Below are positions 1 to 64,000 of a stretch of DNA of 64,000 nt, one piece after another. This DNA is from Marinoscillum sp. 108. Its GTDB lineage: Bacteria > Bacteroidota > Bacteroidia > Cytophagales > Cyclobacteriaceae. Every line of letters begins with the position of its first letter. Positions within the stretch are counted from its first letter, which is position 1. The DNA is taken from the NCBI RefSeq assembly GCF_902506655.1, contig NZ_LR734811.1:1-64000 (forward strand), read 5' to 3'. The notes below the pieces were generated by a model. The model saw nothing but the letters and a program-made list of their open reading frames with translations. It made no database searches and was not told the DNA's origin. A program made the position numbers and the translations under genes.

Positions 1-582
1 TCCTCCTGACTCCTGAAGTGACATCCCCCTCGGCCGATTCAACTTGCCCCCGTAGTTACCCAAACTTGTTGCGGTGGGTGTATTATCCAGAGTAACTCCA
101 AAATCAAGAAATATTAAATTATTAGTCGCCTGGTCATTGGTCATCAACCCATACCAATGACCTCCCTCTTCGTGAAGCAATATCCTATCTGGTGAGGATA
201 ATAACCCGGATGGGTTACCTAGATTGGTTACAGTGGCTGTATTTGAATATACCACCCGATAGATTTTATTTCCGTTTCTATCTGAAACAAAATGATAATA
301 TTTGTCATTGTACCATTGCACCGTCTGATCAATAGGTAAAGAGCTACCCATTGTAGAAATGATAGATTTCGTCGGAATTAGGCTCATTTCTCCAGCGCAA
401 AAATCCCACTCAAACTGAGCACTTTCGCTAGAGTGATTGCTGACTTCCAGACTCTGATCAACACATAAATCAGAGTCAACATCAAAATCGGGAGATATAC
501 ACTGGCCGTATGAAGTGAAAAAATTTAGATTTGCCACCAAGGCAAAACTCACTACCCAAAATGGTTTGCAAGAATACCGCAT
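1..582 (-). CDS. Secreted PKD/repeat protein, N-terminal part (continues beyond window)
   Basis: The minus strand is open for 194 codons from an ATG at 582 to the window edge, so the 3' part of the gene is missing. Residues about 6-24 form a hydrophobic signal peptide. Residues about 28-75 (CISPDFDVDSDLCVDQSLEV, then a FEWDFC motif) look like the PKD-type opening of large Bacteroidota exported proteins. After that, units of about 49 residues recur, each with a pattern like LGNxxGxLxxPxxI followed by EEGG or ESGG, which suggests a beta-propeller or NHL-like fold. Proteins of this type often end in a gliding-motility-associated or T9SS C-terminal domain, but that end is not visible here. A small stem-loop (591-604) sits just upstream of the start. 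The role is inferred to be cell-surface or adhesive; there is no catalytic motif. Confidence 0.75.
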   Translation of the reverse strand, partial: MRYSCKPFWVVSFALVANLNFFTSYGQCISPDFDVDSDLCVDQSLEVSNHSSESAQFEWDFCAGEMSLIPTKSIISTMGSSLPIDQTVQWYNDKYYHFVSDRNGNKIYRVVYSNTATVTNLGNPSGLLSSPDRILLHEEGGHWYGLMTNDQATNNLIFLDFGVTLDNTPTATSLGNYGGKLNRPRGMSLQESGG

Positions 583-710
583 AAATTTGCCCTTAAACAA
601 GGGTTATTTAATTGCAATTTAAGAATAATTAATGCGACACTATCAAGTTGTTTCGTTGAACTGAAGCTAATTCACTATAAATAAGGTACTATTCACCACT
701 ATTGAAGTCC

Positions 711-733
711 CTAACGAAAGAATTGCTCGTTAG
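711..733. other. Small inverted repeat upstream of the sulfotransferase
   Basis: A perfect 7-bp stem (ctaacga at 711-717, tcgttag at 727-733) with a 9-nt loop lies 45 nt before the start at 779, in the 196-bp divergent gap 583-778. It has no T-tract, so it is not a good terminator. It could be a leader hairpin or an operator half-site pair. I see no clear TAnnTTTG promoter box in the gap. Confidence 0.3.
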
Positions 734-778
734 CAGATTTTGGAGTAGTTAAAAAGGTTGAAGGTCAAATGAGTCACT

Positions 779-1582
779 ATGGATTTCTTAAAGCCGTTTC
801 TATTAAAGCTTGGTTATTGCTCTAAACCACAATTTATAATCATTGGAACCCAGAAGGGTGGTACCTCAGGTCTATTCAATATCCTAAACCAGCATTCACT
901 ACTTTATGGATCAAGTCAAAAAGAAGTGCACTATTTTGACAATGACGAATGGTATGAGCAGAACAAACTGGAAGAATACCATAGTTACTTTCCTCTACCA
1001 CATCAAATCCCAAAAGGAGCAAAGGTTTTCGAAGCTTCTCCACTCTACCTGTTTCACCCTAAAGCTGCCGAAAGATTATATTCATACAACCCCAAACTAA
1101 AATTAATTATACTACTCAGAAACCCTGTCGAAAGAGCTTTCTCCGCCTGGACCATGTACCACCATCATTTTTCAAACCAGCTAAGTAGTCGCCATGATCC
1201 AAGAAGTTTTTCACAAGCCATTCATTATGAACTAAATCACCTTCAAACTTCGGACTACTACAGTGATTTTAGATCCTATTTAAAAAGAGGGATTTATGTT
1301 AATCAGATTCAGAATTTCTTAAAGTTTTTCCCTAGGAAACAACTGCTTGCCATTGAGAGTGCTAGTTTAAAAAATGATTTTGACCCTACAATTAGAGAAA
1401 TATTAAATTTCATTGGAATCCCATATGCCAAGCTGGAAAATATAACCTCAAACAAAAGTCAGATTAATGATAAAAACCAATACCAACAAGAAATGAAGGC
1501 GCTTCATCAATTTTTTGAACCTTTCAATAAACAGCTGTTCGACCTACTAGACACCAACTGGAATTGGGATTACAAAACCTAG
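779..1582 (+). CDS. Sulfotransferase (PAPS-dependent, heparan-NDST-like)
   Basis: This protein of 267 residues is predicted to transfer sulfate from PAPS to a sugar hydroxyl or amino group. The 5'-phosphosulfate loop is visible near residues 23-31 (GTQKGGTSG), and the 3'-phosphate-binding segment near 113-123 (RNPVERAFSAW). These are the two hallmarks of carbohydrate sulfotransferases of the Sulfotransfer_1 type. No signal peptide or membrane helix is seen, so it should act in the cytoplasm. It is the only forward gene at this end of the polysaccharide locus, and it is convergent with the last gene of the long minus-strand operon, sharing a 4-nt CTAG that holds both stop codons. The acceptor is unknown; the neighbouring glycan is the obvious candidate. 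Confidence 0.85.
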   Translation: MDFLKPFLLKLGYCSKPQFIIIGTQKGGTSGLFNILNQHSLLYGSSQKEVHYFDNDEWYEQNKLEEYHSYFPLPHQIPKGAKVFEASPLYLFHPKAAERLYSYNPKLKLIILLRNPVERAFSAWTMYHHHFSNQLSSRHDPRSFSQAIHYELNHLQTSDYYSDFRSYLKRGIYVNQIQNFLKFFPRKQLLAIESASLKNDFDPTIREILNFIGIPYAKLENITSNKSQINDKNQYQQEMKALHQFFEPFNKQLFDLLDTNWNWDYKT

Positions 1583-2514
1583 GTAGAAGTTTTTCTAGAT
1601 AAGCGAAGGCCTATCTTCCTTAAGTAAACTCTCATTTTAATAATCAGTGCCTTCATGAGGCCTCTGAAGGGGGTTACCGAGGCTATTTTTTGTGGATCTG
1701 ACAATACCCGCAAGTACTTATCCGCATTCATCAGATCAACAATCTCCTCAATTCCGGCTGTGGCTGCATCAGTATATTTGTTGTCAAAAGAAATGTTTAC
1801 ACAAGTATACAAGTATGAAAGACTGAGTATGAGTTTACCTTTGGTGAATCTACTTGAAACACCTCCTGGATGTCTTCTATAAACAGCCATGGGAGTATCA
1901 TTATAGTGGATTTTACCCCCATTCCTCATTAAAGTAAAATACAATCCCAAATCCCCATGTGGAGAATTGAGGTACCAATCTGGCAAAACAATTACCGGAG
2001 GCTTTCTAAAAACCACACTGCATGTTGGGATGAACCAAGGTGAAAATAAATCTTCGATTTGAAACTCTTCTTTCACAATCTTCCCTTCAGAATTAAATAA
2101 ATTCAATTCCTGATCCCGGCGCTCCAAAACATTGTGGCAAGAAATTATATAATCGGAGTTAGATTCTAATAGGTCAACCTGTTGCTGAAGCTTAGAGGGG
2201 TCAGTCCAGTAGTCATCTCCTTCGCAAAGAGCTATATATTTCCCTTTAGCCTTGGGCCATAGGTACGTTGGCGAGGCTCTAATCCCCTTAGACCATTGAT
2301 TCTCCGTCTGATAAATAGGTTTGATAAGCCCAGGGTGCTTCTTTTCAAATTCCTGAATGACATGAGCTGTATGATCAGTCGAGGCATCATCATGTATGAG
2401 AATTTCAATCTCAAAATCCACGACTTGGCTTAAAAAACCGGAGATTGTATCTCTGATGAACTCTTCATGATTAAAAGTAATGCAGCAAATACTCACTAAG
2501 GGCTTATTCATCAT
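1579..2514 (-). CDS. Glycosyltransferase family 2
   Basis: 311 residues with a GT-A fold at the N terminus. It opens with VSICCITFNHEEFIRDTI (residues about 6-23), has the nucleotide-binding DDASTDHT (about 41-48), and has an acidic metal-binding EGDDYW near residue 100. No clear membrane segment is seen. It is probably the distal gene of the long operon, since transcription from 23771 ends here. Two consecutive ATG codons (2514 and 2511) can start it. The donor sugar and linkage cannot be read from the sequence. Confidence 0.85.
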   Translation of the reverse strand: MMNKPLVSICCITFNHEEFIRDTISGFLSQVVDFEIEILIHDDASTDHTAHVIQEFEKKHPGLIKPIYQTENQWSKGIRASPTYLWPKAKGKYIALCEGDDYWTDPSKLQQQVDLLESNSDYIISCHNVLERRDQELNLFNSEGKIVKEEFQIEDLFSPWFIPTCSVVFRKPPVIVLPDWYLNSPHGDLGLYFTLMRNGGKIHYNDTPMAVYRRHPGGVSSRFTKGKLILSLSYLYTCVNISFDNKYTDAATAGIEEIVDLMNADKYLRVLSDPQKIASVTPFRGLMKALIIKMRVYLRKIGLRLSRKTST

Positions 2515-2562
2515 TACTAGTTCCTGGTTATCAGCACTTATATGTATTTACCATATTAAACA

Positions 2563-3582
2563 CTACTGCTTCGATTTGTAGTTTAACCTTGCTTCATCTA
2601 TGTGCTCAAATCGTCCAAGCTCCATCTCAAGTTTCATATCTTCGAGAAGCTGTAAGTAATTATACTTTGGTTCGTACCCCAAATCTTTTTTGGCATTTTC
2701 AATATCATATAGGTACGAGGTTTGACTGGGTTTTTCAGGGCGATAGATAATTTCAGAACTCCTCCCTGTTGGGTTAAATACTTTAGCCACACCTCTTACT
2801 TGTTCTTCCAAGGAGGTGGCTTTCCCAGTAGCAACATTATAAAAACCTCTCGAATTTTCACTAGAAATGGCCTTAACCACCATTTGAGTAAAATCTTTCA
2901 CATAAACTATATCCTTTGAAATTGTTGGGTCTCCCCAAATTTCAAGAGGGCTCCCTTTTTTAGCCTCATCAATTAAGAATCTATATGCCATGATTGCCCT
3001 CCTTCCATCCACATACATTTCTGAGAATGACCTATAGCTGTAAATCGTTGGAAGCCTGAGAATTACATTTTTTATCCCGAAATCCTGAAAATAGTGTTCA
3101 GAAAGATCCACCGCGGCATTCTTGCTAATGATGTAAACCGCATGATCCCCTTTTAAGTTGAGTCTCCTTGAAGCATCTGGTGGTATTGCCTTGCCGGTAT
3201 TCCAAAAACCAGCAACGTCTGAATGAGATTGAGTAAAGATGTATTTCTCAACATTATGAACTCTGCAATATTCCAGAACATTGAAGGATCCAAGTATATT
3301 GGTTTCAAGATAAAGCGAAGGCTCATACCCTTCCATTCTGGAGGGCATCACTCCGGCTATTTGGACCACAGCTTTGACGTTAGATGTAGGTAAGGCCTCA
3401 AAAGCAGCCTTCTGCCTAATATCAATCTTTGCTGTTTCAATTCCCAGCCTTTGATAGTAGGCCTCATTAAGATTTCTATTGCCACAAACAACCAATCTAT
3501 ACTGTCCCATTTTGGACAATTCATCTACCAGATAAGTACCAAGTGTGCCAGAAGCACCCAAGATTACGATCGTCTCCTTCAT
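2563..3582 (-). CDS. NAD(P)-dependent sugar epimerase/reductase (extended SDR)
   Basis: 339 residues of the NAD-dependent epimerase/dehydratase family. The dinucleotide-binding glycine motif GASGTLG lies at residues about 8-14 and the catalytic YxxxK appears as YIISK near residue 150. The family makes or interconverts nucleotide sugars (4-epimerases, 4,6-dehydratases, 4-ketoreductases). This one does not match a single well-known enzyme closely enough to name. Its start overlaps the stop of the WbqC gene in an ATGA (3579-3582), which implies translational coupling. Together with WbqC and the DegT aminotransferase it may make a modified amino or deoxy sugar; this is inference from context. Confidence 0.82.
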   Translation of the reverse strand: MKETIVILGASGTLGTYLVDELSKMGQYRLVVCGNRNLNEAYYQRLGIETAKIDIRQKAAFEALPTSNVKAVVQIAGVMPSRMEGYEPSLYLETNILGSFNVLEYCRVHNVEKYIFTQSHSDVAGFWNTGKAIPPDASRRLNLKGDHAVYIISKNAAVDLSEHYFQDFGIKNVILRLPTIYSYRSFSEMYVDGRRAIMAYRFLIDEAKKGSPLEIWGDPTISKDIVYVKDFTQMVVKAISSENSRGFYNVATGKATSLEEQVRGVAKVFNPTGRSSEIIYRPEKPSQTSYLYDIENAKKDLGYEPKYNYLQLLEDMKLEMELGRFEHIDEARLNYKSKQ

Positions 3583-4280
3583 TGTTCTAATGTATAACTT
3601 CTTAATAAATGGCCCATACTGGTAACATCATTGTACATCATGGCGTCTAGGATTGACAAATTATCTGAGAACTGCGTATTGGACTGATTATAGGTTAGGT
3701 CTTTCATTTTTATAAATGCCAATCTTATATGCTCACGCTCAAAGTCCTCTTTTTTATAAAGGATTCTGCCGTTAGACGCATTAATATAAAAATCACAGTT
3801 TAATCTCTTACAAATATCCAACACTCTATCTAATCCTTTCAGATGGTCGTTATCCCACGCTGCTGAGGACACAATGAACTCTTTATCAATACTAAGATGC
3901 TTGCATAACTTCTTTAAGCCGTTGATATTGAACTCCGAAAGGCTCCTGAATGGGGTGTTAACTATTTCAGAAATAAGCGGAAAAACCTGATCAAACTGTG
4001 GTGCTCTATAGTAGCACGATTCAATATTCTTCAATAGTTTATCCTTCCATCTAATATTTTCAACTACTTGTAATTCATTAATCCTCTTATTGGCAGATGC
4101 CCCCTCAATCATGGCATTAATGTATCGTACTTCACCTCTATACTGAATCCTGTTTCTGTTAACCCAGCCCCCCTTTATGTACTGAACATCATCATAAAAG
4201 ACGAAGCTATCACATGAATGTATTAGCTGAAAGTAACCCAAATATGGAAAGAAGTAGGGTTGCATTATTGCTAATTTCAT
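3579..4280 (-). CDS. WbqC family protein
   Basis: 233 residues beginning MKLAIMQPYFFPYLGYFQLI, the characteristic opening of the WbqC family (PF08889). Conserved FYDDVQY and NRNRI segments follow. WbqC-like proteins occur in O-antigen and capsule loci, often beside DegT aminotransferases, and are thought to help modify amino sugars; I am not aware of a settled reaction. No signal peptide or transmembrane helix is seen. The start codon overlaps the stop of the upstream sulfotransferase in ATGA (4277-4280), and its own stop overlaps the next start. Confidence 0.85.
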   Translation of the reverse strand: MKLAIMQPYFFPYLGYFQLIHSCDSFVFYDDVQYIKGGWVNRNRIQYRGEVRYINAMIEGASANKRINELQVVENIRWKDKLLKNIESCYYRAPQFDQVFPLISEIVNTPFRSLSEFNINGLKKLCKHLSIDKEFIVSSAAWDNDHLKGLDRVLDICKRLNCDFYINASNGRILYKKEDFEREHIRLAFIKMKDLTYNQSNTQFSDNLSILDAMMYNDVTSMGHLLRSYTLEQ

Positions 4281-5479
4281 AAACTAAGGTAGTTATACTT
4301 TTCCAGCAGAGAATCACCAGTCAGTGTTTTGAAATTCTGGTTGGAAGCATTGAGTAAGTCCTTTATCAATCCACCATAATTAGACTCCCAGGATAAGTTA
4401 ATATCATCTATATCTAAAATGGGTGCTAATTTTTTTGACAAATCACAAAGACTGTTTCTGAAATGATAATCTATGTAATGTTCGTTATCAACCCTGGGTT
4501 CCCTCAGGAAATCGGTATAATAAGGAATAAATCGGTGGGTGTCAAAAGGATGCAAAAAGCCACTCTCGAAAGAATGAGGGAATCTCCTGTTGAGCTCAAG
4601 CTTAATGGCTAATTCCCGGTCTGTAAGCTGCTCATTATACTCCGATTCGACATGGGTGATCCTATCATCCAATTCTAATTCATTTGAAATTCTTTTGAGG
4701 AATTGCTTCGAATTTTCTCTCATTTCCTCGAAAAAGAAGACTTTTATATTCTCTCGGCCAAAAAGATGAGCATATAAATTGAAAACCCGATCATAATTCA
4801 AATCACTCAGAAAATTTCTATCCTGATACTGCCATATGTATTTCAGGTAATCATCAAAACTTCCGTTATACCCAAACCTGACTGTTTCCTTATAAAGTGA
4901 GCGGATCAAATCAGTCTGTCTCCTAACAACCATTAGAATTTTTGTGCCCGATTCGAATATTCCAAATAACCTTTTGGCTTTGGTTGTTGTATCTATACCT
5001 CCGTGCCAGTTGAAGCAAATGTTTTCATTGGAGATACCAACCGCGCTTACCATTTTATTACTGTCAGACTGAAGGAAATAATTTTCAAAAATCCCCTTCA
5101 CTTGAGCTTGATCATAGGAAAGATCGTTTTTGAATCTCAGATCTATCTCAAGAGCCATGTTCACATGCTTATCAATGTATCCATGGTCATCCCAGTAACC
5201 CTTCACACTATCATTTCCACATCCCAAGTGTAGAAGTTGCTGATGCCTACCAAAAAAACCTCTCTGAAGTGCTGTAGAAGCAGATTTTGGATATCCGATA
5301 TGGATATAGCGGATTGCCTTCTCAGTTTTTCTCGGCTTAATTGGTTTACTCAATTTGGTCACTGATGACTGTTCTTTTGCCAAATGCTCTTTGAGGATTT
5401 TATGTATACCAAAATGCGAAAATATCTTTCTCAGATTGAGATGGTACAGGCTCCTTGCTAATGTGCTAATCTTTTTCAT
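4277..5479 (-). CDS. Sulfotransferase-like protein
   Basis: 400 residues. A PAPS-binding loop is visible near residues 58-70 (HIGYPKSASTALQ), and a 3'-phosphate-binding-like segment (VVRRQTDLIRSLYKE) lies near residue 185. The first 55 residues are basic and have no clear partner in the fold; they may be a separate helical extension. The rest is typical of bacterial sulfotransferase-domain proteins with an unknown carbohydrate acceptor. It lies between the DegT aminotransferase (3-nt gap) and WbqC (4-nt overlap), so it is likely co-expressed with aminosugar enzymes and may act on an amino sugar. Confidence 0.78.
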   Translation of the reverse strand: MKKISTLARSLYHLNLRKIFSHFGIHKILKEHLAKEQSSVTKLSKPIKPRKTEKAIRYIHIGYPKSASTALQRGFFGRHQQLLHLGCGNDSVKGYWDDHGYIDKHVNMALEIDLRFKNDLSYDQAQVKGIFENYFLQSDSNKMVSAVGISNENICFNWHGGIDTTTKAKRLFGIFESGTKILMVVRRQTDLIRSLYKETVRFGYNGSFDDYLKYIWQYQDRNFLSDLNYDRVFNLYAHLFGRENIKVFFFEEMRENSKQFLKRISNELELDDRITHVESEYNEQLTDRELAIKLELNRRFPHSFESGFLHPFDTHRFIPYYTDFLREPRVDNEHYIDYHFRNSLCDLSKKLAPILDIDDINLSWESNYGGLIKDLLNASNQNFKTLTGDSLLEKYNYLSL

Positions 5480-5482
5480 ACC

Positions 5483-6556
5483 TTAAAGAGCCTTTAGAAG
5501 AATCTCAGCAATCTTTTCTTGATCACTCTCGGTCAACCCATAATACATAGGGAGACATAAAATTCTTTTTGAGATGTCCTCGGCTATAGGACAAGATTGG
5601 CTTTTCACATAGTCCAAACTATTTAAAGCCGGATAAAAATACCTCCTTGGAAAAATATCACTTTCTTCTAGTCTTTTCTTTACCTCGAGTAAAATTCGTT
5701 CACTCTCAAAAATTATGGGATAATAAGAGAAGTTAGATTCTCCGGCTGAACTAACGATAGGCCTTCTAACTCCAGAGTGCTGCAATAATGTATCATAAAA
5801 AACACTCAACTTCTTACGATCGAGGAGTATTTCATCAATATAGTTCAGGTTTACTAAACCCATGGCTGCATGGAATTCACTGACTTTCCCATTGATTCCA
5901 ATGCCTTGGAATTTTTCTGAACCGTCGTGACCAAAATTTCTCATGAACGCAACCTTTTCGAGCCATCTCTCATCTTTAGAGAAGATTCCACCTCCCTCAA
6001 TGGTGTGATATAACTTAGTGGAATGAAAACTAGATATGCTTATGTCTCCATATTCAAACAATGATTTGTCCTTATATTTCGAACCAAACCCATGTGCTGC
6101 ATCAAAAATAAGTTTTTTTCCCCTGCTCTCACTTAAAAATTCAAGAGATTCAACATCACATGGATTTCCAAAACAATGAGTAGCAAGAATCCCATCGACC
6201 CCATGACCAAGTGCTTCCTCAACCCTCTCTGGGTCAATGTTCAATGAATCTGGGTCAATATCAACAAAAATGGGCTCACACCCTTCCCACACCAAACTAC
6301 TGGTAGTGGCCACATAACTAAAGGGAGTGGTAATGACCTTACGTTTCATCCCCAAAACTTTGATAGCCAATTGCAAAGCAATGGTTCCATTATTCACTAG
6401 CAACATCTCCTTAATTTTTAGGTATTTTGCTAGTCTATCCTCCAATTGGCGAACATTAGGTCCATTGTTCGTTAACCAATTATTCTCCCATATTTCGTTG
6501 ATATATTTTTGATATTCGTCCTTTTTTGGCAGGAAGGGCTGTGTAATAGGAATCAT
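5483..6556 (-). CDS. DegT/DnrJ/EryC1/StrS family aminotransferase
   Basis: 357 residues of the PLP-dependent sugar aminotransferase family, which converts a keto group on a nucleotide sugar to an amine. Visible family features are TTPFSYVATTSSL near residue 76, DAAHGFGSKY near 152, and HSTKLYHTIEGGG near 179, whose lysine should form the Schiff base with PLP. Length is normal for the family (about 360-380). A keto-sugar donor could come from the PseB/CapD-like dehydratase at 24886-25842 or the epimerase at 2563-3582. Regiochemistry cannot be told from sequence. Confidence 0.9.
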   Translation of the reverse strand: MIPITQPFLPKKDEYQKYINEIWENNWLTNNGPNVRQLEDRLAKYLKIKEMLLVNNGTIALQLAIKVLGMKRKVITTPFSYVATTSSLVWEGCEPIFVDIDPDSLNIDPERVEEALGHGVDGILATHCFGNPCDVESLEFLSESRGKKLIFDAAHGFGSKYKDKSLFEYGDISISSFHSTKLYHTIEGGGIFSKDERWLEKVAFMRNFGHDGSEKFQGIGINGKVSEFHAAMGLVNLNYIDEILLDRKKLSVFYDTLLQHSGVRRPIVSSAGESNFSYYPIIFESERILLEVKKRLEESDIFPRRYFYPALNSLDYVKSQSCPIAEDISKRILCLPMYYGLTESDQEKIAEILLKAL

Positions 6557-6587
6557 TGGACTCTTTTAGTAAAATGGAAATTATATA

Positions 6588-7223
6588 CTAATGACTTGAA
6601 TTAAGTTTTGGGAAAACTTCCCTCACAGGATTAACACTGAGAAACGAACAAAACTTATTATAGCTAGATTTATCATTCAAATTGATCACCAACAAATCCA
6701 TTTTCCGCTCTTTGAAGTAGTCCTTAATGCCACGGTTATACTCATTGTAAAACCGAATCAAAATCTCCCTGTTGTATGGATCACTCTCGGGAGTGTCAAA
6801 TAAAAGCCTATTCACCTTCCAAGGTCTTCCTGGTGATGAGTTGAATGCAGCTTGCAAGTGCTCTTTGGTGGGTGTTTGTCCGTTTGCCCACAACTTTCCA
6901 TGAAAATTGATTAGGGAGGAAACCCACTGATCCGGATCATCCCTTTCCGTTAGAATAAACTTACTCCCTGGAAATGCCTGATCCAGCGCAACGTAAGTGT
7001 AGGGAAATGAAAAGGGTGAATCCTGAAAGGCTTCAGCGCTTTTACAATATTTCACTATTGGACGGAAATCTCTCATAGCCCAACTATCTAGTAAACCCTT
7101 GGCCTTCTCCTCATCACCCACTTTGAATCCGAGCTCACCAAGAGCGAATTTCAGCGAGGTGGTACCTGTCTTGTTAAGACCAACACAAAAAATCTTCCTT
7201 GCTTGAGAATACCTTCCGAACAT
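6588..7223 (-). CDS. Sulfotransferase family protein
   Basis: 211 residues from the ATG at 7223. A longer frame starts only with TTG at 7253 and would overlap wzt by 20 nt, so the ATG is preferred. The N terminus holds the PAPS loop CVGLNKTGTTSLKFAL directly after the start, which resembles the compact Sulfotransfer_4-like group. FILTERDDPDQWVSSL near residue 110 fits the 3'-phosphate-binding segment. It lies between the exporter ATPase and the aminotransferase. The acceptor is unknown. Confidence 0.8.
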   Translation of the reverse strand: MFGRYSQARKIFCVGLNKTGTTSLKFALGELGFKVGDEEKAKGLLDSWAMRDFRPIVKYCKSAEAFQDSPFSFPYTYVALDQAFPGSKFILTERDDPDQWVSSLINFHGKLWANGQTPTKEHLQAAFNSSPGRPWKVNRLLFDTPESDPYNREILIRFYNEYNRGIKDYFKERKMDLLVINLNDKSSYNKFCSFLSVNPVREVFPKLNSSH

Positions 7224-7233
7224 GCTTTTGACG

Positions 7234-8448
7234 TTAAGACCAATAGGATTCAAACTCGATGGGTTGCCAAATATCTCTGTCTGATAAAATCTGAAATGTC
7301 AGAACAGAAGATATTCTCAAAACTCTCTCCCCATCATTGGTTACGGATAGAGTAAGGGAGTAAATCCCCTTAGATAGATTAATATGGTCAGTTTTAAGGT
7401 TCAAATGAATTTCACTAAACTCAGAATCTATTCTCGTAATCTTGTCATTCGGAATATCCTCTTTTGGCCAAATCAAACCAATGGGTCGCTGTTCCAAATC
7501 AAACACAATTAAATGTATTTTCGGATTTGCATACTGGTTGGAAATTTTGAGTCTTATTTCCACCACCAGATCATCTCCATGATTAACACTAAGGGTGCCC
7601 TGCGTCAGTTGAGCATTCTGGATACCAATTTGCAAAAGTTCCACCCCCCCCTCAGTATTAATGAACTCAAGACCCTTGGTGCTCATCATACTGTAATACT
7701 GATCTATCCCGGAGGGTACATTGCTCCCCGTATATACCACCTTCCCGTGGTCCAGCAACATCAGTTGATTTGAAAGTCTGGAAACCTGGGGCATTTGATG
7801 GGAAACAAAAATGACCGAGCAATTTGCAATTAGTCTGTCTAATAAGTTCAAGCATTTTAACCTAAAACCAATATCCCCTACAGCCAGAACCTCATCAATA
7901 ATTAAAATGTCGGGCTCCAGTTGAGCTGCAACAGCAAAACCCAACCTAACCTTCATGCCTGAACTGTAATTTTGGACAGGTGTATCAATAAATTCTTCTA
8001 ATTCTGCGAACTCAACGATTTCATCAAACTTCTCTTCAATTTCCTTTTTATCAAACCCCAGAACCGCAGCATTGATGAAAACATTCTCCCTCCCTGTCAA
8101 AATAGGATTAAATCCAGCTCCCAATTCAATCAGGGCACCAACCTTACCTCTCATCTCTATTCTACCAGTATCCGGTTTTATCAACCCATTCAAAATCTTA
8201 AGTAATGTGCTTTTTCCAGCTCCATTATGACCTATTAATCCAAGACATTCACCCCTGCGAAGTTCAAAAGAAACATCCTTTACAGCCCAAAATTCTTCCT
8301 TCCGTAATGTTCTATTCCGATCGCGACCTATCAGCTCAAAACCAATATCCTTCATGCCATACCACAAGGATCGTTTTAGACTTTTACAGAACTTTTTCGA
8401 AACTCCTTCGGCTTTGATGAGTATTTCTCCTGATCCTCTATTCTCCAT
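7234..8448 (-). CDS. wzt: Polysaccharide ABC exporter ATPase with C-terminal binding domain (Wzt-like)
   Basis: 404 residues. Residues about 1-245 are an ABC ATPase: Walker A GHNGAGKS at 73-80, the signature YSSGMKVRLG near 162, Walker B ILIIDEVLAVGD near 183, and a switch histidine in SHQMPQ near 217. Residues about 250-404 form a beta-rich extension like the Wzt C-terminal domain, which in E. coli O8/O9a binds the modified non-reducing end of the O-polysaccharide. The protein should energise glycan export through the permease encoded 2 nt upstream (8451-9305). The long C-terminal domain suggests that the exported chain carries a terminal modification that is recognised before export. Confidence 0.93.
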   Translation of the reverse strand: MENRGSGEILIKAEGVSKKFCKSLKRSLWYGMKDIGFELIGRDRNRTLRKEEFWAVKDVSFELRRGECLGLIGHNGAGKSTLLKILNGLIKPDTGRIEMRGKVGALIELGAGFNPILTGRENVFINAAVLGFDKKEIEEKFDEIVEFAELEEFIDTPVQNYSSGMKVRLGFAVAAQLEPDILIIDEVLAVGDIGFRLKCLNLLDRLIANCSVIFVSHQMPQVSRLSNQLMLLDHGKVVYTGSNVPSGIDQYYSMMSTKGLEFINTEGGVELLQIGIQNAQLTQGTLSVNHGDDLVVEIRLKISNQYANPKIHLIVFDLEQRPIGLIWPKEDIPNDKITRIDSEFSEIHLNLKTDHINLSKGIYSLTLSVTNDGERVLRISSVLTFQILSDRDIWQPIEFESYWS

Positions 8449-8450
8449 AA

Positions 8451-9305
8451 TTAGCTCCCAATTCGTTCAATAAGATGTGGCAAGGAGAGTCTAAACAATA
8501 TCAACCCGCATACCATCCCTAATAATGACAGACCAAATATTAATATAAAATCAGCACTCACCCCATTGTATCCTATTGCCAGCCATGTTCGTGACTCGTC
8601 AAGGATGGTTGCTACCGGATTAATTCTGGCCACCACTGCAATCATTCCTCCTTTAGGCATTGGGTAAATAATGGGAGTAAGAAAGAATAAAAACTGAGTA
8701 ATTATGGCTATCCCCTTCTGTACGTCACCGTATAGCAAGGATATCGGAGCCAGGATCAGGCTAAATGTAAACCCCAGAAAAATGATCGTCAATATGCCAA
8801 TGAGGCCAGCGAAAGCACTGACGTGGAAATGCATACCTGTAAACACGAAAACGAATATCAATAGCACTAACTTGATGAGAAGGTTAAATACAATCTCATA
8901 AAACCCAGAGAGTAATATCGCCTCTCTCGGGAAATTGATTTTAACCAGCATTGACTTAGCTTGTTGTATGACCTTTAGCGGGGTATTAAGAGCATCCAGA
9001 AAGATTTGCCAGAGAATAGTACCCGTAAATACAAACACTATATATGGGATTGGAGTGTCATCTACCGTAAAAACGTTCTGACCTCTCAGGAAAACCCAAA
9101 ACAGAGTGCTCATAATCGGTGGAATAAACGCCCAAGCCAACCCTAAGAAAGATTGCCTGTACATCGCGCTAATGTTCCTTCTAAACAATCGCCAAGCCAG
9201 AAATTTACCCTCAGAAAATCCTATCAGAATTGACCTTAACAATCTCAGCGGGTGATGCAATTGGGATTCCGGTTCGTAAATATGAATTTCCTGAGGCTTA
9301 TCCAA
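8451..9305 (-). CDS. wzm: Polysaccharide ABC exporter permease (Wzm-like, ABC-2 type)
   Basis: 284 residues with about six transmembrane helices after a cytoplasmic N terminus, and the ABC-2 permease feature RNISAMYRQSFLGLAWAFIP near residues 43-62. It forms the membrane channel of the exporter with the downstream ATPase, moving an undecaprenyl-linked glycan to the periplasmic side. No ATG precedes the conserved part: the open frame begins at a TTG (9305), 11 nt after the preceding gene, and I see no strong ribosome-binding site. TTG is therefore the likely but weak start. Confidence 0.9.
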   Translation of the reverse strand: MDKPQEIHIYEPESQLHHPLRLLRSILIGFSEGKFLAWRLFRRNISAMYRQSFLGLAWAFIPPIMSTLFWVFLRGQNVFTVDDTPIPYIVFVFTGTILWQIFLDALNTPLKVIQQAKSMLVKINFPREAILLSGFYEIVFNLLIKLVLLIFVFVFTGMHFHVSAFAGLIGILTIIFLGFTFSLILAPISLLYGDVQKGIAIITQFLFFLTPIIYPMPKGGMIAVVARINPVATILDESRTWLAIGYNGVSADFILIFGLSLLGMVCGLILFRLSLPHLIERIGS

Positions 9306-9316
9306 ATTGAAATAAT

Positions 9317-10546
9317 CTATTTGACAGAATGAAAATTATAAATGCTAAAATAGGCATCTACGCCCACATCTAATGAAAAAACGGCCTTACATCTATTCCT
9401 TATCAAGTTACTATTCGCTGAAAACGCCAATAACCTCTGTGAACTTACATTAATCTCTGCCGGGCCCTCTACATCAACCATTACCCCCATCTCCCTTGAA
9501 ATATAATTATCCGAATCTCCAATGCCTTTGTTTGCTATAATGGGCACTCCCATGGCCATAATTTCGCCCATCTTAGTGGGGGAAGACGCCTGCTTTGAGA
9601 ACACAGGCTTGATAAAGAAAATAGAAAAACTGGAAAGTGCTATATGCGCCGGCATCTGAGATCTGGAGACAGGTCTGATCATGATGCTATCCAAGGGAAT
9701 CTTAAGCCTTCTGGCAATTCGCAAAACACCCTCCGGATCATCCTTAGTTAGTAATAGGAATTTAGCCAATGGCTGAGAATTTAACATTTTGCTGAAAAAC
9801 ATGACCATTTCTTCCACCATGTACCATGTACCGAGTGAACCTACATAGGTCAATACAAATTCATCTGGCCCTATCCTGAGGTCTTCACGTAACTCCTTCA
9901 GATGGTCAGGATCCACCTTCTCTGGATCAAAGTGATCCATATCCACGCAGCAAGGAATAACAGTAACCGGTAAATCTCCAGGTTTTATAGCCCAAGAGTT
10001 TATAATATCGCGCGCTTTAAATGTGAGCGTCACCACATGATCAGCCTCCCTAAGAAAGAGCCTTTCTTTTCTTTTGAAGTAGTTGTAGACTAATCGATAT
10101 GCCGGGTTTTTTAGATTCCAAATTCCGCCTTCCACACGTTCATCCGCCCAAAAACCACGCATGTCAAAAATAAATTGGCTTCCAAACTTTTTTTTAGTCT
10201 GAAGACCAACAAGCGCTGTTACATAGCTCCTACAATGAACGATCTCGGCTGAATCCTTAGTGACTAATTCCCTTACCTTCTTCCACAGGCGAATCACATC
10301 AAACAACGTAGAAATGATCGGAGGATTTCTGTGGTAAGTATTCGGAATCCACCTAATCTGCCTTTCCCTAATCAAATCTTGGATAACACCTTTCTCCTTT
10401 TCGAAATTTTCAGGTTTCTCAAAACTCACTATGGTAAACCTATGAATCCCCATAGCTTCCACCCCTAAAATATAAGGAAGTACCTGAGACTGTCCCAGTG
10501 GATCTGTAAGACCATCATAGGTCAAATACACCACATGCTTTCTCAT
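9317..10546 (-). CDS. Glycosyltransferase family 4
   Basis: 409 residues with a GT-B fold. The N-terminal half opens VVYLTYDGLTDPLGQSQVLP and contains HCRSYVTALVG. The C-terminal donor-binding half has FVLTYVGSLGTWYMVEEMV near residue 230, and ASSPTKMGEIMAMGVPIIAN near 318, a variant of the GT4 E-x7-E loop. It is co-transcribed with the upstream methyltransferase, sharing an ATGA stop/start (10543-10546). The sugar it adds is unknown. Confidence 0.85.
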   Translation of the reverse strand: MRKHVVYLTYDGLTDPLGQSQVLPYILGVEAMGIHRFTIVSFEKPENFEKEKGVIQDLIRERQIRWIPNTYHRNPPIISTLFDVIRLWKKVRELVTKDSAEIVHCRSYVTALVGLQTKKKFGSQFIFDMRGFWADERVEGGIWNLKNPAYRLVYNYFKRKERLFLREADHVVTLTFKARDIINSWAIKPGDLPVTVIPCCVDMDHFDPEKVDPDHLKELREDLRIGPDEFVLTYVGSLGTWYMVEEMVMFFSKMLNSQPLAKFLLLTKDDPEGVLRIARRLKIPLDSIMIRPVSRSQMPAHIALSSFSIFFIKPVFSKQASSPTKMGEIMAMGVPIIANKGIGDSDNYISREMGVMVDVEGPAEINVSSQRLLAFSANSNLIRNRCKAVFSLDVGVDAYFSIYNFHSVK

Positions 10547-11502
10547 TTGATGCCTCGCACTACACTCACATGATTTTGACCCCCAGAATAAGGAACCACT
10601 TCTCCCTCTATTTCGCTCAGTCCCCCTTTTCTAAAGGTATCAATTACCTCTTCCATCTTAAGTGGATTATCGAAGGCCGGTGAAAGCATGTTAAATGTAT
10701 CCAATACCACCCATTGCCTCAGTTTTTCTTTAGCCAACCCTTTGGGAATTGTATTGTCAATATCACAGATAGGCAGAAACCTGTTTACAGCACGGTTGAG
10801 TCCAAGACGAGAGAAAAAGCGATAGGTTTTCATCAACCAATCAATATTGTTCTCGATGGCCTTCAATAGCCTTTCATTTGATAATTTCGATGTGTAAGGT
10901 CTAAGAATGTATTTGGCATGGATCTTCGTCCACCAGCCCTTCTTAGGAAAAAAGTCTACTACTAATTGCCCACCTGGCTTCAACACCTTTATCAGGGATT
11001 GGAGTGAAGAAATAGGATCAGGTGTAAACTGCAATACACCAAAACAAAAAATATAGTCAAATGAATCTTCAGCAAAGGGCATTTCATAAATGCTGGCCTG
11101 AAATAGATGAAGACGATCATTCGGACCATTCATCCTATAATTGGCAGACACGGAATCAGAATAGTCAAAACTATATAACTCAGCTTCGGTCTCGTTCAAA
11201 ATCACCGAAGTAAATCTTCCGGCTCCACATCCCGCCTCCAGTACTATTTTACCCTTCAACTGTGCCGGTGTCCATTTTGTAGCTTTAAAAAAACGCTCTG
11301 ATGTGATTCCGCTTCCCGAAAGGGTATCTACCTGCAAATCCCCAAACTTGTTCCATTGAAAGCCGAAATTACTAGTGTAATTCTCCGGTTCTACAAATCT
11401 ATAGGCTCCGCTTACCAGTTCAAATTCCTTTCCTGTTTCATCAATCAGGTGATTCTCCCGAAGTGTAAGTCTTTCGGATGTGTTTGGGTTTATTAATTGC
11501 AT
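10543..11502 (-). CDS. Class I SAM-dependent methyltransferase
   Basis: 319 residues from the ATG at 11502. A longer frame begins only with TTG at 11535 and would overlap the upstream gene by 26 nt. The first 40 residues (NPNTSERLTL onward) resemble the short Trm112-like segment found before many bacterial sugar and lipid methyltransferases. The SAM site follows as VLEAGCGAGRFTS near residue 83, with DYSDSV after the second strand and FDYIFCFGVLQFT as motif IV. Possible roles are O-methylation of the glycan, perhaps at its end; this would fit a Wzt with a binding domain, but it is inference. Confidence 0.85.
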   Translation of the reverse strand: MQLINPNTSERLTLRENHLIDETGKEFELVSGAYRFVEPENYTSNFGFQWNKFGDLQVDTLSGSGITSERFFKATKWTPAQLKGKIVLEAGCGAGRFTSVILNETEAELYSFDYSDSVSANYRMNGPNDRLHLFQASIYEMPFAEDSFDYIFCFGVLQFTPDPISSLQSLIKVLKPGGQLVVDFFPKKGWWTKIHAKYILRPYTSKLSNERLLKAIENNIDWLMKTYRFFSRLGLNRAVNRFLPICDIDNTIPKGLAKEKLRQWVVLDTFNMLSPAFDNPLKMEEVIDTFRKGGLSEIEGEVVPYSGGQNHVSVVRGIK

Positions 11503-11509
11503 TTGATTA

Positions 11510-12385
11510 TTAGAATCTCTTGCGAAGATAAACAAACAGCACCGACGGTGTATTAATCAAGGACCTTAAAAGAAAATGGAGTGACCTTAAGAAACGTGTA
11601 TCATCCTTGATATAACAAAGACAAAGCGTCAAAAACAATTTAGCCTTACTCCTCCTCAACGCTTTTTTGTTTCTCCAGACTCCAAGAGTTTGTAACTTAT
11701 CAAACGAAGTACTCATGTCTTTCTCCATCTGACCTATGTTACTATGCATCTGATTTTGATGAAGTCTGTATTTAGTATAAGGCGAGCCCAGAAATCCAAA
11801 AGGAGTTACTAATGCCATCCTCACCCACATATCCCAGTCCGCAGATACTGAAAGTCGTTCGTCAAACAGACCAGTCGCTGCAAGGAGTTTCCTTCGCACA
11901 AGGACACTAGAGGGACTATGAATTACCGTTGTATCCAACAAAAGTAACTCCGAAAGAACTGTACCTCCCAGTCCTGACGACACCCTTTGGTGCGCTCCAG
12001 TATTACCATCAAAAATGATTTCAGGAGCATGTACCAAATCCATATCAAGGTGCTCCCTCAAAAAACCAATCTTCACCGAAAGGTTTTCGGGCATGAAAAG
12101 ATCATCTGCATCTAAAAAGGCGATGAACTCCCCTCTCGCCATCCCTATACCAAAATTCCGGGCATGACTCACCCCACAGTTTTTGGTTCTGAAATACCTC
12201 AATCTTGCATCACTGCATTGCGCTACGACATCCCCAGTGCGATCCAATGACCCATCATCCACTATGATCAATTCGAGAGACTCATAACTCTGATCCAGTA
12301 CGGACTGAATGGTTTCAGAAATATAATCCTCACCGTTATAACATGGCACGATTACCGAAACATCGGGGTTCAAAAGGTTGCTCAT
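11510..12385 (-). CDS. Glycosyltransferase family 2
   Basis: 291 residues. The GT-A core shows VSVIVPCYNGEDYISETI (residues about 9-26), DDGSLDRT (about 41-48), and the metal-binding LDADDLF near residue 92. A basic, hydrophobic tail (FLRSLHFLLRSLI) could lie at the membrane surface. The start overlaps the stop of the GT4 gene upstream in ATGA (12382-12385). Donor and acceptor are unknown. Confidence 0.86.
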   Translation of the reverse strand: MSNLLNPDVSVIVPCYNGEDYISETIQSVLDQSYESLELIIVDDGSLDRTGDVVAQCSDARLRYFRTKNCGVSHARNFGIGMARGEFIAFLDADDLFMPENLSVKIGFLREHLDMDLVHAPEIIFDGNTGAHQRVSSGLGGTVLSELLLLDTTVIHSPSSVLVRRKLLAATGLFDERLSVSADWDMWVRMALVTPFGFLGSPYTKYRLHQNQMHSNIGQMEKDMSTSFDKLQTLGVWRNKKALRRSKAKLFLTLCLCYIKDDTRFLRSLHFLLRSLINTPSVLFVYLRKRF

Positions 12386-13515
12386 ATTCCCAATTGGGTC
12401 TGATAAGTAGTTTCCAAGGAACTGATCATTTTCTTAAGTGAAAAACTTTCCTTCACAGTAGCGCTCCCACTTATACTTATTTGATTTCTCAACTCTGAAT
12501 TTCCAAGGAGCTCTTTTAAGGCTTCGAAAATGGCGTCTTCAGACTGAAAGTCAACGATCAGTGCGTTGTCTTTATGTATCACAAACTCTCCAGCCACCCC
12601 GGACAAAGTGAAAACAGAGGGCACTCCGGCAGCCATGGCCTCCACGTAGATCTGCCCGAAAGCCTCTGAGTGGTTATCTATAGGCACATGAACGAACACA
12701 TCAAACAATTGATATAATGACTGAATGTCAGCCTCAAAAGCAATTTCCCTATAGTTCCTTTCTTCAAGAGTTTTGTCCAGGATATCTTCTATTTCCTTCT
12801 TATAATCACCATTTGCGTTTGCCAAAATCAAAATCGCGTCTGGGTAAATCTGCAACAATTTTCTGAACGCCGGAATAGCGAATTGAATACCCTTCCAGTG
12901 TGTGTACCTGCTAATCATGCCCACCACCGGAAATGATTCTTTTGGAATAGTGTACTTTTCACGAAGTGCCGCCACATCGCGCTCCAACACCTCACTAAAA
13001 CCAGATAATTCAAAGCCATGATGCACCACCTTTACCTTAGATGCTGGCACACCTTCAAGTCCTGTAAGGACCTGGCGGACGTTTTCTGAAACAGCAATGA
13101 GCTTGGTTGCCCTCCGATTGATCCAACTGTCTACCAATTTCCCTTTGGGAAAATAATGATGATGCAGTGTAGAATAATGTCTGGTATAAATTCTGCATTT
13201 AACACCGGCACACCAGGCTGCTGTGATTCCCATGTATCCAGCCTCATAAAGGTGAGCATGAACGATTTCCGGTTTTTGCTTTAGAAAATATAGGGTTAGC
13301 CTCAGGAAGGTCAGGATTTTAGACCAGAAGCTCAAAATCTTCATGGTTTTCACAGGAATATCAATGGAGATCAGATACTTTTCCAGATCAGAGGAATGAT
13401 CATTGAGAAGAATAAAGGAAAGTTTGAACTTGTCATGATCCAGATCTTTAGCTATCCACTCAAAAGCAAGTGATTTGTTGATGTTAGAGACAATGTATGT
13501 TACACCTATCCTCAT
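12382..13515 (-). CDS. Glycosyltransferase family 4
   Basis: 377 residues of GT-B type. N-terminal IVHAHLYEAGYMGITAAW and KLIAVSENVRQVL are typical of GT4 enzymes. In the C-terminal half, VVGMISRYTHWKGIQFAI near residue 197 and EAFGQIYVEAMAAGVPSV near 285 give the E-x7-E donor-binding pattern. It is translationally coupled to both neighbours (ATGA overlaps at 13512-13515 and 12382-12385). Confidence 0.9.
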   Translation of the reverse strand: MRIGVTYIVSNINKSLAFEWIAKDLDHDKFKLSFILLNDHSSDLEKYLISIDIPVKTMKILSFWSKILTFLRLTLYFLKQKPEIVHAHLYEAGYMGITAAWCAGVKCRIYTRHYSTLHHHYFPKGKLVDSWINRRATKLIAVSENVRQVLTGLEGVPASKVKVVHHGFELSGFSEVLERDVAALREKYTIPKESFPVVGMISRYTHWKGIQFAIPAFRKLLQIYPDAILILANANGDYKKEIEDILDKTLEERNYREIAFEADIQSLYQLFDVFVHVPIDNHSEAFGQIYVEAMAAGVPSVFTLSGVAGEFVIHKDNALIVDFQSEDAIFEALKELLGNSELRNQISISGSATVKESFSLKKMISSLETTYQTQLGI

Positions 13516-14405
13516 CTGCTCTTAAGGTATGAACTCCCTGTAAAAACCCAATCATAAACCAGATAGCGCAGTTTCAAGGGGAGTACCATGAACACGTTAA
13601 AATGGTCGATCATCCATATCCATATTGATTGACCGAAAAAAGCATAAACAATTTTTTGAAGACTGCTAAATCGTTTCTCTTTACTTGTAAAAAACTCGGG
13701 GTGTAATAATTGCAGCTGACTATTAGCTTTTTCGTATTCATGCAATCGCTTACTGTAGGATCTGGCTGTGATTAAATCATTGTGCCATGCGTTGATTTTT
13801 TTATCAAAATGAATTGGAATATTATCCTGAACACAACGAGCGGCCAGTTCTCGGTCTTCAGCATCCGTTAGAGATTCATCAAAGCCACCTATTCTTTGAA
13901 ATAATTCTTTTGAAATAGAAAAATGAGCTGCCGTAATAAAAGGCTGAACTAATCTTCCGCTAGCATCTGTATGAAGCTGATTCAACCATTTGCGACTTAA
14001 AAACGCCTTATACCTCTGAACATCTGTTTTCAAAATGCTAGAATCCTCCATTTGATTACCCACCAATACAGAACCGGTAAATTTCTGATGGTGAGCCAAA
14101 TGTGCTGCGAGACAGTGAGCATCTGGCTCCATATCATCATCCAGAAATAAAAGCAACTTCCCCTTGGCCAGTCGAGCACCCTGATTTCTAGTAGCAGATC
14201 GTCCCCGGTTGGGCTGAACTTTGTAGTTCAAATTAAACGTGTTTTCAAATTCCAGACTGCTTAGATACTCCTCGGTTCCGTCAGTAGAGCCATCCACTAT
14301 CACCCACACTTCAAAATTCCCGACAGATTGCTTCATTAGACAACTCAGAAGGCCAGGGAGTTTAGCCAAGCCATTAAAGGAAGGTATGATGACACTTATT
14401 TCCAA
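13512..14405 (-). CDS. Glycosyltransferase family 2
   Basis: 297 residues. SVIIPSFNGLAKLPGLL (residues about 4-20), VDGSTDGT (about 37-44) and FLDDDMEPD near residue 91 form the GT-A active site. EDRELAARC near 180 matches the acid motif of the acceptor side. A hydrophobic C-terminal stretch (IWIWMIDHFNVFMVLP) may associate with the membrane. The only start that keeps the N-terminal strand is a TTG at 14405, one base after the preceding stop, so a non-ATG start is likely. Confidence 0.85.
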   Translation of the reverse strand: MEISVIIPSFNGLAKLPGLLSCLMKQSVGNFEVWVIVDGSTDGTEEYLSSLEFENTFNLNYKVQPNRGRSATRNQGARLAKGKLLLFLDDDMEPDAHCLAAHLAHHQKFTGSVLVGNQMEDSSILKTDVQRYKAFLSRKWLNQLHTDASGRLVQPFITAAHFSISKELFQRIGGFDESLTDAEDRELAARCVQDNIPIHFDKKINAWHNDLITARSYSKRLHEYEKANSQLQLLHPEFFTSKEKRFSSLQKIVYAFFGQSIWIWMIDHFNVFMVLPLKLRYLVYDWVFTGSSYLKSR

Positions 14406-14406
14406 T

Positions 14407-15231
14407 TTAACTTTTGGTTAACCTAGACAGTTTCAACATTCTCTCCAAACCACGAATAAGAAAGATCTCCCAAGGACTATAATGCATCTTTAAGAAGATC
14501 TCCTCATTCTTTTTCATCATCGCATTTTTAGGTCCATTGCTGCCTCCCATCATGTGAATCACTTCAGCTTCTGGCCGATAGGCTATCTTAAAACCCAGTC
14601 TACTAAAGTGAAGACACCACTCCACATCCTCCTGGTACATGAAGAAGGTCTCTTGTAATTTACCATTGGGAAACTGCTTGAGAAGTTCCCTATTAAACAT
14701 AAAAAAGGTTCCCCATACCCAATCCGCAAAACATGGTGTTTTATGATCAAAAAAAGCACCTAAAAGGACGGTAGCTCGTTTCTCTTTGGACCAAAATTTC
14801 TGCAACCGAAGAAGTTCTATCATCTGATACTTTAGCCCTGGAAATCGCTGACAGACATGTTGGATTACCCCATCGGGATACTCAAGTTTGGCTGAAGCCA
14901 CGGCCACATCCGAATTCGACCTAAGGTAATTGAATACCAAAGAAATCGCATCATTTTTGAGTAGGGTATCACTATTGAGCAACAATATGTAATCGCCCGA
15001 AGCCTGTTCTATTCCTAAATTATTACCCGCTGCAAACCCGACATTTTTATGACTCTGAATAAATTTAACATCCTTAAATGCTCTTGGAATATCGGATGGG
15101 TCTTCGTCTGAATGATTATCCACCACAATGATTTCAAATGAGCACCCCAGTGTTCGTTGGTATACGCTCTGAATAGCACCTTTGGTAAGGTCTAGTGTAT
15201 TATAATTAACGATGATAACAGAAACGTCCAT
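14407..15231 (-). CDS. Glycosyltransferase family 2, rhamnosyltransferase-like
   Basis: 274 residues. The ATG at 15231 is preferred over one at 15243 because it overlaps the preceding stop as TAATG and starts right before MDVSVIIVNYN. The NVGFAAGNN motif near residue 69, LLNSDT near 92 and YQEDVEWCLHF near 205 are features of the WbbL-like group of GT2 enzymes, many of which transfer rhamnose or related deoxy sugars. This subgroup assignment is by motif only. It is followed after one base by the TTG start of the next GT2 gene. Confidence 0.86.
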   Translation of the reverse strand: MDVSVIIVNYNTLDLTKGAIQSVYQRTLGCSFEIIVVDNHSDEDPSDIPRAFKDVKFIQSHKNVGFAAGNNLGIEQASGDYILLLNSDTLLKNDAISLVFNYLRSNSDVAVASAKLEYPDGVIQHVCQRFPGLKYQMIELLRLQKFWSKEKRATVLLGAFFDHKTPCFADWVWGTFFMFNRELLKQFPNGKLQETFFMYQEDVEWCLHFSRLGFKIAYRPEAEVIHMMGGSNGPKNAMMKKNEEIFLKMHYSPWEIFLIRGLERMLKLSRLTKS

Positions 15232-16130
15232 TAAAACAACCACTTAATCCAATGCATAATGCGTGCGATATTTCTATTATTTCGGACGGCCAATCGAAAT
15301 GAAGACAGTGGGAAAATCGGGGCTTTCATATGATCAATAAGTTCGTCGATATTAGCACCTTTCTCCAAAGTTAACGCAGGCCATTCGGGGGGATTGGCAG
15401 GGTGGACATTCTGGGCCATTTGGTAATTCGACACATTAAGTGATTTCCACCACTCGAAATAGCTCATTTTTTGTTCCTGAGCAGACAACTCCTCTGAAGC
15501 ATGTCCCCAATTATTAAGCTTATACCACAGTTCTGCTTCACCCCTCGCCCAGGTTTCATGGAGAACATAAAAAGGTGACAACCTATTAAAATAACCATTG
15601 TGTCTCGCTCTTTCATAATTTGGGCAGGTAGTGGCGAAAGGAGCCATTTCCGGGAGTTCCCCACCGAAATCAACCATCAGAAAGCCCTCATCAAGTTTCT
15701 TGATAAGTGGTATCCAATTCGCCAAGACATTAAAGGGCTTTTCAGCTCCAGAAGGATTGGGATTTAGCTGAATAAGGTATTCCGTGAAGCCTTTAAAATC
15801 AAGAAAATACTCATCACTATCCACCTGAACATGCCACCCCCCTATACCCAGGCGATTAGCGATCATCATCCTCTGTCTGTTGCAGTTTCCTCTTGAATCA
15901 AGTGAGCTCAAAGAAAAGTCATCTTCATAAAGAATGATCTTTTTATCTTTATCAATTGACTCTACAAAAGCATAAAATTTATCGTCCTCGATATCATATT
16001 TTTCGCCAGACCAGGATCTTCTGTTCTTATCTATAGCCAAACAAATCACATCAGAGCTTTCATAAACCCGAGGCAGAGAATTCTTGAGAAACTCCCAGTC
16101 ATAAGAAACACAAAATCCGGTCTTTATCAT
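15231..16130 (-). CDS. Unassigned glycosyltransferase-like protein
   Basis: 299 residues that I cannot place in a named family. It begins MIKTGFCVSYDWEFLKNSLP and has CNRQRMMIANRLGIGGWHVQ followed by VDSDEYF near residue 105. A tryptophan before an acidic D-x-D-E-Y/F resembles the metal-binding site of GT92-like or other divergent GT-A transferases. No signal peptide or transmembrane helix is seen. It sits between the sulfotransferase (14-nt gap) and a GT2 gene (one-base overlap), so a role in assembling the same glycan is likely. Function is inferred from context and one motif. Confidence 0.7.
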   Translation of the reverse strand: MIKTGFCVSYDWEFLKNSLPRVYESSDVICLAIDKNRRSWSGEKYDIEDDKFYAFVESIDKDKKIILYEDDFSLSSLDSRGNCNRQRMMIANRLGIGGWHVQVDSDEYFLDFKGFTEYLIQLNPNPSGAEKPFNVLANWIPLIKKLDEGFLMVDFGGELPEMAPFATTCPNYERARHNGYFNRLSPFYVLHETWARGEAELWYKLNNWGHASEELSAQEQKMSYFEWWKSLNVSNYQMAQNVHPANPPEWPALTLEKGANIDELIDHMKAPIFPLSSFRLAVRNNRNIARIMHWIKWLF

Positions 16131-16144
16131 GGTACAGATTGAAA

Positions 16145-16945
16145 TTACATGGCCCCAGATGGAGTAAAATGCGCATTTGGTGAAGCATCCCCGCGCAGAT
16201 GATCTTCGATGCGTGCCAGCAACTCATCATCTAAGTAATTCCGCCAATCCGTAGGGTCTGCTTTTCTATACATTAATCTGCCTTCTCCTTTCCGCTGATC
16301 GGTCGAATTTCTCTTTTTCATTAAATCGAATGACTCACTTGCAATCGCCATATCAATGATTCCTTCCTCCAATTTGGGGAGTTGAAGTTCCTTAATTATT
16401 CGCTCAACTTCACTCCGGGTATTCGAGACAAGTTGATTATAATCAGAAAAACAACAGGCTCCTTTCAGGCTATTAGATTTCCACCCTTCAAGGTGATTTG
16501 TCCAGGTTCCAAACCACGGGACTCCATTGAGTAATAAGTCTTCAATAAATGTATTTAACCTTTTTCTATTTCTCCTGTATACGAAAATTTTCTTTGGCTT
16601 CAGAAGGAGGTCAGTCCATCTAAACAACCTATAGTATTCCTGAAAATCAGGGGACTCATAAAAATAAAAGAATGATGAAATGGCTACTGATGGAAAATCT
16701 CTGGATAAATAAATCACTCTTTCCGGGTCAGAATCTATCTGTCTAAAATTATCTATGGTATAGTGACCCTTCCCTATAAAGCCGTTTTTAGAGTCTGAGG
16801 AAATTCGATCATTTATCTCTGTCGCTATTTCGTGGTTTCCCATCACCACCTTTACTTCCAAGTTATAAAGATGGGCAAATAGCCTGGTCACCCAGGTATT
16901 TCCTGATCTGGGATACCCTATCACGTACAACTTAATTTTATCCAT
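16145..16945 (-). CDS. Sulfotransferase domain protein
   Basis: 266 residues from the ATG at 16945; the codon before it is TTG, and the start overlaps the GT11 gene by 8 nt. The PAPS loop is very clear at residues about 7-19 (VIGYPRSGNTWVT), and VIYLSRDFPSVAISSFFYF near residue 78 is the 3'-phosphate-binding segment. This is closer to classical Sulfotransfer_1 enzymes than the other three in the locus. It directly follows the fucosyltransferase-like gene, so a fucose residue is one possible acceptor. That pairing is inference. Confidence 0.87.
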   Translation of the reverse strand: MDKIKLYVIGYPRSGNTWVTRLFAHLYNLEVKVVMGNHEIATEINDRISSDSKNGFIGKGHYTIDNFRQIDSDPERVIYLSRDFPSVAISSFFYFYESPDFQEYYRLFRWTDLLLKPKKIFVYRRNRKRLNTFIEDLLLNGVPWFGTWTNHLEGWKSNSLKGACCFSDYNQLVSNTRSEVERIIKELQLPKLEEGIIDMAIASESFDLMKKRNSTDQRKGEGRLMYRKADPTDWRNYLDDELLARIEDHLRGDASPNAHFTPSGAM

Positions 16946-17789
16946 CAATTTCTATTTGATGCCACCCCTCGGGAATGACAGCCACAGGGTACTCACGTTT
17001 CACTTTGAACCCCAGCCAGTACTTTGGAACTATAACTTGCCGGTCTTCCTTCTTATTCAAATATGCTGCCCACCAGGCAAAAGTGCTATTTGAAATGATC
17101 GCTACGTCTGCAAATTGAATCAGCTGGAAATCAATAATCGCTTCATTTTGCACAATCTCATGCGCTCCCCACCCTGTCAGGTTTTTCTCACAATAGGCCA
17201 CATCATTTGTGACCACCACCTTGTAGTATTGATCAATTCCATCAATGTAGCTCCTTGCCATTTCATAATACTGAACTGGCAAACTCAGATCGTACCCAAG
17301 CTTTTCATTGCCTGAGTGTTGGTAGTCTCCCCTCCTTACATGAATGACCAGAAGTTTTCTTCTCCTTAACTTATTGGCGTATAGTTTATCAAACGCCATG
17401 ACATATTTTGGTCTTACTCTGAAACTGTTTACAATAAGATTCCGATGCGACTCAAAAAACAAACTTGATTGAAAATAGCCAATAAAAAATGCACCACGCT
17501 CAAGCAAGGGTTTAGCCGAATCGGGGTGATCCCAATTACTAACATTTACCTCTTTTTTCAGTACTCCCCCCCACATACATCGAAGCATAAAATTGTACAA
17601 CCGCGGGTGTAATATTCGTTTTAACAAATAACCCAAATTTCTTGACGGACCTACAAAATATTGCAAGTCATCCTTTAGATCAATTTTAGTAATCAAAAAG
17701 GGTGTCTTCAAGTGTCTGGAAGTGGCTAGTCCAAATGCGTATTGAAAGAGCTGATTACCCAGCTGGCCTCTGGAATTGATTATGATCAT
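16938..17789 (-). CDS. Alpha-1,2-fucosyltransferase-like protein (GT11)
   Basis: 283 residues. It has the GT11 hallmarks: IIINSRGQLGNQLFQYAFGL at the N terminus, the GDP-binding VIHVRRGDY near residue 150, and ISNSTFAWWAAYL near 238. Characterised bacterial members (FutC, WbsJ, WbnK) transfer L-fucose from GDP-fucose in alpha-1,2 linkage. GDP-fucose synthesis genes (gmd, fcl) are not in this window. Its ATG overlaps the stop of the GT2 gene before it (17786-17789). Confidence 0.9.
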   Translation of the reverse strand: MIIINSRGQLGNQLFQYAFGLATSRHLKTPFLITKIDLKDDLQYFVGPSRNLGYLLKRILHPRLYNFMLRCMWGGVLKKEVNVSNWDHPDSAKPLLERGAFFIGYFQSSLFFESHRNLIVNSFRVRPKYVMAFDKLYANKLRRRKLLVIHVRRGDYQHSGNEKLGYDLSLPVQYYEMARSYIDGIDQYYKVVVTNDVAYCEKNLTGWGAHEIVQNEAIIDFQLIQFADVAIISNSTFAWWAAYLNKKEDRQVIVPKYWLGFKVKREYPVAVIPEGWHQIEIDG

Positions 17790-18733
17790 CTGAAGAAGAA
17801 AATTCGATCCAAATGAAGTATTTCTAAGAAGGTACGCCGAGGAAAACTAAATAAGCATAAGAACAGACACTTCCCCATATGAAGATAGCTTGATTCTTTG
17901 CGAAACTTGGAGATCAAATACTTGTTATGCTCAAATATTGTGATTTTCCTAAAATCCATAAGTTCATGCTCTGACACAAGACCGTGTTGAAAATAATAAT
18001 TGACCACCTGCATCCGTGTCTTATAGAGCCCAGAATATATTGTGTCCATATTTTGAGAGATGATTTTCACCGTATCGCTGTCCGACCATTTACGATGGTG
18101 ATGAAGTATGCGGTCTACATAATAGGTTTGCGAATGAGCTCCGATTCTAAACCACATTTCAGTGTCGCCCCAGTGAAACTCCATAAAATTACCCACTTTT
18201 TCAATCAAGCCCCTTCTCATCAACCCAATACCCTGCTTCATCACGGGATAAGATAAAAACCCATGGGGGCCCTGTTTGACCAAGTCTACGCAGGAAAATG
18301 CTTGATTCATAAACTGATCAGGAGCTGGCAAGGGTTGATCGTTCATTGTTTCTCCCGATTCATTAATAATATCATGACCTGCACAGACCAACCCCACTTC
18401 CGGTTGAACATCTAATATATTGACGCATACTTCGATCATTTCCGGATCCCACCAGTCATCGGCATCCAACTTACCCCAGTAATCCCCTGTGCAGAGGGAC
18501 ATCCCATAATTCCAGTTTGGCATCATTCCAAGATTTTTCTCATTCCGGAAAAGCTTGATTCTGGAATCCGATGAGGCATACCGCTGGCAAATGCTATATG
18601 TATCATCCGTAGAACAGTCGTCTACAATTACCAATTCAAAATCTCCATAAGTTTGATTCAGTATAGATTCGATGGACTCAGCAATGAAATCCTGAGTATT
18701 GTAAACTGGAATTAAAATAGAAACCTTAGCCAT
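17786..18733 (-). CDS. Glycosyltransferase family 2
   Basis: 315 residues. VSILIPVYNTQDFIAESI (residues about 4-21), DDCSTDDT (about 37-44) and KLDADDWWDPEM near residue 87 form the GT-A core. HWGDTEMWFRIG near 190 is the second acidic motif. The start overlaps the methyltransferase end by 8 nt. A basic C-terminal tail ends in FFFR. Confidence 0.86.
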   Translation of the reverse strand: MAKVSILIPVYNTQDFIAESIESILNQTYGDFELVIVDDCSTDDTYSICQRYASSDSRIKLFRNEKNLGMMPNWNYGMSLCTGDYWGKLDADDWWDPEMIEVCVNILDVQPEVGLVCAGHDIINESGETMNDQPLPAPDQFMNQAFSCVDLVKQGPHGFLSYPVMKQGIGLMRRGLIEKVGNFMEFHWGDTEMWFRIGAHSQTYYVDRILHHHRKWSDSDTVKIISQNMDTIYSGLYKTRMQVVNYYFQHGLVSEHELMDFRKITIFEHNKYLISKFRKESSYLHMGKCLFLCLFSFPRRTFLEILHLDRIFFFR

Positions 18734-19463
18734 TCTTCTGTGCCTGCATCACAATTGTTTCAACCTTATTTGGCACCAATCCCATTTCGTTCATATGCTG
18801 CTCCACACCTGTTAGCTCCGGGTCATTACTTTCTCCCACCTCATACTTCCTGACATGATTGAATCCATTCGTCTCAAGCAAATGAGTTAATGTGAACTCA
18901 GTGTGAATGAACCGATGCTTAAAGCCATAGAACAGCTTATTCACCACAAATGCGGGATCTCTGGGAACACCCTGATCAATGAATAGATTATAATAATGGT
19001 CTATATATTCTTTGTGCTCAGGGGTATCAGGATTTTGCAAAACCTGGATGGCACCCATCAGATTAGGGGTTGCAATCCTGATTTTTCCTTGAGGCTTCAG
19101 AACTCTAAAACACTCCTTGATCATAAAATCTGCGTCCCCATAGGGTATATGCTCGATCATGTGTTCAGCAAAAACGTAATCCAACGTATTGTCCCCAAAT
19201 GGAAAAGTCTTGGTAGCGTCCATGTAGACCACATGGTTTGCCTTAGGCTCAATATCTGCATTGAGCCAGCCATTTATGGAATTGCCTTGCGCACCAATTT
19301 GTAGCTTTTTTGGACTGCTTGAGGACATGTAATCTTGAATCAATTGGTCTTGACGGCTTATGTGAAAGCGCTGGGACAATTTTTCCGGGGTTTGTCCCAA
19401 TAAAAGCCTTACACTCCGTACCACATGGACGATTATTGGATACTTCTTCAATCTATTGAACAT
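18726..19463 (-). CDS. Class I SAM-dependent methyltransferase
   Basis: 245 residues. The SAM-binding region is divergent: KLQIGAQGNSINGWLNADIE (residues about 54-73) replaces the usual GxGxG, while DNTLDYVFAEHMIEHIPY near 96 and FRVLKPQGKIRIATPN near 122 are typical of Methyltransf_11-type enzymes in glycan loci. The AEHMIEH segment is common in bacterial sugar methyltransferase-like proteins. The first 50 residues are basic and may be regulatory. It is one of two methyltransferases in the operon. Confidence 0.84.
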   Translation of the reverse strand: MFNRLKKYPIIVHVVRSVRLLLGQTPEKLSQRFHISRQDQLIQDYMSSSSPKKLQIGAQGNSINGWLNADIEPKANHVVYMDATKTFPFGDNTLDYVFAEHMIEHIPYGDADFMIKECFRVLKPQGKIRIATPNLMGAIQVLQNPDTPEHKEYIDHYYNLFIDQGVPRDPAFVVNKLFYGFKHRFIHTEFTLTHLLETNGFNHVRKYEVGESNDPELTGVEQHMNEMGLVPNKVETIVMQAQKNG

Positions 19464-19470
19464 AGTGCAA

Positions 19471-20649
19471 CTAAATTAACTTTTGATAGGTTTCCTGATA
19501 TTCAGCACTAATTAATTTCCAGTCGAATCGTGAGATCACTTTGTCGATATTTCTTCTTAAATCGGCATAAACCTCTGGGTCAGATGCCATTTTGACAATG
19601 GCATCTTCAATTTCCCCAATATTTGGTTTTCCATCATCGTGAAATCCCACCACATAGCCTGCATAATGCTCACCATCTTGCATTACTTCTGGCAATCCAC
19701 CCCAGTCCGTGACAATCACCGGCTTACCATTGGACAAATACTCCAGCACAGAAATACCAAATGTCTCTCCTTCAAAAAAGGAAGGTAGCACCCCGATATC
19801 AAAACCAGCAATATAAAGCCCCGGATTTGAACTATAGCCTGTGAAAACAATTCCTTCTTGATCACCATAGGTTTTGGCTAACTGGTCCAAAAAGGTGCCC
19901 TCCCCCACCAAAACCAGCTTCATTTGTCTCTGGACTCTCTTTTTGGCACCTAAAAATGCCAAAATCAGCGCCTCCCAACCTTTGCTCTGATGCCCTCTGG
20001 CAACCATCCCCACTACAAATGAATCCTTATCTTTTTGTTCTTCATTTTTCACTGGAACAAATGGCAGACCATTGTAAATAAGCTTTATTCTTTTCGGATC
20101 CAAAGCTAAATAGCTGGCTAATTTCCTCTTAGCAAACTCTGATACAGCCACCCAGCTATTCACTCTCCCTATGACAATCTCATCAATCTCCTCACCCTTT
20201 CTCATTCTCAATAGATAGTCCCCTTCTTCGGTAACCACGAGTGGAACGGATGAATGCAAGTGCTTCGCACAATTCAAATCAGAAGGATATAAAAAAGAAT
20301 GGACCACGTCAACCCGGTGTTTCCAAATGATATATTTAAACAAAAGACCAATCATCTTTTGGCGAATCGAAGGTGATTTGCCACTCGATTCTTCAAGTGC
20401 ATTCAATTTCCACCCAAGGTAATTAATTAGGTGAAAGCGGTTTAGGTCATAATATCTAACTTTTTTCGAGAGGAGCGTATTCAACATTTGAGTCTCTACC
20501 TTATCTCCATTCCAGACAAAAAAGTAAACTTCCGTCTGAGAATTCTCACTCAATATTGAGGCCAACTTGAGCGCAAAGGTCTGAGCCCCTCCTACTTCAA
20601 GTGTACTAATCGAGATCAATATTTTTTTGTGGGTGCCAGATTTATTCAA
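19471..20649 (-). CDS. Glycosyltransferase family 4
   Basis: 392 residues of GT-B type. ISTLEVGGAQTFALKLASIL near the N terminus is the usual GT4 acceptor-domain glycine loop. VVGMVARGHQSKGWEALILA near residue 212 and EGETFGISVLEYLSNGKPVI near 293 form the donor site with its E-x7-E. The start is a TTG that overlaps the preceding stop as TTGA; no ATG occurs before the conserved region. Confidence 0.9.
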   Translation of the reverse strand: MNKSGTHKKILISISTLEVGGAQTFALKLASILSENSQTEVYFFVWNGDKVETQMLNTLLSKKVRYYDLNRFHLINYLGWKLNALEESSGKSPSIRQKMIGLLFKYIIWKHRVDVVHSFLYPSDLNCAKHLHSSVPLVVTEEGDYLLRMRKGEEIDEIVIGRVNSWVAVSEFAKRKLASYLALDPKRIKLIYNGLPFVPVKNEEQKDKDSFVVGMVARGHQSKGWEALILAFLGAKKRVQRQMKLVLVGEGTFLDQLAKTYGDQEGIVFTGYSSNPGLYIAGFDIGVLPSFFEGETFGISVLEYLSNGKPVIVTDWGGLPEVMQDGEHYAGYVVGFHDDGKPNIGEIEDAIVKMASDPEVYADLRRNIDKVISRFDWKLISAEYQETYQKLI

Positions 20650-21602
20650 TTTCGAAAGGACTTTTGTCTTAGAATATTAGCTAACCAGTACGCATTAAAA
20701 ACTGCAACCACCAGATAGAGTAGATACCTCACACCGGGTTTGATCAAGAATGCTTGAAATACCTTTTTTACCCCTTTTTGGTAGTCTAGTTTGAGCGTAT
20801 CGATAGCAATGTTCATCAAAAAATCTATATCAGAATTCAGGTACTCCAAATTGAGATTGACCAACTCGAAAAAGGGGGAATGCTTGCTAAATTCCCTTCT
20901 CATCACTATCCGATAATAATAGGTATTCCACAAATTACTACTTGTGTTATTTTCATGTCTTCTCACTAAGGCCAACCCTCCGGGTTGACTATTGAAGATG
21001 AATTTACATCCCGCATTCAGGCAAGATAACCAAAACATCCAGTCTTCATTATATCGAAAATCCGGGTTAAACAACCCGACTTTCCTAAAAAGTTCTTTCG
21101 GTATCAAGGGGGAATTAATTGTAAAGGGTCCTTTGAGCAGAGTTCGGCCAATCTCCACCCCAGATCCTGATACCTCGGGAGTATCAAATGATCTTACCTG
21201 GTTTTTGTGCCCGTTGAAAGATTCACCAAAAATCCGGTGATGTGAATAAACAATATCAACATGGGGATTGATACGATGGATTTCAACTTGATAACGGATC
21301 TTGTCAGGCTCCAGCATATCATCGGCATCCAGTAATTGAATGAAATCCCCCTTTGACACTTCCAATCCCAGATTTCTGGCGGCATTGGGTCCTGAATTTT
21401 TCTGGAACAAATAGCTAATTCTTGAGTCCTTTTTAGCGTATTCCAGTGCTACTTTCCTGGTGTCATCCTCCGAGCCATCATCTACTATAATGCACTCCCA
21501 ACTGGGATAGCTCTGTGCCAGCACACTATCCAGACACTCCGGGAGATACCTCGCATAGTTATAACAAGGGATAATGACTGAAACCAAGGGATATTTACTC
21601 AT
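20646..21602 (-). CDS. Glycosyltransferase family 2
   Basis: 318 residues. VSVIIPCYNYARYLPECLDS (residues about 7-26), DDGSEDDT (about 40-47) and QLLDADDMLEPDK near residue 90 are the GT-A motifs. RYNEDWMFWLSC near 190 is the acceptor-side acidic motif. A C-terminal hydrophobic helix (YLLYLVVAVFNAYWLANIL) probably anchors it to the inner membrane. Its ATG overlaps the stop of the previous gene (21599-21602). Confidence 0.88.
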   Translation of the reverse strand: MSKYPLVSVIIPCYNYARYLPECLDSVLAQSYPSWECIIVDDGSEDDTRKVALEYAKKDSRISYLFQKNSGPNAARNLGLEVSKGDFIQLLDADDMLEPDKIRYQVEIHRINPHVDIVYSHHRIFGESFNGHKNQVRSFDTPEVSGSGVEIGRTLLKGPFTINSPLIPKELFRKVGLFNPDFRYNEDWMFWLSCLNAGCKFIFNSQPGGLALVRRHENNTSSNLWNTYYYRIVMRREFSKHSPFFELVNLNLEYLNSDIDFLMNIAIDTLKLDYQKGVKKVFQAFLIKPGVRYLLYLVVAVFNAYWLANILRQKSFRN

Positions 21603-22447
21603 GATTTTCTAAAGAACCTCTTCTTCAAAACATACAATACATCAAGCAGTTTCCTCATTTTATTTCTACCCAACAATACTGAAACAATGCTCATCTTAAT
21701 ACCAGTCATCATTGAGCCCGCTTCAATCTCATGATTGCCCTCTTTGCTTAAGTGTTCAAAATAAGCTTCATTATTAGAATCTATCCCCAAATGAGTCTTA
21801 CACAATTTGTGCTTAATCCTAAGGAACGGTAAATCCAAATGAGCAGCACTAAAGCCTCTTTCATCAAAAACGGCAATTGGCTCATTCGTATAGAAATTAT
21901 GGTTCGGATTCAAACCAAAAGCCTTAATCATGAATGCATAATCCGCACAACTTTTATAGCGCTGATCAAATAAACCGCACCGCACAAACAAACTCCTGTG
22001 AGCAAATATAGCCTGATGACAAATGACTCGCTCCGCCAGCTTTTCATTCGTATATTCAAATCCATATCTCCTCCCAGAATGCTTGAAAAAGACATCTCCA
22101 TAAACGAAATGGACTTTCGGGTAATAAAGGTGGTCAGCAATTGCAGAGAGGGCATTCTCGTACAACTGATCATCCGAACCCAGAAAATACAACCACTCCC
22201 CACTGGCCATGGCAACGCCCTTATTCATGGCGTCATAAATACCCGTATCGCTCTCACTTATCCATTTAACTCCATATCCCTTATAATCCTCTATGATTTC
22301 TAACGTTCGGTCCGTGCTGTTCCCATCAATCAACAGTACCTCATAAGACGAATAGGATTGGTGGCAAACAGAATCCAAGCAACTTCTCAGAGTAAGTTCC
22401 GCATTGAAAGTAGGGATGATTATCGATATTGTAGGTTTATCAGGCAC
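21599..22447 (-). CDS. Glycosyltransferase family 2 (WcaA/WcaE-like)
   Basis: About 282 residues from a GTG at 22447. The frame extends to a TTG at 22501, but the GTG has AAGGA 9 nt upstream and leaves only an 8-nt overlap with the preceding gene, so I prefer it. TISIIIPTFNAELTLRSCLD opens the GT-A domain; DGNSTDRT and ESDTGIYDAMNKGVAMASGE near residue 75 are typical of the colanic-acid-type GT2 subgroup. FLGSDDQLY replaces the usual D-x-D as GSDD, as is common in this subgroup. Confidence 0.85.
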   Translation of the reverse strand: MPDKPTISIIIPTFNAELTLRSCLDSVCHQSYSSYEVLLIDGNSTDRTLEIIEDYKGYGVKWISESDTGIYDAMNKGVAMASGEWLYFLGSDDQLYENALSAIADHLYYPKVHFVYGDVFFKHSGRRYGFEYTNEKLAERVICHQAIFAHRSLFVRCGLFDQRYKSCADYAFMIKAFGLNPNHNFYTNEPIAVFDERGFSAAHLDLPFLRIKHKLCKTHLGIDSNNEAYFEHLSKEGNHEIEAGSMMTGIKMSIVSVLLGRNKMRKLLDVLYVLKKRFFRKS

Positions 22448-23771
22448 GGCTATCAGTCCTTTTCCTGAAGTTTTGTCCCTCACTAATAAGATAAAGGCCA
22501 ATGATGAAAAACGGAATTAGAGGTATCCTGTACCTAACCAAAGATCCGAAATTATAGGTGGAAATTCCGATAGCGAATGCAAATGCCAGTGAAAAAACCA
22601 TACAAAACCCTACCACTGGGTTGGAAAATATCTGGCTAAAAAACCGCGAAAGGCCAATTTTCCAAATAACCCTGATCAACAGAACGATCATAAAAAGACT
22701 CTCCAATGCAGACAACAGCATGACAGGATTGCGTACTTCCCAAATTACTGGCCGAAAAAGCCCTGTAAACACGGCCATTGGAGCCTTCCTTATCATCCCG
22801 CCCGTGGAGAAATCATAATCTCCGAATGTATATACCGACCCAGCCTGTTGCTCGCCCACATACTCCAACCATTTGGCAGTCTCTTCGGCAGTATAGGCTA
22901 TTGCATCCAATGAATACCTTTGATTATCTTCTGATATTTCCTGAACGGAAAAAAACCCTCCAAAAATTACTATGATTACTATAAATGGAACAATTAATAG
23001 TTTGAGGGCCCAATTGTCAATTCTCTTCATGCTGGCAAATCCAACCATTACCATAATCCCCGGAATCAAACACATCAAAATATAAATCTTGATAGTATAG
23101 AGGATATAAAACGACACGATAAAAATTAATACCATCGAAATCGAATAGCGCCTTTGAAAAACCACACCAAACACCCCATAAACTATCCAACCCAAAGCAG
23201 AAAGTGTGATGGGGTCCTTTAGTATTCCAGATCCCCAAAACCATAATGATGGAATAAATAAACAAGCTACAGCCAATTGTTTGACCAAAGCTGGATAAAG
23301 GGTGCAGAATGCATTGAACAATGCCCACACTCCGCTAAAACTTAGCACCGCAAAAAAAATGGCTATAGAATAGTAGGATCCACCACAAACAACCCCAAAA
23401 AAACCCACAATACGAGCAATAAAGTATGTGGGGGCATCCCCAAAGGTAAAAATCCTGGAAGCATACTGATAGGTATCGGGATGATATTCTGTTGGCCCGA
23501 AAACAAGCCTGAACCATGCCATCGGGGATTCAAAAAAACTATTGGCAATAATCACCCCAGGCTTAAAGTAATAATTAAATGTATCTCCACCATACCCGTA
23601 GTAAAACTCAAAAATAAAACCCACCATTACGGCTCCAAATATTTTCAGATATAAGGCAGGTAAAAAATACCTTCGAGTCTGGCGATTCGTAAAGTATGGT
23701 CTCAGAAAAAAAGCGCCCACAGAAATAAGTAATAAGTAAAATGGTGTAAACAGCAAATCCCTAACTCCCAT
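22440..23771 (-). CDS. Polytopic membrane protein, possible glycan polymerase
   Basis: 443 residues with about ten hydrophobic helices and no ATPase or transferase motif. A conserved-looking segment, FIPSLWFWGSGILKDPITLS near residue 170, and a large non-cytoplasmic loop near 275-320 recall EpsG/Wzy-type polysaccharide polymerases, but the similarity is only in topology and context. It is the first gene of the minus-strand run, so any operon promoter should lie in the 60-bp divergent gap 23772-23831, where I see no convincing TAnnTTTG box. It overlaps the next gene by a few bases. A chain polymerase is unexpected beside a Wzm/Wzt exporter. Confidence 0.7.
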   Translation of the reverse strand: MGVRDLLFTPFYLLLISVGAFFLRPYFTNRQTRRYFLPALYLKIFGAVMVGFIFEFYYGYGGDTFNYYFKPGVIIANSFFESPMAWFRLVFGPTEYHPDTYQYASRIFTFGDAPTYFIARIVGFFGVVCGGSYYSIAIFFAVLSFSGVWALFNAFCTLYPALVKQLAVACLFIPSLWFWGSGILKDPITLSALGWIVYGVFGVVFQRRYSISMVLIFIVSFYILYTIKIYILMCLIPGIMVMVGFASMKRIDNWALKLLIVPFIVIIVIFGGFFSVQEISEDNQRYSLDAIAYTAEETAKWLEYVGEQQAGSVYTFGDYDFSTGGMIRKAPMAVFTGLFRPVIWEVRNPVMLLSALESLFMIVLLIRVIWKIGLSRFFSQIFSNPVVGFCMVFSLAFAFAIGISTYNFGSLVRYRIPLIPFFIIGLYLISEGQNFRKRTDSRA

Positions 23772-23831
23772 GTTTATTACTTTCGCTTAATTCTATTTTT
23801 TTAGTGACTTATTCCGTCTTATCATGCATTC

Positions 23832-24902
23832 ATGAAACTCCTCTTCCTCACCCCATATCCAATTCAAAGAGCCCCATCACAGCGCTTTAGGTTCGAGCAT
23901 TTTTTCAAATTTATGGAAGAAATGGATTTGACTTATGACTTTAGCTCTTTTCTTTCCGAAAAGGCCTGGGGCATAGCCTATCAGCGGGGTAATTTCGTAA
24001 ATAAGGGATTTTATGTGATTGGAGGATATCTATCCAGGATAAAAATGCTCTTCACATTAGGGAAGTATGATTTTATCTTCATTCATCGGGAGCTCACACC
24101 CTTCGGTCCACCCGTCTTTGAATGGTTAATCACCCGGGTATTTAAGAAAAAGGTGATCTACGACTTTGATGACGCCATCTGGATGGCTGATCAGAACCAT
24201 GAAAACATTCTCTGGAAAACCCTGAAATGGCGCTCAAAAGTAGCGTCAATCTGTAAATGGAGCTGGAAAGTATCGGTTGGGAATGAATACCTCGGTGATT
24301 TTGCACGCAAATATTGCGATGATGTGGTGCTAGTACCCACCATCGTGGACACTTCTATTCACACACCCCCTATTCATCAAAAACACCCAATACCGGTCAT
24401 CGGGTGGACAGGCTCGCACTCTACACTCTTCTATCTGGACACTATTCTTCCGGCTCTTACACTGCTGCAGGAGCGATTCGAATTTGAATTTTTAGTCATT
24501 GCCAATAAAAACCCCAACCTACCTCTCAAACACTTTCGCTTCCTGGCATGGAAGAAAGAAACGGAGATTGAAGACCTGAGTCTCATGGATATAGGGGTGA
24601 TGCCTTTGGAGGACACGGAATGGTCGAAAGGGAAATGCGGATTCAAGCTGATCCAATACCTTTCTCTTGGTGTACCAGCGGTCGCCAGTCCCGTAGGGGT
24701 GAATAATGAAATCATTCAAGAGGATTTTAACGGATACTTTGCCCAAACCACAGAAGATTGGGTGTCCAGGCTTTCAACCTTGCTTCAGGATCATCAGAAA
24801 AGAAAGACTTTGGGAAACAATGGCCGACTACTGATCGAGCAGAAATACTCAGTAAATAGCCAGAAGCAAACTTTTTTCAATCTATTCAACGACCAGCCCT
24901 AA
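23832..24902 (+). CDS. Glycosyltransferase family 4-like protein
   Basis: 356 residues. It opens MKLLFLTPYPIQRAPSQRFR and has FIHRELTPFGPPVFEW and KVIYDFDDAIWMAD, features of a GT4-like group in Bacteroidota glycan loci. The donor site is visible as VIGWTGSHSTLFYLDTILPA near residue 196, with CGFKLIQYLSLGVPAVASPV near 275 in place of the standard E-x7-E loop. It is transcribed away from the long operon and its 3' end overlaps that of the convergent dehydratase gene by 17 bp. Confidence 0.83.
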   Translation: MKLLFLTPYPIQRAPSQRFRFEHFFKFMEEMDLTYDFSSFLSEKAWGIAYQRGNFVNKGFYVIGGYLSRIKMLFTLGKYDFIFIHRELTPFGPPVFEWLITRVFKKKVIYDFDDAIWMADQNHENILWKTLKWRSKVASICKWSWKVSVGNEYLGDFARKYCDDVVLVPTIVDTSIHTPPIHQKHPIPVIGWTGSHSTLFYLDTILPALTLLQERFEFEFLVIANKNPNLPLKHFRFLAWKKETEIEDLSLMDIGVMPLEDTEWSKGKCGFKLIQYLSLGVPAVASPVGVNNEIIQEDFNGYFAQTTEDWVSRLSTLLQDHQKRKTLGNNGRLLIEQKYSVNSQKQTFFNLFNDQP

Positions 24903-25842
24903 GCTTCTCAAAAGTCGAAAATGCCTCTGCAGTTTCTGAATCGTAAGCGAGCAGCCGTACCGGAAGGGCTCCAAATTTATCCAGGGCACCGTCTTGCCCT
25001 AGAGCTTCCTGGGTGATCAGATAAAAATCCTCTGTCTCACACATGCGGCTCAGTTCGTTCTTCGTAGCCAGTTTTTCATGAATTTTCTCAAATCCCCGCT
25101 CTCCGCCAAACTTCACCTGAATGAGTGGAGCACAAACGCTTACCAAATCCGCTACTTTAACAGATCGAAGCTTGGGGATCATGATGACTCCCCCGAAATC
25201 TCTGCTCATTTGGGCATAGATCAATTGGCGGGCATTGTCCAATGAATCCACAAATCGAGTCAGTTCTTGGCTGTATAGAGTAATGGTCTCTCCTGCATTC
25301 AATTTTGACAACTTATCCACGATGGAGCCAGGTGATCCTATCAGATTACCAAACCGAATTACAGAAGCCTGAAACTCTGGACTATTGGATTTTAGCACCA
25401 ACCGCTCACCGGCTTGTTTCGAATTGCCATAGACAGAAACTGGCTCTACTGCCTTGTCTGTAGACACAAAGATCAGTTGTCGAACACCAGAACGCCGGGC
25501 CGCGTGAATCACATTTTCCGTGCCCAACACATTGGTCTTGTAGCATTCGGTTGGATTATCCTCACACGTACCCACCTGCTTCATGGCCGCAGCATGTATC
25601 ACCAGCTCCACCCCATTGCAGGCTTCGGCCAGTCTGTCTTCATCGCGCACATCCCCGATCACAAAATCCACCCTCTGGGATAAATCTCCGAGTTGCATCT
25701 TGAGATTGAAGTGCTTCAGCTCATCTCTGGAAAATACCACAACATGCGTATCCTCTTGCTTGAGGAGCTCACCTACCAGGAATGAGCCCAAATATCCGGC
25801 ACCTCCGGTAATCAATACTTTCTTACGCAAATGATTTTCCAT
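24886..25842 (-). CDS. NDP-sugar 4,6-dehydratase, PseB/CapD-like
   Basis: 318 residues. The NAD-binding loop GGAGYLGS is at about 12-19, VIHAAAMKQVGTCEDNP near 81 is the polysaccharide-biosynthesis (FlaA1/CapD) signature, and STDKAVEPVSVYGNSK near 124 carries the Asp-Lys pair plus the YxxxK tyrosine and lysine. Characterised relatives (PseB, CapE/FlaA1, WbjB) convert UDP-GlcNAc to a 4-keto-6-deoxy sugar. The C-terminal third is less typical. It could feed the DegT aminotransferase at 5483-6556; PseC to PseI homologues are not in the window. Confidence 0.83.
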   Translation of the reverse strand: MENHLRKKVLITGGAGYLGSFLVGELLKQEDTHVVVFSRDELKHFNLKMQLGDLSQRVDFVIGDVRDEDRLAEACNGVELVIHAAAMKQVGTCEDNPTECYKTNVLGTENVIHAARRSGVRQLIFVSTDKAVEPVSVYGNSKQAGERLVLKSNSPEFQASVIRFGNLIGSPGSIVDKLSKLNAGETITLYSQELTRFVDSLDNARQLIYAQMSRDFGGVIMIPKLRSVKVADLVSVCAPLIQVKFGGERGFEKIHEKLATKNELSRMCETEDFYLITQEALGQDGALDKFGALPVRLLAYDSETAEAFSTFEKLRAGR

Positions 25843-25845
25843 TAT

Positions 25846-27018
25846 TTAGAGCTCCTTAAGCTTCATTTTAGCTTCCTTGTTAGCAGAATGACTCCTCCCT
25901 GTAATCTTACGAACCTGCTTATAATAGGCTTTGGCAGCCTCAGTATCTTCTTCTTTCTCTGCAATCCTGCCCAAATGTAGTACGGCATAAATATAGTAAC
26001 CCATATCTGTGGCATCAGCAGCCTCACCGTATTCCATAGCTAGTTTAAAGTATTTCTTGGCCTCTTCAAAATTGCGGTGAATCTCATTCATATGCCCAAG
26101 GAAAAAGGAAGCATACCTGCCGGAATTGTATTCATATCCAGCCTGAGCACTGTCAATCCGGTTCAAAATGGATATACACTCTTTGGTGGCTTCTCCATAG
26201 TTGCCGGATTGATAGAGAAGGCGCGTATAAAATCTATGGAAATAAGCATTGCCCGGAAAAGTTTTATGGAGATACCCTGCCAGCTGCATCGATCCCTGAA
26301 TATCATTTTCCTCATAATACGAGATTCGCATCAAATAGTATTGCGCCTCCGTGCGGGTATAAAATGCATTTCTGGCCACAATTTTTAACTGCTCAATCCC
26401 TTTTTCTTTATCCCCATCTGGAAAAATGGCCATAACAGGTTTCAGAAAAGGATAATTCTCCGGCACCCACTCCCGATAATAATTGAACAACGCATCTCCA
26501 AACAATAGCTCAGGGCTCAGATCACCATAGCCTTTACATTCCTCCAGATATTTCAAGGCATTCTTCCCTGCATAGGCCGCCTTCCCCCACTCTCTTCTTT
26601 CCGAATACAATCTTCCCTGAAAAGCATAAGTGGCTGCCAGCATAAAAGCTCCCTCTACCTTATTCAGGTCTTTGTAGAGCCGCTCCGCCAGGATCATGGA
26701 GGTGTCCATATAGGCATGAAAGGCCTTGTCATACTCCTCGTTGTTGAAATTAGGCAGAATACGCCACCAATAGTTCAGTCCCATGAGAAAATAGGGCAGC
26801 GGGTGCCAGCCATATTCCTTTCTCAGGTAATTAAAGTGTGACATAGATCGCTCAAAGCGAAAATTGTACATGTCATTGATCGCCTCAGTGGACTCCATCT
26901 GAATGAAGGGATTGGAGAGTATGCTATAGTTGCTATCTATGGGTATTTTGGCATTGAACTGCGCCCGGGCACTAAACATCCAGGTGAGACAACAGGCAAA
27001 AATCAGGAGTTTCTTCAT
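25846..27018 (-). CDS. Exported TPR-like repeat protein
   Basis: 390 residues. Residues about 1-19 (LLIFACCLTWMFSARA) are a signal peptide, then helical pairs resembling tetratricopeptide repeats run to the C terminus, such as AQYYLMRISYYEENDIQGSM and YAVLHLGRIAEKEEDTEAAK. No catalytic motif is present. It starts 3 nt after... the dehydratase stop lies just downstream on the same strand, so it may be expressed with that gene. Such proteins usually scaffold periplasmic complexes; no specific role is evident. Confidence 0.75.
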   Translation of the reverse strand: MKKLLIFACCLTWMFSARAQFNAKIPIDSNYSILSNPFIQMESTEAINDMYNFRFERSMSHFNYLRKEYGWHPLPYFLMGLNYWWRILPNFNNEEYDKAFHAYMDTSMILAERLYKDLNKVEGAFMLAATYAFQGRLYSERREWGKAAYAGKNALKYLEECKGYGDLSPELLFGDALFNYYREWVPENYPFLKPVMAIFPDGDKEKGIEQLKIVARNAFYTRTEAQYYLMRISYYEENDIQGSMQLAGYLHKTFPGNAYFHRFYTRLLYQSGNYGEATKECISILNRIDSAQAGYEYNSGRYASFFLGHMNEIHRNFEEAKKYFKLAMEYGEAADATDMGYYIYAVLHLGRIAEKEEDTEAAKAYYKQVRKITGRSHSANKEAKMKLKEL

Positions 27019-27077
27019 GTGGTGATCCTTTTAGCAAGAGCTAGTAGGCAACTATTGTTCCAAACGGAGCAAGGCTT

Positions 27078-27752
27078 ATGAATTTTCATACGAAATTAGC
27101 GCCAATGAACGGGTTAAATAAGTATCGCCAACGATTTTTAGACGACTGGTATAACATAGACGGAAAAGCCTTCTTCTTCGTTTTATGTCTGCTCTATTTT
27201 TCAGCCTTTCTCATCAAGAGGATGTTTATCATTGATAGCATTGCCGCATTCGAAATCCTGCAGGATCGCGGTGAAATGTGGATCATGGATGTCTTCTTTG
27301 GCCTACAGTACCTCTCGGTGCCCATCTTCATCGCCTGGAAATTTACCCTCACATCCTTCCTGCTATGGGTAGGCTGCTTTCTCTTTGGGTATAGGGTCAC
27401 TTACGCTCAGCTATGGAAAATGGTGATGATCATGGAGTTGGTCTTTATTATCCCTGAACTTTTGAAGGTCGTCTGGTTTACTGTATTTGAAACCGACCCT
27501 ACTTACCATGATTTCGTGGCCTACTATCCACTGAGCCTCATTAATTTTTTCAACTATGAAAGCCTGGATGCAAAGTGGCTATATCCCCTCAAAGCGCTCA
27601 ATCTTTTTGAGATTCTATACTGGGGAATGCTGGTAGCCGGCATCTATTGGTTGAGCAATAAAAAACTGAAAACATCCCTTTTCATTACACTTAGCTCATA
27701 TGTGCTTTTTTTCTTTTTGTGGCTAATCTATTATGTGATCGTGTACAAATGA
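27078..27752 (+). CDS. Polytopic inner-membrane protein of unknown function
   Basis: 224 residues with about five hydrophobic helices (for example SVPIFIAWKFTLTSFLLWVG and SLFITLSSYVLFFFLWLIYY) and no recognised motif. The ATG at 27078 follows GGAGCAAGG; a second ATG at 27105 is also possible and would drop nine residues that look weakly conserved. It is divergent from the TPR-like gene. I do not recognise the family. Confidence 0.65.
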   Translation: MNFHTKLAPMNGLNKYRQRFLDDWYNIDGKAFFFVLCLLYFSAFLIKRMFIIDSIAAFEILQDRGEMWIMDVFFGLQYLSVPIFIAWKFTLTSFLLWVGCFLFGYRVTYAQLWKMVMIMELVFIIPELLKVVWFTVFETDPTYHDFVAYYPLSLINFFNYESLDAKWLYPLKALNLFEILYWGMLVAGIYWLSNKKLKTSLFITLSSYVLFFFLWLIYYVIVYK

Positions 27753-27933
27753 ATTTTACACCTGAAATCCTGGCAGAAACAAACTCTCCTTTTTAACAAA
27801 ATTTATATGTAATGAAAGAATCAAAAATTCCATTTCGGAGTAAATAAGCTTTATAATAGCCCATATAAAGAATCGAATCCTCAGACATTATACCGCATTA
27901 TTGCTAATTTCGCCAAGTTGACTCAAAAGAATC

Positions 27934-30900
27934 ATGATGGGATATCAAAAGACTAACGTAATAGCCGGATGGGCTACTTTTATCATTTCAATGGTGGTCT
28001 ACACCTTGACCGTGGAGCCCACTGCCAGTTTCTGGGACTGTGGTGAGTTTATCGCCTGTTCTTATAAGCTCGAAGTTCCCCACCCTCCGGGAGCACCTTT
28101 TTTCCTTTTGGTAGGCAGATTATTCTCTCTACTGGCTCTGGGTGATGTCACTCAGGTAGCCTTCTGGATCAATATGCTCAGTGTGATGAGTAGTGCATTT
28201 TCTATCCTGTTCTTGTTTTGGTCCATCACTCACCTTGTCAAGAGAGTGCTGAAAATCAAGAAAGGTGAAGAAACCACTGAACAGACCATCCTGATTATGA
28301 GTGCAGGCCTTGTTGGTGCTTTGTCTTGCACCTTCTCTGACTCCTTTTGGTTCAGCGCTGTGGAAGCCGAAGTTTACGGTATGTCAGCGTTTTTTACCGC
28401 CTTTGTATTTTGGGCTATCCTGAAATGGGAAAACATTGAAAACGACTCAGATGGAAACAAATGGCTGATCCTTATCGCTTACATGATGGGCTTATCCATT
28501 GGTGTTCACTTGCTCAACCTCGTGACGATCCCGGCTATGGGGCTGATCATTTATTTTAAAAACAACGAAAAGATTACCAAAAAAGGAATCATCCTAACCC
28601 TAGGTGCTGCCGGAGCTGCTATACTCATCGTCATGCTGGGCGTAATCCCCGGCCTGCCTTCGGTAGCGGGTACTCTGGAAATATTCTTTGTCAATGGCTT
28701 GGGACTTCCATTTGGATCGGGGGTTATATTCTTTGGTACTGCATTTCTTGGCGGATTGGTTTATGGAATATACTACTCCATCAAAAAACAGAAACTTACG
28801 CTCAATACCATTCTCCTTTGTTTCACTTTCATCATCATCGGTTATTCTTCCTATACCATCGTACTCATACGAAGTAATTACAACCCACCGATAGATGAAA
28901 ACAACCCTGAAGACGTGCTGTCTTTCGTGTCTTACCTGAAACGCGAGCAGTACGGGAGCAGACCTTTGTTTAAAGGTCAGTACTATACAGCCGATATCGT
29001 AGATCAAAAGCAGGGCAGTCCTACTTACATGCGTGGTGAGGATAAGTACGAAATCAAAGATTACAAACTTGAGTACGTCTATAATCCCAAGCATACCACC
29101 ATTCTGCCCAGGATGTACAGCAACACGGAAGCACACAAGCAGCGCTACCGAGAGATTACCGGGCTGCAACCCGATGAAAAACCAAGTTTTACGGACAACA
29201 TATACTTTATGCTCAACTATCAGGTGGGCACTATGTACATGCGATATTTCCTATGGAACTTCTCTGGCAGAAGTTCAGACATTCAGGATGCTGGTTGGGT
29301 AGGGCTCAACGGTGCTTTTGATACAGACCTTCCAGAGTCTCTTCTGGAAAACAAGGGCAGGAACATCTATTATTCTCTGCCCCTTTTGCTAGGCTTGTTA
29401 GGGATTTTCATTCAGTACAAAAAGGACAAAAAATATTTTTCGGTCACGCTGCTACTCTTCTTCCTGACAGGAATAGCTCTGGTACTTTACCTGAACTCTC
29501 CCCCGTCTGAGCCTCGTGAGCGTGATTACATTTATTCCGGCTCCTATTATGTATTCGCTATTTGGATCGGTTTCGGAGTACTGGCCATATACGACTTGCT
29601 CGGGGCCATTGTGAAAAACAAGAAACTCCTGGCCGTACTCTCCTTACTATTGGGACTTACCATACCGGGTGTAATGGCAAAAGAAAACTGGGACGATCAT
29701 GACAGATCCAACAGGTACTTCTCAGTAGATGCAGCCAAAAACTACCTGGATTCATGTGCGCCCAATGCCATATTGTTCACTGGTGGAGACAATGACACCT
29801 TCCCTCTCTGGTATGTTCAGGAAGTGGAAGGATACAGAACAGACGTGCGTGTGATCGTATTGAGCTATTTCAATACCGACTGGTACGTGAGCCAGATGAT
29901 GCGCCCTGCCTACGAGTCAGCGCCGCTACCATTCAGCTTGTCTCTCAAGAATTATCAGCAGGGCGGGCTCAATGATTATCTGCCGGTAATGGAGAATAAG
30001 AGCATCAAAGGGGCCATCAATGCGAATAGGTTCCTCGATCTGATCAAACAGGAGCACAAAGGTCTTCAGGTGCCCCTGAGCACTGGATCTTACTACAACT
30101 CAGTTCCTTCCAGGCAGATGTTCCTGAACATTGACACTGCGAAGATCAAAGCAATGGGTGTAGTGCCTAAAAATCTGGAAAACAGGATTGTGGATAAAAT
30201 GACCTGGAGTATACAGGGAAGAGGACTGGAAAAGAATGACCTGGGAGTGATTGACCTCATGGTCAACTCTAATTGGGAGAGACCTATCTACTTCAATACC
30301 ACCTCCATGAATTCACTGAATATGAACCTTAGACCTTATGTGGTTCAGGAGGGTATTGCTTACCGACTATTGCCGGTAAAAAACCCGAATGCCCAGGAAT
30401 ATCAGGTGAACAACGACGTGATGTACCAAAACCTGATGGAGAAATATCACTGGAGACAGCTGGATAATCCGGATGTGTATTATTCTGAGGATTATCGCAA
30501 TTTCTGTCTGAATCACAGATCAGCTTTTAACACACTGGCTATCTCACTGATGGAAGCCAATGACTATGACCGAGCTAAGGAAGTATTGGTAAGGTGTCTG
30601 GAGGTAATGCCCAATGAGTCCATTCCATTTGACTACTTCAATGTACAGCAGGTAGGTCTGCTTCTTGAGGTCGGCGAAAATGATCTGGCCAACTATGTGG
30701 CAGAAACCACCTCAAAAGATGCTGTAGAAATGCTGGATTACTATATAGAAAGGGGTATCTACAACCGTGCGGAAATCCAACAAAAACTCTACTCGCTAAA
30801 TAACATCACCCGTGCCTATCGGGCCAACCGGATGAATGAGGAGGCTGCAAAGTATGAGGAGATGTTCAATAAATACTACAAATCCTTTCAGAATAATTAA
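27934..30900 (+). CDS. DUF2723 membrane glycosyltransferase (GT117-like)
   Basis: 988 residues. Residues about 1-560 hold some twelve transmembrane helices; the first loop (VEPTASFWDCGEFIACSYKL, residues about 28-47) is the DUF2723 signature and contains the acidic residues expected of a GT-C catalytic site. PHPPGAPFF follows. The C-terminal 400 residues lie outside the membrane and end in TPR-like helices (about 860-985). The family resembles protein O-mannosyltransferases and is classed as GT117; a lipid-linked sugar donor and a periplasmic acceptor are likely. Two ATG codons (27934, 27937) can start it. A strong terminator follows at 30920. Confidence 0.88.
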   Translation: MMGYQKTNVIAGWATFIISMVVYTLTVEPTASFWDCGEFIACSYKLEVPHPPGAPFFLLVGRLFSLLALGDVTQVAFWINMLSVMSSAFSILFLFWSITHLVKRVLKIKKGEETTEQTILIMSAGLVGALSCTFSDSFWFSAVEAEVYGMSAFFTAFVFWAILKWENIENDSDGNKWLILIAYMMGLSIGVHLLNLVTIPAMGLIIYFKNNEKITKKGIILTLGAAGAAILIVMLGVIPGLPSVAGTLEIFFVNGLGLPFGSGVIFFGTAFLGGLVYGIYYSIKKQKLTLNTILLCFTFIIIGYSSYTIVLIRSNYNPPIDENNPEDVLSFVSYLKREQYGSRPLFKGQYYTADIVDQKQGSPTYMRGEDKYEIKDYKLEYVYNPKHTTILPRMYSNTEAHKQRYREITGLQPDEKPSFTDNIYFMLNYQVGTMYMRYFLWNFSGRSSDIQDAGWVGLNGAFDTDLPESLLENKGRNIYYSLPLLLGLLGIFIQYKKDKKYFSVTLLLFFLTGIALVLYLNSPPSEPRERDYIYSGSYYVFAIWIGFGVLAIYDLLGAIVKNKKLLAVLSLLLGLTIPGVMAKENWDDHDRSNRYFSVDAAKNYLDSCAPNAILFTGGDNDTFPLWYVQEVEGYRTDVRVIVLSYFNTDWYVSQMMRPAYESAPLPFSLSLKNYQQGGLNDYLPVMENKSIKGAINANRFLDLIKQEHKGLQVPLSTGSYYNSVPSRQMFLNIDTAKIKAMGVVPKNLENRIVDKMTWSIQGRGLEKNDLGVIDLMVNSNWERPIYFNTTSMNSLNMNLRPYVVQEGIAYRLLPVKNPNAQEYQVNNDVMYQNLMEKYHWRQLDNPDVYYSEDYRNFCLNHRSAFNTLAISLMEANDYDRAKEVLVRCLEVMPNESIPFDYFNVQQVGLLLEVGENDLANYVAETTSKDAVEMLDYYIERGIYNRAEIQQKLYSLNNITRAYRANRMNEEAAKYEEMFNKYYKSFQNN

Positions 30901-30919
30901 TGAGATAGAAGGATCTCAA

Positions 30920-30954
30920 AAAAGGCCCCGCGAGTTTCACTCGCGGGGCCTTTT
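30920..30954 (+). terminator. Rho-independent terminator of the DUF2723 gene
   Basis: A 12-bp perfect GC-rich stem (ggccccgcgagt at 30924-30935, actcgcggggcc at 30939-30950) with a 3-nt loop, extended by A-T pairs, is followed by TTTTGTTTTTT. It begins 20 nt after the stop codon. Confidence 0.93.
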
Positions 30955-30960
30955 GTTTTT

Positions 30961-31600
30961 TCAACCGGTGGTAAGGCTGACCCCCATTACTCATGGATCA
31001 ATCTAACTCATCCCAGAGCATCTAACTACCAGGCTCTCACCCAAAGAATCCTGAGTTCGGGCTACGACCAATGACGAGTTCATCAGTTGGTATGAGGGGC
31101 TGACAACCGACGCGTTTAGAAGATCACCAACTAGACCATCGAGCCCTACATCATGACGAAAGCTATGGAGGGATCAAGCGGAATTCCTGTGGATAAATTG
31201 TATTAAAGATGGATGTTGAAGTAGTTATCTGATACCTTACATCCCTCAATCCAATTGATTTGCAACATACCCTTCATTTTCTTTGCTTGCCCCGGGCCGC
31301 GTAGGCAAAGAAAACAATTGGTGATTCCACATAAAGGAGGCACCAACCTGGCCGGTCGCACGCAAACAATCATTTTGACTCATCTGGGTTGCGCTTTTTT
31401 AGGAATTTTTTGGAGTCAAAATGATTCACACTTGTCCCGGCCGGGCAAGGCTTGGATGCCCCGCCCTCCTTTACGTCCTTGTTCTCTACTTTCAAGTAGA
31501 TTATTTGATTTTACAAACAATAAATATATAATGTCACCCCACACAAATATTGTTTGACCCCTATGGAGGGGGATCATTAAGAGGACATCAAATATTGAAC
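30961..31600. other. Gene-free stretch with nested inverted repeats
   Basis: Between two terminators there are about 640 bp without a credible gene. The part at 30961-31250 shows only short protein-like stretches in shifting frames and may be decayed coding DNA. The part at 31270-31560 is rich in inverted repeats: a 10-bp pair (31277-31286 with 31305-31314), a 14-bp pair (31368-31381 with 31413-31426), a GC-rich near-palindrome (31431-31449), and an outer AAAGGAGG/CCTCCTTT pair (31333-31341 with 31464-31473). An open frame of 100 codons crosses it but has no start context and no family likeness. It looks like a structured repeat or non-coding RNA. Confidence 0.5.
31368..31426. repeat. 14-bp perfect inverted repeat with 31-nt spacer
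   Basis: aatcattttgactc (31368-31381) pairs perfectly with gagtcaaaatgatt (31413-31426). The spacer contains a run of six T and then TTTTTT, so neither strand gives a standard terminator. It is the longest perfect hairpin in the gene-free stretch. Confidence 0.75.
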
Positions 31601-31636
31601 AAAAAAAAGCCACCAAAATCTTTTCAACTTGGTGGC
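31601..31636 (-). terminator. Rho-independent terminator of the T9SS cargo gene
   Basis: On the minus strand an 8-bp stem (GCCACCAA with TTGGTGGC, 31609-31616 and 31629-31636) with a 12-nt loop is followed by eight T residues. It lies 23 nt beyond the stop of the gene at 31659. Confidence 0.85.
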
Positions 31637-31658
31637 ATCTGCTTTCAGAAAGAAGATT

Positions 31659-32033
31659 CTAATTTTTCAAAAATCGATAGGCTTTTTTGAACCTCAATAC
31701 CTCATCTTTTACCACAAGGAAATAATACCCTGTAGCAAAATCTTTCACGGGTACTCTGAATCGGCCATTTCCAATTTCCTCAGGAGAAATCTTAATCTCA
31801 TTACCGATGATACTGTGCATCTCAAACTCAGTATTGGTAAGGGTAGAATTGGAGATCTCCACGATCACATACTCAACAGCCGGGTTAGGATAAATCTCAA
31901 TCTTATTGCTAATATCAAGAGGCTGATTGTAGAAATTAGTTTCTGCACTCACCACGCTACCAGTACCACTCTGTGACCAGGCGGCCAAGGAGAGGAGGCA
32001 GGCAAACGACGCTATGATGAGTTTATTGTACAT
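31659..32033 (-). CDS. Small secreted protein consisting mainly of a T9SS sorting domain
   Basis: 124 residues from the ATG at 32033; the frame extends upstream only through a TTG. Residues about 1-20 are a signal peptide (LIIASFACLLSLAAWS). After a linker of about 25 residues, IEIYPNPAVEYVIVEI opens a type A T9SS C-terminal sorting domain, which ends with ATGYYFLVVKDEVLRFKKAY and the usual basic tail. The sorting domain normally directs large cargo across the outer membrane and is then cleaved; here there is almost no cargo before it. Its own terminator suggests a monocistronic unit. Confidence 0.83.
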   Translation of the reverse strand: MYNKLIIASFACLLSLAAWSQSGTGSVVSAETNFYNQPLDISNKIEIYPNPAVEYVIVEISNSTLTNTEFEMHSIIGNEIKISPEEIGNGRFRVPVKDFATGYYFLVVKDEVLRFKKAYRFLKN

Positions 32034-32114
32034 TGTTACATACAAAGTACGCAAAAAAAATACCAAAGTTCCCGCATTACCTCAAAATTTTTACATGAAT
32101 TCTTCGTTAAGTCC

Positions 32115-32151
32115 GGTTTTTAACATCTTTTATGATGTCTTAAAAAAAACC
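32115..32151 (-). other. AT-rich stem-loop downstream of the NAD(P)HX repair gene
   Basis: An imperfect stem (GGTTTTT...ACATC against GATGT...AAAAACC) with a 6-nt loop lies 4-40 nt after the stop of the gene at 32155. It lacks a T-tract after the stem on the minus strand, so it may be an RNA 3'-end stabiliser rather than an intrinsic terminator. Confidence 0.35.
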
Positions 32152-32154
32152 ACC

Positions 32155-33651
32155 CTAAAAATGTAATTTTTTGAAAGCCGCAGGCAGATATTCTATCAAA
32201 TCTGATGCCATTAATGAAATCTCCCCCACGTTAATGGCAGCTTCGTCTCCGGCCTGTCCATGGAGATACACTCCGGCCCTCAGCGCATCAAATGGTGCCA
32301 TCCCCTGTGCCAGCAAAGCCGCCACAATGCCCGTGAGCACATCGCCGCTGCCAGCAGTAGCCATCCCCGGGTTACCGGTGGGATTAAAATATAGGTACCC
32401 ACGAGAACTGCAAACCGCTGAATAAGCTCCCTTCAACACCACATTTAGTTGATAGGTCTTCGCCAACCAGCGGAGTTTTTCCAATTTTTCAAAATCGCTC
32501 CTCCAGGCCCCTACCAAACGAGCAAACTCTCCAGGATGCGGTGTAAGAATGCTTTCCGGTGGCAATGCATTCAATAGCTCGGGGTTGAGTGCCAGGATAT
32601 TAAGTGCATCAGCATCCAACACCATGGGTTCGCTGGTATGAAGAATCAAATCAGCCAACGCCTTTTGGGTAAGCGAATTGGTGCCGATACCCGGTCCCAT
32701 TGCCAGCACATCCACATTGTCGGCGGGCATGACCTCCGTGATTACTTCAGTATGCTCATCTTCAATCACCATGGCCTCCGGTACATTCACCTGAAGAATA
32801 TTTAACCCGCAGCAAGGCGTGTGTATATACAGCAACCCGCATCCGCTACGCATGGCTGCCCTGGCACTCAAAGTGGCCGCACCCATCTTGCCCTTACTAC
32901 CTGCAATCAGCAGCAATCTGCCAGCACTTCCCTTGTGGTCAAACGTGGATCGTGAGGGCAGCGCAATATCCCGGGCCTGGGTAAAAAAAGCATCAGTCTC
33001 GCAACTCTGTATGAAAGGCTCATCCAGTCCAATATCCACCACATGCCACTGCCCTACGTACTTGCGCATTTCCGGAAGGAAAAAAATCAATTTGGGAGTC
33101 TGAAAAGAAATGGTATGTGTAGCCTCCACTACCGCTCCCTCACCCAGTGGCTGGTCAGGATAAAGGCCGGACGAGATGTCAATAGCGTATACCTCAGCAC
33201 CTGATTTATTTATTTGATCAATCACATTGGCAAACAGACCACTCACAGGCCGGGAAAGACCACTGCCAAACAGTCCGTCTATCACCACAGCATTATCCGG
33301 GATACTGGGAATTTGATCTTCATTCACAACCTGATGAATCCCTGTGAGAACTGAAAGTCTTTCGAAATTGACCTTAAAATCTTCTGTGGCTCTTTCAACG
33401 GAACCAACAACAAAAATGCTGACATCATGTGCCTGCTGGATCAGCACCCGTGCAATGACCAGACCATCTCCTCCGTTGTTGCCAGTACCACAGAATATCA
33501 TAATCCGGCTACCCCCTGGCACCAGCGTAGAAAATTTTCTTACAAATGCTCTGGAAGCACGTTCCATAAGGTTAATGGAAGTGATTGGCTCATGCCCAAT
33601 GGTGTATTGGTCGGCATCACGTATTTGCTGAGCAGTGAGGATGGGTATCAT
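32155..33651 (-). CDS. nnr: Bifunctional NAD(P)HX epimerase/dehydratase
   Basis: 498 residues that repair hydrated NADH and NADPH. The N-terminal YjeF_N epimerase domain (about 1-215) shows FCGTGNNGGDGLVIARVL near residue 52 and VIDGLFGSGLSRPVSG. The C-terminal carbohydrate-kinase-like dehydratase domain (about 225-498) shows LTPHPGEFARL near 375 and NPGMATAGSGDVLTGIVAAL near 425, the ADP-binding and catalytic aspartate region. Both halves look complete, and the length is normal for the fused bacterial form. Confidence 0.95.
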   Translation of the reverse strand: MIPILTAQQIRDADQYTIGHEPITSINLMERASRAFVRKFSTLVPGGSRIMIFCGTGNNGGDGLVIARVLIQQAHDVSIFVVGSVERATEDFKVNFERLSVLTGIHQVVNEDQIPSIPDNAVVIDGLFGSGLSRPVSGLFANVIDQINKSGAEVYAIDISSGLYPDQPLGEGAVVEATHTISFQTPKLIFFLPEMRKYVGQWHVVDIGLDEPFIQSCETDAFFTQARDIALPSRSTFDHKGSAGRLLLIAGSKGKMGAATLSARAAMRSGCGLLYIHTPCCGLNILQVNVPEAMVIEDEHTEVITEVMPADNVDVLAMGPGIGTNSLTQKALADLILHTSEPMVLDADALNILALNPELLNALPPESILTPHPGEFARLVGAWRSDFEKLEKLRWLAKTYQLNVVLKGAYSAVCSSRGYLYFNPTGNPGMATAGSGDVLTGIVAALLAQGMAPFDALRAGVYLHGQAGDEAAINVGEISLMASDLIEYLPAAFKKLHF

Positions 33652-33679
33652 AGCAGACTAAGCTACACAAGAAAAGCCC

Positions 33680-34846
33680 TTACTTCAAGCCATACGATAC
33701 AGAAACCCCCACACTAAAAGGCTTGACGGATATAATGTCCATCTCTCTAAATTTAGTCACCGAATATTTGAAAGCAGGCGTCACATGAATGAGGCCGCGG
33801 TTTCCCTCGAAAAGTAACTTTCTCAATCCCAGTTCTAAAAAATATTGGTTGGGGTCAACCAGCGTGTGTCTGGTCCCTTCATATTCAAAGGTTGGTAGTG
33901 AGCTGATCATTCTTTGGTATTCAACAGAGGCAAACAAAGAATTGTAACGTGATGGGAAAGACCAGGTATTTTGGATTTTCACCCCCACTGTAGACACTCG
34001 CTTTTTAATCTGAACTGTACTGATCTCATAAATCGGAGTAACAAAATCCGATTCCACTACCACCGTTTGGGGTGTTGTACCACGAACGTTGAAGGAGAAA
34101 TCCTGATTGTAATGATTAAATCCCAAACCAAGTCTGGTACTAAAATGCTCGGACCATGTCCGCTGCAGTCCCCAATGCACGGAAAGGCCAACCCGCGAAG
34201 CTGACAGCCCGAAAGGGGCATCATAATCACTCACATAAATGTCGTCATCGAGGTTTGGCCTGATCCTGTTGTATAAAAAGAAAGCCCCCCCTTCAAGGTA
34301 TAGCGTGTAGGCTCGTCTGGTTCTCTTAAAAATAATCTCATTTGTCTCCACCCCACCTGCCAATGTCGGATAGGCAGGTTCCATGGCTTCCTCTCCCGCT
34401 AATTTCTCCAAATCCCAGGGATCAAACACAGCTCTGTGAGGGGCATCATATCGCTCCTCATCCCTCATCTCAGCATGGGGCAGTGGCGTAATTAATTCTT
34501 CCTTTGATTCCAGAGCCCTGGGCGAAGTTTTCATTGGAGTTGCTTCCTCATCATTCATGGCTATTGTCGGATGAGAAAATGAATCTCCAGAGAAGTCAAC
34601 TACCTCTTGGCTGTTCAGCCTGCCCTCATCACCCAAACCCAAATCTGCCTGCTCCCTCATGGGGATATACCCCACCATGAATAGGGAAATCAGCATAAGC
34701 ACCGCTCCAAACGCATGAAAAAAACGAACAAGCCAGGCCTCACCAGGTCCCGGAGCATTAAGAATAGCATCACGAAAACCTGCCGGTGGATCAACGCGGT
34801 ATTCGCTCAATCGATCTCTTATTTTATCTTCAAATGACTTGTTCAT
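33680..34846 (-). CDS. Anti-sigma-like membrane protein with beta-barrel-like C-terminal domain
   Basis: 388 residues. The first 38 (MNKSFEDKIRDRLSEYRVDP) form a short cytoplasmic helix-rich head, followed by one transmembrane helix at about 40-62 and an acidic, disordered linker to about 180. Residues about 185-388 are amphipathic beta strands ending in VSVSYGLK, like the outer-membrane beta-barrel domains of Bacteroidota. The gene overlaps the sigma-factor gene by 17 nt, the usual place for an anti-sigma factor. An inner-membrane anchor joined to a barrel-like domain is odd. The anti-sigma role is inferred from position and the N terminus. Confidence 0.7.
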   Translation of the reverse strand: MNKSFEDKIRDRLSEYRVDPPAGFRDAILNAPGPGEAWLVRFFHAFGAVLMLISLFMVGYIPMREQADLGLGDEGRLNSQEVVDFSGDSFSHPTIAMNDEEATPMKTSPRALESKEELITPLPHAEMRDEERYDAPHRAVFDPWDLEKLAGEEAMEPAYPTLAGGVETNEIIFKRTRRAYTLYLEGGAFFLYNRIRPNLDDDIYVSDYDAPFGLSASRVGLSVHWGLQRTWSEHFSTRLGLGFNHYNQDFSFNVRGTTPQTVVVESDFVTPIYEISTVQIKKRVSTVGVKIQNTWSFPSRYNSLFASVEYQRMISSLPTFEYEGTRHTLVDPNQYFLELGLRKLLFEGNRGLIHVTPAFKYSVTKFREMDIISVKPFSVGVSVSYGLK

Positions 34847-35396
34847 AGCGTGTAATTCCTAGCTCATTCAAATATCTTTTCAACACATGCCTGGCATGCG
34901 TGAGCTGCGACCTGCTGGTGCTCTCCGAAATACCCAGTTCATTGGCAATTTCCTTGTGGCTAAATCCATCAATAACGCTCATATTGAAAATCACCCGGTA
35001 ACCCTCAGCCAGATTATTGACTGCCTGCAAAATGACCTCCGTAGACAGCTTGTCGATCAGGTCGCTATAAAACTGGTCACTGAGTTCATTTCCTTCCGAA
35101 CCGACATCATGATCATACCTAATCACTCGGAGATGATCCAGGGCCGTATTCACAGTGATCTTCTTAATCCATCCCGCTACGGCCTGCATGTTCTTTACCT
35201 GACCTAGGTTGTTGAATATTTTTATAAAGGCCTCCTGAAATACATCTGATGCTGCTTCATGACTTTTCATATATCGCATGCAAATACCCATCACCAATGG
35301 ACTGAACTCATCATAAAATCGTCCCTGGGCCCGACGGTCTCCTTTCAATATTTCCTGGATCAACTGACTCACTTGATAACCGACACAACCCGACAT
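34830..35396 (-). CDS. ECF-type RNA polymerase sigma factor
   Basis: 188 residues. Region 2 is seen as AQGRFYDEFSPLVMGICMRY and SDVFQEAFIKIFNNLGQVKN (about 23-75), with WIKKITVNTALDHLR after it. Region 4 follows as MSVIDGFSHKEIANELGISE and SRSQLTHARHVLKRYL (about 138-178), the helix-turn-helix that reads the -35 element. It belongs to the RpoE-like ECF group common in Bacteroidota. The start codon lies inside the right arm of a 10-bp hairpin (35388-35411), which may control its translation. It is followed by the anti-sigma-like gene with a 17-nt overlap. Confidence 0.92.
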   Translation of the reverse strand: MSGCVGYQVSQLIQEILKGDRRAQGRFYDEFSPLVMGICMRYMKSHEAASDVFQEAFIKIFNNLGQVKNMQAVAGWIKKITVNTALDHLRVIRYDHDVGSEGNELSDQFYSDLIDKLSTEVILQAVNNLAEGYRVIFNMSVIDGFSHKEIANELGISESTSRSQLTHARHVLKRYLNELGITRYEQVI

Positions 35397-35411
35397 GAAA
35401 CCATGTCGGGT
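35388..35411 (-). promoter_or_regulatory. Hairpin that encloses the sigma-factor start codon
   Basis: A perfect 10-bp stem (acccgacatg at 35388-35397, catgtcgggt at 35402-35411) with a 4-nt loop contains the ATG at 35394-35396. On the minus-strand RNA the start codon would be paired. There is no T-tract on that strand, so it is a poor terminator for the upstream lipoprotein gene. A role in restricting translation is inference. Confidence 0.5.
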
Positions 35412-35437
35412 CGTTTTCTTTATTTGAGATGTCTAAA

Positions 35438-36700
35438 TCAAAACTCCAACATCAGAGAAACGTGTGCCGTATCACAGGCGCCTCCGGCACATATTTGGTA
35501 GAGAAAAGCTGTTTCCGTACTATCCGATTCGAAATTCTCCACATAGTACTCAATCATTTGCTCGGCATTGACGGAACTGACCCCTATCTCCGGCTCTATC
35601 ACAATCTGAAGGGTATAGTCTGTTGAGCACGTAATGTCATTTTCAGCTACATTCAGGATATACGGATGGTCCCGGGTACCTAGTGAATCCTTTGTGATCG
35701 AAAGCTGATATTCGTCATAAATGGCTTCAAGGCATTGATCATCGGTTCTGCCTTCGATGATGATGGTGATTTGGTTATGAAAAGTCTGATCTCCAAATGA
35801 GATGCTATAGTCTATCACATCAATGGAATCAGTTCCCGGGTAATACCTTATGAGGCCACTATTAAGTACTTCGGCACTCCCGGATGTCACGCTCTTCAAA
35901 TGGACAGTCCAGGTGAAGACTTCACAAACCGGACTGGGCGCAAAAGGCAATACATCCAAATAACTAAGGGAATCGGGCATCTCATAGGTAAGCGGGTAGA
36001 CCATGGTATCACAACCAAAAGAAGTCTCAGTCACCTCAATATTCACTTGCCCGATGGAATAAAACGTTGCTCCTTCATTATCTATGAGGGTGAGTTCATA
36101 CATAAATTGCTCCCGGCCCACAAAATCAGCCTCAGGAGTGTACCGATAGGTAAATAACTCCACCTGACTCAGCGAACCGTGAGCTGGCTCTTCCATAAAA
36201 TCAATCACCGCCCCGGAAGTGCTCTCCACACAATATCCATCGTTGGCGATCGGATAGATAATCAATGATGTATTTTTGGATACAGAATAGTAATCACTCA
36301 ATGCACCATTGAAGCATGGCAGACTATCCGCAGAAGTAGCCATGGTGATCAGTAAACTGTCAGTATCAATAAGCTGCCCCACTCCATTAAGAAGTTGAAT
36401 AGACACCACATCCTGCCCATGGGTGAAGTCGTTGTTAGGAACATACTGTAAAATCGCCTGGTCCGAAATAGTGGCGCTCCCTTTGTTGGGCGCCGCGCCA
36501 ATACTAAACCTGACAGCCTCAGAGGACCGGATGGTCTTCTTCAGATCAATAAAAACTGGGGTGTTGGGTAACGCAGAAATACCTTCCGTCAGCACCAGTT
36601 CATCCTCTCCTTTTGGAGCTACATCCTCTTGAAAAGCATCGCATGAAGTCAGCAAAATGCCAACAATCAGTATTTGAAATGTTTGATTTTTCCAGATCAT
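35438..36700 (-). CDS. Surface or periplasmic lipoprotein with Ig/cadherin-like repeats
   Basis: 420 residues. The signal peptide ends in a lipobox, LLTSC at about 17-21, so Cys21 should be lipidated. The rest is beta-rich and contains repeated units of about 85-100 residues, each with a pattern like GSATISDQAILQYVPNNDFT or GSAEVLNSGLIRYYPGTDSI, which is typical of tandem Ig-like or cadherin-like domains of exported Bacteroidota proteins. There is no catalytic motif. It lies between nuoD and the sigma gene in the same orientation, with 63-nt and 41-nt gaps. Confidence 0.78.
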   Translation of the reverse strand: MIWKNQTFQILIVGILLTSCDAFQEDVAPKGEDELVLTEGISALPNTPVFIDLKKTIRSSEAVRFSIGAAPNKGSATISDQAILQYVPNNDFTHGQDVVSIQLLNGVGQLIDTDSLLITMATSADSLPCFNGALSDYYSVSKNTSLIIYPIANDGYCVESTSGAVIDFMEEPAHGSLSQVELFTYRYTPEADFVGREQFMYELTLIDNEGATFYSIGQVNIEVTETSFGCDTMVYPLTYEMPDSLSYLDVLPFAPSPVCEVFTWTVHLKSVTSGSAEVLNSGLIRYYPGTDSIDVIDYSISFGDQTFHNQITIIIEGRTDDQCLEAIYDEYQLSITKDSLGTRDHPYILNVAENDITCSTDYTLQIVIEPEIGVSSVNAEQMIEYYVENFESDSTETAFLYQICAGGACDTAHVSLMLEF

Positions 36701-36763
36701 AGTAACATGGGTTTGGTACTAAGACTGAAGCTGTATCAAAAACGCTGCAAGCTCTGAAAAATA

Positions 36764-37975
36764 TTATCTATCTACCTCCCCCATGACAAAATCAAGGGAG
36801 CCAACAATGGCAATAAGGTCTGCGAGCATATAACCCCGGCTGATCTCAGGAAGCACAGACAGGTTCGTGAAGCAGCAGGAGCGCGCCTTGCAACGTAAAG
36901 CCTGGTCACTTCGTCCGTCAGTCCGGAAAAAGAAACCCAACTCGCCCTTTGGATTTTCTGCACGAATGTAAAAATCCTGAGCCTTCGGCCTGATCTTCTT
37001 CGGCACCATCTCACGTGGATCAAACTCCCGGGTGCGTTTATGATCTGAGGTCAATTGAGTCAGACATTGGTCAATAATTTTTAGGGATTCCTCGCATTCG
37101 CGAAAGCGGACCCAATTGCGATCCCAGCAATCACCTACCTCTCCCACGTGTCCTTCACCGATGGGTATTTCAAAGTCCAGTTCGGGATACACACTGTATC
37201 CATCCACCCGCCTGAGGTCAAACTTAAGGCCGGATCCACGCAGCATTGGGCCTGTCACCCCATAGTTGATGGCCAGGTCAAGCGGGAGGGTCCCAACATG
37301 GGCAGTACGATCTATGAAGATCTTATTGGAGATCAAAAGCTTTTCCAGGTCTCGGAGTTTGGGCTTCAAGTATTTTGAAAAGCTCACGCAGCGCTCTTCG
37401 AAGCCCACAGGCAAGTCATAAAACAACCCACCTATCCATACATAATTATAGAGCATTCGGGCACCAGAAGCCCATTCTAAAAGTCTGAGAATATGCTCAC
37501 GATCGCGCATCATCCAGAGGAAAGGGGTAAATGCCCCGATATCCATGCCATAGGTGCCAATGGCCACAAAATGGGAAGCAAGCCTGTTTAACTCTGCTAC
37601 CAACACCCTGATGTATTCCACCCGTTTGGGGATTCTCTCAGAGATGCCAAGCATACGCTCTATACCCATGGCGTAGGCATGTTCTGAGTTCATGGCTGCC
37701 ACATAGTCCAATCGATCCACATAGGGAATCACCTGATTAAAGGGAACTGACTCAGCATGCTTTTCAAAACATCTATGCAGGTAGCCAGGGTGAGGCACCA
37801 CATCCTTCACCATTTCACCATCGGTGATTACCTCCAGCCTGAGCACCCCATGAGTGGAGGGGTGCTGCGGTCCCAGATTGATCAGCATTTCCTCTTTTTT
37901 CAGACTCTCCGCTGTGTAAACTGACGGTTCTGAGTTTTTCAGATGATCCGGGTGGTATGTGTATTGAATGTTCAA
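36764..37975 (-). CDS. nuoD: NADH-quinone oxidoreductase subunit D
   Basis: 403 residues of the 49-kDa subunit of respiratory complex I, in the peripheral arm next to the quinone site. LINLGPQHPSTHGVLRLEVI near residue 31 and RLDYVAAMNSEHAYAMGIER near 86 are diagnostic. The C terminus ends in IVGSLDFVMGEVDR. The frame opens with TTG at 37975; an ATG at 37888 would start directly before LINLGPQHPS and also be complete, so the start is uncertain. It follows nuoC after 52 nt. No nuoE-N follow it here. Confidence 0.95.
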   Translation of the reverse strand: MNIQYTYHPDHLKNSEPSVYTAESLKKEEMLINLGPQHPSTHGVLRLEVITDGEMVKDVVPHPGYLHRCFEKHAESVPFNQVIPYVDRLDYVAAMNSEHAYAMGIERMLGISERIPKRVEYIRVLVAELNRLASHFVAIGTYGMDIGAFTPFLWMMRDREHILRLLEWASGARMLYNYVWIGGLFYDLPVGFEERCVSFSKYLKPKLRDLEKLLISNKIFIDRTAHVGTLPLDLAINYGVTGPMLRGSGLKFDLRRVDGYSVYPELDFEIPIGEGHVGEVGDCWDRNWVRFRECEESLKIIDQCLTQLTSDHKRTREFDPREMVPKKIRPKAQDFYIRAENPKGELGFFFRTDGRSDQALRCKARSCCFTNLSVLPEISRGYMLADLIAIVGSLDFVMGEVDR

Positions 37976-38027
37976 GTGAGTGTTGGAATGATGATGATAA
38001 ACCGTGATTTATTTTACTTTCGAGGGT

Positions 38028-38531
38028 CTAGTTAGGCGCTTCCTTCCTGTCGTATTTCACTGTCATGCCATGGTACTTCTCCTGTTCCTCATAATCCTTC
38101 CTCAAGGGGTGGCCTTCCCAGTCCTTGGGTAAGAGAATTCTCCTCAAATCTGGGTGATTATTAAAATGAATACCCAAAAGGTCATAGGCCTCCCGCTCGT
38201 GCCAGTTGGCCGTTTTCCAAATATCTGATACGGTATCAATATGAGGATTAGCTCTCTCCAAAGAAACCTTTAGCATCAGATGCAGATCATACGGGATGCT
38301 GTACAGGTTGTAAATTACCTCCATGGTGCCAGCTTCAGGGCCATTGTCAAGTCCGGTGAGGCACGAAAGCGAATCAAAATAAGTCTTCTCTCCAGCATGC
38401 AGCCAGGTACAAACTGCATGAATGGCTTCTGGTGCCACCAGCAAGGCCTGCGGCGTGGCATTCAAATCCTCACCAAGCATGGCCTCAGGAAACTGGTCGG
38501 TTACAAGTTGTTTGAGTTCTTGAAAGGTCAT
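38028..38531 (-). CDS. nuoC: NADH-quinone oxidoreductase subunit C
   Basis: 167 residues of the 30-kDa subunit of complex I. The ATG at 38531 overlaps the nuoB stop as ATGA; a longer frame up to 38660 lies wholly inside nuoB and is not likely real. The family signature is seen as [20 protein letters not shown] near residue 104 and [20 protein letters not shown] near 126. It is a separate gene, not fused to nuoD as in enterobacteria. Confidence 0.95.
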
Positions 38532-39061
38532 GATACAGTAGCTTTCTTCCTCTTCTCCATTAATTTTTTCAAAGCTTCCGGCTTCATCAGAGACTCCCCT
38601 CTGATCTTCTCCTGAAGTTTCATAAAGCCTCCGATCAACGCCTCTGGTCTGGGAGGACACCCTGGTACATACACATCCACAGGAATGATTTTATCCACAC
38701 CCTTCACTACATGGTAACCATGCTCCCAATAAGGTCCGCCACAGTTGGAACAGCTGCCCATGGAGATCACATATCTAGGCTCCGCCATCTGCTCATAAAG
38801 TCTCCTTACCCGGTCGGCCATTTTAAAAGTGACAGTACCGGCCACCACCATCACATCCGACTGCCGTGGTGAAGCACGCGGCAACACCCCGAAACGATCC
38901 ATATCATAACCCGAAGCATAGGCCCCCATCATTTCTATGGCGCAGCAGGCCAGGCCAAATCCCATCGGCCATATACTGGAAAGTCGTGCCCAGTTGAGCA
39001 GGTCATCTGCCTTGGTGACGATAATCCCCCCCTGTCCAAACTGCTGATCAAGTAGTCCCAT
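38528..39061 (-). CDS. nuoB: NADH-quinone oxidoreductase subunit B
   Basis: 177 residues. It carries the cysteines that bind the terminal N2 [4Fe-4S] cluster: the adjacent pair Cys39-Cys40 ([10 protein letters not shown]), one in [11 protein letters not shown] near residue 102-105, and one in [11 protein letters not shown] near 133. The arginine-rich loop between them is also typical. The start overlaps nuoA by 14 nt, and the stop is shared with the nuoC start. Confidence 0.97.
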
Positions 39062-39545
39062 CCTGCTTCCTTACTTTATATTCTTTTTGATTGATGTGCG
39101 CATAGGCCTTGAGTGGTATTTTCGATTTGAATTCTACCGCTTTTGATTTTGGTTTCACCCAATCGAGCATTCCATTGGCCCACACATAGATCAGACCCAA
39201 AAACAAAATTCCTATGAAAATGAAAGTCTCTATGAGGGAAAACATGCCCCACAGACCGCTAGTCTCAGCATTCATCTCTGGATCTGCAAATACCGTAGCC
39301 CAGGGAAACAAAAAAACCAACTCGGTTTCGAAAAGGAGAAAAATAAGCGCAACTACGTAAAATCGTATGTTGAAAATACTCCACGCAGACTTCACGGGGT
39401 CCTCCCCCGATTCGTAGGTGGTTTCCTTCTCCACATTGGGGCGAACAGGGCGCAATGCTTTTCCTACCAGCAGTGTGGTCATGATAAACCCTACACCCCC
39501 GATAATAAATAACAGAGCAACTCCAAATCCTGAAATCTCTAACAT
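39048..39545 (-). CDS. nuoA: NADH-quinone oxidoreductase subunit A
   Basis: 165 residues with three transmembrane helices. [20 protein letters not shown] (about 40-59) and [20 protein letters not shown] (about 60-79) are the conserved loop and second helix. It is longer than the usual 120-145 residues, with a basic C-terminal tail of about 30. It is the first gene of the nuoA-B-C-D run and lies 20 nt after the Lon-domain gene, so it may be read from a promoter upstream of 40195. Confidence 0.94.
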
Positions 39546-39565
39546 CCCTGAAAATTACACAATGA

Positions 39566-40195
39566 TTAGAATTTTAACGGGTCGAAGTGCTTGAAGTGTC
39601 CGTTCATTCTGATTTTTTCTTTGGCCTTCTCTGCCCTCTCCAGTGCCGGTATCAGGTTTTCCAGGTGATTGATTACATAAGATTGCCGCTCACTTTCAGA
39701 GCTCATCTTCAGCAATTGGTACTCCTCCTCTGGCTTCAGCCCTATTTTGTGGATGACATCATACATCACCGCTGTTTCACCTAAACCGATTTCCTCCTCC
39801 ATATGCAACCACTCAAAAAGCTCCCGGCACAGCTCTACTATCCTGATGGCCTTGGAGGCGTCGGTATCGTCAATACACTCAACCAACTCCACAGGACCGC
39901 CGGCGTATTGCTTGGTATCCCATGGATTTTGAAAATCAAGCACTTTGAAAATTCTCAGCCCGGAGGTCTTAATATCCATTCGCCCATCCTTATACAACTT
40001 AGATACCTCCACGATCTTTACTTCGGTACCGTACTCTATTCGGGTCTCCACATAGGAGGGAATACCAAAAGTAGTTTTTGTAAGCAGGCAGTCATTGATC
40101 AGTTGCTTATACCGGGGTTCGAAAATATGAAGGTTGAGTTCCTCCCTCGGAAATACCACCAAATTCAACGGAAATAGAGGAATATCTTTCACCAT
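39566..40195 (-). CDS. Lon substrate-binding (N-terminal) domain protein
   Basis: 209 residues made of the LAN domain alone, without the ATPase or protease parts of Lon. DIPLFPLNLVVFPREELNLH at the start and HIFEPRYKQLINDCL near residue 24 are diagnostic, as is the FGIP segment. Such free-standing proteins are widespread and of uncertain role; substrate recognition or chaperone-like activity is suggested. It heads the nuoA-D cluster. Confidence 0.87.
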   Translation of the reverse strand: MVKDIPLFPLNLVVFPREELNLHIFEPRYKQLINDCLLTKTTFGIPSYVETRIEYGTEVKIVEVSKLYKDGRMDIKTSGLRIFKVLDFQNPWDTKQYAGGPVELVECIDDTDASKAIRIVELCRELFEWLHMEEEIGLGETAVMYDVIHKIGLKPEEEYQLLKMSSESERQSYVINHLENLIPALERAEKAKEKIRMNGHFKHFDPLKF

Positions 40196-40282
40196 ATCTA
40201 CACAACGCCAGAGTAATCGGAGAGTTTTGAATAAATTTTAAAAAATTGATGACCTTAGCCAATCATCTCACATTTGTACGCC

Positions 40283-40777
40283 GTGAACAAAATACGTATT
40301 AATCAAGGCCGCATTTTACCCTGGCAATTCAGAATGGTCGGAACCCTCATTGTGCTCGGCTCGATGGCCTTTGCTTTGCTTCGACTCTCAGAATTTCCGG
40401 CCATTGTCATCTGCATAGCTATTTCATTTCTGATCCCTGCCATGTGGTCTGCCTATTACATTCTGGAAATAGACCCTGAGCAGAAAACCATCTCCGAATT
40501 TAGCTGGGTACTTAGCTTCAAGAATGGGAAAACCAAATCCTTTCAGGAAGTTGAGAAAATCTTTGTCAATGAAACCAAAAAGGCTCAACGGATGACTTCA
40601 TGGTCAGGTCAGGTGAGAACTTCCAAATTCAATGAGTACATGGCCTTTCTGAAACTTGTAGAAGGAGACAAATACTTTCTGATCAGTGATCCGGACCCCG
40701 CCAATCTCATGAAACGATTAACTCCGATCTCAGAGAAACTGGGATGCGACATTCATGAAAACTATGAAAAAACATAG
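40283..40777 (+). CDS. Small membrane protein of unknown function
   Basis: 164 residues if started at the GTG at 40283; a TTG at 40274 is the only earlier start and no ATG is available before residue 19. Two transmembrane helices lie at about 17-55 (GTLIVLGSMAFALL and FPAIVICIAISFLIPAMW), followed by a cytoplasmic beta-rich domain resembling bacterial PH-like domains (ILEIDPEQKTISEFSWVLSF). I do not recognise the family. It is divergent from the Lon-domain gene across a gap of about 87 bp. Confidence 0.65.
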   Translation: MNKIRINQGRILPWQFRMVGTLIVLGSMAFALLRLSEFPAIVICIAISFLIPAMWSAYYILEIDPEQKTISEFSWVLSFKNGKTKSFQEVEKIFVNETKKAQRMTSWSGQVRTSKFNEYMAFLKLVEGDKYFLISDPDPANLMKRLTPISEKLGCDIHENYEKT

Positions 40778-40808
40778 GCACCGGGGTGCCCATGTCGGCA
40801 ATTCTTCC

Positions 40809-41384
40809 TTAGGTAGCCCAGACCTTACCGTTACCAGTCTCGCTCAAAGGGGAGCAGCCATGATACTCCACAGGAATGGCCTGATACTGCAATGCCTCGG
40901 TAGCCCCATATTCTGTGGTGTAGTACCCCACTATGGTTAACTCCTTAATGGTCCAGAAGAATGGACGCCCGTTCTCCCAATTTTTGAGCTCTGAATTTTG
41001 TTTTTGAAGGAATTCGGTCTGTTTTTCGGGAGCAAGTGCAATAAAAGAATCCCCCATCTGTGAGTCACAATCCGCTTCAAACTGCTCGAGTCCTTTGATG
41101 AAAGCCTCACGGGCTCCCTGGTCATATACTACGCTCACCATTTCCTCAATGAACCCCGGCACGCCGAGTGACTTGGCTCCTGGGGTATCCGTCTCCGGCA
41201 AAATTCCCTCAGCTATCTGCATCACCAATCTTGCCTGATCCTCCGAGAAAAATGTAGGTGTCCAGGTAAGCTCTGGCTTGGGCGTACAACCATTCAAAAT
41301 TCCCGCAACAGTGGGGGCACTCAATACCCCTCCCATTATCCAGGCGGTACGTTTCAGTGCTTCTCTTCGTTTGATATTTTCCAT
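40809..41384 (-). CDS. Gluconate 2-dehydrogenase subunit 3-like protein
   Basis: 191 residues. The N terminus has a twin-arginine-like signal (NIKRREALKRTAWIMGG) and the body fits the subunit-3 family, which pairs with GMC-type membrane dehydrogenases and helps their export or assembly. DQARLVMQIAEGILPETDTP near residue 48 is a characteristic segment. A cysteine in LNGC near residue 33 could be a lipid site. The GMC oxidoreductase gene lies 2 nt upstream on the same strand, so they form one operon. Confidence 0.85.
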   Translation of the reverse strand: MENIKRREALKRTAWIMGGVLSAPTVAGILNGCTPKPELTWTPTFFSEDQARLVMQIAEGILPETDTPGAKSLGVPGFIEEMVSVVYDQGAREAFIKGLEQFEADCDSQMGDSFIALAPEKQTEFLQKQNSELKNWENGRPFFWTIKELTIVGYYTTEYGATEALQYQAIPVEYHGCSPLSETGNGKVWAT

Positions 41385-41386
41385 GA

Positions 41387-43087
41387 TCAGAGGTTTCCTT
41401 TCTTCAATTCATTTACTGCAAAATCTGCTGCCCTGGCCGTGAGAGCCATATAGGTAAGCGATGGGTTCTGACAAGCAGAGGACGTCATGCAAGCTCCATC
41501 GGTCACAAACACGTTTTTCACTTCATGCACCTGATTCCACTTATTCAATACGGAAGTTTTCGGATCTCTGCCCATACGCGCGGTGCCCATCTCGTGGATA
41601 CCCAGTCCCGGCCCTCCTATGTTATCATAAGTACTGACATTCTTCAGCCCCGCCTTTTCCAACATCTCGGCAGCCGAAGACTGCATGTCTTTTCGCATCG
41701 CTAGTTCATTGTCCTTAAACTCACAGTCGAAAATGAAAGTGGGCATGCCATGCTTATCCAGCTTGTCTGGATTCAGGGTCACTTTATTCTCATGGTAAGG
41801 GAGCATTTCACCAAAGCCCATCAGTCCCATTCTCCATTTTCCTGGGGTCTGAATATCATCTTTCAACTCCTCACCTATCCCCAACTCGGCAATAGATGAC
41901 CTCCATGACTCACGGCTGGCACCACCCTGGTAGCCATAGCCTCTGATAAAATCAGGATGTTTTTCATTGATATTCCTAAATCTGGGGACATAAATACCGT
42001 TTGGTCTTCGTCCTGAGTAATACATATCCTCAAAGCCATCAAACTCACCTTCAGCTCCTGCTTTGAAGTGATGGTCCATCAGGTTGTGACCCAACTCGCC
42101 CGATTGATTCCCCATTCCTTCGGGGAAGTACTCACTTTTGGAGTTCATCAGTATGTAAGTAGATCCCAACGCTGATGCATTGAGAAAAACGATCTTCGCG
42201 TAATATTCCTGCACCTCTCCCGTTTCCGCGTCCTTCACACGCACACCCGAAGCCTTACGGGTTTCAGGATCATAAAGCACCTCCATCACGATTGATTGTG
42301 GCCGCAAGGTCATGTTTCCGGTGGCCATTGCAGCCGGAAGTGTACTGGATTGGCTACTGAAGTAACCTCCGAAGGGACATCCTCTCATGCACAGGTTTCT
42401 ATAGTGGCAATGCGCCCGGCCATTGTGATTTTGAGTGATATTGGCCACCCTTCCAATCGTCAGCAGGCGGTCTTCAAAGTTTTTTGAAATGCTATCACGC
42501 ACATGCTCTTCCAGACAGTTGAACTCCATGGGAGGTAAAAATTTACCGTCTGGCAACTGTGGTACTCCTTCATTCCGACCACTTACCCCTATATGTGTTT
42601 CAACATGATCATACCAGGGTGCCACGTCTTTGTATCGGATCGGCCAGTCTACAGCTATTCCTTCTTTCGCATTCGCCTCAAAATCCATTTCGCTCAACCT
42701 GTAGGACTGACGCCCCCAAAGAAGAGACCTGCCTCCCACATGATAACCACGAATCCAGTCAAATCGCTTGACCTCAGTGTAGGGATGCTCTGTATCTTTT
42801 ACCCACCAGTGCTTGGTAGATTCTTTGATGGTATATCCAGTTCTCAGCTGAACATCATAATCTTTTTTCTCCTCCGCAGAAACCTGATCGTCATGAGGCA
42901 GCTCCCAGGGGTTCAGATTCATGGTGGGGTAATCTTTGATATGCTTCACATCTCGTCCCCGCTCCAGTACCAGGGTTTTCAGACCCTTTTCGGTTAATTC
43001 TTTAGCGGCCCAGCCTCCACTGATGCCTGTACCTACCACTATCGCATCGTAGGTGTTTTCCGCTTTTGCTTTATTATTAAAATTCAT
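41387..43087 (-). CDS. GMC-family oxidoreductase (FAD-dependent sugar/alcohol dehydrogenase)
   Basis: 566 residues. The FAD-binding GTGISGGWAAKEL (about 18-30) with LVLERG after it, and the C-terminal GMC block with GTARMGRDP and VTDGACMTSSACQNPSLTY (about 515-550), including its histidine and asparagine positions, mark the family. CMRGCPFGG near 232 is the cysteine motif found in gluconate dehydrogenase-like enzymes. It lacks its own signal peptide and may be carried out by the Tat signal of its partner. It could oxidise a sugar or inositol-like polyol; the substrate is unknown. The promoter region holds a LacI-like palindrome at 43164. Confidence 0.87.
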   Translation of the reverse strand: MNFNNKAKAENTYDAIVVGTGISGGWAAKELTEKGLKTLVLERGRDVKHIKDYPTMNLNPWELPHDDQVSAEEKKDYDVQLRTGYTIKESTKHWWVKDTEHPYTEVKRFDWIRGYHVGGRSLLWGRQSYRLSEMDFEANAKEGIAVDWPIRYKDVAPWYDHVETHIGVSGRNEGVPQLPDGKFLPPMEFNCLEEHVRDSISKNFEDRLLTIGRVANITQNHNGRAHCHYRNLCMRGCPFGGYFSSQSSTLPAAMATGNMTLRPQSIVMEVLYDPETRKASGVRVKDAETGEVQEYYAKIVFLNASALGSTYILMNSKSEYFPEGMGNQSGELGHNLMDHHFKAGAEGEFDGFEDMYYSGRRPNGIYVPRFRNINEKHPDFIRGYGYQGGASRESWRSSIAELGIGEELKDDIQTPGKWRMGLMGFGEMLPYHENKVTLNPDKLDKHGMPTFIFDCEFKDNELAMRKDMQSSAAEMLEKAGLKNVSTYDNIGGPGLGIHEMGTARMGRDPKTSVLNKWNQVHEVKNVFVTDGACMTSSACQNPSLTYMALTARAADFAVNELKKGNL

Positions 43088-43163
43088 TGATCTTAATTTG
43101 TGAACAATCGAAACTAATCAATCTGAAGCCAAATCTTAGGCGGCTTTTTGATGTATTTTTAAT

Positions 43164-43175
43164 GAAAACGTTTTC
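43164..43175. promoter_or_regulatory. LacI/GalR-type operator-like palindrome
   Basis: GAAAACGTTTTC is a perfect 12-bp palindrome with a central CG, the form recognised by many LacI-family repressors, including CcpA-type sites. It lies in the 137-bp divergent gap between the GMC operon (start 43087) and the isomerase-like gene (start 43225), about 50 nt from the forward start and 77 nt from the reverse start. No LacI-family gene is in the window. Confidence 0.6.
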
Positions 43176-43224
43176 TTTTGGCGCTATAGTCAAAATAAAG
43201 ACATAACATACCCTCATTGAACAC

Positions 43225-44091
43225 ATGAAGATCTCCAGAAAAAAAGCACTCAAAAACATGGCCGGATTATCAGCTCTTGGATTCATCGGATTTCCGGAGT
43301 TTGGTCATTCACAAAGCATTAAAGAAATGAAGGGAAAAATCAATCATTCGGTATGTCGCTGGCCATATGGAAAAAATACCCTGGAAGAACTCTGTGAAGC
43401 AGCCAAAGAAATTGGGATCTCTTCGATAGAACTACTCAACCCGGATGAATGGCCGATCGTGCAAAAATATGGGCTGACCTGCGCCATGGCCAACTGTGTG
43501 CCTCTGAGCCTGACAGACGGCTTCAATGACCCCAAACTGCACGAGCAGTTGAAAAAGGACTATTTTGATCTGATCCCAAAGGTGGCGGATGCAGGCCTGA
43601 AAAATATCATTTGTTTCTCTGGTAACAGAAATGGAATGCCGGATGATCTGGGCATGGAAAACTGCGCCATAGGTCTGGAGCCTGTGGTGAAAAAAGCCCA
43701 GGAATATGGTCTTACCATTTGCATGGAGCTCCTCAACTCCAAAGTGAATCACCCTGACTATCAATGTGACCATACTGAATGGGGTGCCGGGCTCTGCGAA
43801 AAACTGGGCATGGAAAATTTCAAACTCCTGTACGACATCTACCACATGCAGATCATGGAGGGTGACATCATCGCTACCATCCAGAAATATCATCCTTACA
43901 TCGCGCACTACCATACCGGAGGTGTACCCGGCCGAAATGAAATTGATGAAACCCAGGAGCTCAATTATAAAGCCATCATGGAAGCCATAGTGGCTACAGG
44001 GTTTACCGGATATGTGGCCCAGGAATTTATTCCTAAAAATGAAGATGTGTTTGCTTCCCTGGCTCAGGGCGTGCGCATATGTGATGTTTAA
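43225..44091 (+). CDS. Exported hydroxypyruvate-isomerase-like TIM-barrel protein
   Basis: 288 residues. Residues about 1-33 form a Tat-like signal (SRKKALKNMAGLSALGFIGF with a lysine in the twin-arginine position). The AP-endonuclease-family-2 TIM barrel follows, with ICMELLNSKVNHPDYQCDHT near residue 172 and LLYDIYHMQIMEGDIIATIQ near 199, which carry the metal-binding Glu, Asp and His of the Hyi family. YVAQEFIP near 268 gives the last metal ligand. It may convert hydroxypyruvate or a ketose product. It is divergent from the GMC operon and shares the palindrome with it. Its stop shares TTAA with the convergent gene. Confidence 0.83.
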   Translation: MKISRKKALKNMAGLSALGFIGFPEFGHSQSIKEMKGKINHSVCRWPYGKNTLEELCEAAKEIGISSIELLNPDEWPIVQKYGLTCAMANCVPLSLTDGFNDPKLHEQLKKDYFDLIPKVADAGLKNIICFSGNRNGMPDDLGMENCAIGLEPVVKKAQEYGLTICMELLNSKVNHPDYQCDHTEWGAGLCEKLGMENFKLLYDIYHMQIMEGDIIATIQKYHPYIAHYHTGGVPGRNEIDETQELNYKAIMEAIVATGFTGYVAQEFIPKNEDVFASLAQGVRICDV

Positions 44092-44942
44092 TCCGTTACC
44101 ACGGGTAGATCCGAAGGTTGACCCCATTCACTCCAGGAGCCATCATATACAGATAGGTTTTGATAACCGCTGACATGTGCACCTAAGGCAAGGATACAAG
44201 CAGTAAGACCTGACCCGCATGATAGGGTAACATGCTGATCCTTGATTTCCAGCTTTTCAAAAATCCCTTTGAGCTCTTCTTTAGGAATCAGCTGATTGGC
44301 TCTGATTAGTTCTGTAAAGGGAAGGTTGAGTGAATTTGGAATGTGTCCACCTCTCAATCCCCTGCGGGGCTCAGGAGCAGTCCCGTGAAAGCGAGCCGCA
44401 GATCGCGCGTCTATCAGACATTCCTTTTCATTTCCTATGGCATCCAATACCTGATCAGCATTCCGGAAAAACCCAGACTGAGGGTTGGCCCTGAAATCAC
44501 CTTTCTCAAACTCAGCACTTACTATATGTTCCGTGGGCAAACCAGCTGCCTTCCACGCTGGCAAGCCGCCATTGAGAACGGCCACACGCTCATGACCCAT
44601 GGCCCGGAACATCCACCAGGCCCGGGGAGAGGCATACACTCCCAAATAGTCGTATAGAATGATGGTATGGCGCTGATTGATTCCGAGGGCTTGTGCTTCA
44701 CGTGTAAACACCTCTGCCGAACACATCATATGTGGAAGGTCTGTAGAAAGATCAGAAAACCGACCATTTATATCAAAAAACCTGGCTCTTGGAATCCGAA
44801 TTCCGACGAGGGCAGGATCCACCTCGCCCTGTACCGGCGGGATACTGGCATCCAATACAATCACCTCGGGATGGTGAATTCGCTCAGCCAGCCAATTGAC
44901 TGAAACCAGTGCGTCGGGCAAGTCGAGCGAATTCACTTCCAT
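44088..44942 (-). CDS. Sulfurtransferase (two rhodanese domains)
   Basis: 284 residues, the length of thiosulfate or 3-mercaptopyruvate sulfurtransferases. The first rhodanese domain (about 10-135) is the inactive type and holds IILYDYLGVYASPRAWWMF. The second domain (about 155-280) has the active cysteine in LSCGSGLTACI near residue 242; the CGSGxTA loop favours the mercaptopyruvate type. LIDARSAARFHG precedes it. No signal peptide is seen. Confidence 0.92.
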   Translation of the reverse strand: MEVNSLDLPDALVSVNWLAERIHHPEVIVLDASIPPVQGEVDPALVGIRIPRARFFDINGRFSDLSTDLPHMMCSAEVFTREAQALGINQRHTIILYDYLGVYASPRAWWMFRAMGHERVAVLNGGLPAWKAAGLPTEHIVSAEFEKGDFRANPQSGFFRNADQVLDAIGNEKECLIDARSAARFHGTAPEPRRGLRGGHIPNSLNLPFTELIRANQLIPKEELKGIFEKLEIKDQHVTLSCGSGLTACILALGAHVSGYQNLSVYDGSWSEWGQPSDLPVVTD

Positions 44943-44954
44943 GGTTTGTTGTTT

Positions 44955-47246
<2,292 letters not shown>

Positions 47247-48065
47247 TTAATAACTTTCTTCCTTGTTGGGAAAATCCTTGGACCTAATGTCCTTGATGAA
47301 ATTGGTGGTAGCCTCACCAATGATTTTATTCAAATCTGCATATTGTCTTAAAAACCTGGGCTTGAAATCCTGAGTGATTCCCAACATATCATGCACCACC
47401 AGCACCTGACCATCTACATCCGGTCCTGCTCCTATACCAATAATCGGGATGTGCAGGGACTCTGATACTTCTTTGGCCAAACTGGCTGGGATTTTTTCCA
47501 GCACGATACCGAAGCATCCAATGTCCTGTAAAATCTGTGCATCAGATTTCAATTTTTCGGCCTCTACCTCCTCTTTGGCACGCACGCTATATGTGCCAAA
47601 CTTATAAATAGACTGAGGTGTAAGCCCCAAATGTCCCATAACAGGAATCCCTGCTGACAGCACTCGGGAGATACTTTCCTTGATCTCAATGCCGCCTTCC
47701 ATCTTTACCGCATGTGCACCGGATTCTTTCATAATACGGATGCTCGATCTGAGTGCTTCAGAAGAATTGCCCTGATAACTCCCAAAAGGAACATCCACCA
47801 CCACGAGTGCACGATGAACGGCCTTGACCACCGAAGTGGCATGCCAGATCATGTGATCCAGAGTGATGGGCAGGGTAGTTTCATTCCCGGCCATGACATT
47901 GGACGCTGAATCTCCTACCAGGATCACATCTATACCGGAGGCATCCAGAATACGCGCCATCGAGTAATCGTATGCAGTGAGCATAGCTATCTTCTCTCCG
48001 GTCGCTTTCATCTCCTGAAGCCGGTGGGTGGTGATTTTCTTAAATTGTCCTTGCGCTGTGCTCAT
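47247..48065 (-). CDS. panB: 3-methyl-2-oxobutanoate hydroxymethyltransferase
   Basis: 272 residues from the ATG at 48065; a longer frame to 48122 adds 19 residues not found in the family. PanB adds a hydroxymethyl group from methylene-tetrahydrofolate to 2-oxoisovalerate to make ketopantoate for Co[41 protein letters not shown] with its Mg-binding aspartate, and [20 protein letters not shown] near residue 205 are all clear. No other pantothenate gene is next to it. Confidence 0.96.
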
Positions 48066-48159
48066 ACTCTGTGGGGTCAGGTTGTTTATCGGGGTAATGC
48101 CCAATCGTCGGGGAAGGCGCAAATTAATAAAAACCTACTTCATCTGAAACGACTCTTTG

Positions 48160-48714
48160 TCACTTCCATTTGATATTACATCCCATACTCGGGTGTTGGT
48201 CATCAGAAATAGGATCACCCAACACCAGCGCATCCAAAGCACCCCTCAAATCCTTCCCATTTACCGGCTTCCCATTTCCTGGAGAGGCTTCATCCATTCT
48301 ACCCCTGTAGACACAGAGATTGTTTTCATCAAACACAAAAAAATCAGGAGTACACTCAGCTTTGTAAGCCCTGGCCACACGTTGGGATTCATCATATAAA
48401 TACGGAAAGGTAAACCCCACGGAGAGGGCCTGCTCCTTCAAGGCCTTCGGACTATCTCCGGGGTATTTGATGACGTCATTGGCTGAAATGGCCACAAAGT
48501 CAACCCCTTTATCCTGATAATAATGAGCAATATTGGCTATCTCCTCCTGAATATGAATCACATAAGGGCAATGCGCACAGATGAACATGATCACCGTGCC
48601 TTTCGCTCCTCTTGCCTCGGATAAGGATACTGATTTTCCTGAAACGACATCCGGTAGCCTAAAATCTGGAGCCGGTGTGCCTAGTGACATCATGCTGGAT
48701 AAGGTGAGTGACAT
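48160..48714 (-). CDS. Thioredoxin-fold / peroxiredoxin-like protein
   Basis: 184 residues from the ATG at 48714; the frame extends to 48816 but would overlap the start of the divergent amidohydrolase gene. An AhpC/TSA-like fold is indicated by LGTPAPDFRLPDV at the start and by VIMFICAHCPYVIHIQEEI near residue 42, where CAHC is a CxxC active site followed by PY. YDESQRVARAYKAECTPDFF near 115 contains the cis-proline region. It is a likely thiol reductase or peroxidase. No signal peptide is seen. Confidence 0.87.
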   Translation of the reverse strand: MSLTLSSMMSLGTPAPDFRLPDVVSGKSVSLSEARGAKGTVIMFICAHCPYVIHIQEEIANIAHYYQDKGVDFVAISANDVIKYPGDSPKALKEQALSVGFTFPYLYDESQRVARAYKAECTPDFFVFDENNLCVYRGRMDEASPGNGKPVNGKDLRGALDALVLGDPISDDQHPSMGCNIKWK

Positions 48715-48781
48715 TTGATCTTTACTTTTTGCTACAAAAAATGAATTAAATTGAACTTCAAAATTATCACGAAGTTTCACC

Positions 48782-50356
48782 ATGAGATACCCATTTGCCC
48801 TACTTTTTGTTTTCATTACAGGATTGGTCTTTGCCCAGACACCTGCCCCAGAGCGTACCGAGGGCGACGGCCCCTATGATCGCCTGATTATCCGTGGGGC
48901 TACCCTGATTAACGGAAATGGAGCACCACCTATGGGGCCGGTAGATATTGTGATCACGAAAAACAAGATTAGCCAGATCAGTATAGTGGGATATCCTGGT
49001 GTGTCGATTGACAACAGCAAAAGACCCAGAAGTGGCGAAAACGATCATGAAATAGATGCTGAAGGCATGTATGTCCTCCCCGGGTTTATTGATATGCACG
49101 GCCACATCGGATCTATCTCTGAGATTCCGGCGGAGTATGTCTTCAAATTGTGGATGGCACATGGCATTACCACAATACGTGAGCCCGGGAGTTTTCAGGG
49201 CAGAGACTGGACGCTCGATCACAAAAAGCGAAGTTCCAAAAACGAGATCACCGCTCCAAGAATCATTTCCTACACGGGGTTTGGAATGGGGTCCGATGGC
49301 ATCAATACGGAAGAGGAAGCACGAAAATGGGTGCGCGCCAATGCTGAAGCCGGTTCTGATGGCATAAAATTTTTCGGTGCCCGGCCTGAGATCATGAAAG
49401 CAGCGCTGGAAGAAAACAAAAAACTGGGACTGGGGGCTGCATGCCATCACGCCCAAACCAACGTGGCATGGTTAAATGTCCTTAACTCTTCGGAATGGGG
49501 ACTTACCACGATGGAACACTGGTATGGCCTCCCTGAGGCCATGTTTCATGATCGTACTGTACAGCACTATCCGGCAGACTACAACTACCAGAATGAACAG
49601 CAGCGCTTCGAAGAAGCAGGCAAGCTCTGGGAGCAGGCCGCAGCTCCGGGTTCGGAGAAGTGGAATGAGGTAATGAATACATTGCTGGCTCGGGACTTCA
49701 CCCTGGATCCTACCTTCAACATCTATGAAGCCAACCGGGACCTCATGCGAGCCAGAAATGCTGACTGGCACAAGGACTATACCCTGCCTGTACAGTGGGA
49801 TTTTTATGCCCCCAGCAAAGTATCTCACGGATCTTACTGGCACGCCTGGGGCACGGAACAGGAAGTAGCCTGGAAGAAGAATTATCTGCTCTGGATGACA
49901 TTTGTGAATGAATACAAAAATCGGGGTGGGCGGGTGACCACTGGCTCTGACAGTGGTTACATCTATCAGCTTTATGGATTTGCTTATATCCGGGAGCTTG
50001 AGCTCCTCAGGGAAGCCGGTTTTCATCCACTGGAAGTCATTCGATCCGCCACCCTAATGGGCGCAGAAGCCCTTGGGCTTCAGAATCAGATCGGCACCAT
50101 AGAGGTGGGCAAACTGGCAGATCTGGTCCTGGTAGAGGAAAACCCCCTTGCAGACCTGAAGGTGCTGTATGGAACGGGAGCCATCAGGCTGACCGAAGAG
50201 AATGAAATAATACGTGCCGGTGGCGTAAAATACACCATCAAAGACGGGATAGTATATGACGCCAAAGAACTCCTGAAGGACGTGCGCGAAATGGTGAAAA
50301 AAGCCAAATTAACTGATGGTGAAATCACTCAACCAGGATATCCCAATTGGGATTAA
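48782..50356 (+). CDS. Exported amidohydrolase
   Basis: 524 residues with a signal peptide (PFALLFVFITGLVFAQ, about 4-19). The metal-dependent hydrolase barrel begins with YVLPGFIDMHGHIGSISEIP near residue 96 (HxH metal site), has a carboxylated-lysine candidate in the DGIKFFGARPE segment and a His in ACHHAQTN, and ends with TTGSDSGYIYQLYGF near 390 carrying the catalytic Asp. IGTIEVGKLADLVLVEENPL is the family end motif. It should act in the periplasm; the substrate is unknown, possibly a cyclic amide or dipeptide. It starts a pair with the TPR lipoprotein 40 nt downstream. Confidence 0.88.
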   Translation: MRYPFALLFVFITGLVFAQTPAPERTEGDGPYDRLIIRGATLINGNGAPPMGPVDIVITKNKISQISIVGYPGVSIDNSKRPRSGENDHEIDAEGMYVLPGFIDMHGHIGSISEIPAEYVFKLWMAHGITTIREPGSFQGRDWTLDHKKRSSKNEITAPRIISYTGFGMGSDGINTEEEARKWVRANAEAGSDGIKFFGARPEIMKAALEENKKLGLGAACHHAQTNVAWLNVLNSSEWGLTTMEHWYGLPEAMFHDRTVQHYPADYNYQNEQQRFEEAGKLWEQAAAPGSEKWNEVMNTLLARDFTLDPTFNIYEANRDLMRARNADWHKDYTLPVQWDFYAPSKVSHGSYWHAWGTEQEVAWKKNYLLWMTFVNEYKNRGGRVTTGSDSGYIYQLYGFAYIRELELLREAGFHPLEVIRSATLMGAEALGLQNQIGTIEVGKLADLVLVEENPLADLKVLYGTGAIRLTEENEIIRAGGVKYTIKDGIVYDAKELLKDVREMVKKAKLTDGEITQPGYPNWD

Positions 50357-50396
50357 GGCACAAAATTCATACTTTTAGCAGAATCCAACTATCAAT

Positions 50397-51380
50397 ATGC
50401 TCAACCCCAGATTTCTTTTCCTCCTCATACTGATCGCGCTCTCTGCCTGCATTGAGACTCAATCCAGCAAGGGTCAGGAAGATACGCCCAACGCGGCACC
50501 ACAGGTTCCGACGAATCCATCTGGCAGGATGGTCTCTCTGCTGGGTACCGTGCTGCCTCCCAAGCAACTTTCAGAAAGAGTCATGGGAAAAAGACTGGAG
50601 CAGCTGGAGGATGCACGGAAAAAATATGAAAGCGATCCGGAAAATCTGGACAACATCATTTGGTATGGGCGACGCATGGCCTATCTGGGCCGCTACCAGG
50701 AAGCCATTCGCATTTACTCTATTGGGCTGGATATTAATCCTAATTCCTACAGGCTGCTGAGGCATCGTGGCCATAGGTACATTACCGTGAGGAAATTTGA
50801 TGCGGCCATCGAAGACCTGCAGAGGGCGGCTTTCTATGCCCGACCTGCCGAAAACAAAATAGAACCTGACGGACTACCAAACAGGCTTAATAAGCCCCTT
50901 TCTAACGATAAATTCAACATATGGTACCACCTTGGCATTGCTTATTATCTGAAAGGAAACTATGACAAAGCCATCTCTTCCTTTAAAAAATGCATCACCT
51001 ACGCCGACAATGATGACCTGATAGTGGCTACCACGGATTGGTTTTATATGACCTACCGTAAAATCGGAAACCTGCCGGCAGCTCAGGAGCTACTCGCTCC
51101 CATTTCCAGAAGGATGAATATTGTTGAAAATTATGCCTACCATCAACGACTGATGATGTATCAGGGCCACTACCAACCAGAAGACCTCCTGGATAAAGCA
51201 GATCGTGACAATGACAGCATTGATCCCACCATAGGGTATGGGGTGGCCAACTGGTATTTGTACAATGGTCAGGTAGATATCGCCACAGAACTTATTGACA
51301 AGATACTCCGCAACCCACAGTGGGACGGATTCGGGTATATCGCTTCAGAAGTAGATAAGGTCTCTCTCGGCAATCTTTAG
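50397..51380 (+). CDS. TPR-repeat lipoprotein
   Basis: 327 residues. The signal peptide ends in a lipobox (ALSAC near residue 14-18), so Cys18 should be lipidated. TPR pairs run from about 85 to 215, such as GRYQEAIRIYSIGLDINPNS and YYLKGNYDKAISSFKKCITY. The C-terminal part (about 220-327) is helical without clear repeats. It lies 40 nt after the amidohydrolase and may share its transcript; the 3' end shares TTAG with the convergent phosphodiesterase gene. Confidence 0.83.
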   Translation: MLNPRFLFLLILIALSACIETQSSKGQEDTPNAAPQVPTNPSGRMVSLLGTVLPPKQLSERVMGKRLEQLEDARKKYESDPENLDNIIWYGRRMAYLGRYQEAIRIYSIGLDINPNSYRLLRHRGHRYITVRKFDAAIEDLQRAAFYARPAENKIEPDGLPNRLNKPLSNDKFNIWYHLGIAYYLKGNYDKAISSFKKCITYADNDDLIVATTDWFYMTYRKIGNLPAAQELLAPISRRMNIVENYAYHQRLMMYQGHYQPEDLLDKADRDNDSIDPTIGYGVANWYLYNGQVDIATELIDKILRNPQWDGFGYIASEVDKVSLGNL

Positions 51381-52279
51381 AGTGCCTCGATATCCTTTCG
51401 GATCTGAATAAGGATTTGAGGATAATCGGTAATGATACCATCTACCCCCATGTGAAGCATTTTCACCATGTCCTCACGATTATTAGGTGAATAAGTGTAT
51501 ACCTGAAATCCCCGGGCATGCATCCTAAAAACCCGCCGGGTAGATAGCGTGTGGTATTCAGGGTTGAGTGCTTTCATTCGGTCATCCTCCTTAGCCCGCC
51601 CCAGGTGCATTTTTGTTTCCACATAAAACGCAATCAAAGGCGCAGAATCTTCACCGATCATGAGCTTTTTGGTCTGCACATGATCATCATACTCATGAGC
51701 CGCTTCTATGTACTCTACTTCTTCCGACTGGAGGATGATCCATTCATAGCCATTCTTTTCTTGTCGGATTACGTCCACAAGTTTCTCAGCAAAATCATGA
51801 TAATGTGGGTGATCCATGTGCTTGATCTCGATGAGCACCTTGCATCTTCCATTGATCAGGTCCAGCACCTCTTTGAGTGTTGGGACACGCTCATCTCTGA
51901 ATTTGGGATCAAACCATGAACCCGCATCCAACTGCCTGATTTCCTCCAATGTGTAATCATGCACGGCCCCTGTGCCGTTGGTAGTCCTGTCCAGAAACTC
52001 ATCATGAAACACCACTATTTCCTCATCCTTGGTGTTTCTCACATCCAGTTCTATCATATCCACACCCATTTCGATGGCCGCACGAAATGCCGCCATGGTG
52101 TTTTCAGGAGCAATCCCTGAAGCTCCTTTATGAGCGATGATGTCAAAGTGTTCTTTCTTCAGGGACTTATCAATCACCGGACTCGTGAGGAAATGTAGAT
52201 AGATATAAGGCTCGAATAAAGCGACAGCCAAAAACAACACCATAACGGGTGATGAATAAAGAAGAAATTTTTTAGTCAT
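51377..52279 (-). CDS. Glycerophosphodiester phosphodiesterase
   Basis: 300 residues. A hydrophobic N-terminal helix (about 5-28) anchors or exports the protein. The GDPD barrel starts with IIAHKGASGIAPENTMAAFR (about 48-67), with the catalytic His and the metal residues in MIELDVRNTKDEEIVVFHDE (ExD and H-D). ITDYPQIL near the end closes the barrel. The family hydrolyses glycerophosphodiesters to glycerol-3-phosphate and alcohol; in the periplasm this would recycle lipid head groups. Confidence 0.93.
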   Translation of the reverse strand: MTKKFLLYSSPVMVLFLAVALFEPYIYLHFLTSPVIDKSLKKEHFDIIAHKGASGIAPENTMAAFRAAIEMGVDMIELDVRNTKDEEIVVFHDEFLDRTTNGTGAVHDYTLEEIRQLDAGSWFDPKFRDERVPTLKEVLDLINGRCKVLIEIKHMDHPHYHDFAEKLVDVIRQEKNGYEWIILQSEEVEYIEAAHEYDDHVQTKKLMIGEDSAPLIAFYVETKMHLGRAKEDDRMKALNPEYHTLSTRRVFRMHARGFQVYTYSPNNREDMVKMLHMGVDGIITDYPQILIQIRKDIEAL

Positions 52280-52336
52280 TTCAGTTGTCGAATAGTCGCA
52301 TTAAGTTATAAAAATAACCATCCATTACCACGTGGT

Positions 52337-54100
52337 TCACTCGCTTTTTGCCGGTTTTGTCAAACTTAGGTGAAGCTCCTGAAGCTGTGCTGAGTCAATC
52401 AGGGATGGAGAGTCGATCATTACATCGCGGCCTGATGTGTTTTTAGGAAACGCGATAAAATCTCTGATACTGTCCTGTCCTCCGAAAAGTGCGCAGAGTC
52501 TGTCAAAACCAAATGCAATACCACCATGCGGAGGAGCGCCATATTCAAAGGCACTCATCAAAAAGCCAAACTGATCCTGAGCTTCCTCTCTGGTAAAGCC
52601 GAGGGCATCAAACATTTGCGACTGCAGGGTTCGGTCGTGAATCCTGATAGACCCACCTCCAAGTTCTACTCCGTTCACCACCATGTCGTAGGCATTGGCT
52701 CTCACACTTCCAGGATCTGTGGAAAGTTTATCCAAATCTTCCGGATTTGGTGAGGTAAATGGGTGGTGCATTGCATGATATCGCTGAGAATCTTCATCCC
52801 ACTCCAATAGTGGGAAATCAACCACCCAGGCGGCCGTGAACTTACTGCGGTCTCTGAGCCCAAGTCTTGAGCCCATCTCCAGACGCAATTCGCAAAGCGC
52901 CTTCCTGGTTTTATTGGACTCACCGGCCAAAATCAGCAGCAGATCACCGGGGCTCGCCTCCAAACGCTCAGCCCAGGATTTCAATGCCTCCTGATCATAA
53001 AATTTATCTACAGAACTCTTAAAGGAGCCATCCTCGTTGCATTTCACATACACCAGGCCCTTTGCCCCAATCTGTGGTTTCTTCACAAAATCCGTCAACC
53101 CATCCAACTCCTTGCGGGTGTACTCGCCACAGCCCGTCGCGTTGATCCCTACGACCAACTCCGCACTGTCAAATACGACAAACCCTTTTCCCTGAGTCAG
53201 GTCGTTGAGCTCCCTGAATTCCATTCCGAACCTCAGGTCAGGCTTATCCGAGCCATATTTGGTCATGGCATCAGCATAGGAGATGTGAGGCAGCTCACCG
53301 AGATCCACCCCTTTCACTTCTTTGAAAAGATATTTGATCAGTCCTTCGAAAGTATCCAGTATGTCCTTTCGGGTGACAAATGACATCTCACAGTCTATCT
53401 GTGTAAACTCCGGCTGACGGTCTGCGCGCAGATCCTCATCCCTAAAGCACTTCACGATCTGAAAATACCGATCGAATCCCGAAACCATCAGCAACTGCTT
53501 AAAAGTCTGTGGAGACTGAGGCAAAGCATAAAACTGATTGGGATTCATACGTGAAGGCACCACAAAATCGCGCGCACCCTCAGGTGTACTTTTGATCAGG
53601 TAAGGAGTCTCTACCTCCGTAAATAAGTGATCTGACAGATAGGCTCTGGTCTTTTGCAACAGCTGGTGGCGCATTTCCAGGTTTTTCCTGACAATCCCCC
53701 TCCTCAAATCGAGGTATCGATACTTTGCCCGCAAGTCTTCTCCACCATCCGTTTCATCATCGATAATGAATGGAGGGGTCTTCGACTCGTTGAGTACCGT
53801 CAGCTCTTTCACCCTTATTTCCACATCCCCTGTCGGGATTTTATCGTTTTTAGCCACACGTTCTACCACTTCTCCTGTCGCTGAAATCACAAACTCGCGA
53901 CCTACGCTTCTCGCCAGCTCTAGCGTCTTCTCATCAGTTTTCCCCTCCTCAAAGATGAGCTGAGTGATGCCGTACTTATCCCGAACGTCTACCCAGATCA
54001 TTCCACCTTTGTCTCTAATCTTCTGTACCCAGCCGGCCATGGTGACCTGCTGACCAATGTGACTGCTTCTAAGCTCCCCGCACGTATGTGTTCTCAACAT
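52337..54100 (-). CDS. aspS: Aspartyl-tRNA synthetase
   Basis: 587 residues. The N-terminal OB-fold anticodon domain (about 1-105) has [20 protein letters not shown]. The class II core follows with motif 2 [20 protein letters not shown] near residue 216 and motif 3 [20 protein letters not shown] near 535. A GAD insertion domain lies between them (about 290-420), as in other bacterial AspRS proteins. An upstream TAAATTTG box at 54139-54146 probably serves as promoter. Confidence 0.97.
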
Positions 54101-54138
54101 TTTATTATTTTTTGCGTCGTTTCCTGTTAAAACAGCGG

Positions 54139-54146
54139 CAAATTTA
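54139..54146 (-). promoter_or_regulatory. Bacteroidota -7 promoter box for aspS
   Basis: On the minus strand TAAATTTG matches the TAnnTTTG consensus of the Bacteroidota primary sigma factor. It lies 39 nt before the aspS start. I see no clear -33 TTTG at the right spacing, so the assignment rests on the -7 box alone. Confidence 0.5.
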
Positions 54147-54156
54147 ACAATAGTTT

Positions 54157-54164
54157 TAGCTTTG
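54157..54164 (+). promoter_or_regulatory. Bacteroidota -7 promoter box for the gene at 54187
   Basis: TAGCTTTG matches TAnnTTTG and lies 23 nt before the start at 54187, giving a leader of roughly 15 nt. The box lies only 10 nt from the opposite box for aspS, so the two promoters would be back to back. Confidence 0.5.
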
Positions 54165-54186
54165 AAATAATAAATCTCAACAACCG

Positions 54187-54756
54187 ATGAAACTACCCAA
54201 ACAGCTCTGGATAATGATTTTACTTCTCTTGACCTTTAGCCATTTCGCTACTGCTCAGATTTCCGTGACCCGCCAGAAAGTCACCAAAGATATTTCCATG
54301 GAAGTGCCTGAATCGTTCATTCCCATGAGCCAGTCCGAACTCATTGGCAAATATGTGTCCTCACGCACTCCCATTGCCATGTACACCAGTGAGGATCGAA
54401 ACATTGATCTGGGAATCAATGAAACCAGCAGTGCCTGGGCGGGTGATGACCTCCCCATTCTACAGGCCTTTTACAAAGCCAACATTGCCAACCTCTTCAC
54501 GGAAGTGGAATTTTTACAGGAAGAAATTCGTGAAATCGGGGGAAGGCCCTTCATTGTATTTGAATTTATCTCTAAAATCACCGACGAGGAGAGCACCTTT
54601 GGGGGTAACAGCAGCATTTCCAAGTATACCTACATACAATATACTTTACGAAATAATAAGGTGCTGCTCTTCAACTTCACCTGTCCGCTGAGAGCACGCC
54701 CTCAATGGCAGGAAACCGCTCAAAGAATGATGGAAAGCGTAAGGATCAAATCATGA
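54187..54756 (+). CDS. Exported protein of unknown function, PsbP/DcrB-like fold possible
   Basis: 189 residues with a signal peptide ([18 protein letters not shown], about 7-24). The mature part is a mixed alpha/beta domain beginning with [20 protein letters not shown] and ending [16 protein letters not shown], a layout like that of DcrB/PsbP-type periplasmic proteins. I see no catalytic residues. Its stop overlaps the tadA start in ATGA, so the two genes are co-expressed. Confidence 0.72.
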
Positions 54757-55214
54757 ATACGCTGAGCATTCATAGTGATGAACACTATATGCGTCAGGCA
54801 CTGAAAGAAGCTGAGGCAGCCTTTGAGGAGCAGGAAATACCTGTAGGCGCAGTGGTCACCTGCCAAAACCGGATCATTGCTCGGGCACACAACCAGGTGC
54901 AAAGGCTCAATGATGTCACGGCCCATGCCGAGATGCTGGCCATCACCGCGGCACAGAATTTTCTGGGCTCCAAATACCTGGACCAATGCACACTGTATGT
55001 AACCCTCGAGCCATGCACCATGTGTGCCGGAGCACTGTACTGGTCGCAGATAGCCAAGGTGTGCTACGGGGCGAAAGATGAGAAAAGAGGCTACCACCTG
55101 GCCAACCCTGATATATTGCATCCACAAACCACGCTCATCACCGGGCTGCTGGCAGATGAGTCCTCTGAATTGATCAAAGCATTTTTTAGAAAGATGCGCG
55201 GGAACAATTCATAG
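54753..55214 (+). CDS. tadA: tRNA-specific adenosine deaminase
   Basis: 153 residues from the ATG at 54753, which overlaps the preceding stop; a frame from 54705 lies inside the upstream gene. The zinc site is complete: His58 and the proton-shuttle Glu60 in AHAEMLAI, and Cys88 and Cys91 in LEPCTMCAGA. TadA deaminates the wobble adenosine of tRNA-Arg (ACG) to inosine. EQEIPVGAVV and YGAKDEKRG are family segments. It is a normal length. Confidence 0.95.
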   Translation: MNTLSIHSDEHYMRQALKEAEAAFEEQEIPVGAVVTCQNRIIARAHNQVQRLNDVTAHAEMLAITAAQNFLGSKYLDQCTLYVTLEPCTMCAGALYWSQIAKVCYGAKDEKRGYHLANPDILHPQTTLITGLLADESSELIKAFFRKMRGNNS

Positions 55215-55226
55215 GTTGCTATGTTC

Positions 55227-55234
55227 TATATTTG
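55227..55234 (+). promoter_or_regulatory. Bacteroidota -7 promoter box for superoxide dismutase
   Basis: TATATTTG matches TAnnTTTG and lies 39 nt before the ATG at 55274, in a 59-bp intergenic gap after tadA. It implies that sod has its own transcript. Confidence 0.55.
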
Positions 55235-55273
55235 ACTAATCAATAGATTTTTAAACTAAAAACATATACCAAA

Positions 55274-55879
55274 ATGGCATTCGAACTACCAGATTTACCC
55301 TATGCACATGATGACCTTGAGCCACACATTGACAAGCAGACAATGGAAATCCATCATGGAAAGCACCATGCAGGATATGTAGCCAAGCTAAACGCGGCGA
55401 TCGAAGGCACAGAAATGGCTGGTCTTTCGCTGGAAGAGCTGCTAACCAAGCACAGTAGCAACGGAGCAGTACGAAATAACGGAGGTGGTCATTGGAATCA
55501 CTCATTGTTCTGGACCATCATGGGACCAGATGGTGGCGGAAACCCTTCGGGCACTATTATGGACGCCATACACGACTCGTTTGGTTCTTTTGAAGCCTTC
55601 AAAGAAAAATTCAGCAACGCGGCAGCCACCAGATTCGGATCGGGCTGGGCATGGCTATGTGTACACCCGGGCGGAAAACTGGAGGTCTGCTCTACGGCCA
55701 ATCAAGACAATCCACTGATGCCAGAGGCCGGATGTGGTGGAAGGCCCATCCTCGGACTGGACGTATGGGAGCATGCCTATTACCTGAAATATCAAAACAA
55801 AAGGCCCGACTACATTGATGCTTTTTTCAGTGTAATCAACTGGTCAGAAGTGAATAAAAATTACGAAGCCGCTAAGTAG
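55274..55879 (+). CDS. sodA: Superoxide dismutase, Fe/Mn family (Mn-like signature)
   Basis: 201 residues. Metal ligands are His27 (MEIHHGKHH), the His in [10 protein letters not shown] near residue 76, and the Asp and His of [19 protein letters not shown] near 161-165. The [11 protein letters not shown] sequence and the glutamine in STANQDNP are typical of Mn-type enzymes rather than Fe-type, but metal choice needs biochemistry. No signal peptide is seen, so it protects the cytoplasm. A terminator follows 17 nt after the stop. Confidence 0.95.
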
Positions 55880-55896
55880 TTAGCCCACCTTCCCAG

Positions 55897-55932
55897 AAAA
55901 GGTCCATTTCTCATAGGAATGGACCTTTTTTT
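55897..55932 (+). terminator. Rho-independent terminator after superoxide dismutase
   Basis: A stem of about ten pairs (ggtccatttc at 55901-55910, ggaatggacc at 55916-55925, with one G-T pair) and a 5-nt loop is flanked by A-run and followed by seven T residues. Confidence 0.88.
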
Positions 55933-56053
55933 ATGATTCTCGCTCACAACCCGGGTCTGTTAACATCCCTCTTGACTCACCCCATTTCACCCCTACCAAA
56001 TTCAGCCCCACGTCCGTTCATGCCCAGAAAGTACTCTAAGTTTTAATATTTAC

Positions 56054-56070
56054 ACAACCGATTGCATAAA
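56054..56070. promoter_or_regulatory. Operator-like 17-mer upstream of the GH2 gene
   Basis: ACAACCGATTGCATAAA matches 14 of 17 positions with a sequence before the GH10 gene (58905-58921). The core CAACCGATTG is a near-palindrome around a central CG, as in LacI-family operators. A TAAGTTTA sequence (one base off TAnnTTTG) begins 6 nt downstream, so the site sits at a likely promoter. Confidence 0.55.
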
Positions 56071-56137
56071 TTTATTAAGTTTACCAAACCAGCAATAACT
56101 CTACTCAAACTCAATGGATGTCTAACATTTCGGAACT

Positions 56138-58888
56138 ATGCTAAAATTACCCGGCTATCTGGTTGCATTAATCCTGCTCAGCAGCATCAGCTGTAAGCAG
56201 GAGGATACTCAAACCGCAGCACGTGAGCGCATCTCGATCAACGATGATTGGCGCTTTATGAAATATCAATCATCGGATGAGTCTGACAGCCTCATCTATG
56301 ATGTAAGACCAGAGGTTACTGACACACAAGATGACAAAGCTGCAGACTCGAAGCCTACGGAAGCGATAGAAGTATCCACCAATATGGCGGTGCTTAAGCC
56401 CTGGATACTGCCTACAGGTAATGAGTTTATCAGCGATCCCTCAAAAAAAAGTGTCCGCCCGGATGGCAACCCAGGAGGCACCTACCCGCTGGTGCAAAGA
56501 GACTACGATGACCATACGTGGGAGCTTATAGACCTCCCTCATGACTGGGCCATACAGGGCCCATTCTTTGAGGGGTGGAACACTCCGGTAGGTGGAGGAA
56601 TGGGAAGACTCCCAAGCCCCGGAGTGGCATGGTATCGCAAGACGATCGAAATCCCGAAGGAAGACGAAGGAAAATCGATTTTTCTGGATGTGGACGGAGC
56701 CATGTCCTATGCCATGGTGTGGGTAAATGGTCATTTGGCAGGTGGCTGGCCATACGGATATTCCTCTTGGCGAATCAACCTCACACCATATCTTGAAATT
56801 GGCGGAGACAATCAGCTCGCTATAAGACTTGATAACCCGCCGAATTCCTCGAGGTGGTATCCTGGTGGAGGTATTTATCGAAATGTGTGGCTGGTTAAAA
56901 CCGATCCAATTCACGTAGCACACTGGGGCACTTTTATTAAAACGAACAACGTCTCAAGCAAATCAGCGGAAATTAGTCTGACGGTAGACATCAGCAATAA
57001 TTCTGACGCAAGCCATGACGTGGAGGTAGTGACGTCAATCTACGCCCTAGAAAATGGCACCTCCGAGCGCTCATTTGTTAAGAAATTTGACAGGAAAACC
57101 CTTGTCCTTTCGCCAAATGCGAGGCATTCTGTCGAAAGCTCTGTCATCTTGGAAAACCCAAAACTCTGGGGGCCACCTCCTTCCCAAAAGCCTAACCTCT
57201 ACTTGGCGGTCACTCAGGTCATCCGTGATCATAAGATACTGGATGAATATGAAACCCAGTTTGGTATCAGGTCCATCGAATTTGATGCAAACAGAGGTCT
57301 GATTGTCAATGGTGAACCTGTTTATATTAAGGGAGTGAACCAACATCATGATCTCGGAGCCCTGGGCGCTGCCTGGAATGACAGAGCCGCTGAACGACAG
57401 CTTGAAATGCTCAAAGAATTGGGATGCAATGCTATCAGAATCGCCCATAATCCACCTGCCCCCGAACTACTAGATATGACCGATCGCATGGGCTTTCTGG
57501 TGGTGGACGAGCTTTATGATTGCTGGGAGCGCAAAAAAACACCATTGGACTTTCACCTGATATTCCCGGAGTGGCACGAGCAAGACCTGAGAGCCATGAT
57601 CCGTCGTGACAAAAATCACCCATCGGTAATCCTGTGGAGCACTGGCAACGAGGTGGGCGAGCAGTACACTGATGAGGCTGGGGCCCGAGTAGCAGCCAAG
57701 CTCAGAGCAATAGCTAATGACGAAGATCCCACCAGACCTACATCTGCTTCATTTAACTATGCAAAACCCGACATGCCCATCACGGCTGAAGTGGAAGTGA
57801 TCAACCTCAACTATCAAGGTGAGGGGATTCGAAATGCGCCCGCTTACGCTCACCTGAAAGGGATCAACACTCCTCCATTGTATCCAAAATTTCATGATAA
57901 ATTTCCAGACAAAATGATCATTAGCAGCGAAAATGCCGCTGCACTTAGTAGCCGTGGCACCTACCTGTTCCCTGTGGTAGACGGAATAAGTGCCCCGATC
58001 AGCGATTCGGTTGGAGGAGACCCTGCCCAAGGCTACGTCAGCGCATACGAACTTCACACCGCAAATTTCGGCTCCTCTGCTGATAAGGTGTTTAGCTCCT
58101 TAGATATGCACCCCTATGTAGCTGGCGGGTTCGTTTGGAGTGGTTGGGATTATTTGGGAGAGCCTACCCCCTATTACCTTTCCAGAAGTTCCTATTTTGG
58201 GCTCATAGACCTGGCAGGATTCAAGAAAGATCGCTTCTATCTATATCAGGCCAGATGGAGACCCGATTTCCCCATGGTTCATATTTTGCCTCACTGGAAC
58301 TGGCCTGACAGGATAGGAAAAATCACCCCGGTGCACATTTTCACTTCCGGAGATGAAGTGGAGCTTTTTCTGAATGGAAAGTCATTGGGAAGGAAAAAGA
58401 AAAAACCATTTGAATACAGGCTAAGATGGGATGATGTGATCTATGAACCCGGAACCCTCAAAGCCATTGCTTATAAGGAAGGAAAAGAGTGGTCTGAAGA
58501 CATGATCAAGACCACAGGTGCTCCAGCTAAGCTGAAGCTGATGGCTGACAGAAGTGTAATCAACTCAGATGGAAAAGATCTGGCCTTTATCACTGCCCTG
58601 ATTTTGGATGAAAACAATCTCGAAATCCCGAATGCTGCTCATTCGGTATCATTCACGATAGAGGGGCCAGGTAACATACTGGCAACTGACAATGGTGACC
58701 CAACAGATCTGACATCCTTCTCGTCACCAACGAGAAAGACCTTTAGCGGAAAAGCATTGGCAATTATTCAGTCCCAAAAGGGACAAGTCGTGCCGTTCAG
58801 AATCACAGCTACATCGCCCGGACTGGATCCTTATACCCTTACTATCGAGTCCGCCAAAGACGGTCCTCTAAAAGGAGTGAACAAGTAG
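56138..58888 (+). CDS. Glycoside hydrolase family 2 lipoprotein
   Basis: 916 residues. The signal peptide ends in a lipobox (SSISC, about 15-19). The jelly-roll sugar-binding domain (about 95-265), Ig-like domain (about 270-375) and TIM barrel (about 380-680) follow in GH2 order. The acid/base glutamate is in LWSTGNEVGEQ near residue 506, and the nucleophile glutamate is probably the one in MIISSENAA near 597. RIAHNPPAPELLDMTDRMGF near 430 is another family block. A DUF4982-type domain (ILPHWNWPD... VELFLNGKSLGRKKK, about 715-755) and a last Ig-like domain close it. It is likely a beta-galactosidase or related exo-enzyme at the cell surface or periplasm. Confidence 0.93.
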   Translation: MLKLPGYLVALILLSSISCKQEDTQTAARERISINDDWRFMKYQSSDESDSLIYDVRPEVTDTQDDKAADSKPTEAIEVSTNMAVLKPWILPTGNEFISDPSKKSVRPDGNPGGTYPLVQRDYDDHTWELIDLPHDWAIQGPFFEGWNTPVGGGMGRLPSPGVAWYRKTIEIPKEDEGKSIFLDVDGAMSYAMVWVNGHLAGGWPYGYSSWRINLTPYLEIGGDNQLAIRLDNPPNSSRWYPGGGIYRNVWLVKTDPIHVAHWGTFIKTNNVSSKSAEISLTVDISNNSDASHDVEVVTSIYALENGTSERSFVKKFDRKTLVLSPNARHSVESSVILENPKLWGPPPSQKPNLYLAVTQVIRDHKILDEYETQFGIRSIEFDANRGLIVNGEPVYIKGVNQHHDLGALGAAWNDRAAERQLEMLKELGCNAIRIAHNPPAPELLDMTDRMGFLVVDELYDCWERKKTPLDFHLIFPEWHEQDLRAMIRRDKNHPSVILWSTGNEVGEQYTDEAGARVAAKLRAIANDEDPTRPTSASFNYAKPDMPITAEVEVINLNYQGEGIRNAPAYAHLKGINTPPLYPKFHDKFPDKMIISSENAAALSSRGTYLFPVVDGISAPISDSVGGDPAQGYVSAYELHTANFGSSADKVFSSLDMHPYVAGGFVWSGWDYLGEPTPYYLSRSSYFGLIDLAGFKKDRFYLYQARWRPDFPMVHILPHWNWPDRIGKITPVHIFTSGDEVELFLNGKSLGRKKKKPFEYRLRWDDVIYEPGTLKAIAYKEGKEWSEDMIKTTGAPAKLKLMADRSVINSDGKDLAFITALILDENNLEIPNAAHSVSFTIEGPGNILATDNGDPTDLTSFSSPTRKTFSGKALAIIQSQKGQVVPFRITATSPGLDPYTLTIESAKDGPLKGVNK

Positions 58889-58904
58889 ATATTTCGCACA
58901 ATAA

Positions 58905-58921
58905 ACAACCGGTTGCGCAAA
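58905..58921. promoter_or_regulatory. Operator-like 17-mer upstream of the GH10 gene
   Basis: ACAACCGGTTGCGCAAA contains the perfect palindrome CAACCGGTTG and overlaps TTGCGCAA, another perfect palindrome. It shares 14 of 17 positions with the site before the GH2 gene. It lies in the 60-bp gap between GH2 and GH10, 28 nt before the GH10 ATG. Confidence 0.6.
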
Positions 58922-58948
58922 AGCAAGATTTATACACACGATTATCCT

Positions 58949-60085
58949 ATGAATACACAAATGAAAATAATCAAGGCCATTGTTCTACTGATATTGAGTA
59001 TCACCCTTATCCATTGTAGCTCAGAAGAAATGCCTAAACCAAGCTTTGGTGGGCCCTCTGATGGAGATGGCACTCCATCAAAACAGTACCTCAAAGAATT
59101 CGCAGCCTTCCCGGTTGGCAATATTGTGTCGGCCAGCAAGCTAGCCTCCAGTTCAGAGGATAATCTCAAGTTTAAAGAGATATTACTCAATGACTACAAC
59201 AGTATTACCGCTGAAAATGACATGAAAATGGCCAATATCTTCAGAGGTCCTGATAATTACGACTGGAGTGATGGAGATGCGATTGTAGCCTACGCAAAAG
59301 CCAATGGGCTCAGGGTACATGGTCATGCGCTGGTTTGGCACTCCTCTATCCCCGGATGGCTCACCAATTTCGCCGGCACTGACGAAGAATTTTCTAAACT
59401 CATTGAGAACTACATCAAGCAAACAGTCGCCCATTTCGCAGAGGAAAAAGACAGTCTGGGCAATTCGGTAGTGGCCAGCTGGGATGTGCTCAATGAGTAC
59501 TTTGATGGCACTAGTGTAAGATCTTCACTATTCTCACAGAGAATGGGAGCTGATTTTCATAAAAAGCTATTCCAATGGGCACGGGAAGCCAACTCTGATG
59601 TGAAACTCTTCTACAATGACTATAATGTGATTGGAATCTCCAGCAAAAGGGGTGCGATCCTTAGCATGGTGAGTGATTTTCAGAGCAACAATATTCCAAT
59701 AGATGGCATAGGTGCACAGGTACATATTAACTATCAATGGCCCACAATCACTGACATTCAGAATGGCTTTCAGGAAATTGCCAATACCGGGTTGCTGATA
59801 CATTCCTCAGAATTGGACATCACTGTCAACCCAAATGACGATATTTCCGAACTGACCGCCGAAAGAGCGATATCCCAGTCTGTGCAATTTCAGCGGTTGG
59901 CCTTTTACTACGGAGAAATCGTACCAAAAAATCAACAATTCGGGATCACCGTTTGGGGGTTCAGAGATCAGGATAGCTGGATATATGAAGGAGGCACAGA
60001 CTGGCCACTTTTATATGACAACAATTTTGAGCCCAAACCAGCATACGATGGCTTCAGAAATGGCCTTGATGGTCAGGCACCCTAA
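58949..60085 (+). CDS. Endo-1,4-beta-xylanase, GH10 lipoprotein
   Basis: 378 residues from the ATG at 58949; earlier in-frame starts are only TTG. The signal peptide ends in a lipobox (TLIHCSS), so the cysteine near residue 23 is lipidated. The GH10 barrel is complete: SITAENDMKMANI near residue 88, HGHALVWHSSIPGWL near 126, the acid/base glutamate in SWDVLNEYF near 180, and the nucleophile glutamate in HSSELDITVNP near 288. WGFRDQDSW near 335 is the usual C-terminal tryptophan block. It should cut xylan outside the cell. It is 60 nt after the GH2 gene. Confidence 0.94.
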   Translation: MNTQMKIIKAIVLLILSITLIHCSSEEMPKPSFGGPSDGDGTPSKQYLKEFAAFPVGNIVSASKLASSSEDNLKFKEILLNDYNSITAENDMKMANIFRGPDNYDWSDGDAIVAYAKANGLRVHGHALVWHSSIPGWLTNFAGTDEEFSKLIENYIKQTVAHFAEEKDSLGNSVVASWDVLNEYFDGTSVRSSLFSQRMGADFHKKLFQWAREANSDVKLFYNDYNVIGISSKRGAILSMVSDFQSNNIPIDGIGAQVHINYQWPTITDIQNGFQEIANTGLLIHSSELDITVNPNDDISELTAERAISQSVQFQRLAFYYGEIVPKNQQFGITVWGFRDQDSWIYEGGTDWPLLYDNNFEPKPAYDGFRNGLDGQAP

Positions 60086-60099
60086 GGCGCCTGAATGCT

Positions 60100-63000
60100 T
60101 TAATTGGCTCTGTCAATTACTTTAAATAGCTCTACAGGAGAATTGTTTGCTCCCAAAATGATGTGTTTGCTTCCTGCTATCTCAAGGGACCTCATGTTTT
60201 TGATGTTCCCTTTGGTAAAAAAGGAATTATCAGGAAAAGCCCTTAGGTTTCCATTGGAATCTCCAAGGAGAAGGTACCCAGTGTTGCCATCATAGCGTAC
60301 TGTTTCGACCTCCGCCTCATAAATTGCGCCTGCACCAATCACATCCAAATGCCCATCTCCATTGACGTCAAAGATCTCAAAAGCCAGTGTAGGACCAAAC
60401 TGCGCAGGAGTGGGGAGACGCTTCACTTGGAATCGCCCATTTTGGTTTTCCAGGTATGCGCTGGCAAACTCATAGACCATTTTGTGGTCCGCTCCTTCAA
60501 TTGTTTGCTCGCCATATATATCAAATAGTGTGGCATTGGCAAATGCCTCAAAACTTTCTATTTTCTCACTCACGAAAGGATTTTGCTCCGTGGAGCATTC
60601 CTTACCTCGAACAGGCACCAAATTGCCCTGGTAAGATTTGCTCAGGAACATATCATAGTTATCATCATCCCTGAGGTTAGTGGAATAGACATGAAGCGGC
60701 TGCTGCTCCGATGGATGAAATTTATTGTTTTCACCCAGGTTGCCTACCAAATAGTCCACATCACCATCCTGATCCAGATCTACCTCCCTGACTGTATTCC
60801 ACCACCCACTCGAATATTCTAACCCCGCCACTTCTTCTTTAAGAAAATGACCTTCTCTGTTCCTGAAAAATGTAATCGGAAACCATTCCCCCACTACCAC
60901 AATATCCATTTCTCCATCACCATTAAAATCCGTAAAAAGCAAGTCATTAACCAAGCCTACATTGCTCAATTCCGGAGCTCTCTCCTGAGTAACATCGCGG
61001 AACCTTCCTCCACTATTTTCCAGGAGAAATGATTCTGAAAACAGTGGATACCTTCCCGGGATGACCTGCCCCCCAACAACTAAATCCATATCTCCATCCT
61101 GATCAAAATCACTGGACGCCACAGCACCGGTAATCCCCGGCATTGCAGGCAGACCACCAGATCTGGTGAAAATTCCTTCACCATTATTAAGATAAAGCCT
61201 GTCCTGCAACATCACATTACCTTCAGTTAACTCATATCCTCCACTCGCTACATATAAGTCCTGATCTCCGTCTCCATCTGCGTCAAAAAAAATGGCTTTG
61301 TTATCCTCATAATCCCTATCCGCTACAAAGGATGGCTGGGGCAATTCGTGAAAGTTTCCATCAGCACTCTGAAGGTATACTTGCCCATGCTGACCCACTG
61401 CTCCCCCTATATACAAATCTGAAAACCCGTCACCATTGAGATCAGTCACAGCCAGAGCAGGCCCCTTCTCCGATTGCTTTTGAGGTAGTAGTACCTGCCG
61501 CGAGAAGTCATTATATACATTCTCCTTATGTTCATATTTCAATCCTAACTGATCCGGATTCAGCTCAGCAAAAAAGTGCTGCATCGGGCTATTGAGCTCA
61601 CCATCCCACTTGAAGTCCTTCTTGTCAAAAGTCAACGTTTGATTAGCGCCAACATCTTCCGCTGCCAATACTGATCCGTCACCCCAGATCACTTCGATAC
61701 GTTTGACTACTTTTTCGGCCCCCAAGCCAAACAGGAGCACCTTGCTCACCGACGACAAGTATCCTCTGGAAAGGTAGAGCTCCTGATACTGCTGCCCGCT
61801 TTCAGTATAAACTTTCACCCCTGCACCAATGGCATTAATATTTCGCGCATCGCCTGTCAGGGCGATTCTAATGTAATTTCCTATGGAATGGTTCTCATAA
61901 ACAGTGGCCTCCTCCTGCAGATTATTGAGCACGATATCCAGGTCACCATCGTTATCAAAATCACCATAGGCGATTCCGTTTGAATTTATCTTTTGATCAA
62001 ATCCCCACTCTACAGACGCCTTGTCAAACGTAAGGTCTCCGTTATTTTTGAAAGCGTAATTCATTAGCTTCTCTGAGGGCATGGTACTAAGGATTTCGTC
62101 AATACTGAGGGTTTGCTTCTCATTTGTGAGCGCTGATAACTTTCTGCGATAATCCTGATTGCCCAACTCATGCTCCAATCCATTGGTCACCAGAATATCT
62201 TTGAAACCATCACAGTCATAATCAGCAATCAAAGCAGCCCAGCTCCAGTCTGTTTTAGAAATACCAGCCATCTGAGCAATGTCAGTGAAGAATCCATTGC
62301 CGTTGTTCAGGTTCAGCATATTAGACATGTAAGAGTAGTGATAGCCACCATTTACCATTTTCCAAAACCCGGCAGTATTCATGCTGGGCATATTTTGCTT
62401 ACCCCTTCTGTGATCTTCGGCGGACATGTCCAAAACAAGCAAATCCGGCTTCAGATCGTTGTTAATATCGGCATAGTCAGAACCCATACTCGTATAAGAA
62501 GTGTGCCTGAACCGATCTCTGATTTGATTAGAAAAAGTACCATCCTGATTATTGATATACAGGTAATCAGGGGTAATCAAATCGTTGGCCACATAAATAT
62601 CCGGCCAACCATCATCATTAAAATCTCCAATAGCGGCACTCAGACCAAACTCCTTATTTCGAACCCCAGACTCCAGTGTGACATCCTTAAAAACAACTCC
62701 CTCATTTCGGTACAAATGATCTGAGGTCTCTGAAAAATATTTTCTGTCATGGCGATCTTCAAGGTTGTTGGCCAGTGCAAAATCATGTCGGTGATTGAGG
62801 AGATACATGTCAAGATCACCGTCTTTGTCATAATCCAGAAAGTAAGCCTGAGTGGAGAACCCATTATTATCCAACCCCCATTTGGCTGCTTCTTGAGTAA
62901 ACCTCCCATTTCGCTGATTCACGTAAAGCCTGTTTCTTCTCAACCCTTCATCCTCCATGGAAGCCGACTTGCACACATATATATCCAACCAGCCATCGTT

Positions 63001-63384
63001 GTTGATATCGATGAGCGTAACCCCTGTACTCCAACCACCCTCATCACTTACCCCGGCACTCTGAGTCGCATCTTTAAACTTAAAATCTCCCTGATTCAGA
63101 TAGAGCTTATTTGAATGTTGATTCGAAACAAGATAAATATCCTCTAGCCCATCATTGTTCAAATCACCAACTGCCACCCCTGCCCCGTTATAGGCATAAG
63201 GATATATCAGGGCATTAAACTTCAAGTTCTGGTCAATGGTGTTTTGAAAATAAACTCCCGATACGGAGGCAGGCACGACAGTGAAAAGTTTCTCGAAAGT
63301 GCCGGTCTTTTGATCGAAGGACTCCGTACAGCCGAGCAACACCATGAAGGTCATAATTGCCGCTAATTTGGTCAATGATTTCAT
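60100..63384 (-). CDS. FG-GAP/ASPIC-UnbV (CRTAC1-like) repeat lipoprotein
   Basis: 1094 residues from the ATG at 63384; an upstream in-frame start at 63459 would run through the terminator at 63426-63457. The signal peptide ends in a lipobox (VLLGCTES). Many FG-GAP/VCBS repeats with Ca-binding DxDxDG-like loops run along the protein, for example DLNNDGLEDIYLV, DYDKDGDLDMYLL and DFDQDGDMDLVVGG. An ASPIC/UnbV domain lies near residues 510-580 (VKRIEVIWGDGS). This forms a large beta-propeller, exposed at the surface. In Bacteroidota such proteins often accompany SusC/SusD pairs. It is convergent with GH10. Confidence 0.9.
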   Translation of the reverse strand: MKSLTKLAAIMTFMVLLGCTESFDQKTGTFEKLFTVVPASVSGVYFQNTIDQNLKFNALIYPYAYNGAGVAVGDLNNDGLEDIYLVSNQHSNKLYLNQGDFKFKDATQSAGVSDEGGWSTGVTLIDINNDGWLDIYVCKSASMEDEGLRRNRLYVNQRNGRFTQEAAKWGLDNNGFSTQAYFLDYDKDGDLDMYLLNHRHDFALANNLEDRHDRKYFSETSDHLYRNEGVVFKDVTLESGVRNKEFGLSAAIGDFNDDGWPDIYVANDLITPDYLYINNQDGTFSNQIRDRFRHTSYTSMGSDYADINNDLKPDLLVLDMSAEDHRRGKQNMPSMNTAGFWKMVNGGYHYSYMSNMLNLNNGNGFFTDIAQMAGISKTDWSWAALIADYDCDGFKDILVTNGLEHELGNQDYRRKLSALTNEKQTLSIDEILSTMPSEKLMNYAFKNNGDLTFDKASVEWGFDQKINSNGIAYGDFDNDGDLDIVLNNLQEEATVYENHSIGNYIRIALTGDARNINAIGAGVKVYTESGQQYQELYLSRGYLSSVSKVLLFGLGAEKVVKRIEVIWGDGSVLAAEDVGANQTLTFDKKDFKWDGELNSPMQHFFAELNPDQLGLKYEHKENVYNDFSRQVLLPQKQSEKGPALAVTDLNGDGFSDLYIGGAVGQHGQVYLQSADGNFHELPQPSFVADRDYEDNKAIFFDADGDGDQDLYVASGGYELTEGNVMLQDRLYLNNGEGIFTRSGGLPAMPGITGAVASSDFDQDGDMDLVVGGQVIPGRYPLFSESFLLENSGGRFRDVTQERAPELSNVGLVNDLLFTDFNGDGEMDIVVVGEWFPITFFRNREGHFLKEEVAGLEYSSGWWNTVREVDLDQDGDVDYLVGNLGENNKFHPSEQQPLHVYSTNLRDDDNYDMFLSKSYQGNLVPVRGKECSTEQNPFVSEKIESFEAFANATLFDIYGEQTIEGADHKMVYEFASAYLENQNGRFQVKRLPTPAQFGPTLAFEIFDVNGDGHLDVIGAGAIYEAEVETVRYDGNTGYLLLGDSNGNLRAFPDNSFFTKGNIKNMRSLEIAGSKHIILGANNSPVELFKVIDRAN

Positions 63385-63425
63385 AAAAAAAAGTCTAATG
63401 TATGCCAATAAGGTACCCAAAACAC

Positions 63426-63457
63426 GAAAAAGCCACTTGCTTTTGCAAGTGGCTTTC
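63426..63457 (-). terminator. Rho-independent terminator of the CBM-protein gene
   Basis: A perfect 13-bp stem (aaagccacttgc and its complement, about 63428-63440 and 63445-63457) with a 4-nt loop is followed by a T-run on the minus strand. It lies 45 nt beyond the stop of the gene at 63502, and separates it from the FG-GAP gene. Confidence 0.87.
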
Positions 63458-63501
63458 ACATTTCAATTAATCATATTATTCATCTTATAACAAATCAATC
63501 G

Positions 63502-64000
63502 TTATTCACATGCGTCATGCTCCACTACCGACACATCATCTATGAAGAAAGTCTGTGTAGTTGCTCCCATGTCAAAAAGTAATCTATGATCACCAGAAGC
63601 AGTGGCCTGAGCGGTGGTAACAAATGCGAAATAGCTCCAATCTTCGGGGATTTCTAAATCCCGTGAGTAGAAGAAATCTGCTCCATTTCCATCATACTGC
63701 GACATAGAAATCCTGAATACTCCATCAGGGCCCGCAGCTTTAGCCCAGAAGCTGATCTTGTATTGATTACCCACAGTCAGTGCTACCGCATCTGATGCTA
63801 TTTGGGTATCCCATGGATTGCCACCCGCACCTGTTGCGGTCATCGAGCCTGAGCCTGAGTGGGCATCAGTAGAAGCCTCAGCTGCACCGTTCAGCGCTGT
63901 CCATCCGGTCAGGCCATCTTCGAAACCTCCATTAGAGTATTCGCTTGATGAAGAAACTTCATATTCCTTTACACTCACACCATCCACAAAGAATGTCTGG
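63502..64000 (-). CDS. Protein with tandem CBM-like (CBM4_9 type) modules, C-terminal part
   Basis: The minus frame is open to the window edge, so the start is missing. The last module (about 140 residues) begins YSNGGFEDGLTGWTALNGAA and ends TQTFFIDDVSVVEHD, the layout of CBM4/9/22-type jelly-roll domains with FW-K-Y sugar-contact aromatic residues (ISFWAKAAG). At the edge the residues QTFFVDGVSVKEYE repeat the end of that module, so at least two modules stand in tandem. It is probably a surface glycan-binding or enzyme-linked protein of the same xylan locus. Confidence 0.8.
   Translation of the reverse strand, partial: QTFFVDGVSVKEYEVSSSSEYSNGGFEDGLTGWTALNGAAEASTDAHSGSGSMTATGAGGNPWDTQIASDAVALTVGNQYKISFWAKAAGPDGVFRISMSQYDGNGADFFYSRDLEIPEDWSYFAFVTTAQATASGDHRLLFDMGATTQTFFIDDVSVVEHDACE

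Follow-up and report, generated by a model that had tools for sequence, protein, structure and literature searches.

A variable Wzm/Wzt-type locus with four dissimilar sulfotransferase genes in Marinoscillum sp. 108, probably for an exported, sulfated O-polysaccharide-type glycan

Loci for ABC-exported sulfated capsules are already known (PMC11641403, PMC11766843). The capsule/O-antigen cluster described for Vibrio sp. KMM 8419 comprises 80 genes and combines an ABC transporter and glycosyltransferases with three sulfotransferase genes and with cysC, cysN and cysD (PMC11641403), and the locus described for Cobetia marina KMM 1449 combines ABC export (kpsETMD/kpsSC, together with wcb genes) with a sulfotransferase and with PAPS synthesis that includes CysQ (PMC11766843). 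In the wbsalmo cluster of Aeromonas salmonicida, which specifies an ABC-exported O-antigen, wzt is followed by an ORF of 216 aa that carries a sulfotransferase domain (PMC4483657). The sulfated polymer cluster of Pontiella sulfatireligans, according to the gene list in the figure legend, contains one sulfotransferase, GT2 and GT4 genes, a methyltransferase and a VioA-type transaminase, and no ABC exporter (PMC7356697). On the export side, the WzmWzt transporter of Aquifex aeolicus consists of Wzm plus a Wzt with a C-terminal carbohydrate-binding domain, a domain described for O-antigen export (PMC9445017).

The locus analyzed here occupies positions 779 to 23,771 of the window, i.e. the whole stretch of 64,000 nucleotides under study (positions 1-64,000, forward strand, of contig NZ_LR734811.1 of Marinoscillum sp. 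108, assembly GCF_902506655.1), and 30 proteins encoded across the locus and its flanks were scanned against Pfam families (Table 1). It shares with the Vibrio and Cobetia loci the combination of ABC export and sulfotransferases, but the PAPS genes, which lie within the Vibrio cluster and within Cobetia-style Kps loci, are here on another contig. Furthermore, the authors of the Vibrio study place one of its three sulfotransferases in an O-antigen portion that has a Wzx flippase, whereas here Wzm/Wzt stands beside a sulfotransferase-DegT-WbqC cassette; and, in contrast to the Kps system of Cobetia, no kps-type export or chain-length (OPX/PCP) family was matched among the 30 proteins. Among the rows considered of the published ORF table, the A. 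salmonicida ORF has no DegT or WbqC neighbor.

Table 1 Genes of the locus in window coordinates, with the principal profile and structure matches.
Feature	Coordinates	Strand	Evidence
ST1, sulfotransferase, heparan-sulfate-3-O-sulfotransferase-like	779..1582	+	PF00685 (Sulfotransfer_1) 68.2 bits, cut-off 22; best PDB 1zrh (heparan sulfate 3-O-sulfotransferase 1) E 1.5e-24
GT2 glycosyltransferase (GT2a)	1579..2514	-	PF00535 61.7 bits
NAD-dependent epimerase/dehydratase, in cassette	2563..3582	-	PF01370 104.7 bits; 64% to G133 (M. pacificum)
WbqC-like protein, in cassette	3579..4280	-	PF08889 222.6 bits; 52% to G133
ST2, divergent 400-aa sulfotransferase, in cassette	4277..5479	-	family profile vs PDB 3rnl E 2.6e-14; 53% to G133
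DegT/DnrJ/EryC1 sugar aminotransferase, in cassette	5483..6556	-	PF01041 275.1 bits; PDB 2po3 E 2.9e-47
ST3, Sulfotransfer_4-type, adjoins Wzt, in cassette	6588..7253	-	PF17784 84.3 bits, cut-off 22.8; PDB match weak, E 0.0084; 64% to G133
Wzt, ABC ATPase + C-terminal domain (~residues 256-404)	7234..8448	-	PF00005 90.3 bits
Wzm, ABC-2 membrane subunit	8451..9305	-	PF01061 35.6 bits
GT4-type glycosyltransferase	9317..10546	-	PF13439 41.6 bits
methyltransferase	10543..11535	-	PF08241 68.4 bits
GT2 glycosyltransferase	11510..12385	-	PF00535 112.2 bits
GT4-type glycosyltransferase	12382..13515	-	PF00534 82.5 bits
GT2 glycosyltransferase	13512..14405	-	PF00535 88.9 bits
GT2 glycosyltransferase	14407..15243	-	PF00535 74.5 bits
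299-aa protein, possible glycosyltransferase	15231..16130	-	no Pfam, NCBIfam or PDB match
ST4, SULT-like sulfotransferase, adjoins GT11	16145..16948	-	PF00685 70.2 bits; best PDB 1aqu (estrogen sulfotransferase) E 2.3e-11
GT11 (fucosyltransferase family)	16938..17789	-	PF01531 62.1 bits
GT2 glycosyltransferase	17786..18733	-	PF00535 126.8 bits
methyltransferase	18726..19463	-	PF08241 37.6 bits
GT4-type glycosyltransferase	19471..20649	-	PF00534 92.1 bits
GT2 glycosyltransferase	20646..21602	-	PF00535 131.7 bits
GT2 glycosyltransferase	21599..22501	-	PF00535 100.9 bits
hydrophobic protein, locus edge	22440..23771	-	no Pfam or NCBIfam match

The 23 minus-strand genes are tightly packed, with 22 gaps of -62 to +48 bases, in line with the earlier note, which had described the whole locus as one operon; this description fits the minus-strand genes, ST2 to ST4 included, but not ST1, which lies on the plus strand, convergent with the operon and outside it. 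The two methyltransferases, GT11 and Wzm/Wzt of that description were all matched by Pfam profiles, whereas the count of at least 11 glycosyltransferases in addition to GT11 is reached only if GT11 is included (seven GT2, three GT4/GT1-type and one GT11 over the Pfam cut-off between 779 and 23771). The product of the gene at the locus edge is, judged by eye from its sequence, probably a membrane protein, and its orthologues, 38-41% identical, are kept in the six genomes of the genus that were covered. Other genus members have differing gene contents at the same genomic site, as expected for an O-antigen-like locus.

All four predicted PAPS-type sulfotransferase genes are open frames with family matches at the starts listed in Table 1. 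ST1, ST3 and ST4 score over the Pfam cut-off. ST2 searched alone stays under it (Sulfotransfer_1, 16.9 bits against 22; PDB, E = 0.62), but a profile of its 14-member family matches a structure annotated 'Sulfotransferase', and for 11 of the 14 the Sulfotransfer_1 match has E <= 0.01. The four proteins are mutually dissimilar (best E = 0.04), in agreement with the different subgroups proposed for them. Each has a 5'-phosphosulfate-type loop near the N terminus; when each protein was shuffled 5000 times, the loop pattern, although composed with these four proteins in view, turned up within the first 70 residues in only 0 to 0.06% of cases. An R-x7-S motif is found at the expected 3'-phosphate site in all four (ST1 R114, ST2 R186, ST3 R104, ST4 R83), by itself a weak sign because ST1, ST2 and ST3 show this spacing at other places as well; R186 and S194 are, however, invariant across the 14 ST2 relatives. 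Clustering as such turned out to be less exceptional than the earlier note had supposed for ABC-export loci: among 196 genomes of the family, at least 15 have two or more sulfotransferase genes within 25 kb (Sulfotransfer_1 matches read by eye, with the window's genome included and any locus type counted), and the Vibrio cluster provides a precedent (PMC11641403).

What is new is that ST2 and ST3 belong to a conserved cassette with Wzt, DegT, WbqC and the epimerase, in the order Wzt-ST3-DegT-ST2-WbqC-epimerase. In M. pacificum, the collinear arrangement Wzm-Wzt-ST1'-ST3-DegT-ST2-WbqC-epimerase-GT2 includes one extra sulfotransferase, and ST3, DegT, ST2, WbqC and the epimerase are 52-64% identical to their counterparts in the window; the ST1-like gene there is only 34% identical and differently placed, and no match to ST4 was seen in the 60 kb examined. 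The cassette recurs in shorter forms in other Cytophagales, with Wzt-sulfotransferase or sulfotransferase-DegT neighbors in G066, G204, G243, G055, G088 and G002. In several loci DegT is followed by WbqC, and in G055 by a hexapeptide acyltransferase, which fits an N-acylated amino sugar; the WbqC-like protein may perform N-acyl or aminoacyl transfer onto an amino sugar.

Elsewhere in the genome, PAPS genes of the cysC-cysD-cysN-cysQ types lie side by side on contig C1, encoding an APS kinase (249.5 bits, over the NCBIfam cut-off), a CysD-type PAPS_reduct protein, a CysN-type GTPase and a CysQ-type phosphatase. Two further PF01507 proteins are encoded in the genome, so that sulfate assimilation may be another use of PAPS or APS. 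Gmd, the GDP-fucose precursor enzyme, was matched at 597 bits, and its gene is on another contig than the locus. With sulfotransferases, PAPS genes, Gmd, GT11, methyltransferases and an ABC exporter all present, the natural inference is a sulfated surface glycan; of the fucosylation and methylation that the earlier note had added, both are possible.

We consider it probable that this variable Wzm/Wzt-type locus of a Marinoscillum-like Cytophagales bacterium directs the synthesis of an exported, sulfated O-polysaccharide-type glycan. Cytoplasmic glycosyltransferases would build a lipid-linked heteroglycan, to which fucose is probably added via Gmd and GT11 and methyl groups may be added by the two methyltransferases, while an N-acylated amino sugar is probably the product of the epimerase, DegT and WbqC. 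With PAPS supplied by the separate cysC-cysD-cysN-cysQ operon, the four predicted PAPS-dependent sulfotransferases, differing in acceptor specificity, would place sulfate on the chain prior to export by Wzm/Wzt and putative attachment to LPS, with the DegT-made amino sugar or its neighbor as the likely target of ST3 and ST2 and with ST4 acting close to the GT11 product. Gene presence is no guarantee of sulfate in the repeat, because the known O-antigen of A. salmonicida has no residue corresponding to its sulfotransferase-domain gene (PMC4483657). Conceivably, one or more of the four enzymes do not sulfate the glycan, being degenerate or using a lipid or small molecule as acceptor, as the distance of ST2, searched alone, from solved enzymes and the opposite strand of ST1 might suggest; we regard this as unlikely, given the intact 5' loop and the R-x7-S in place in all four, the invariance of R186 and S194, and the retention of ST2 and ST3 at 53-64% identity in M. 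pacificum. The product could also be a sulfated capsule or exopolysaccharide instead of an LPS O-polysaccharide, for which the published ABC-exported sulfated capsules (PMC11641403, PMC11766843) speak. We hold this to be somewhat improbable: the OPX/PCP families gave no match among the 30 scanned proteins, the Poly_export/Wzz pair of the genome sitting instead in the C1 locus. The adjoining ABC ATPase and ABC-2 membrane subunit identify Wzt and Wzm, and a C-terminal domain on Wzt is typical of O-antigen export. The Wzt_C score of the window protein (26.2 bits) is under the 30.4 cut-off, and the Wzt_C search of the genomes found neither it nor the M. pacificum Wzt; it is, however, 49% identical over its full length to a Wzt of G066 in which Wzt_C reaches 53 bits.

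Within an O-polysaccharide-type glycan, the four enzymes might simply decorate different sugars of the repeat unit, the proximity of ST3 and ST2 to Wzt being an accident of operon growth. To this we give almost an even chance, considering the frequency of clustered sulfotransferases in the family, the sulfated rhamnose in the proposed assembly of the Vibrio KMM 8419 capsule (PMC11641403) and the position of ST4 by GT11, distant from Wzt; however, the Wzt-sulfotransferase-DegT-WbqC order is repeated in several genera. Alternatively, DegT, WbqC, the epimerase and the sulfotransferase(s) near Wzt could together form a sulfated amino sugar at the non-reducing end that halts elongation and serves as the ligand for the C-terminal domain of Wzt, with the remaining sulfotransferases decorating the chain. 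The caps read by Wzt that are named in the Aquifex paper are methyl, (methyl)phosphate and Kdo, and 'sulfate' is absent from its main text (PMC9445017); among the 30 proteins of the locus and flanks, no WbdD-type kinase or Kdo-transferase family was matched, and the two methyltransferases are stand-alone. The cassette begins directly at Wzt in G000, G133, G066 and G204, and the A. salmonicida ORF, too, stands directly after wzt without a matching residue in the known O-antigen (PMC4483657). The gene order is suggestive, but the statistics, in which kinship is ignored and several tests were made, are weak and mixed. In the 56 unascertained loci, the gene directly after Wzt encodes a sulfotransferase 4 times, compared with 9 times at the 462 other positions (Fisher p = 0.042); pooling positions +1 and +2 gives p = 0.037. 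The enrichment is gone when +1 to +3 are taken together (p = 0.20), and for DegT there is none at +1 (p = 0.46). A DegT-flanked Wzt has a DegT-flanked nearest C-terminal neighbor in 12 of 15 cases (permutation mean 3.4; 0 of 5000 reached it), a count that includes loci found via DegT or, for G441, via C-terminal similarity itself; for loci located independently of the cassette, the count is 4 of 8 (mean 1.0, p = 0.032), and the signal is lost when mean C-terminal similarity (p = 0.087) or ATPase-domain-corrected similarity (p = 0.15) is used. Of the sulfotransferase-flanked Wzt proteins, no more than 2 of 10 have a nearest C-terminal neighbor of the same kind (p = 0.42), although the ATPase-corrected C-terminal similarity gave p = 0.064 for all loci and p = 0.012 for the unascertained ones. 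Also against this possibility, an early contrast among three genomes weakened once 755 of the 2278 Wzt pairs could be aligned; ST3-DegT in G055 has no Wzt alongside; the C-terminal profile of the window and M. pacificum proteins found a further match in a single genome among 390, G441, which has DegT there and no sulfotransferase match; and G039, the best C-terminal partner of the window Wzt, has neither gene in the next six. A DegT relative lies about 7 kb upstream in G039. We deem a terminal sulfated residue of this kind in the window's glycan a minority prospect, and its generalization to a group of Cytophagales, in which a sulfated N-acyl amino sugar made by Wzt-adjacent sulfotransferase(s), DegT and WbqC would be export stamp, elongation stop and Wzt C-terminal ligand, quite improbable.

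With four unlike sulfotransferase candidates for a single glycan, two of which are linked through conserved gene order to an aminotransferase and the exporter, the locus makes predictions of their acceptors testable by single deletions. If the sulfated amino sugar were indeed the residue read by Wzt, sulfate would join the chemical signals that certify chains for export.

All four candidate sulfotransferases encoded in the window (ST1 to ST4) have family or PDB matches together with a 5′ loop and an R-x7-S motif (4/4), and the four-sulfotransferase locus described in the earlier note is real. ST1 resembles heparan sulfate 3-O-sulfotransferases (PDB 1zrh, E 1.5e-24), ST4 resembles cytosolic SULTs (PDB 1aqu, E 2.3e-11), and ST3 belongs to the Pfam family Sulfotransfer_4 (84.3 bits), its PDB matches being weak (E 0.0084). 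ST2 is divergent (400 aa) and scores below the Pfam cut-off (16.9 bits vs. 22); it belongs, with 13 relatives, to a family whose invariant residues include H60, G62, R186 and S194. Sulfotransfer_1 is matched at E ≤ 0.01 by 11 of these 14 proteins, and the PDB sulfotransferase 3rnl by the profile of the whole family (E 2.6e-14). None of the four has an NCBIfam match and, judged by their sequences (best mutual E 0.04), they are not recent duplicates of one another. Close relatives of ST3 are scarce, with matches at E ≤ 0.001 in 11 of the 390 genomes of the order, 4 of them (the window's own counted) above 180 bits; in plasmids, 11 records were matched, all at ≤ 33.3% identity. For ST2, a search of genome contigs with two short peptide patterns only, which distant relatives would escape, returned one locus, in Marinoscillum pacificum MRN461 (G133). 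Beyond the window, a genome search gave four further Sulfotransfer_1 matches in the same genome (G000); scanned at the protein level, three of them pass the Pfam cut-offs for two families of sulfotransferases, and the fourth has no match at E ≤ 1e-6.

Coordinates of the features discussed (C, contig; L, genomic stretch examined)
Feature	Sequence	Position	Strand
Start of long border protein	window	1-600	-
ST1	window	779-1582	+
Minus-strand genes of the locus	window	1579-23771	-
Cassette, Wzt to epimerase	window	2563-8448	-
ST2	window	4277-5479	-
ST3	window	6588-7253	-
299-aa protein	window	15231-16130	-
ST4	window	16145-16948	-
443-aa hydrophobic protein	window	22440-23771	-
TMEM260-like protein	window	27934-30900	+
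cysC-cysD-cysN-cysQ	G000 C1, L011	11951-16030	
The same with Poly_export/SLBB and Wzz	G000 C1, L011	11951-19768	
Second Wzt_C match	G000 C1	1924153-1924437	
Further sulfotransferase gene	G000, L014	6371-7285	
Further sulfotransferase gene	G000, L015	7171-7941	
Further sulfotransferase gene	G000, L016	8898-9935	
Tandem sulfotransferases between Wzt and DegT-WbqC	G204, L078	6241-10928	
Sulfotransferase cluster	G072 C4	about 315.7-336 kb	

The window opens contig C4 of a 5.21 Mb genome in 12 contigs, from the genus Marinoscillum, placed in Cytophagales by NCBI. The locus consists of 23 minus-strand genes packed with gaps of −62 to +48, ST1 being convergent to them. The flanking TPR gene was found in 6/6 genomes of the genus examined, and the site is fully spanned in three (G133, G161 and G007), where one border is formed by the 443-aa protein, a GT4 and the TPR gene, and the opposite border by a protein of about 1,900–1,975 aa related to that of G133. 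The window begins with the start of this long protein, truncated by the contig end (41% identity to G133's), which is probably secreted. In G180 and G088, the locus is interrupted by a contig end. The content of the site varies within the genus: among the four loci compared, the cassette Wzt-ST3-DegT-ST2-WbqC-epimerase is present in two (the window and M. pacificum), G007:C8 has Wzm/Wzt and lacks the cassette, and the G161 site matches neither. The 443-aa hydrophobic protein at the locus edge (38–41% identity across six genomes of the genus) has no Pfam or NCBIfam match; in G175, a relative (42%) adjoins Wzm/Wzt. The 299-aa protein, sited between glycosyltransferase genes, has no Pfam or NCBIfam match and no useful PDB match, and is possibly an unrecognised glycosyltransferase. 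Close to the locus lies a gene for a 988-aa TMEM260-like protein O-mannosyltransferase (PF11028, 256 bits), kept in M. pacificum at 76%.

The earlier interpretation, a sulfated surface glycan, is mostly reasonable, except that the supposed rarity of several sulfotransferases per locus is unsupported. At least 15 of the 196 family genomes carry two or more Sulfotransfer_1 matches ≤ 25 kb apart (G000, G002, G003, G013, G019, G059, G066, G072, G076, G091, G100, G116, G165, G170 and G192), a lower bound judged by eye on match spacing, irrespective of gene surroundings. The cluster in G072, with four Sulfotransfer_1 matches and one ST2-like gene in about 21 kb, is denser than the window's.

The part of the locus worth following is the conserved order Wzt-sulfotransferase-aminotransferase-WbqC. 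In the direction of transcription, the window has Wzm, Wzt, ST3, DegT, ST2, WbqC, epimerase and GT2; M. pacificum has Wzm, Wzt, ST1′ (34% identity to ST1), ST3 (64%), DegT (54%), ST2 (53%), WbqC (52%), epimerase (64%) and GT2 (32%). Related arrangements were found in G066 (Wzt, 49% over its full length, a Sulfotransfer_4 protein, DegT 54%, WbqC 33%), G204 (Wzt, two tandem ST1-like proteins, 37 and 41%, DegT 54%, WbqC 48%), G243 (Wzm, Wzt and ST3 48%, with the contig end about half a kilobase further) and G055 (ST3 41%, DegT 54%, a hexapeptide transferase and a GT2a-like gene, with no adjoining Wzt). In G331 and G215 the order is Wzt-DegT-WbqC, and in G166 and G441 it is Wzt-DegT; the window's sulfotransferases have no match in any of these four places. 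A DegT neighbour alone is an ordinary and weak marker, because DegT relatives occur at E ≤ 1e-60 in 160/390 genomes. WbqC has no NCBIfam match and no useful PDB match, and no function for it was found in the listed records of open-access papers naming it.

Wzt neighbourhoods were sampled from the best 60 rows of the Wzt_C list for the 196 family genomes, of which 59 gave a usable Wzt (G008:C850, with no Wzt frame of 330–500 aa, was left out); the sample under-represents Wzts of the window's type because those of the window and M. pacificum are both absent from the list. Nine loci that had come from searches with the cassette, DegT or the C-terminal domain or from synteny (the window, G133, G441, G243, G204, G331a, G215, G166 and G007:C8) were excluded from the positional counts and from the set termed unascertained, and the C-terminal similarity tests leave out four loci that have at most two genes downstream and lack both a sulfotransferase and DegT. 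Sulfotransferase neighbours were called with profiles seeded by the window's proteins, so that members of other subgroups may be missed, and the seed name is only a label: the call in G088 is a Sulfotransfer_3 protein despite its seed label. Among unascertained loci, a sulfotransferase occurs at position +1 of Wzt in 4/56 cases vs. 9/462 at other positions (Fisher p = 0.042; p = 0.037 for +1 and +2, p = 0.20 for +1 to +3), and DegT at +1 to +3 in 8/164 vs. 6/354 (p = 0.041; p = 0.46 for +1, p = 0.054 for +1 and +2). These and the following p values are nominal, from many tests with kinship uncontrolled, and the association of sulfotransferase and DegT with the Wzt neighbourhood and C-terminal domain is suggestive and mixed.

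Whether ST3 and ST2 would act on every repeat or on the last residue only separates two readings of the cassette. Under the latter, a sulfated amino sugar at the chain end would stop elongation and serve as the ligand of the Wzt C-terminal domain. A contrast among three genomes seemed to favour this: the C-terminal domains of G000 and G133 are alignable with each other and neither with that of G007, despite G133 and G007 sharing 76% in the Wzt ATPase and 74% in Wzm. However, 755 of the 2278 pairs among 68 Wzts are alignable at z ≥ 5, which weakens the contrast, and the best C-terminal partner of the window's Wzt has neither a sulfotransferase nor DegT downstream. The nearest C-terminal neighbour of DegT-flanked Wzts is itself DegT-flanked in 12/15 cases (permutation mean 3.4), a set that includes loci picked up through DegT or C-terminal similarity. 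In the unascertained set, this link holds by nearest neighbour only (4/8, mean 1.0, p = 0.032) and fails by mean similarity (p = 0.087) and ATPase-corrected similarity (p = 0.15). For sulfotransferase-flanked Wzts, the link fails the nearest-neighbour test (2/10, p = 0.42; unascertained 2/6, p = 0.16), and the ATPase-corrected C-terminal similarity gives p = 0.064 for all loci and p = 0.012 for unascertained ones. A C-terminal profile from the window's and G133's Wzts found one other genome among 390, G441, where DegT follows Wzt.

The portions of the published accounts used here describe sulfated capsules in Vibrio KMM 8419, with a cluster comprising ABC export, PAPS genes and three sulfotransferases, one assigned to the O-antigen part, and in Cobetia marina, with a cluster comprising ABC export, a sulfotransferase and PAPS genes. 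In A. salmonicida, a sulfotransferase-domain ORF is listed directly after wzt, and the known O-antigen is without such a residue (PMC4483657, in part), a pattern that would fit a once-per-chain sulfate and an idle gene equally. Caps read by Wzt are given as methyl, (methyl)phosphate or Kdo (PMC9445017, in part). A sulfated export cap is unnamed in the portions used of the open-access literature on sulfotransferase/Wzt, O-antigen termination and Cytophagales polysaccharide.

The genome also has PAPS-making genes at about 3.23 Mb on C1, where the gene for an APS kinase is followed by those for a PAPS_reduct protein of CysD type, a GTPase of CysN type and a phosphatase of CysQ type. They stand directly ahead of Poly_export/SLBB and Wzz genes, within a different polysaccharide locus at which no Sulfotransfer_1 match was found; gmd is some 22 kb past the APS kinase gene. 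Two other PF01507 proteins are encoded in the genome, so that PAPS may also feed assimilation. Elsewhere on C1, the second Wzt_C match (30.3 bits) may mark a second ABC polysaccharide exporter.

Based on the known gene families, the epimerase/dehydratase would yield a keto sugar and DegT an amino sugar, which WbqC (a putative N-acyltransferase) or a hexapeptide transferase would N-acylate and a GT2 would transfer; ST3 and ST2 would then add sulfate, and Wzm/Wzt would export the product. ST4, near GT11 and a methyltransferase, may modify that part of the chain. The best explanation of the locus is a sulfated glycan of the O-polysaccharide type, exported by Wzm/Wzt, with sulfotransferases that would modify the chain ahead of its export.
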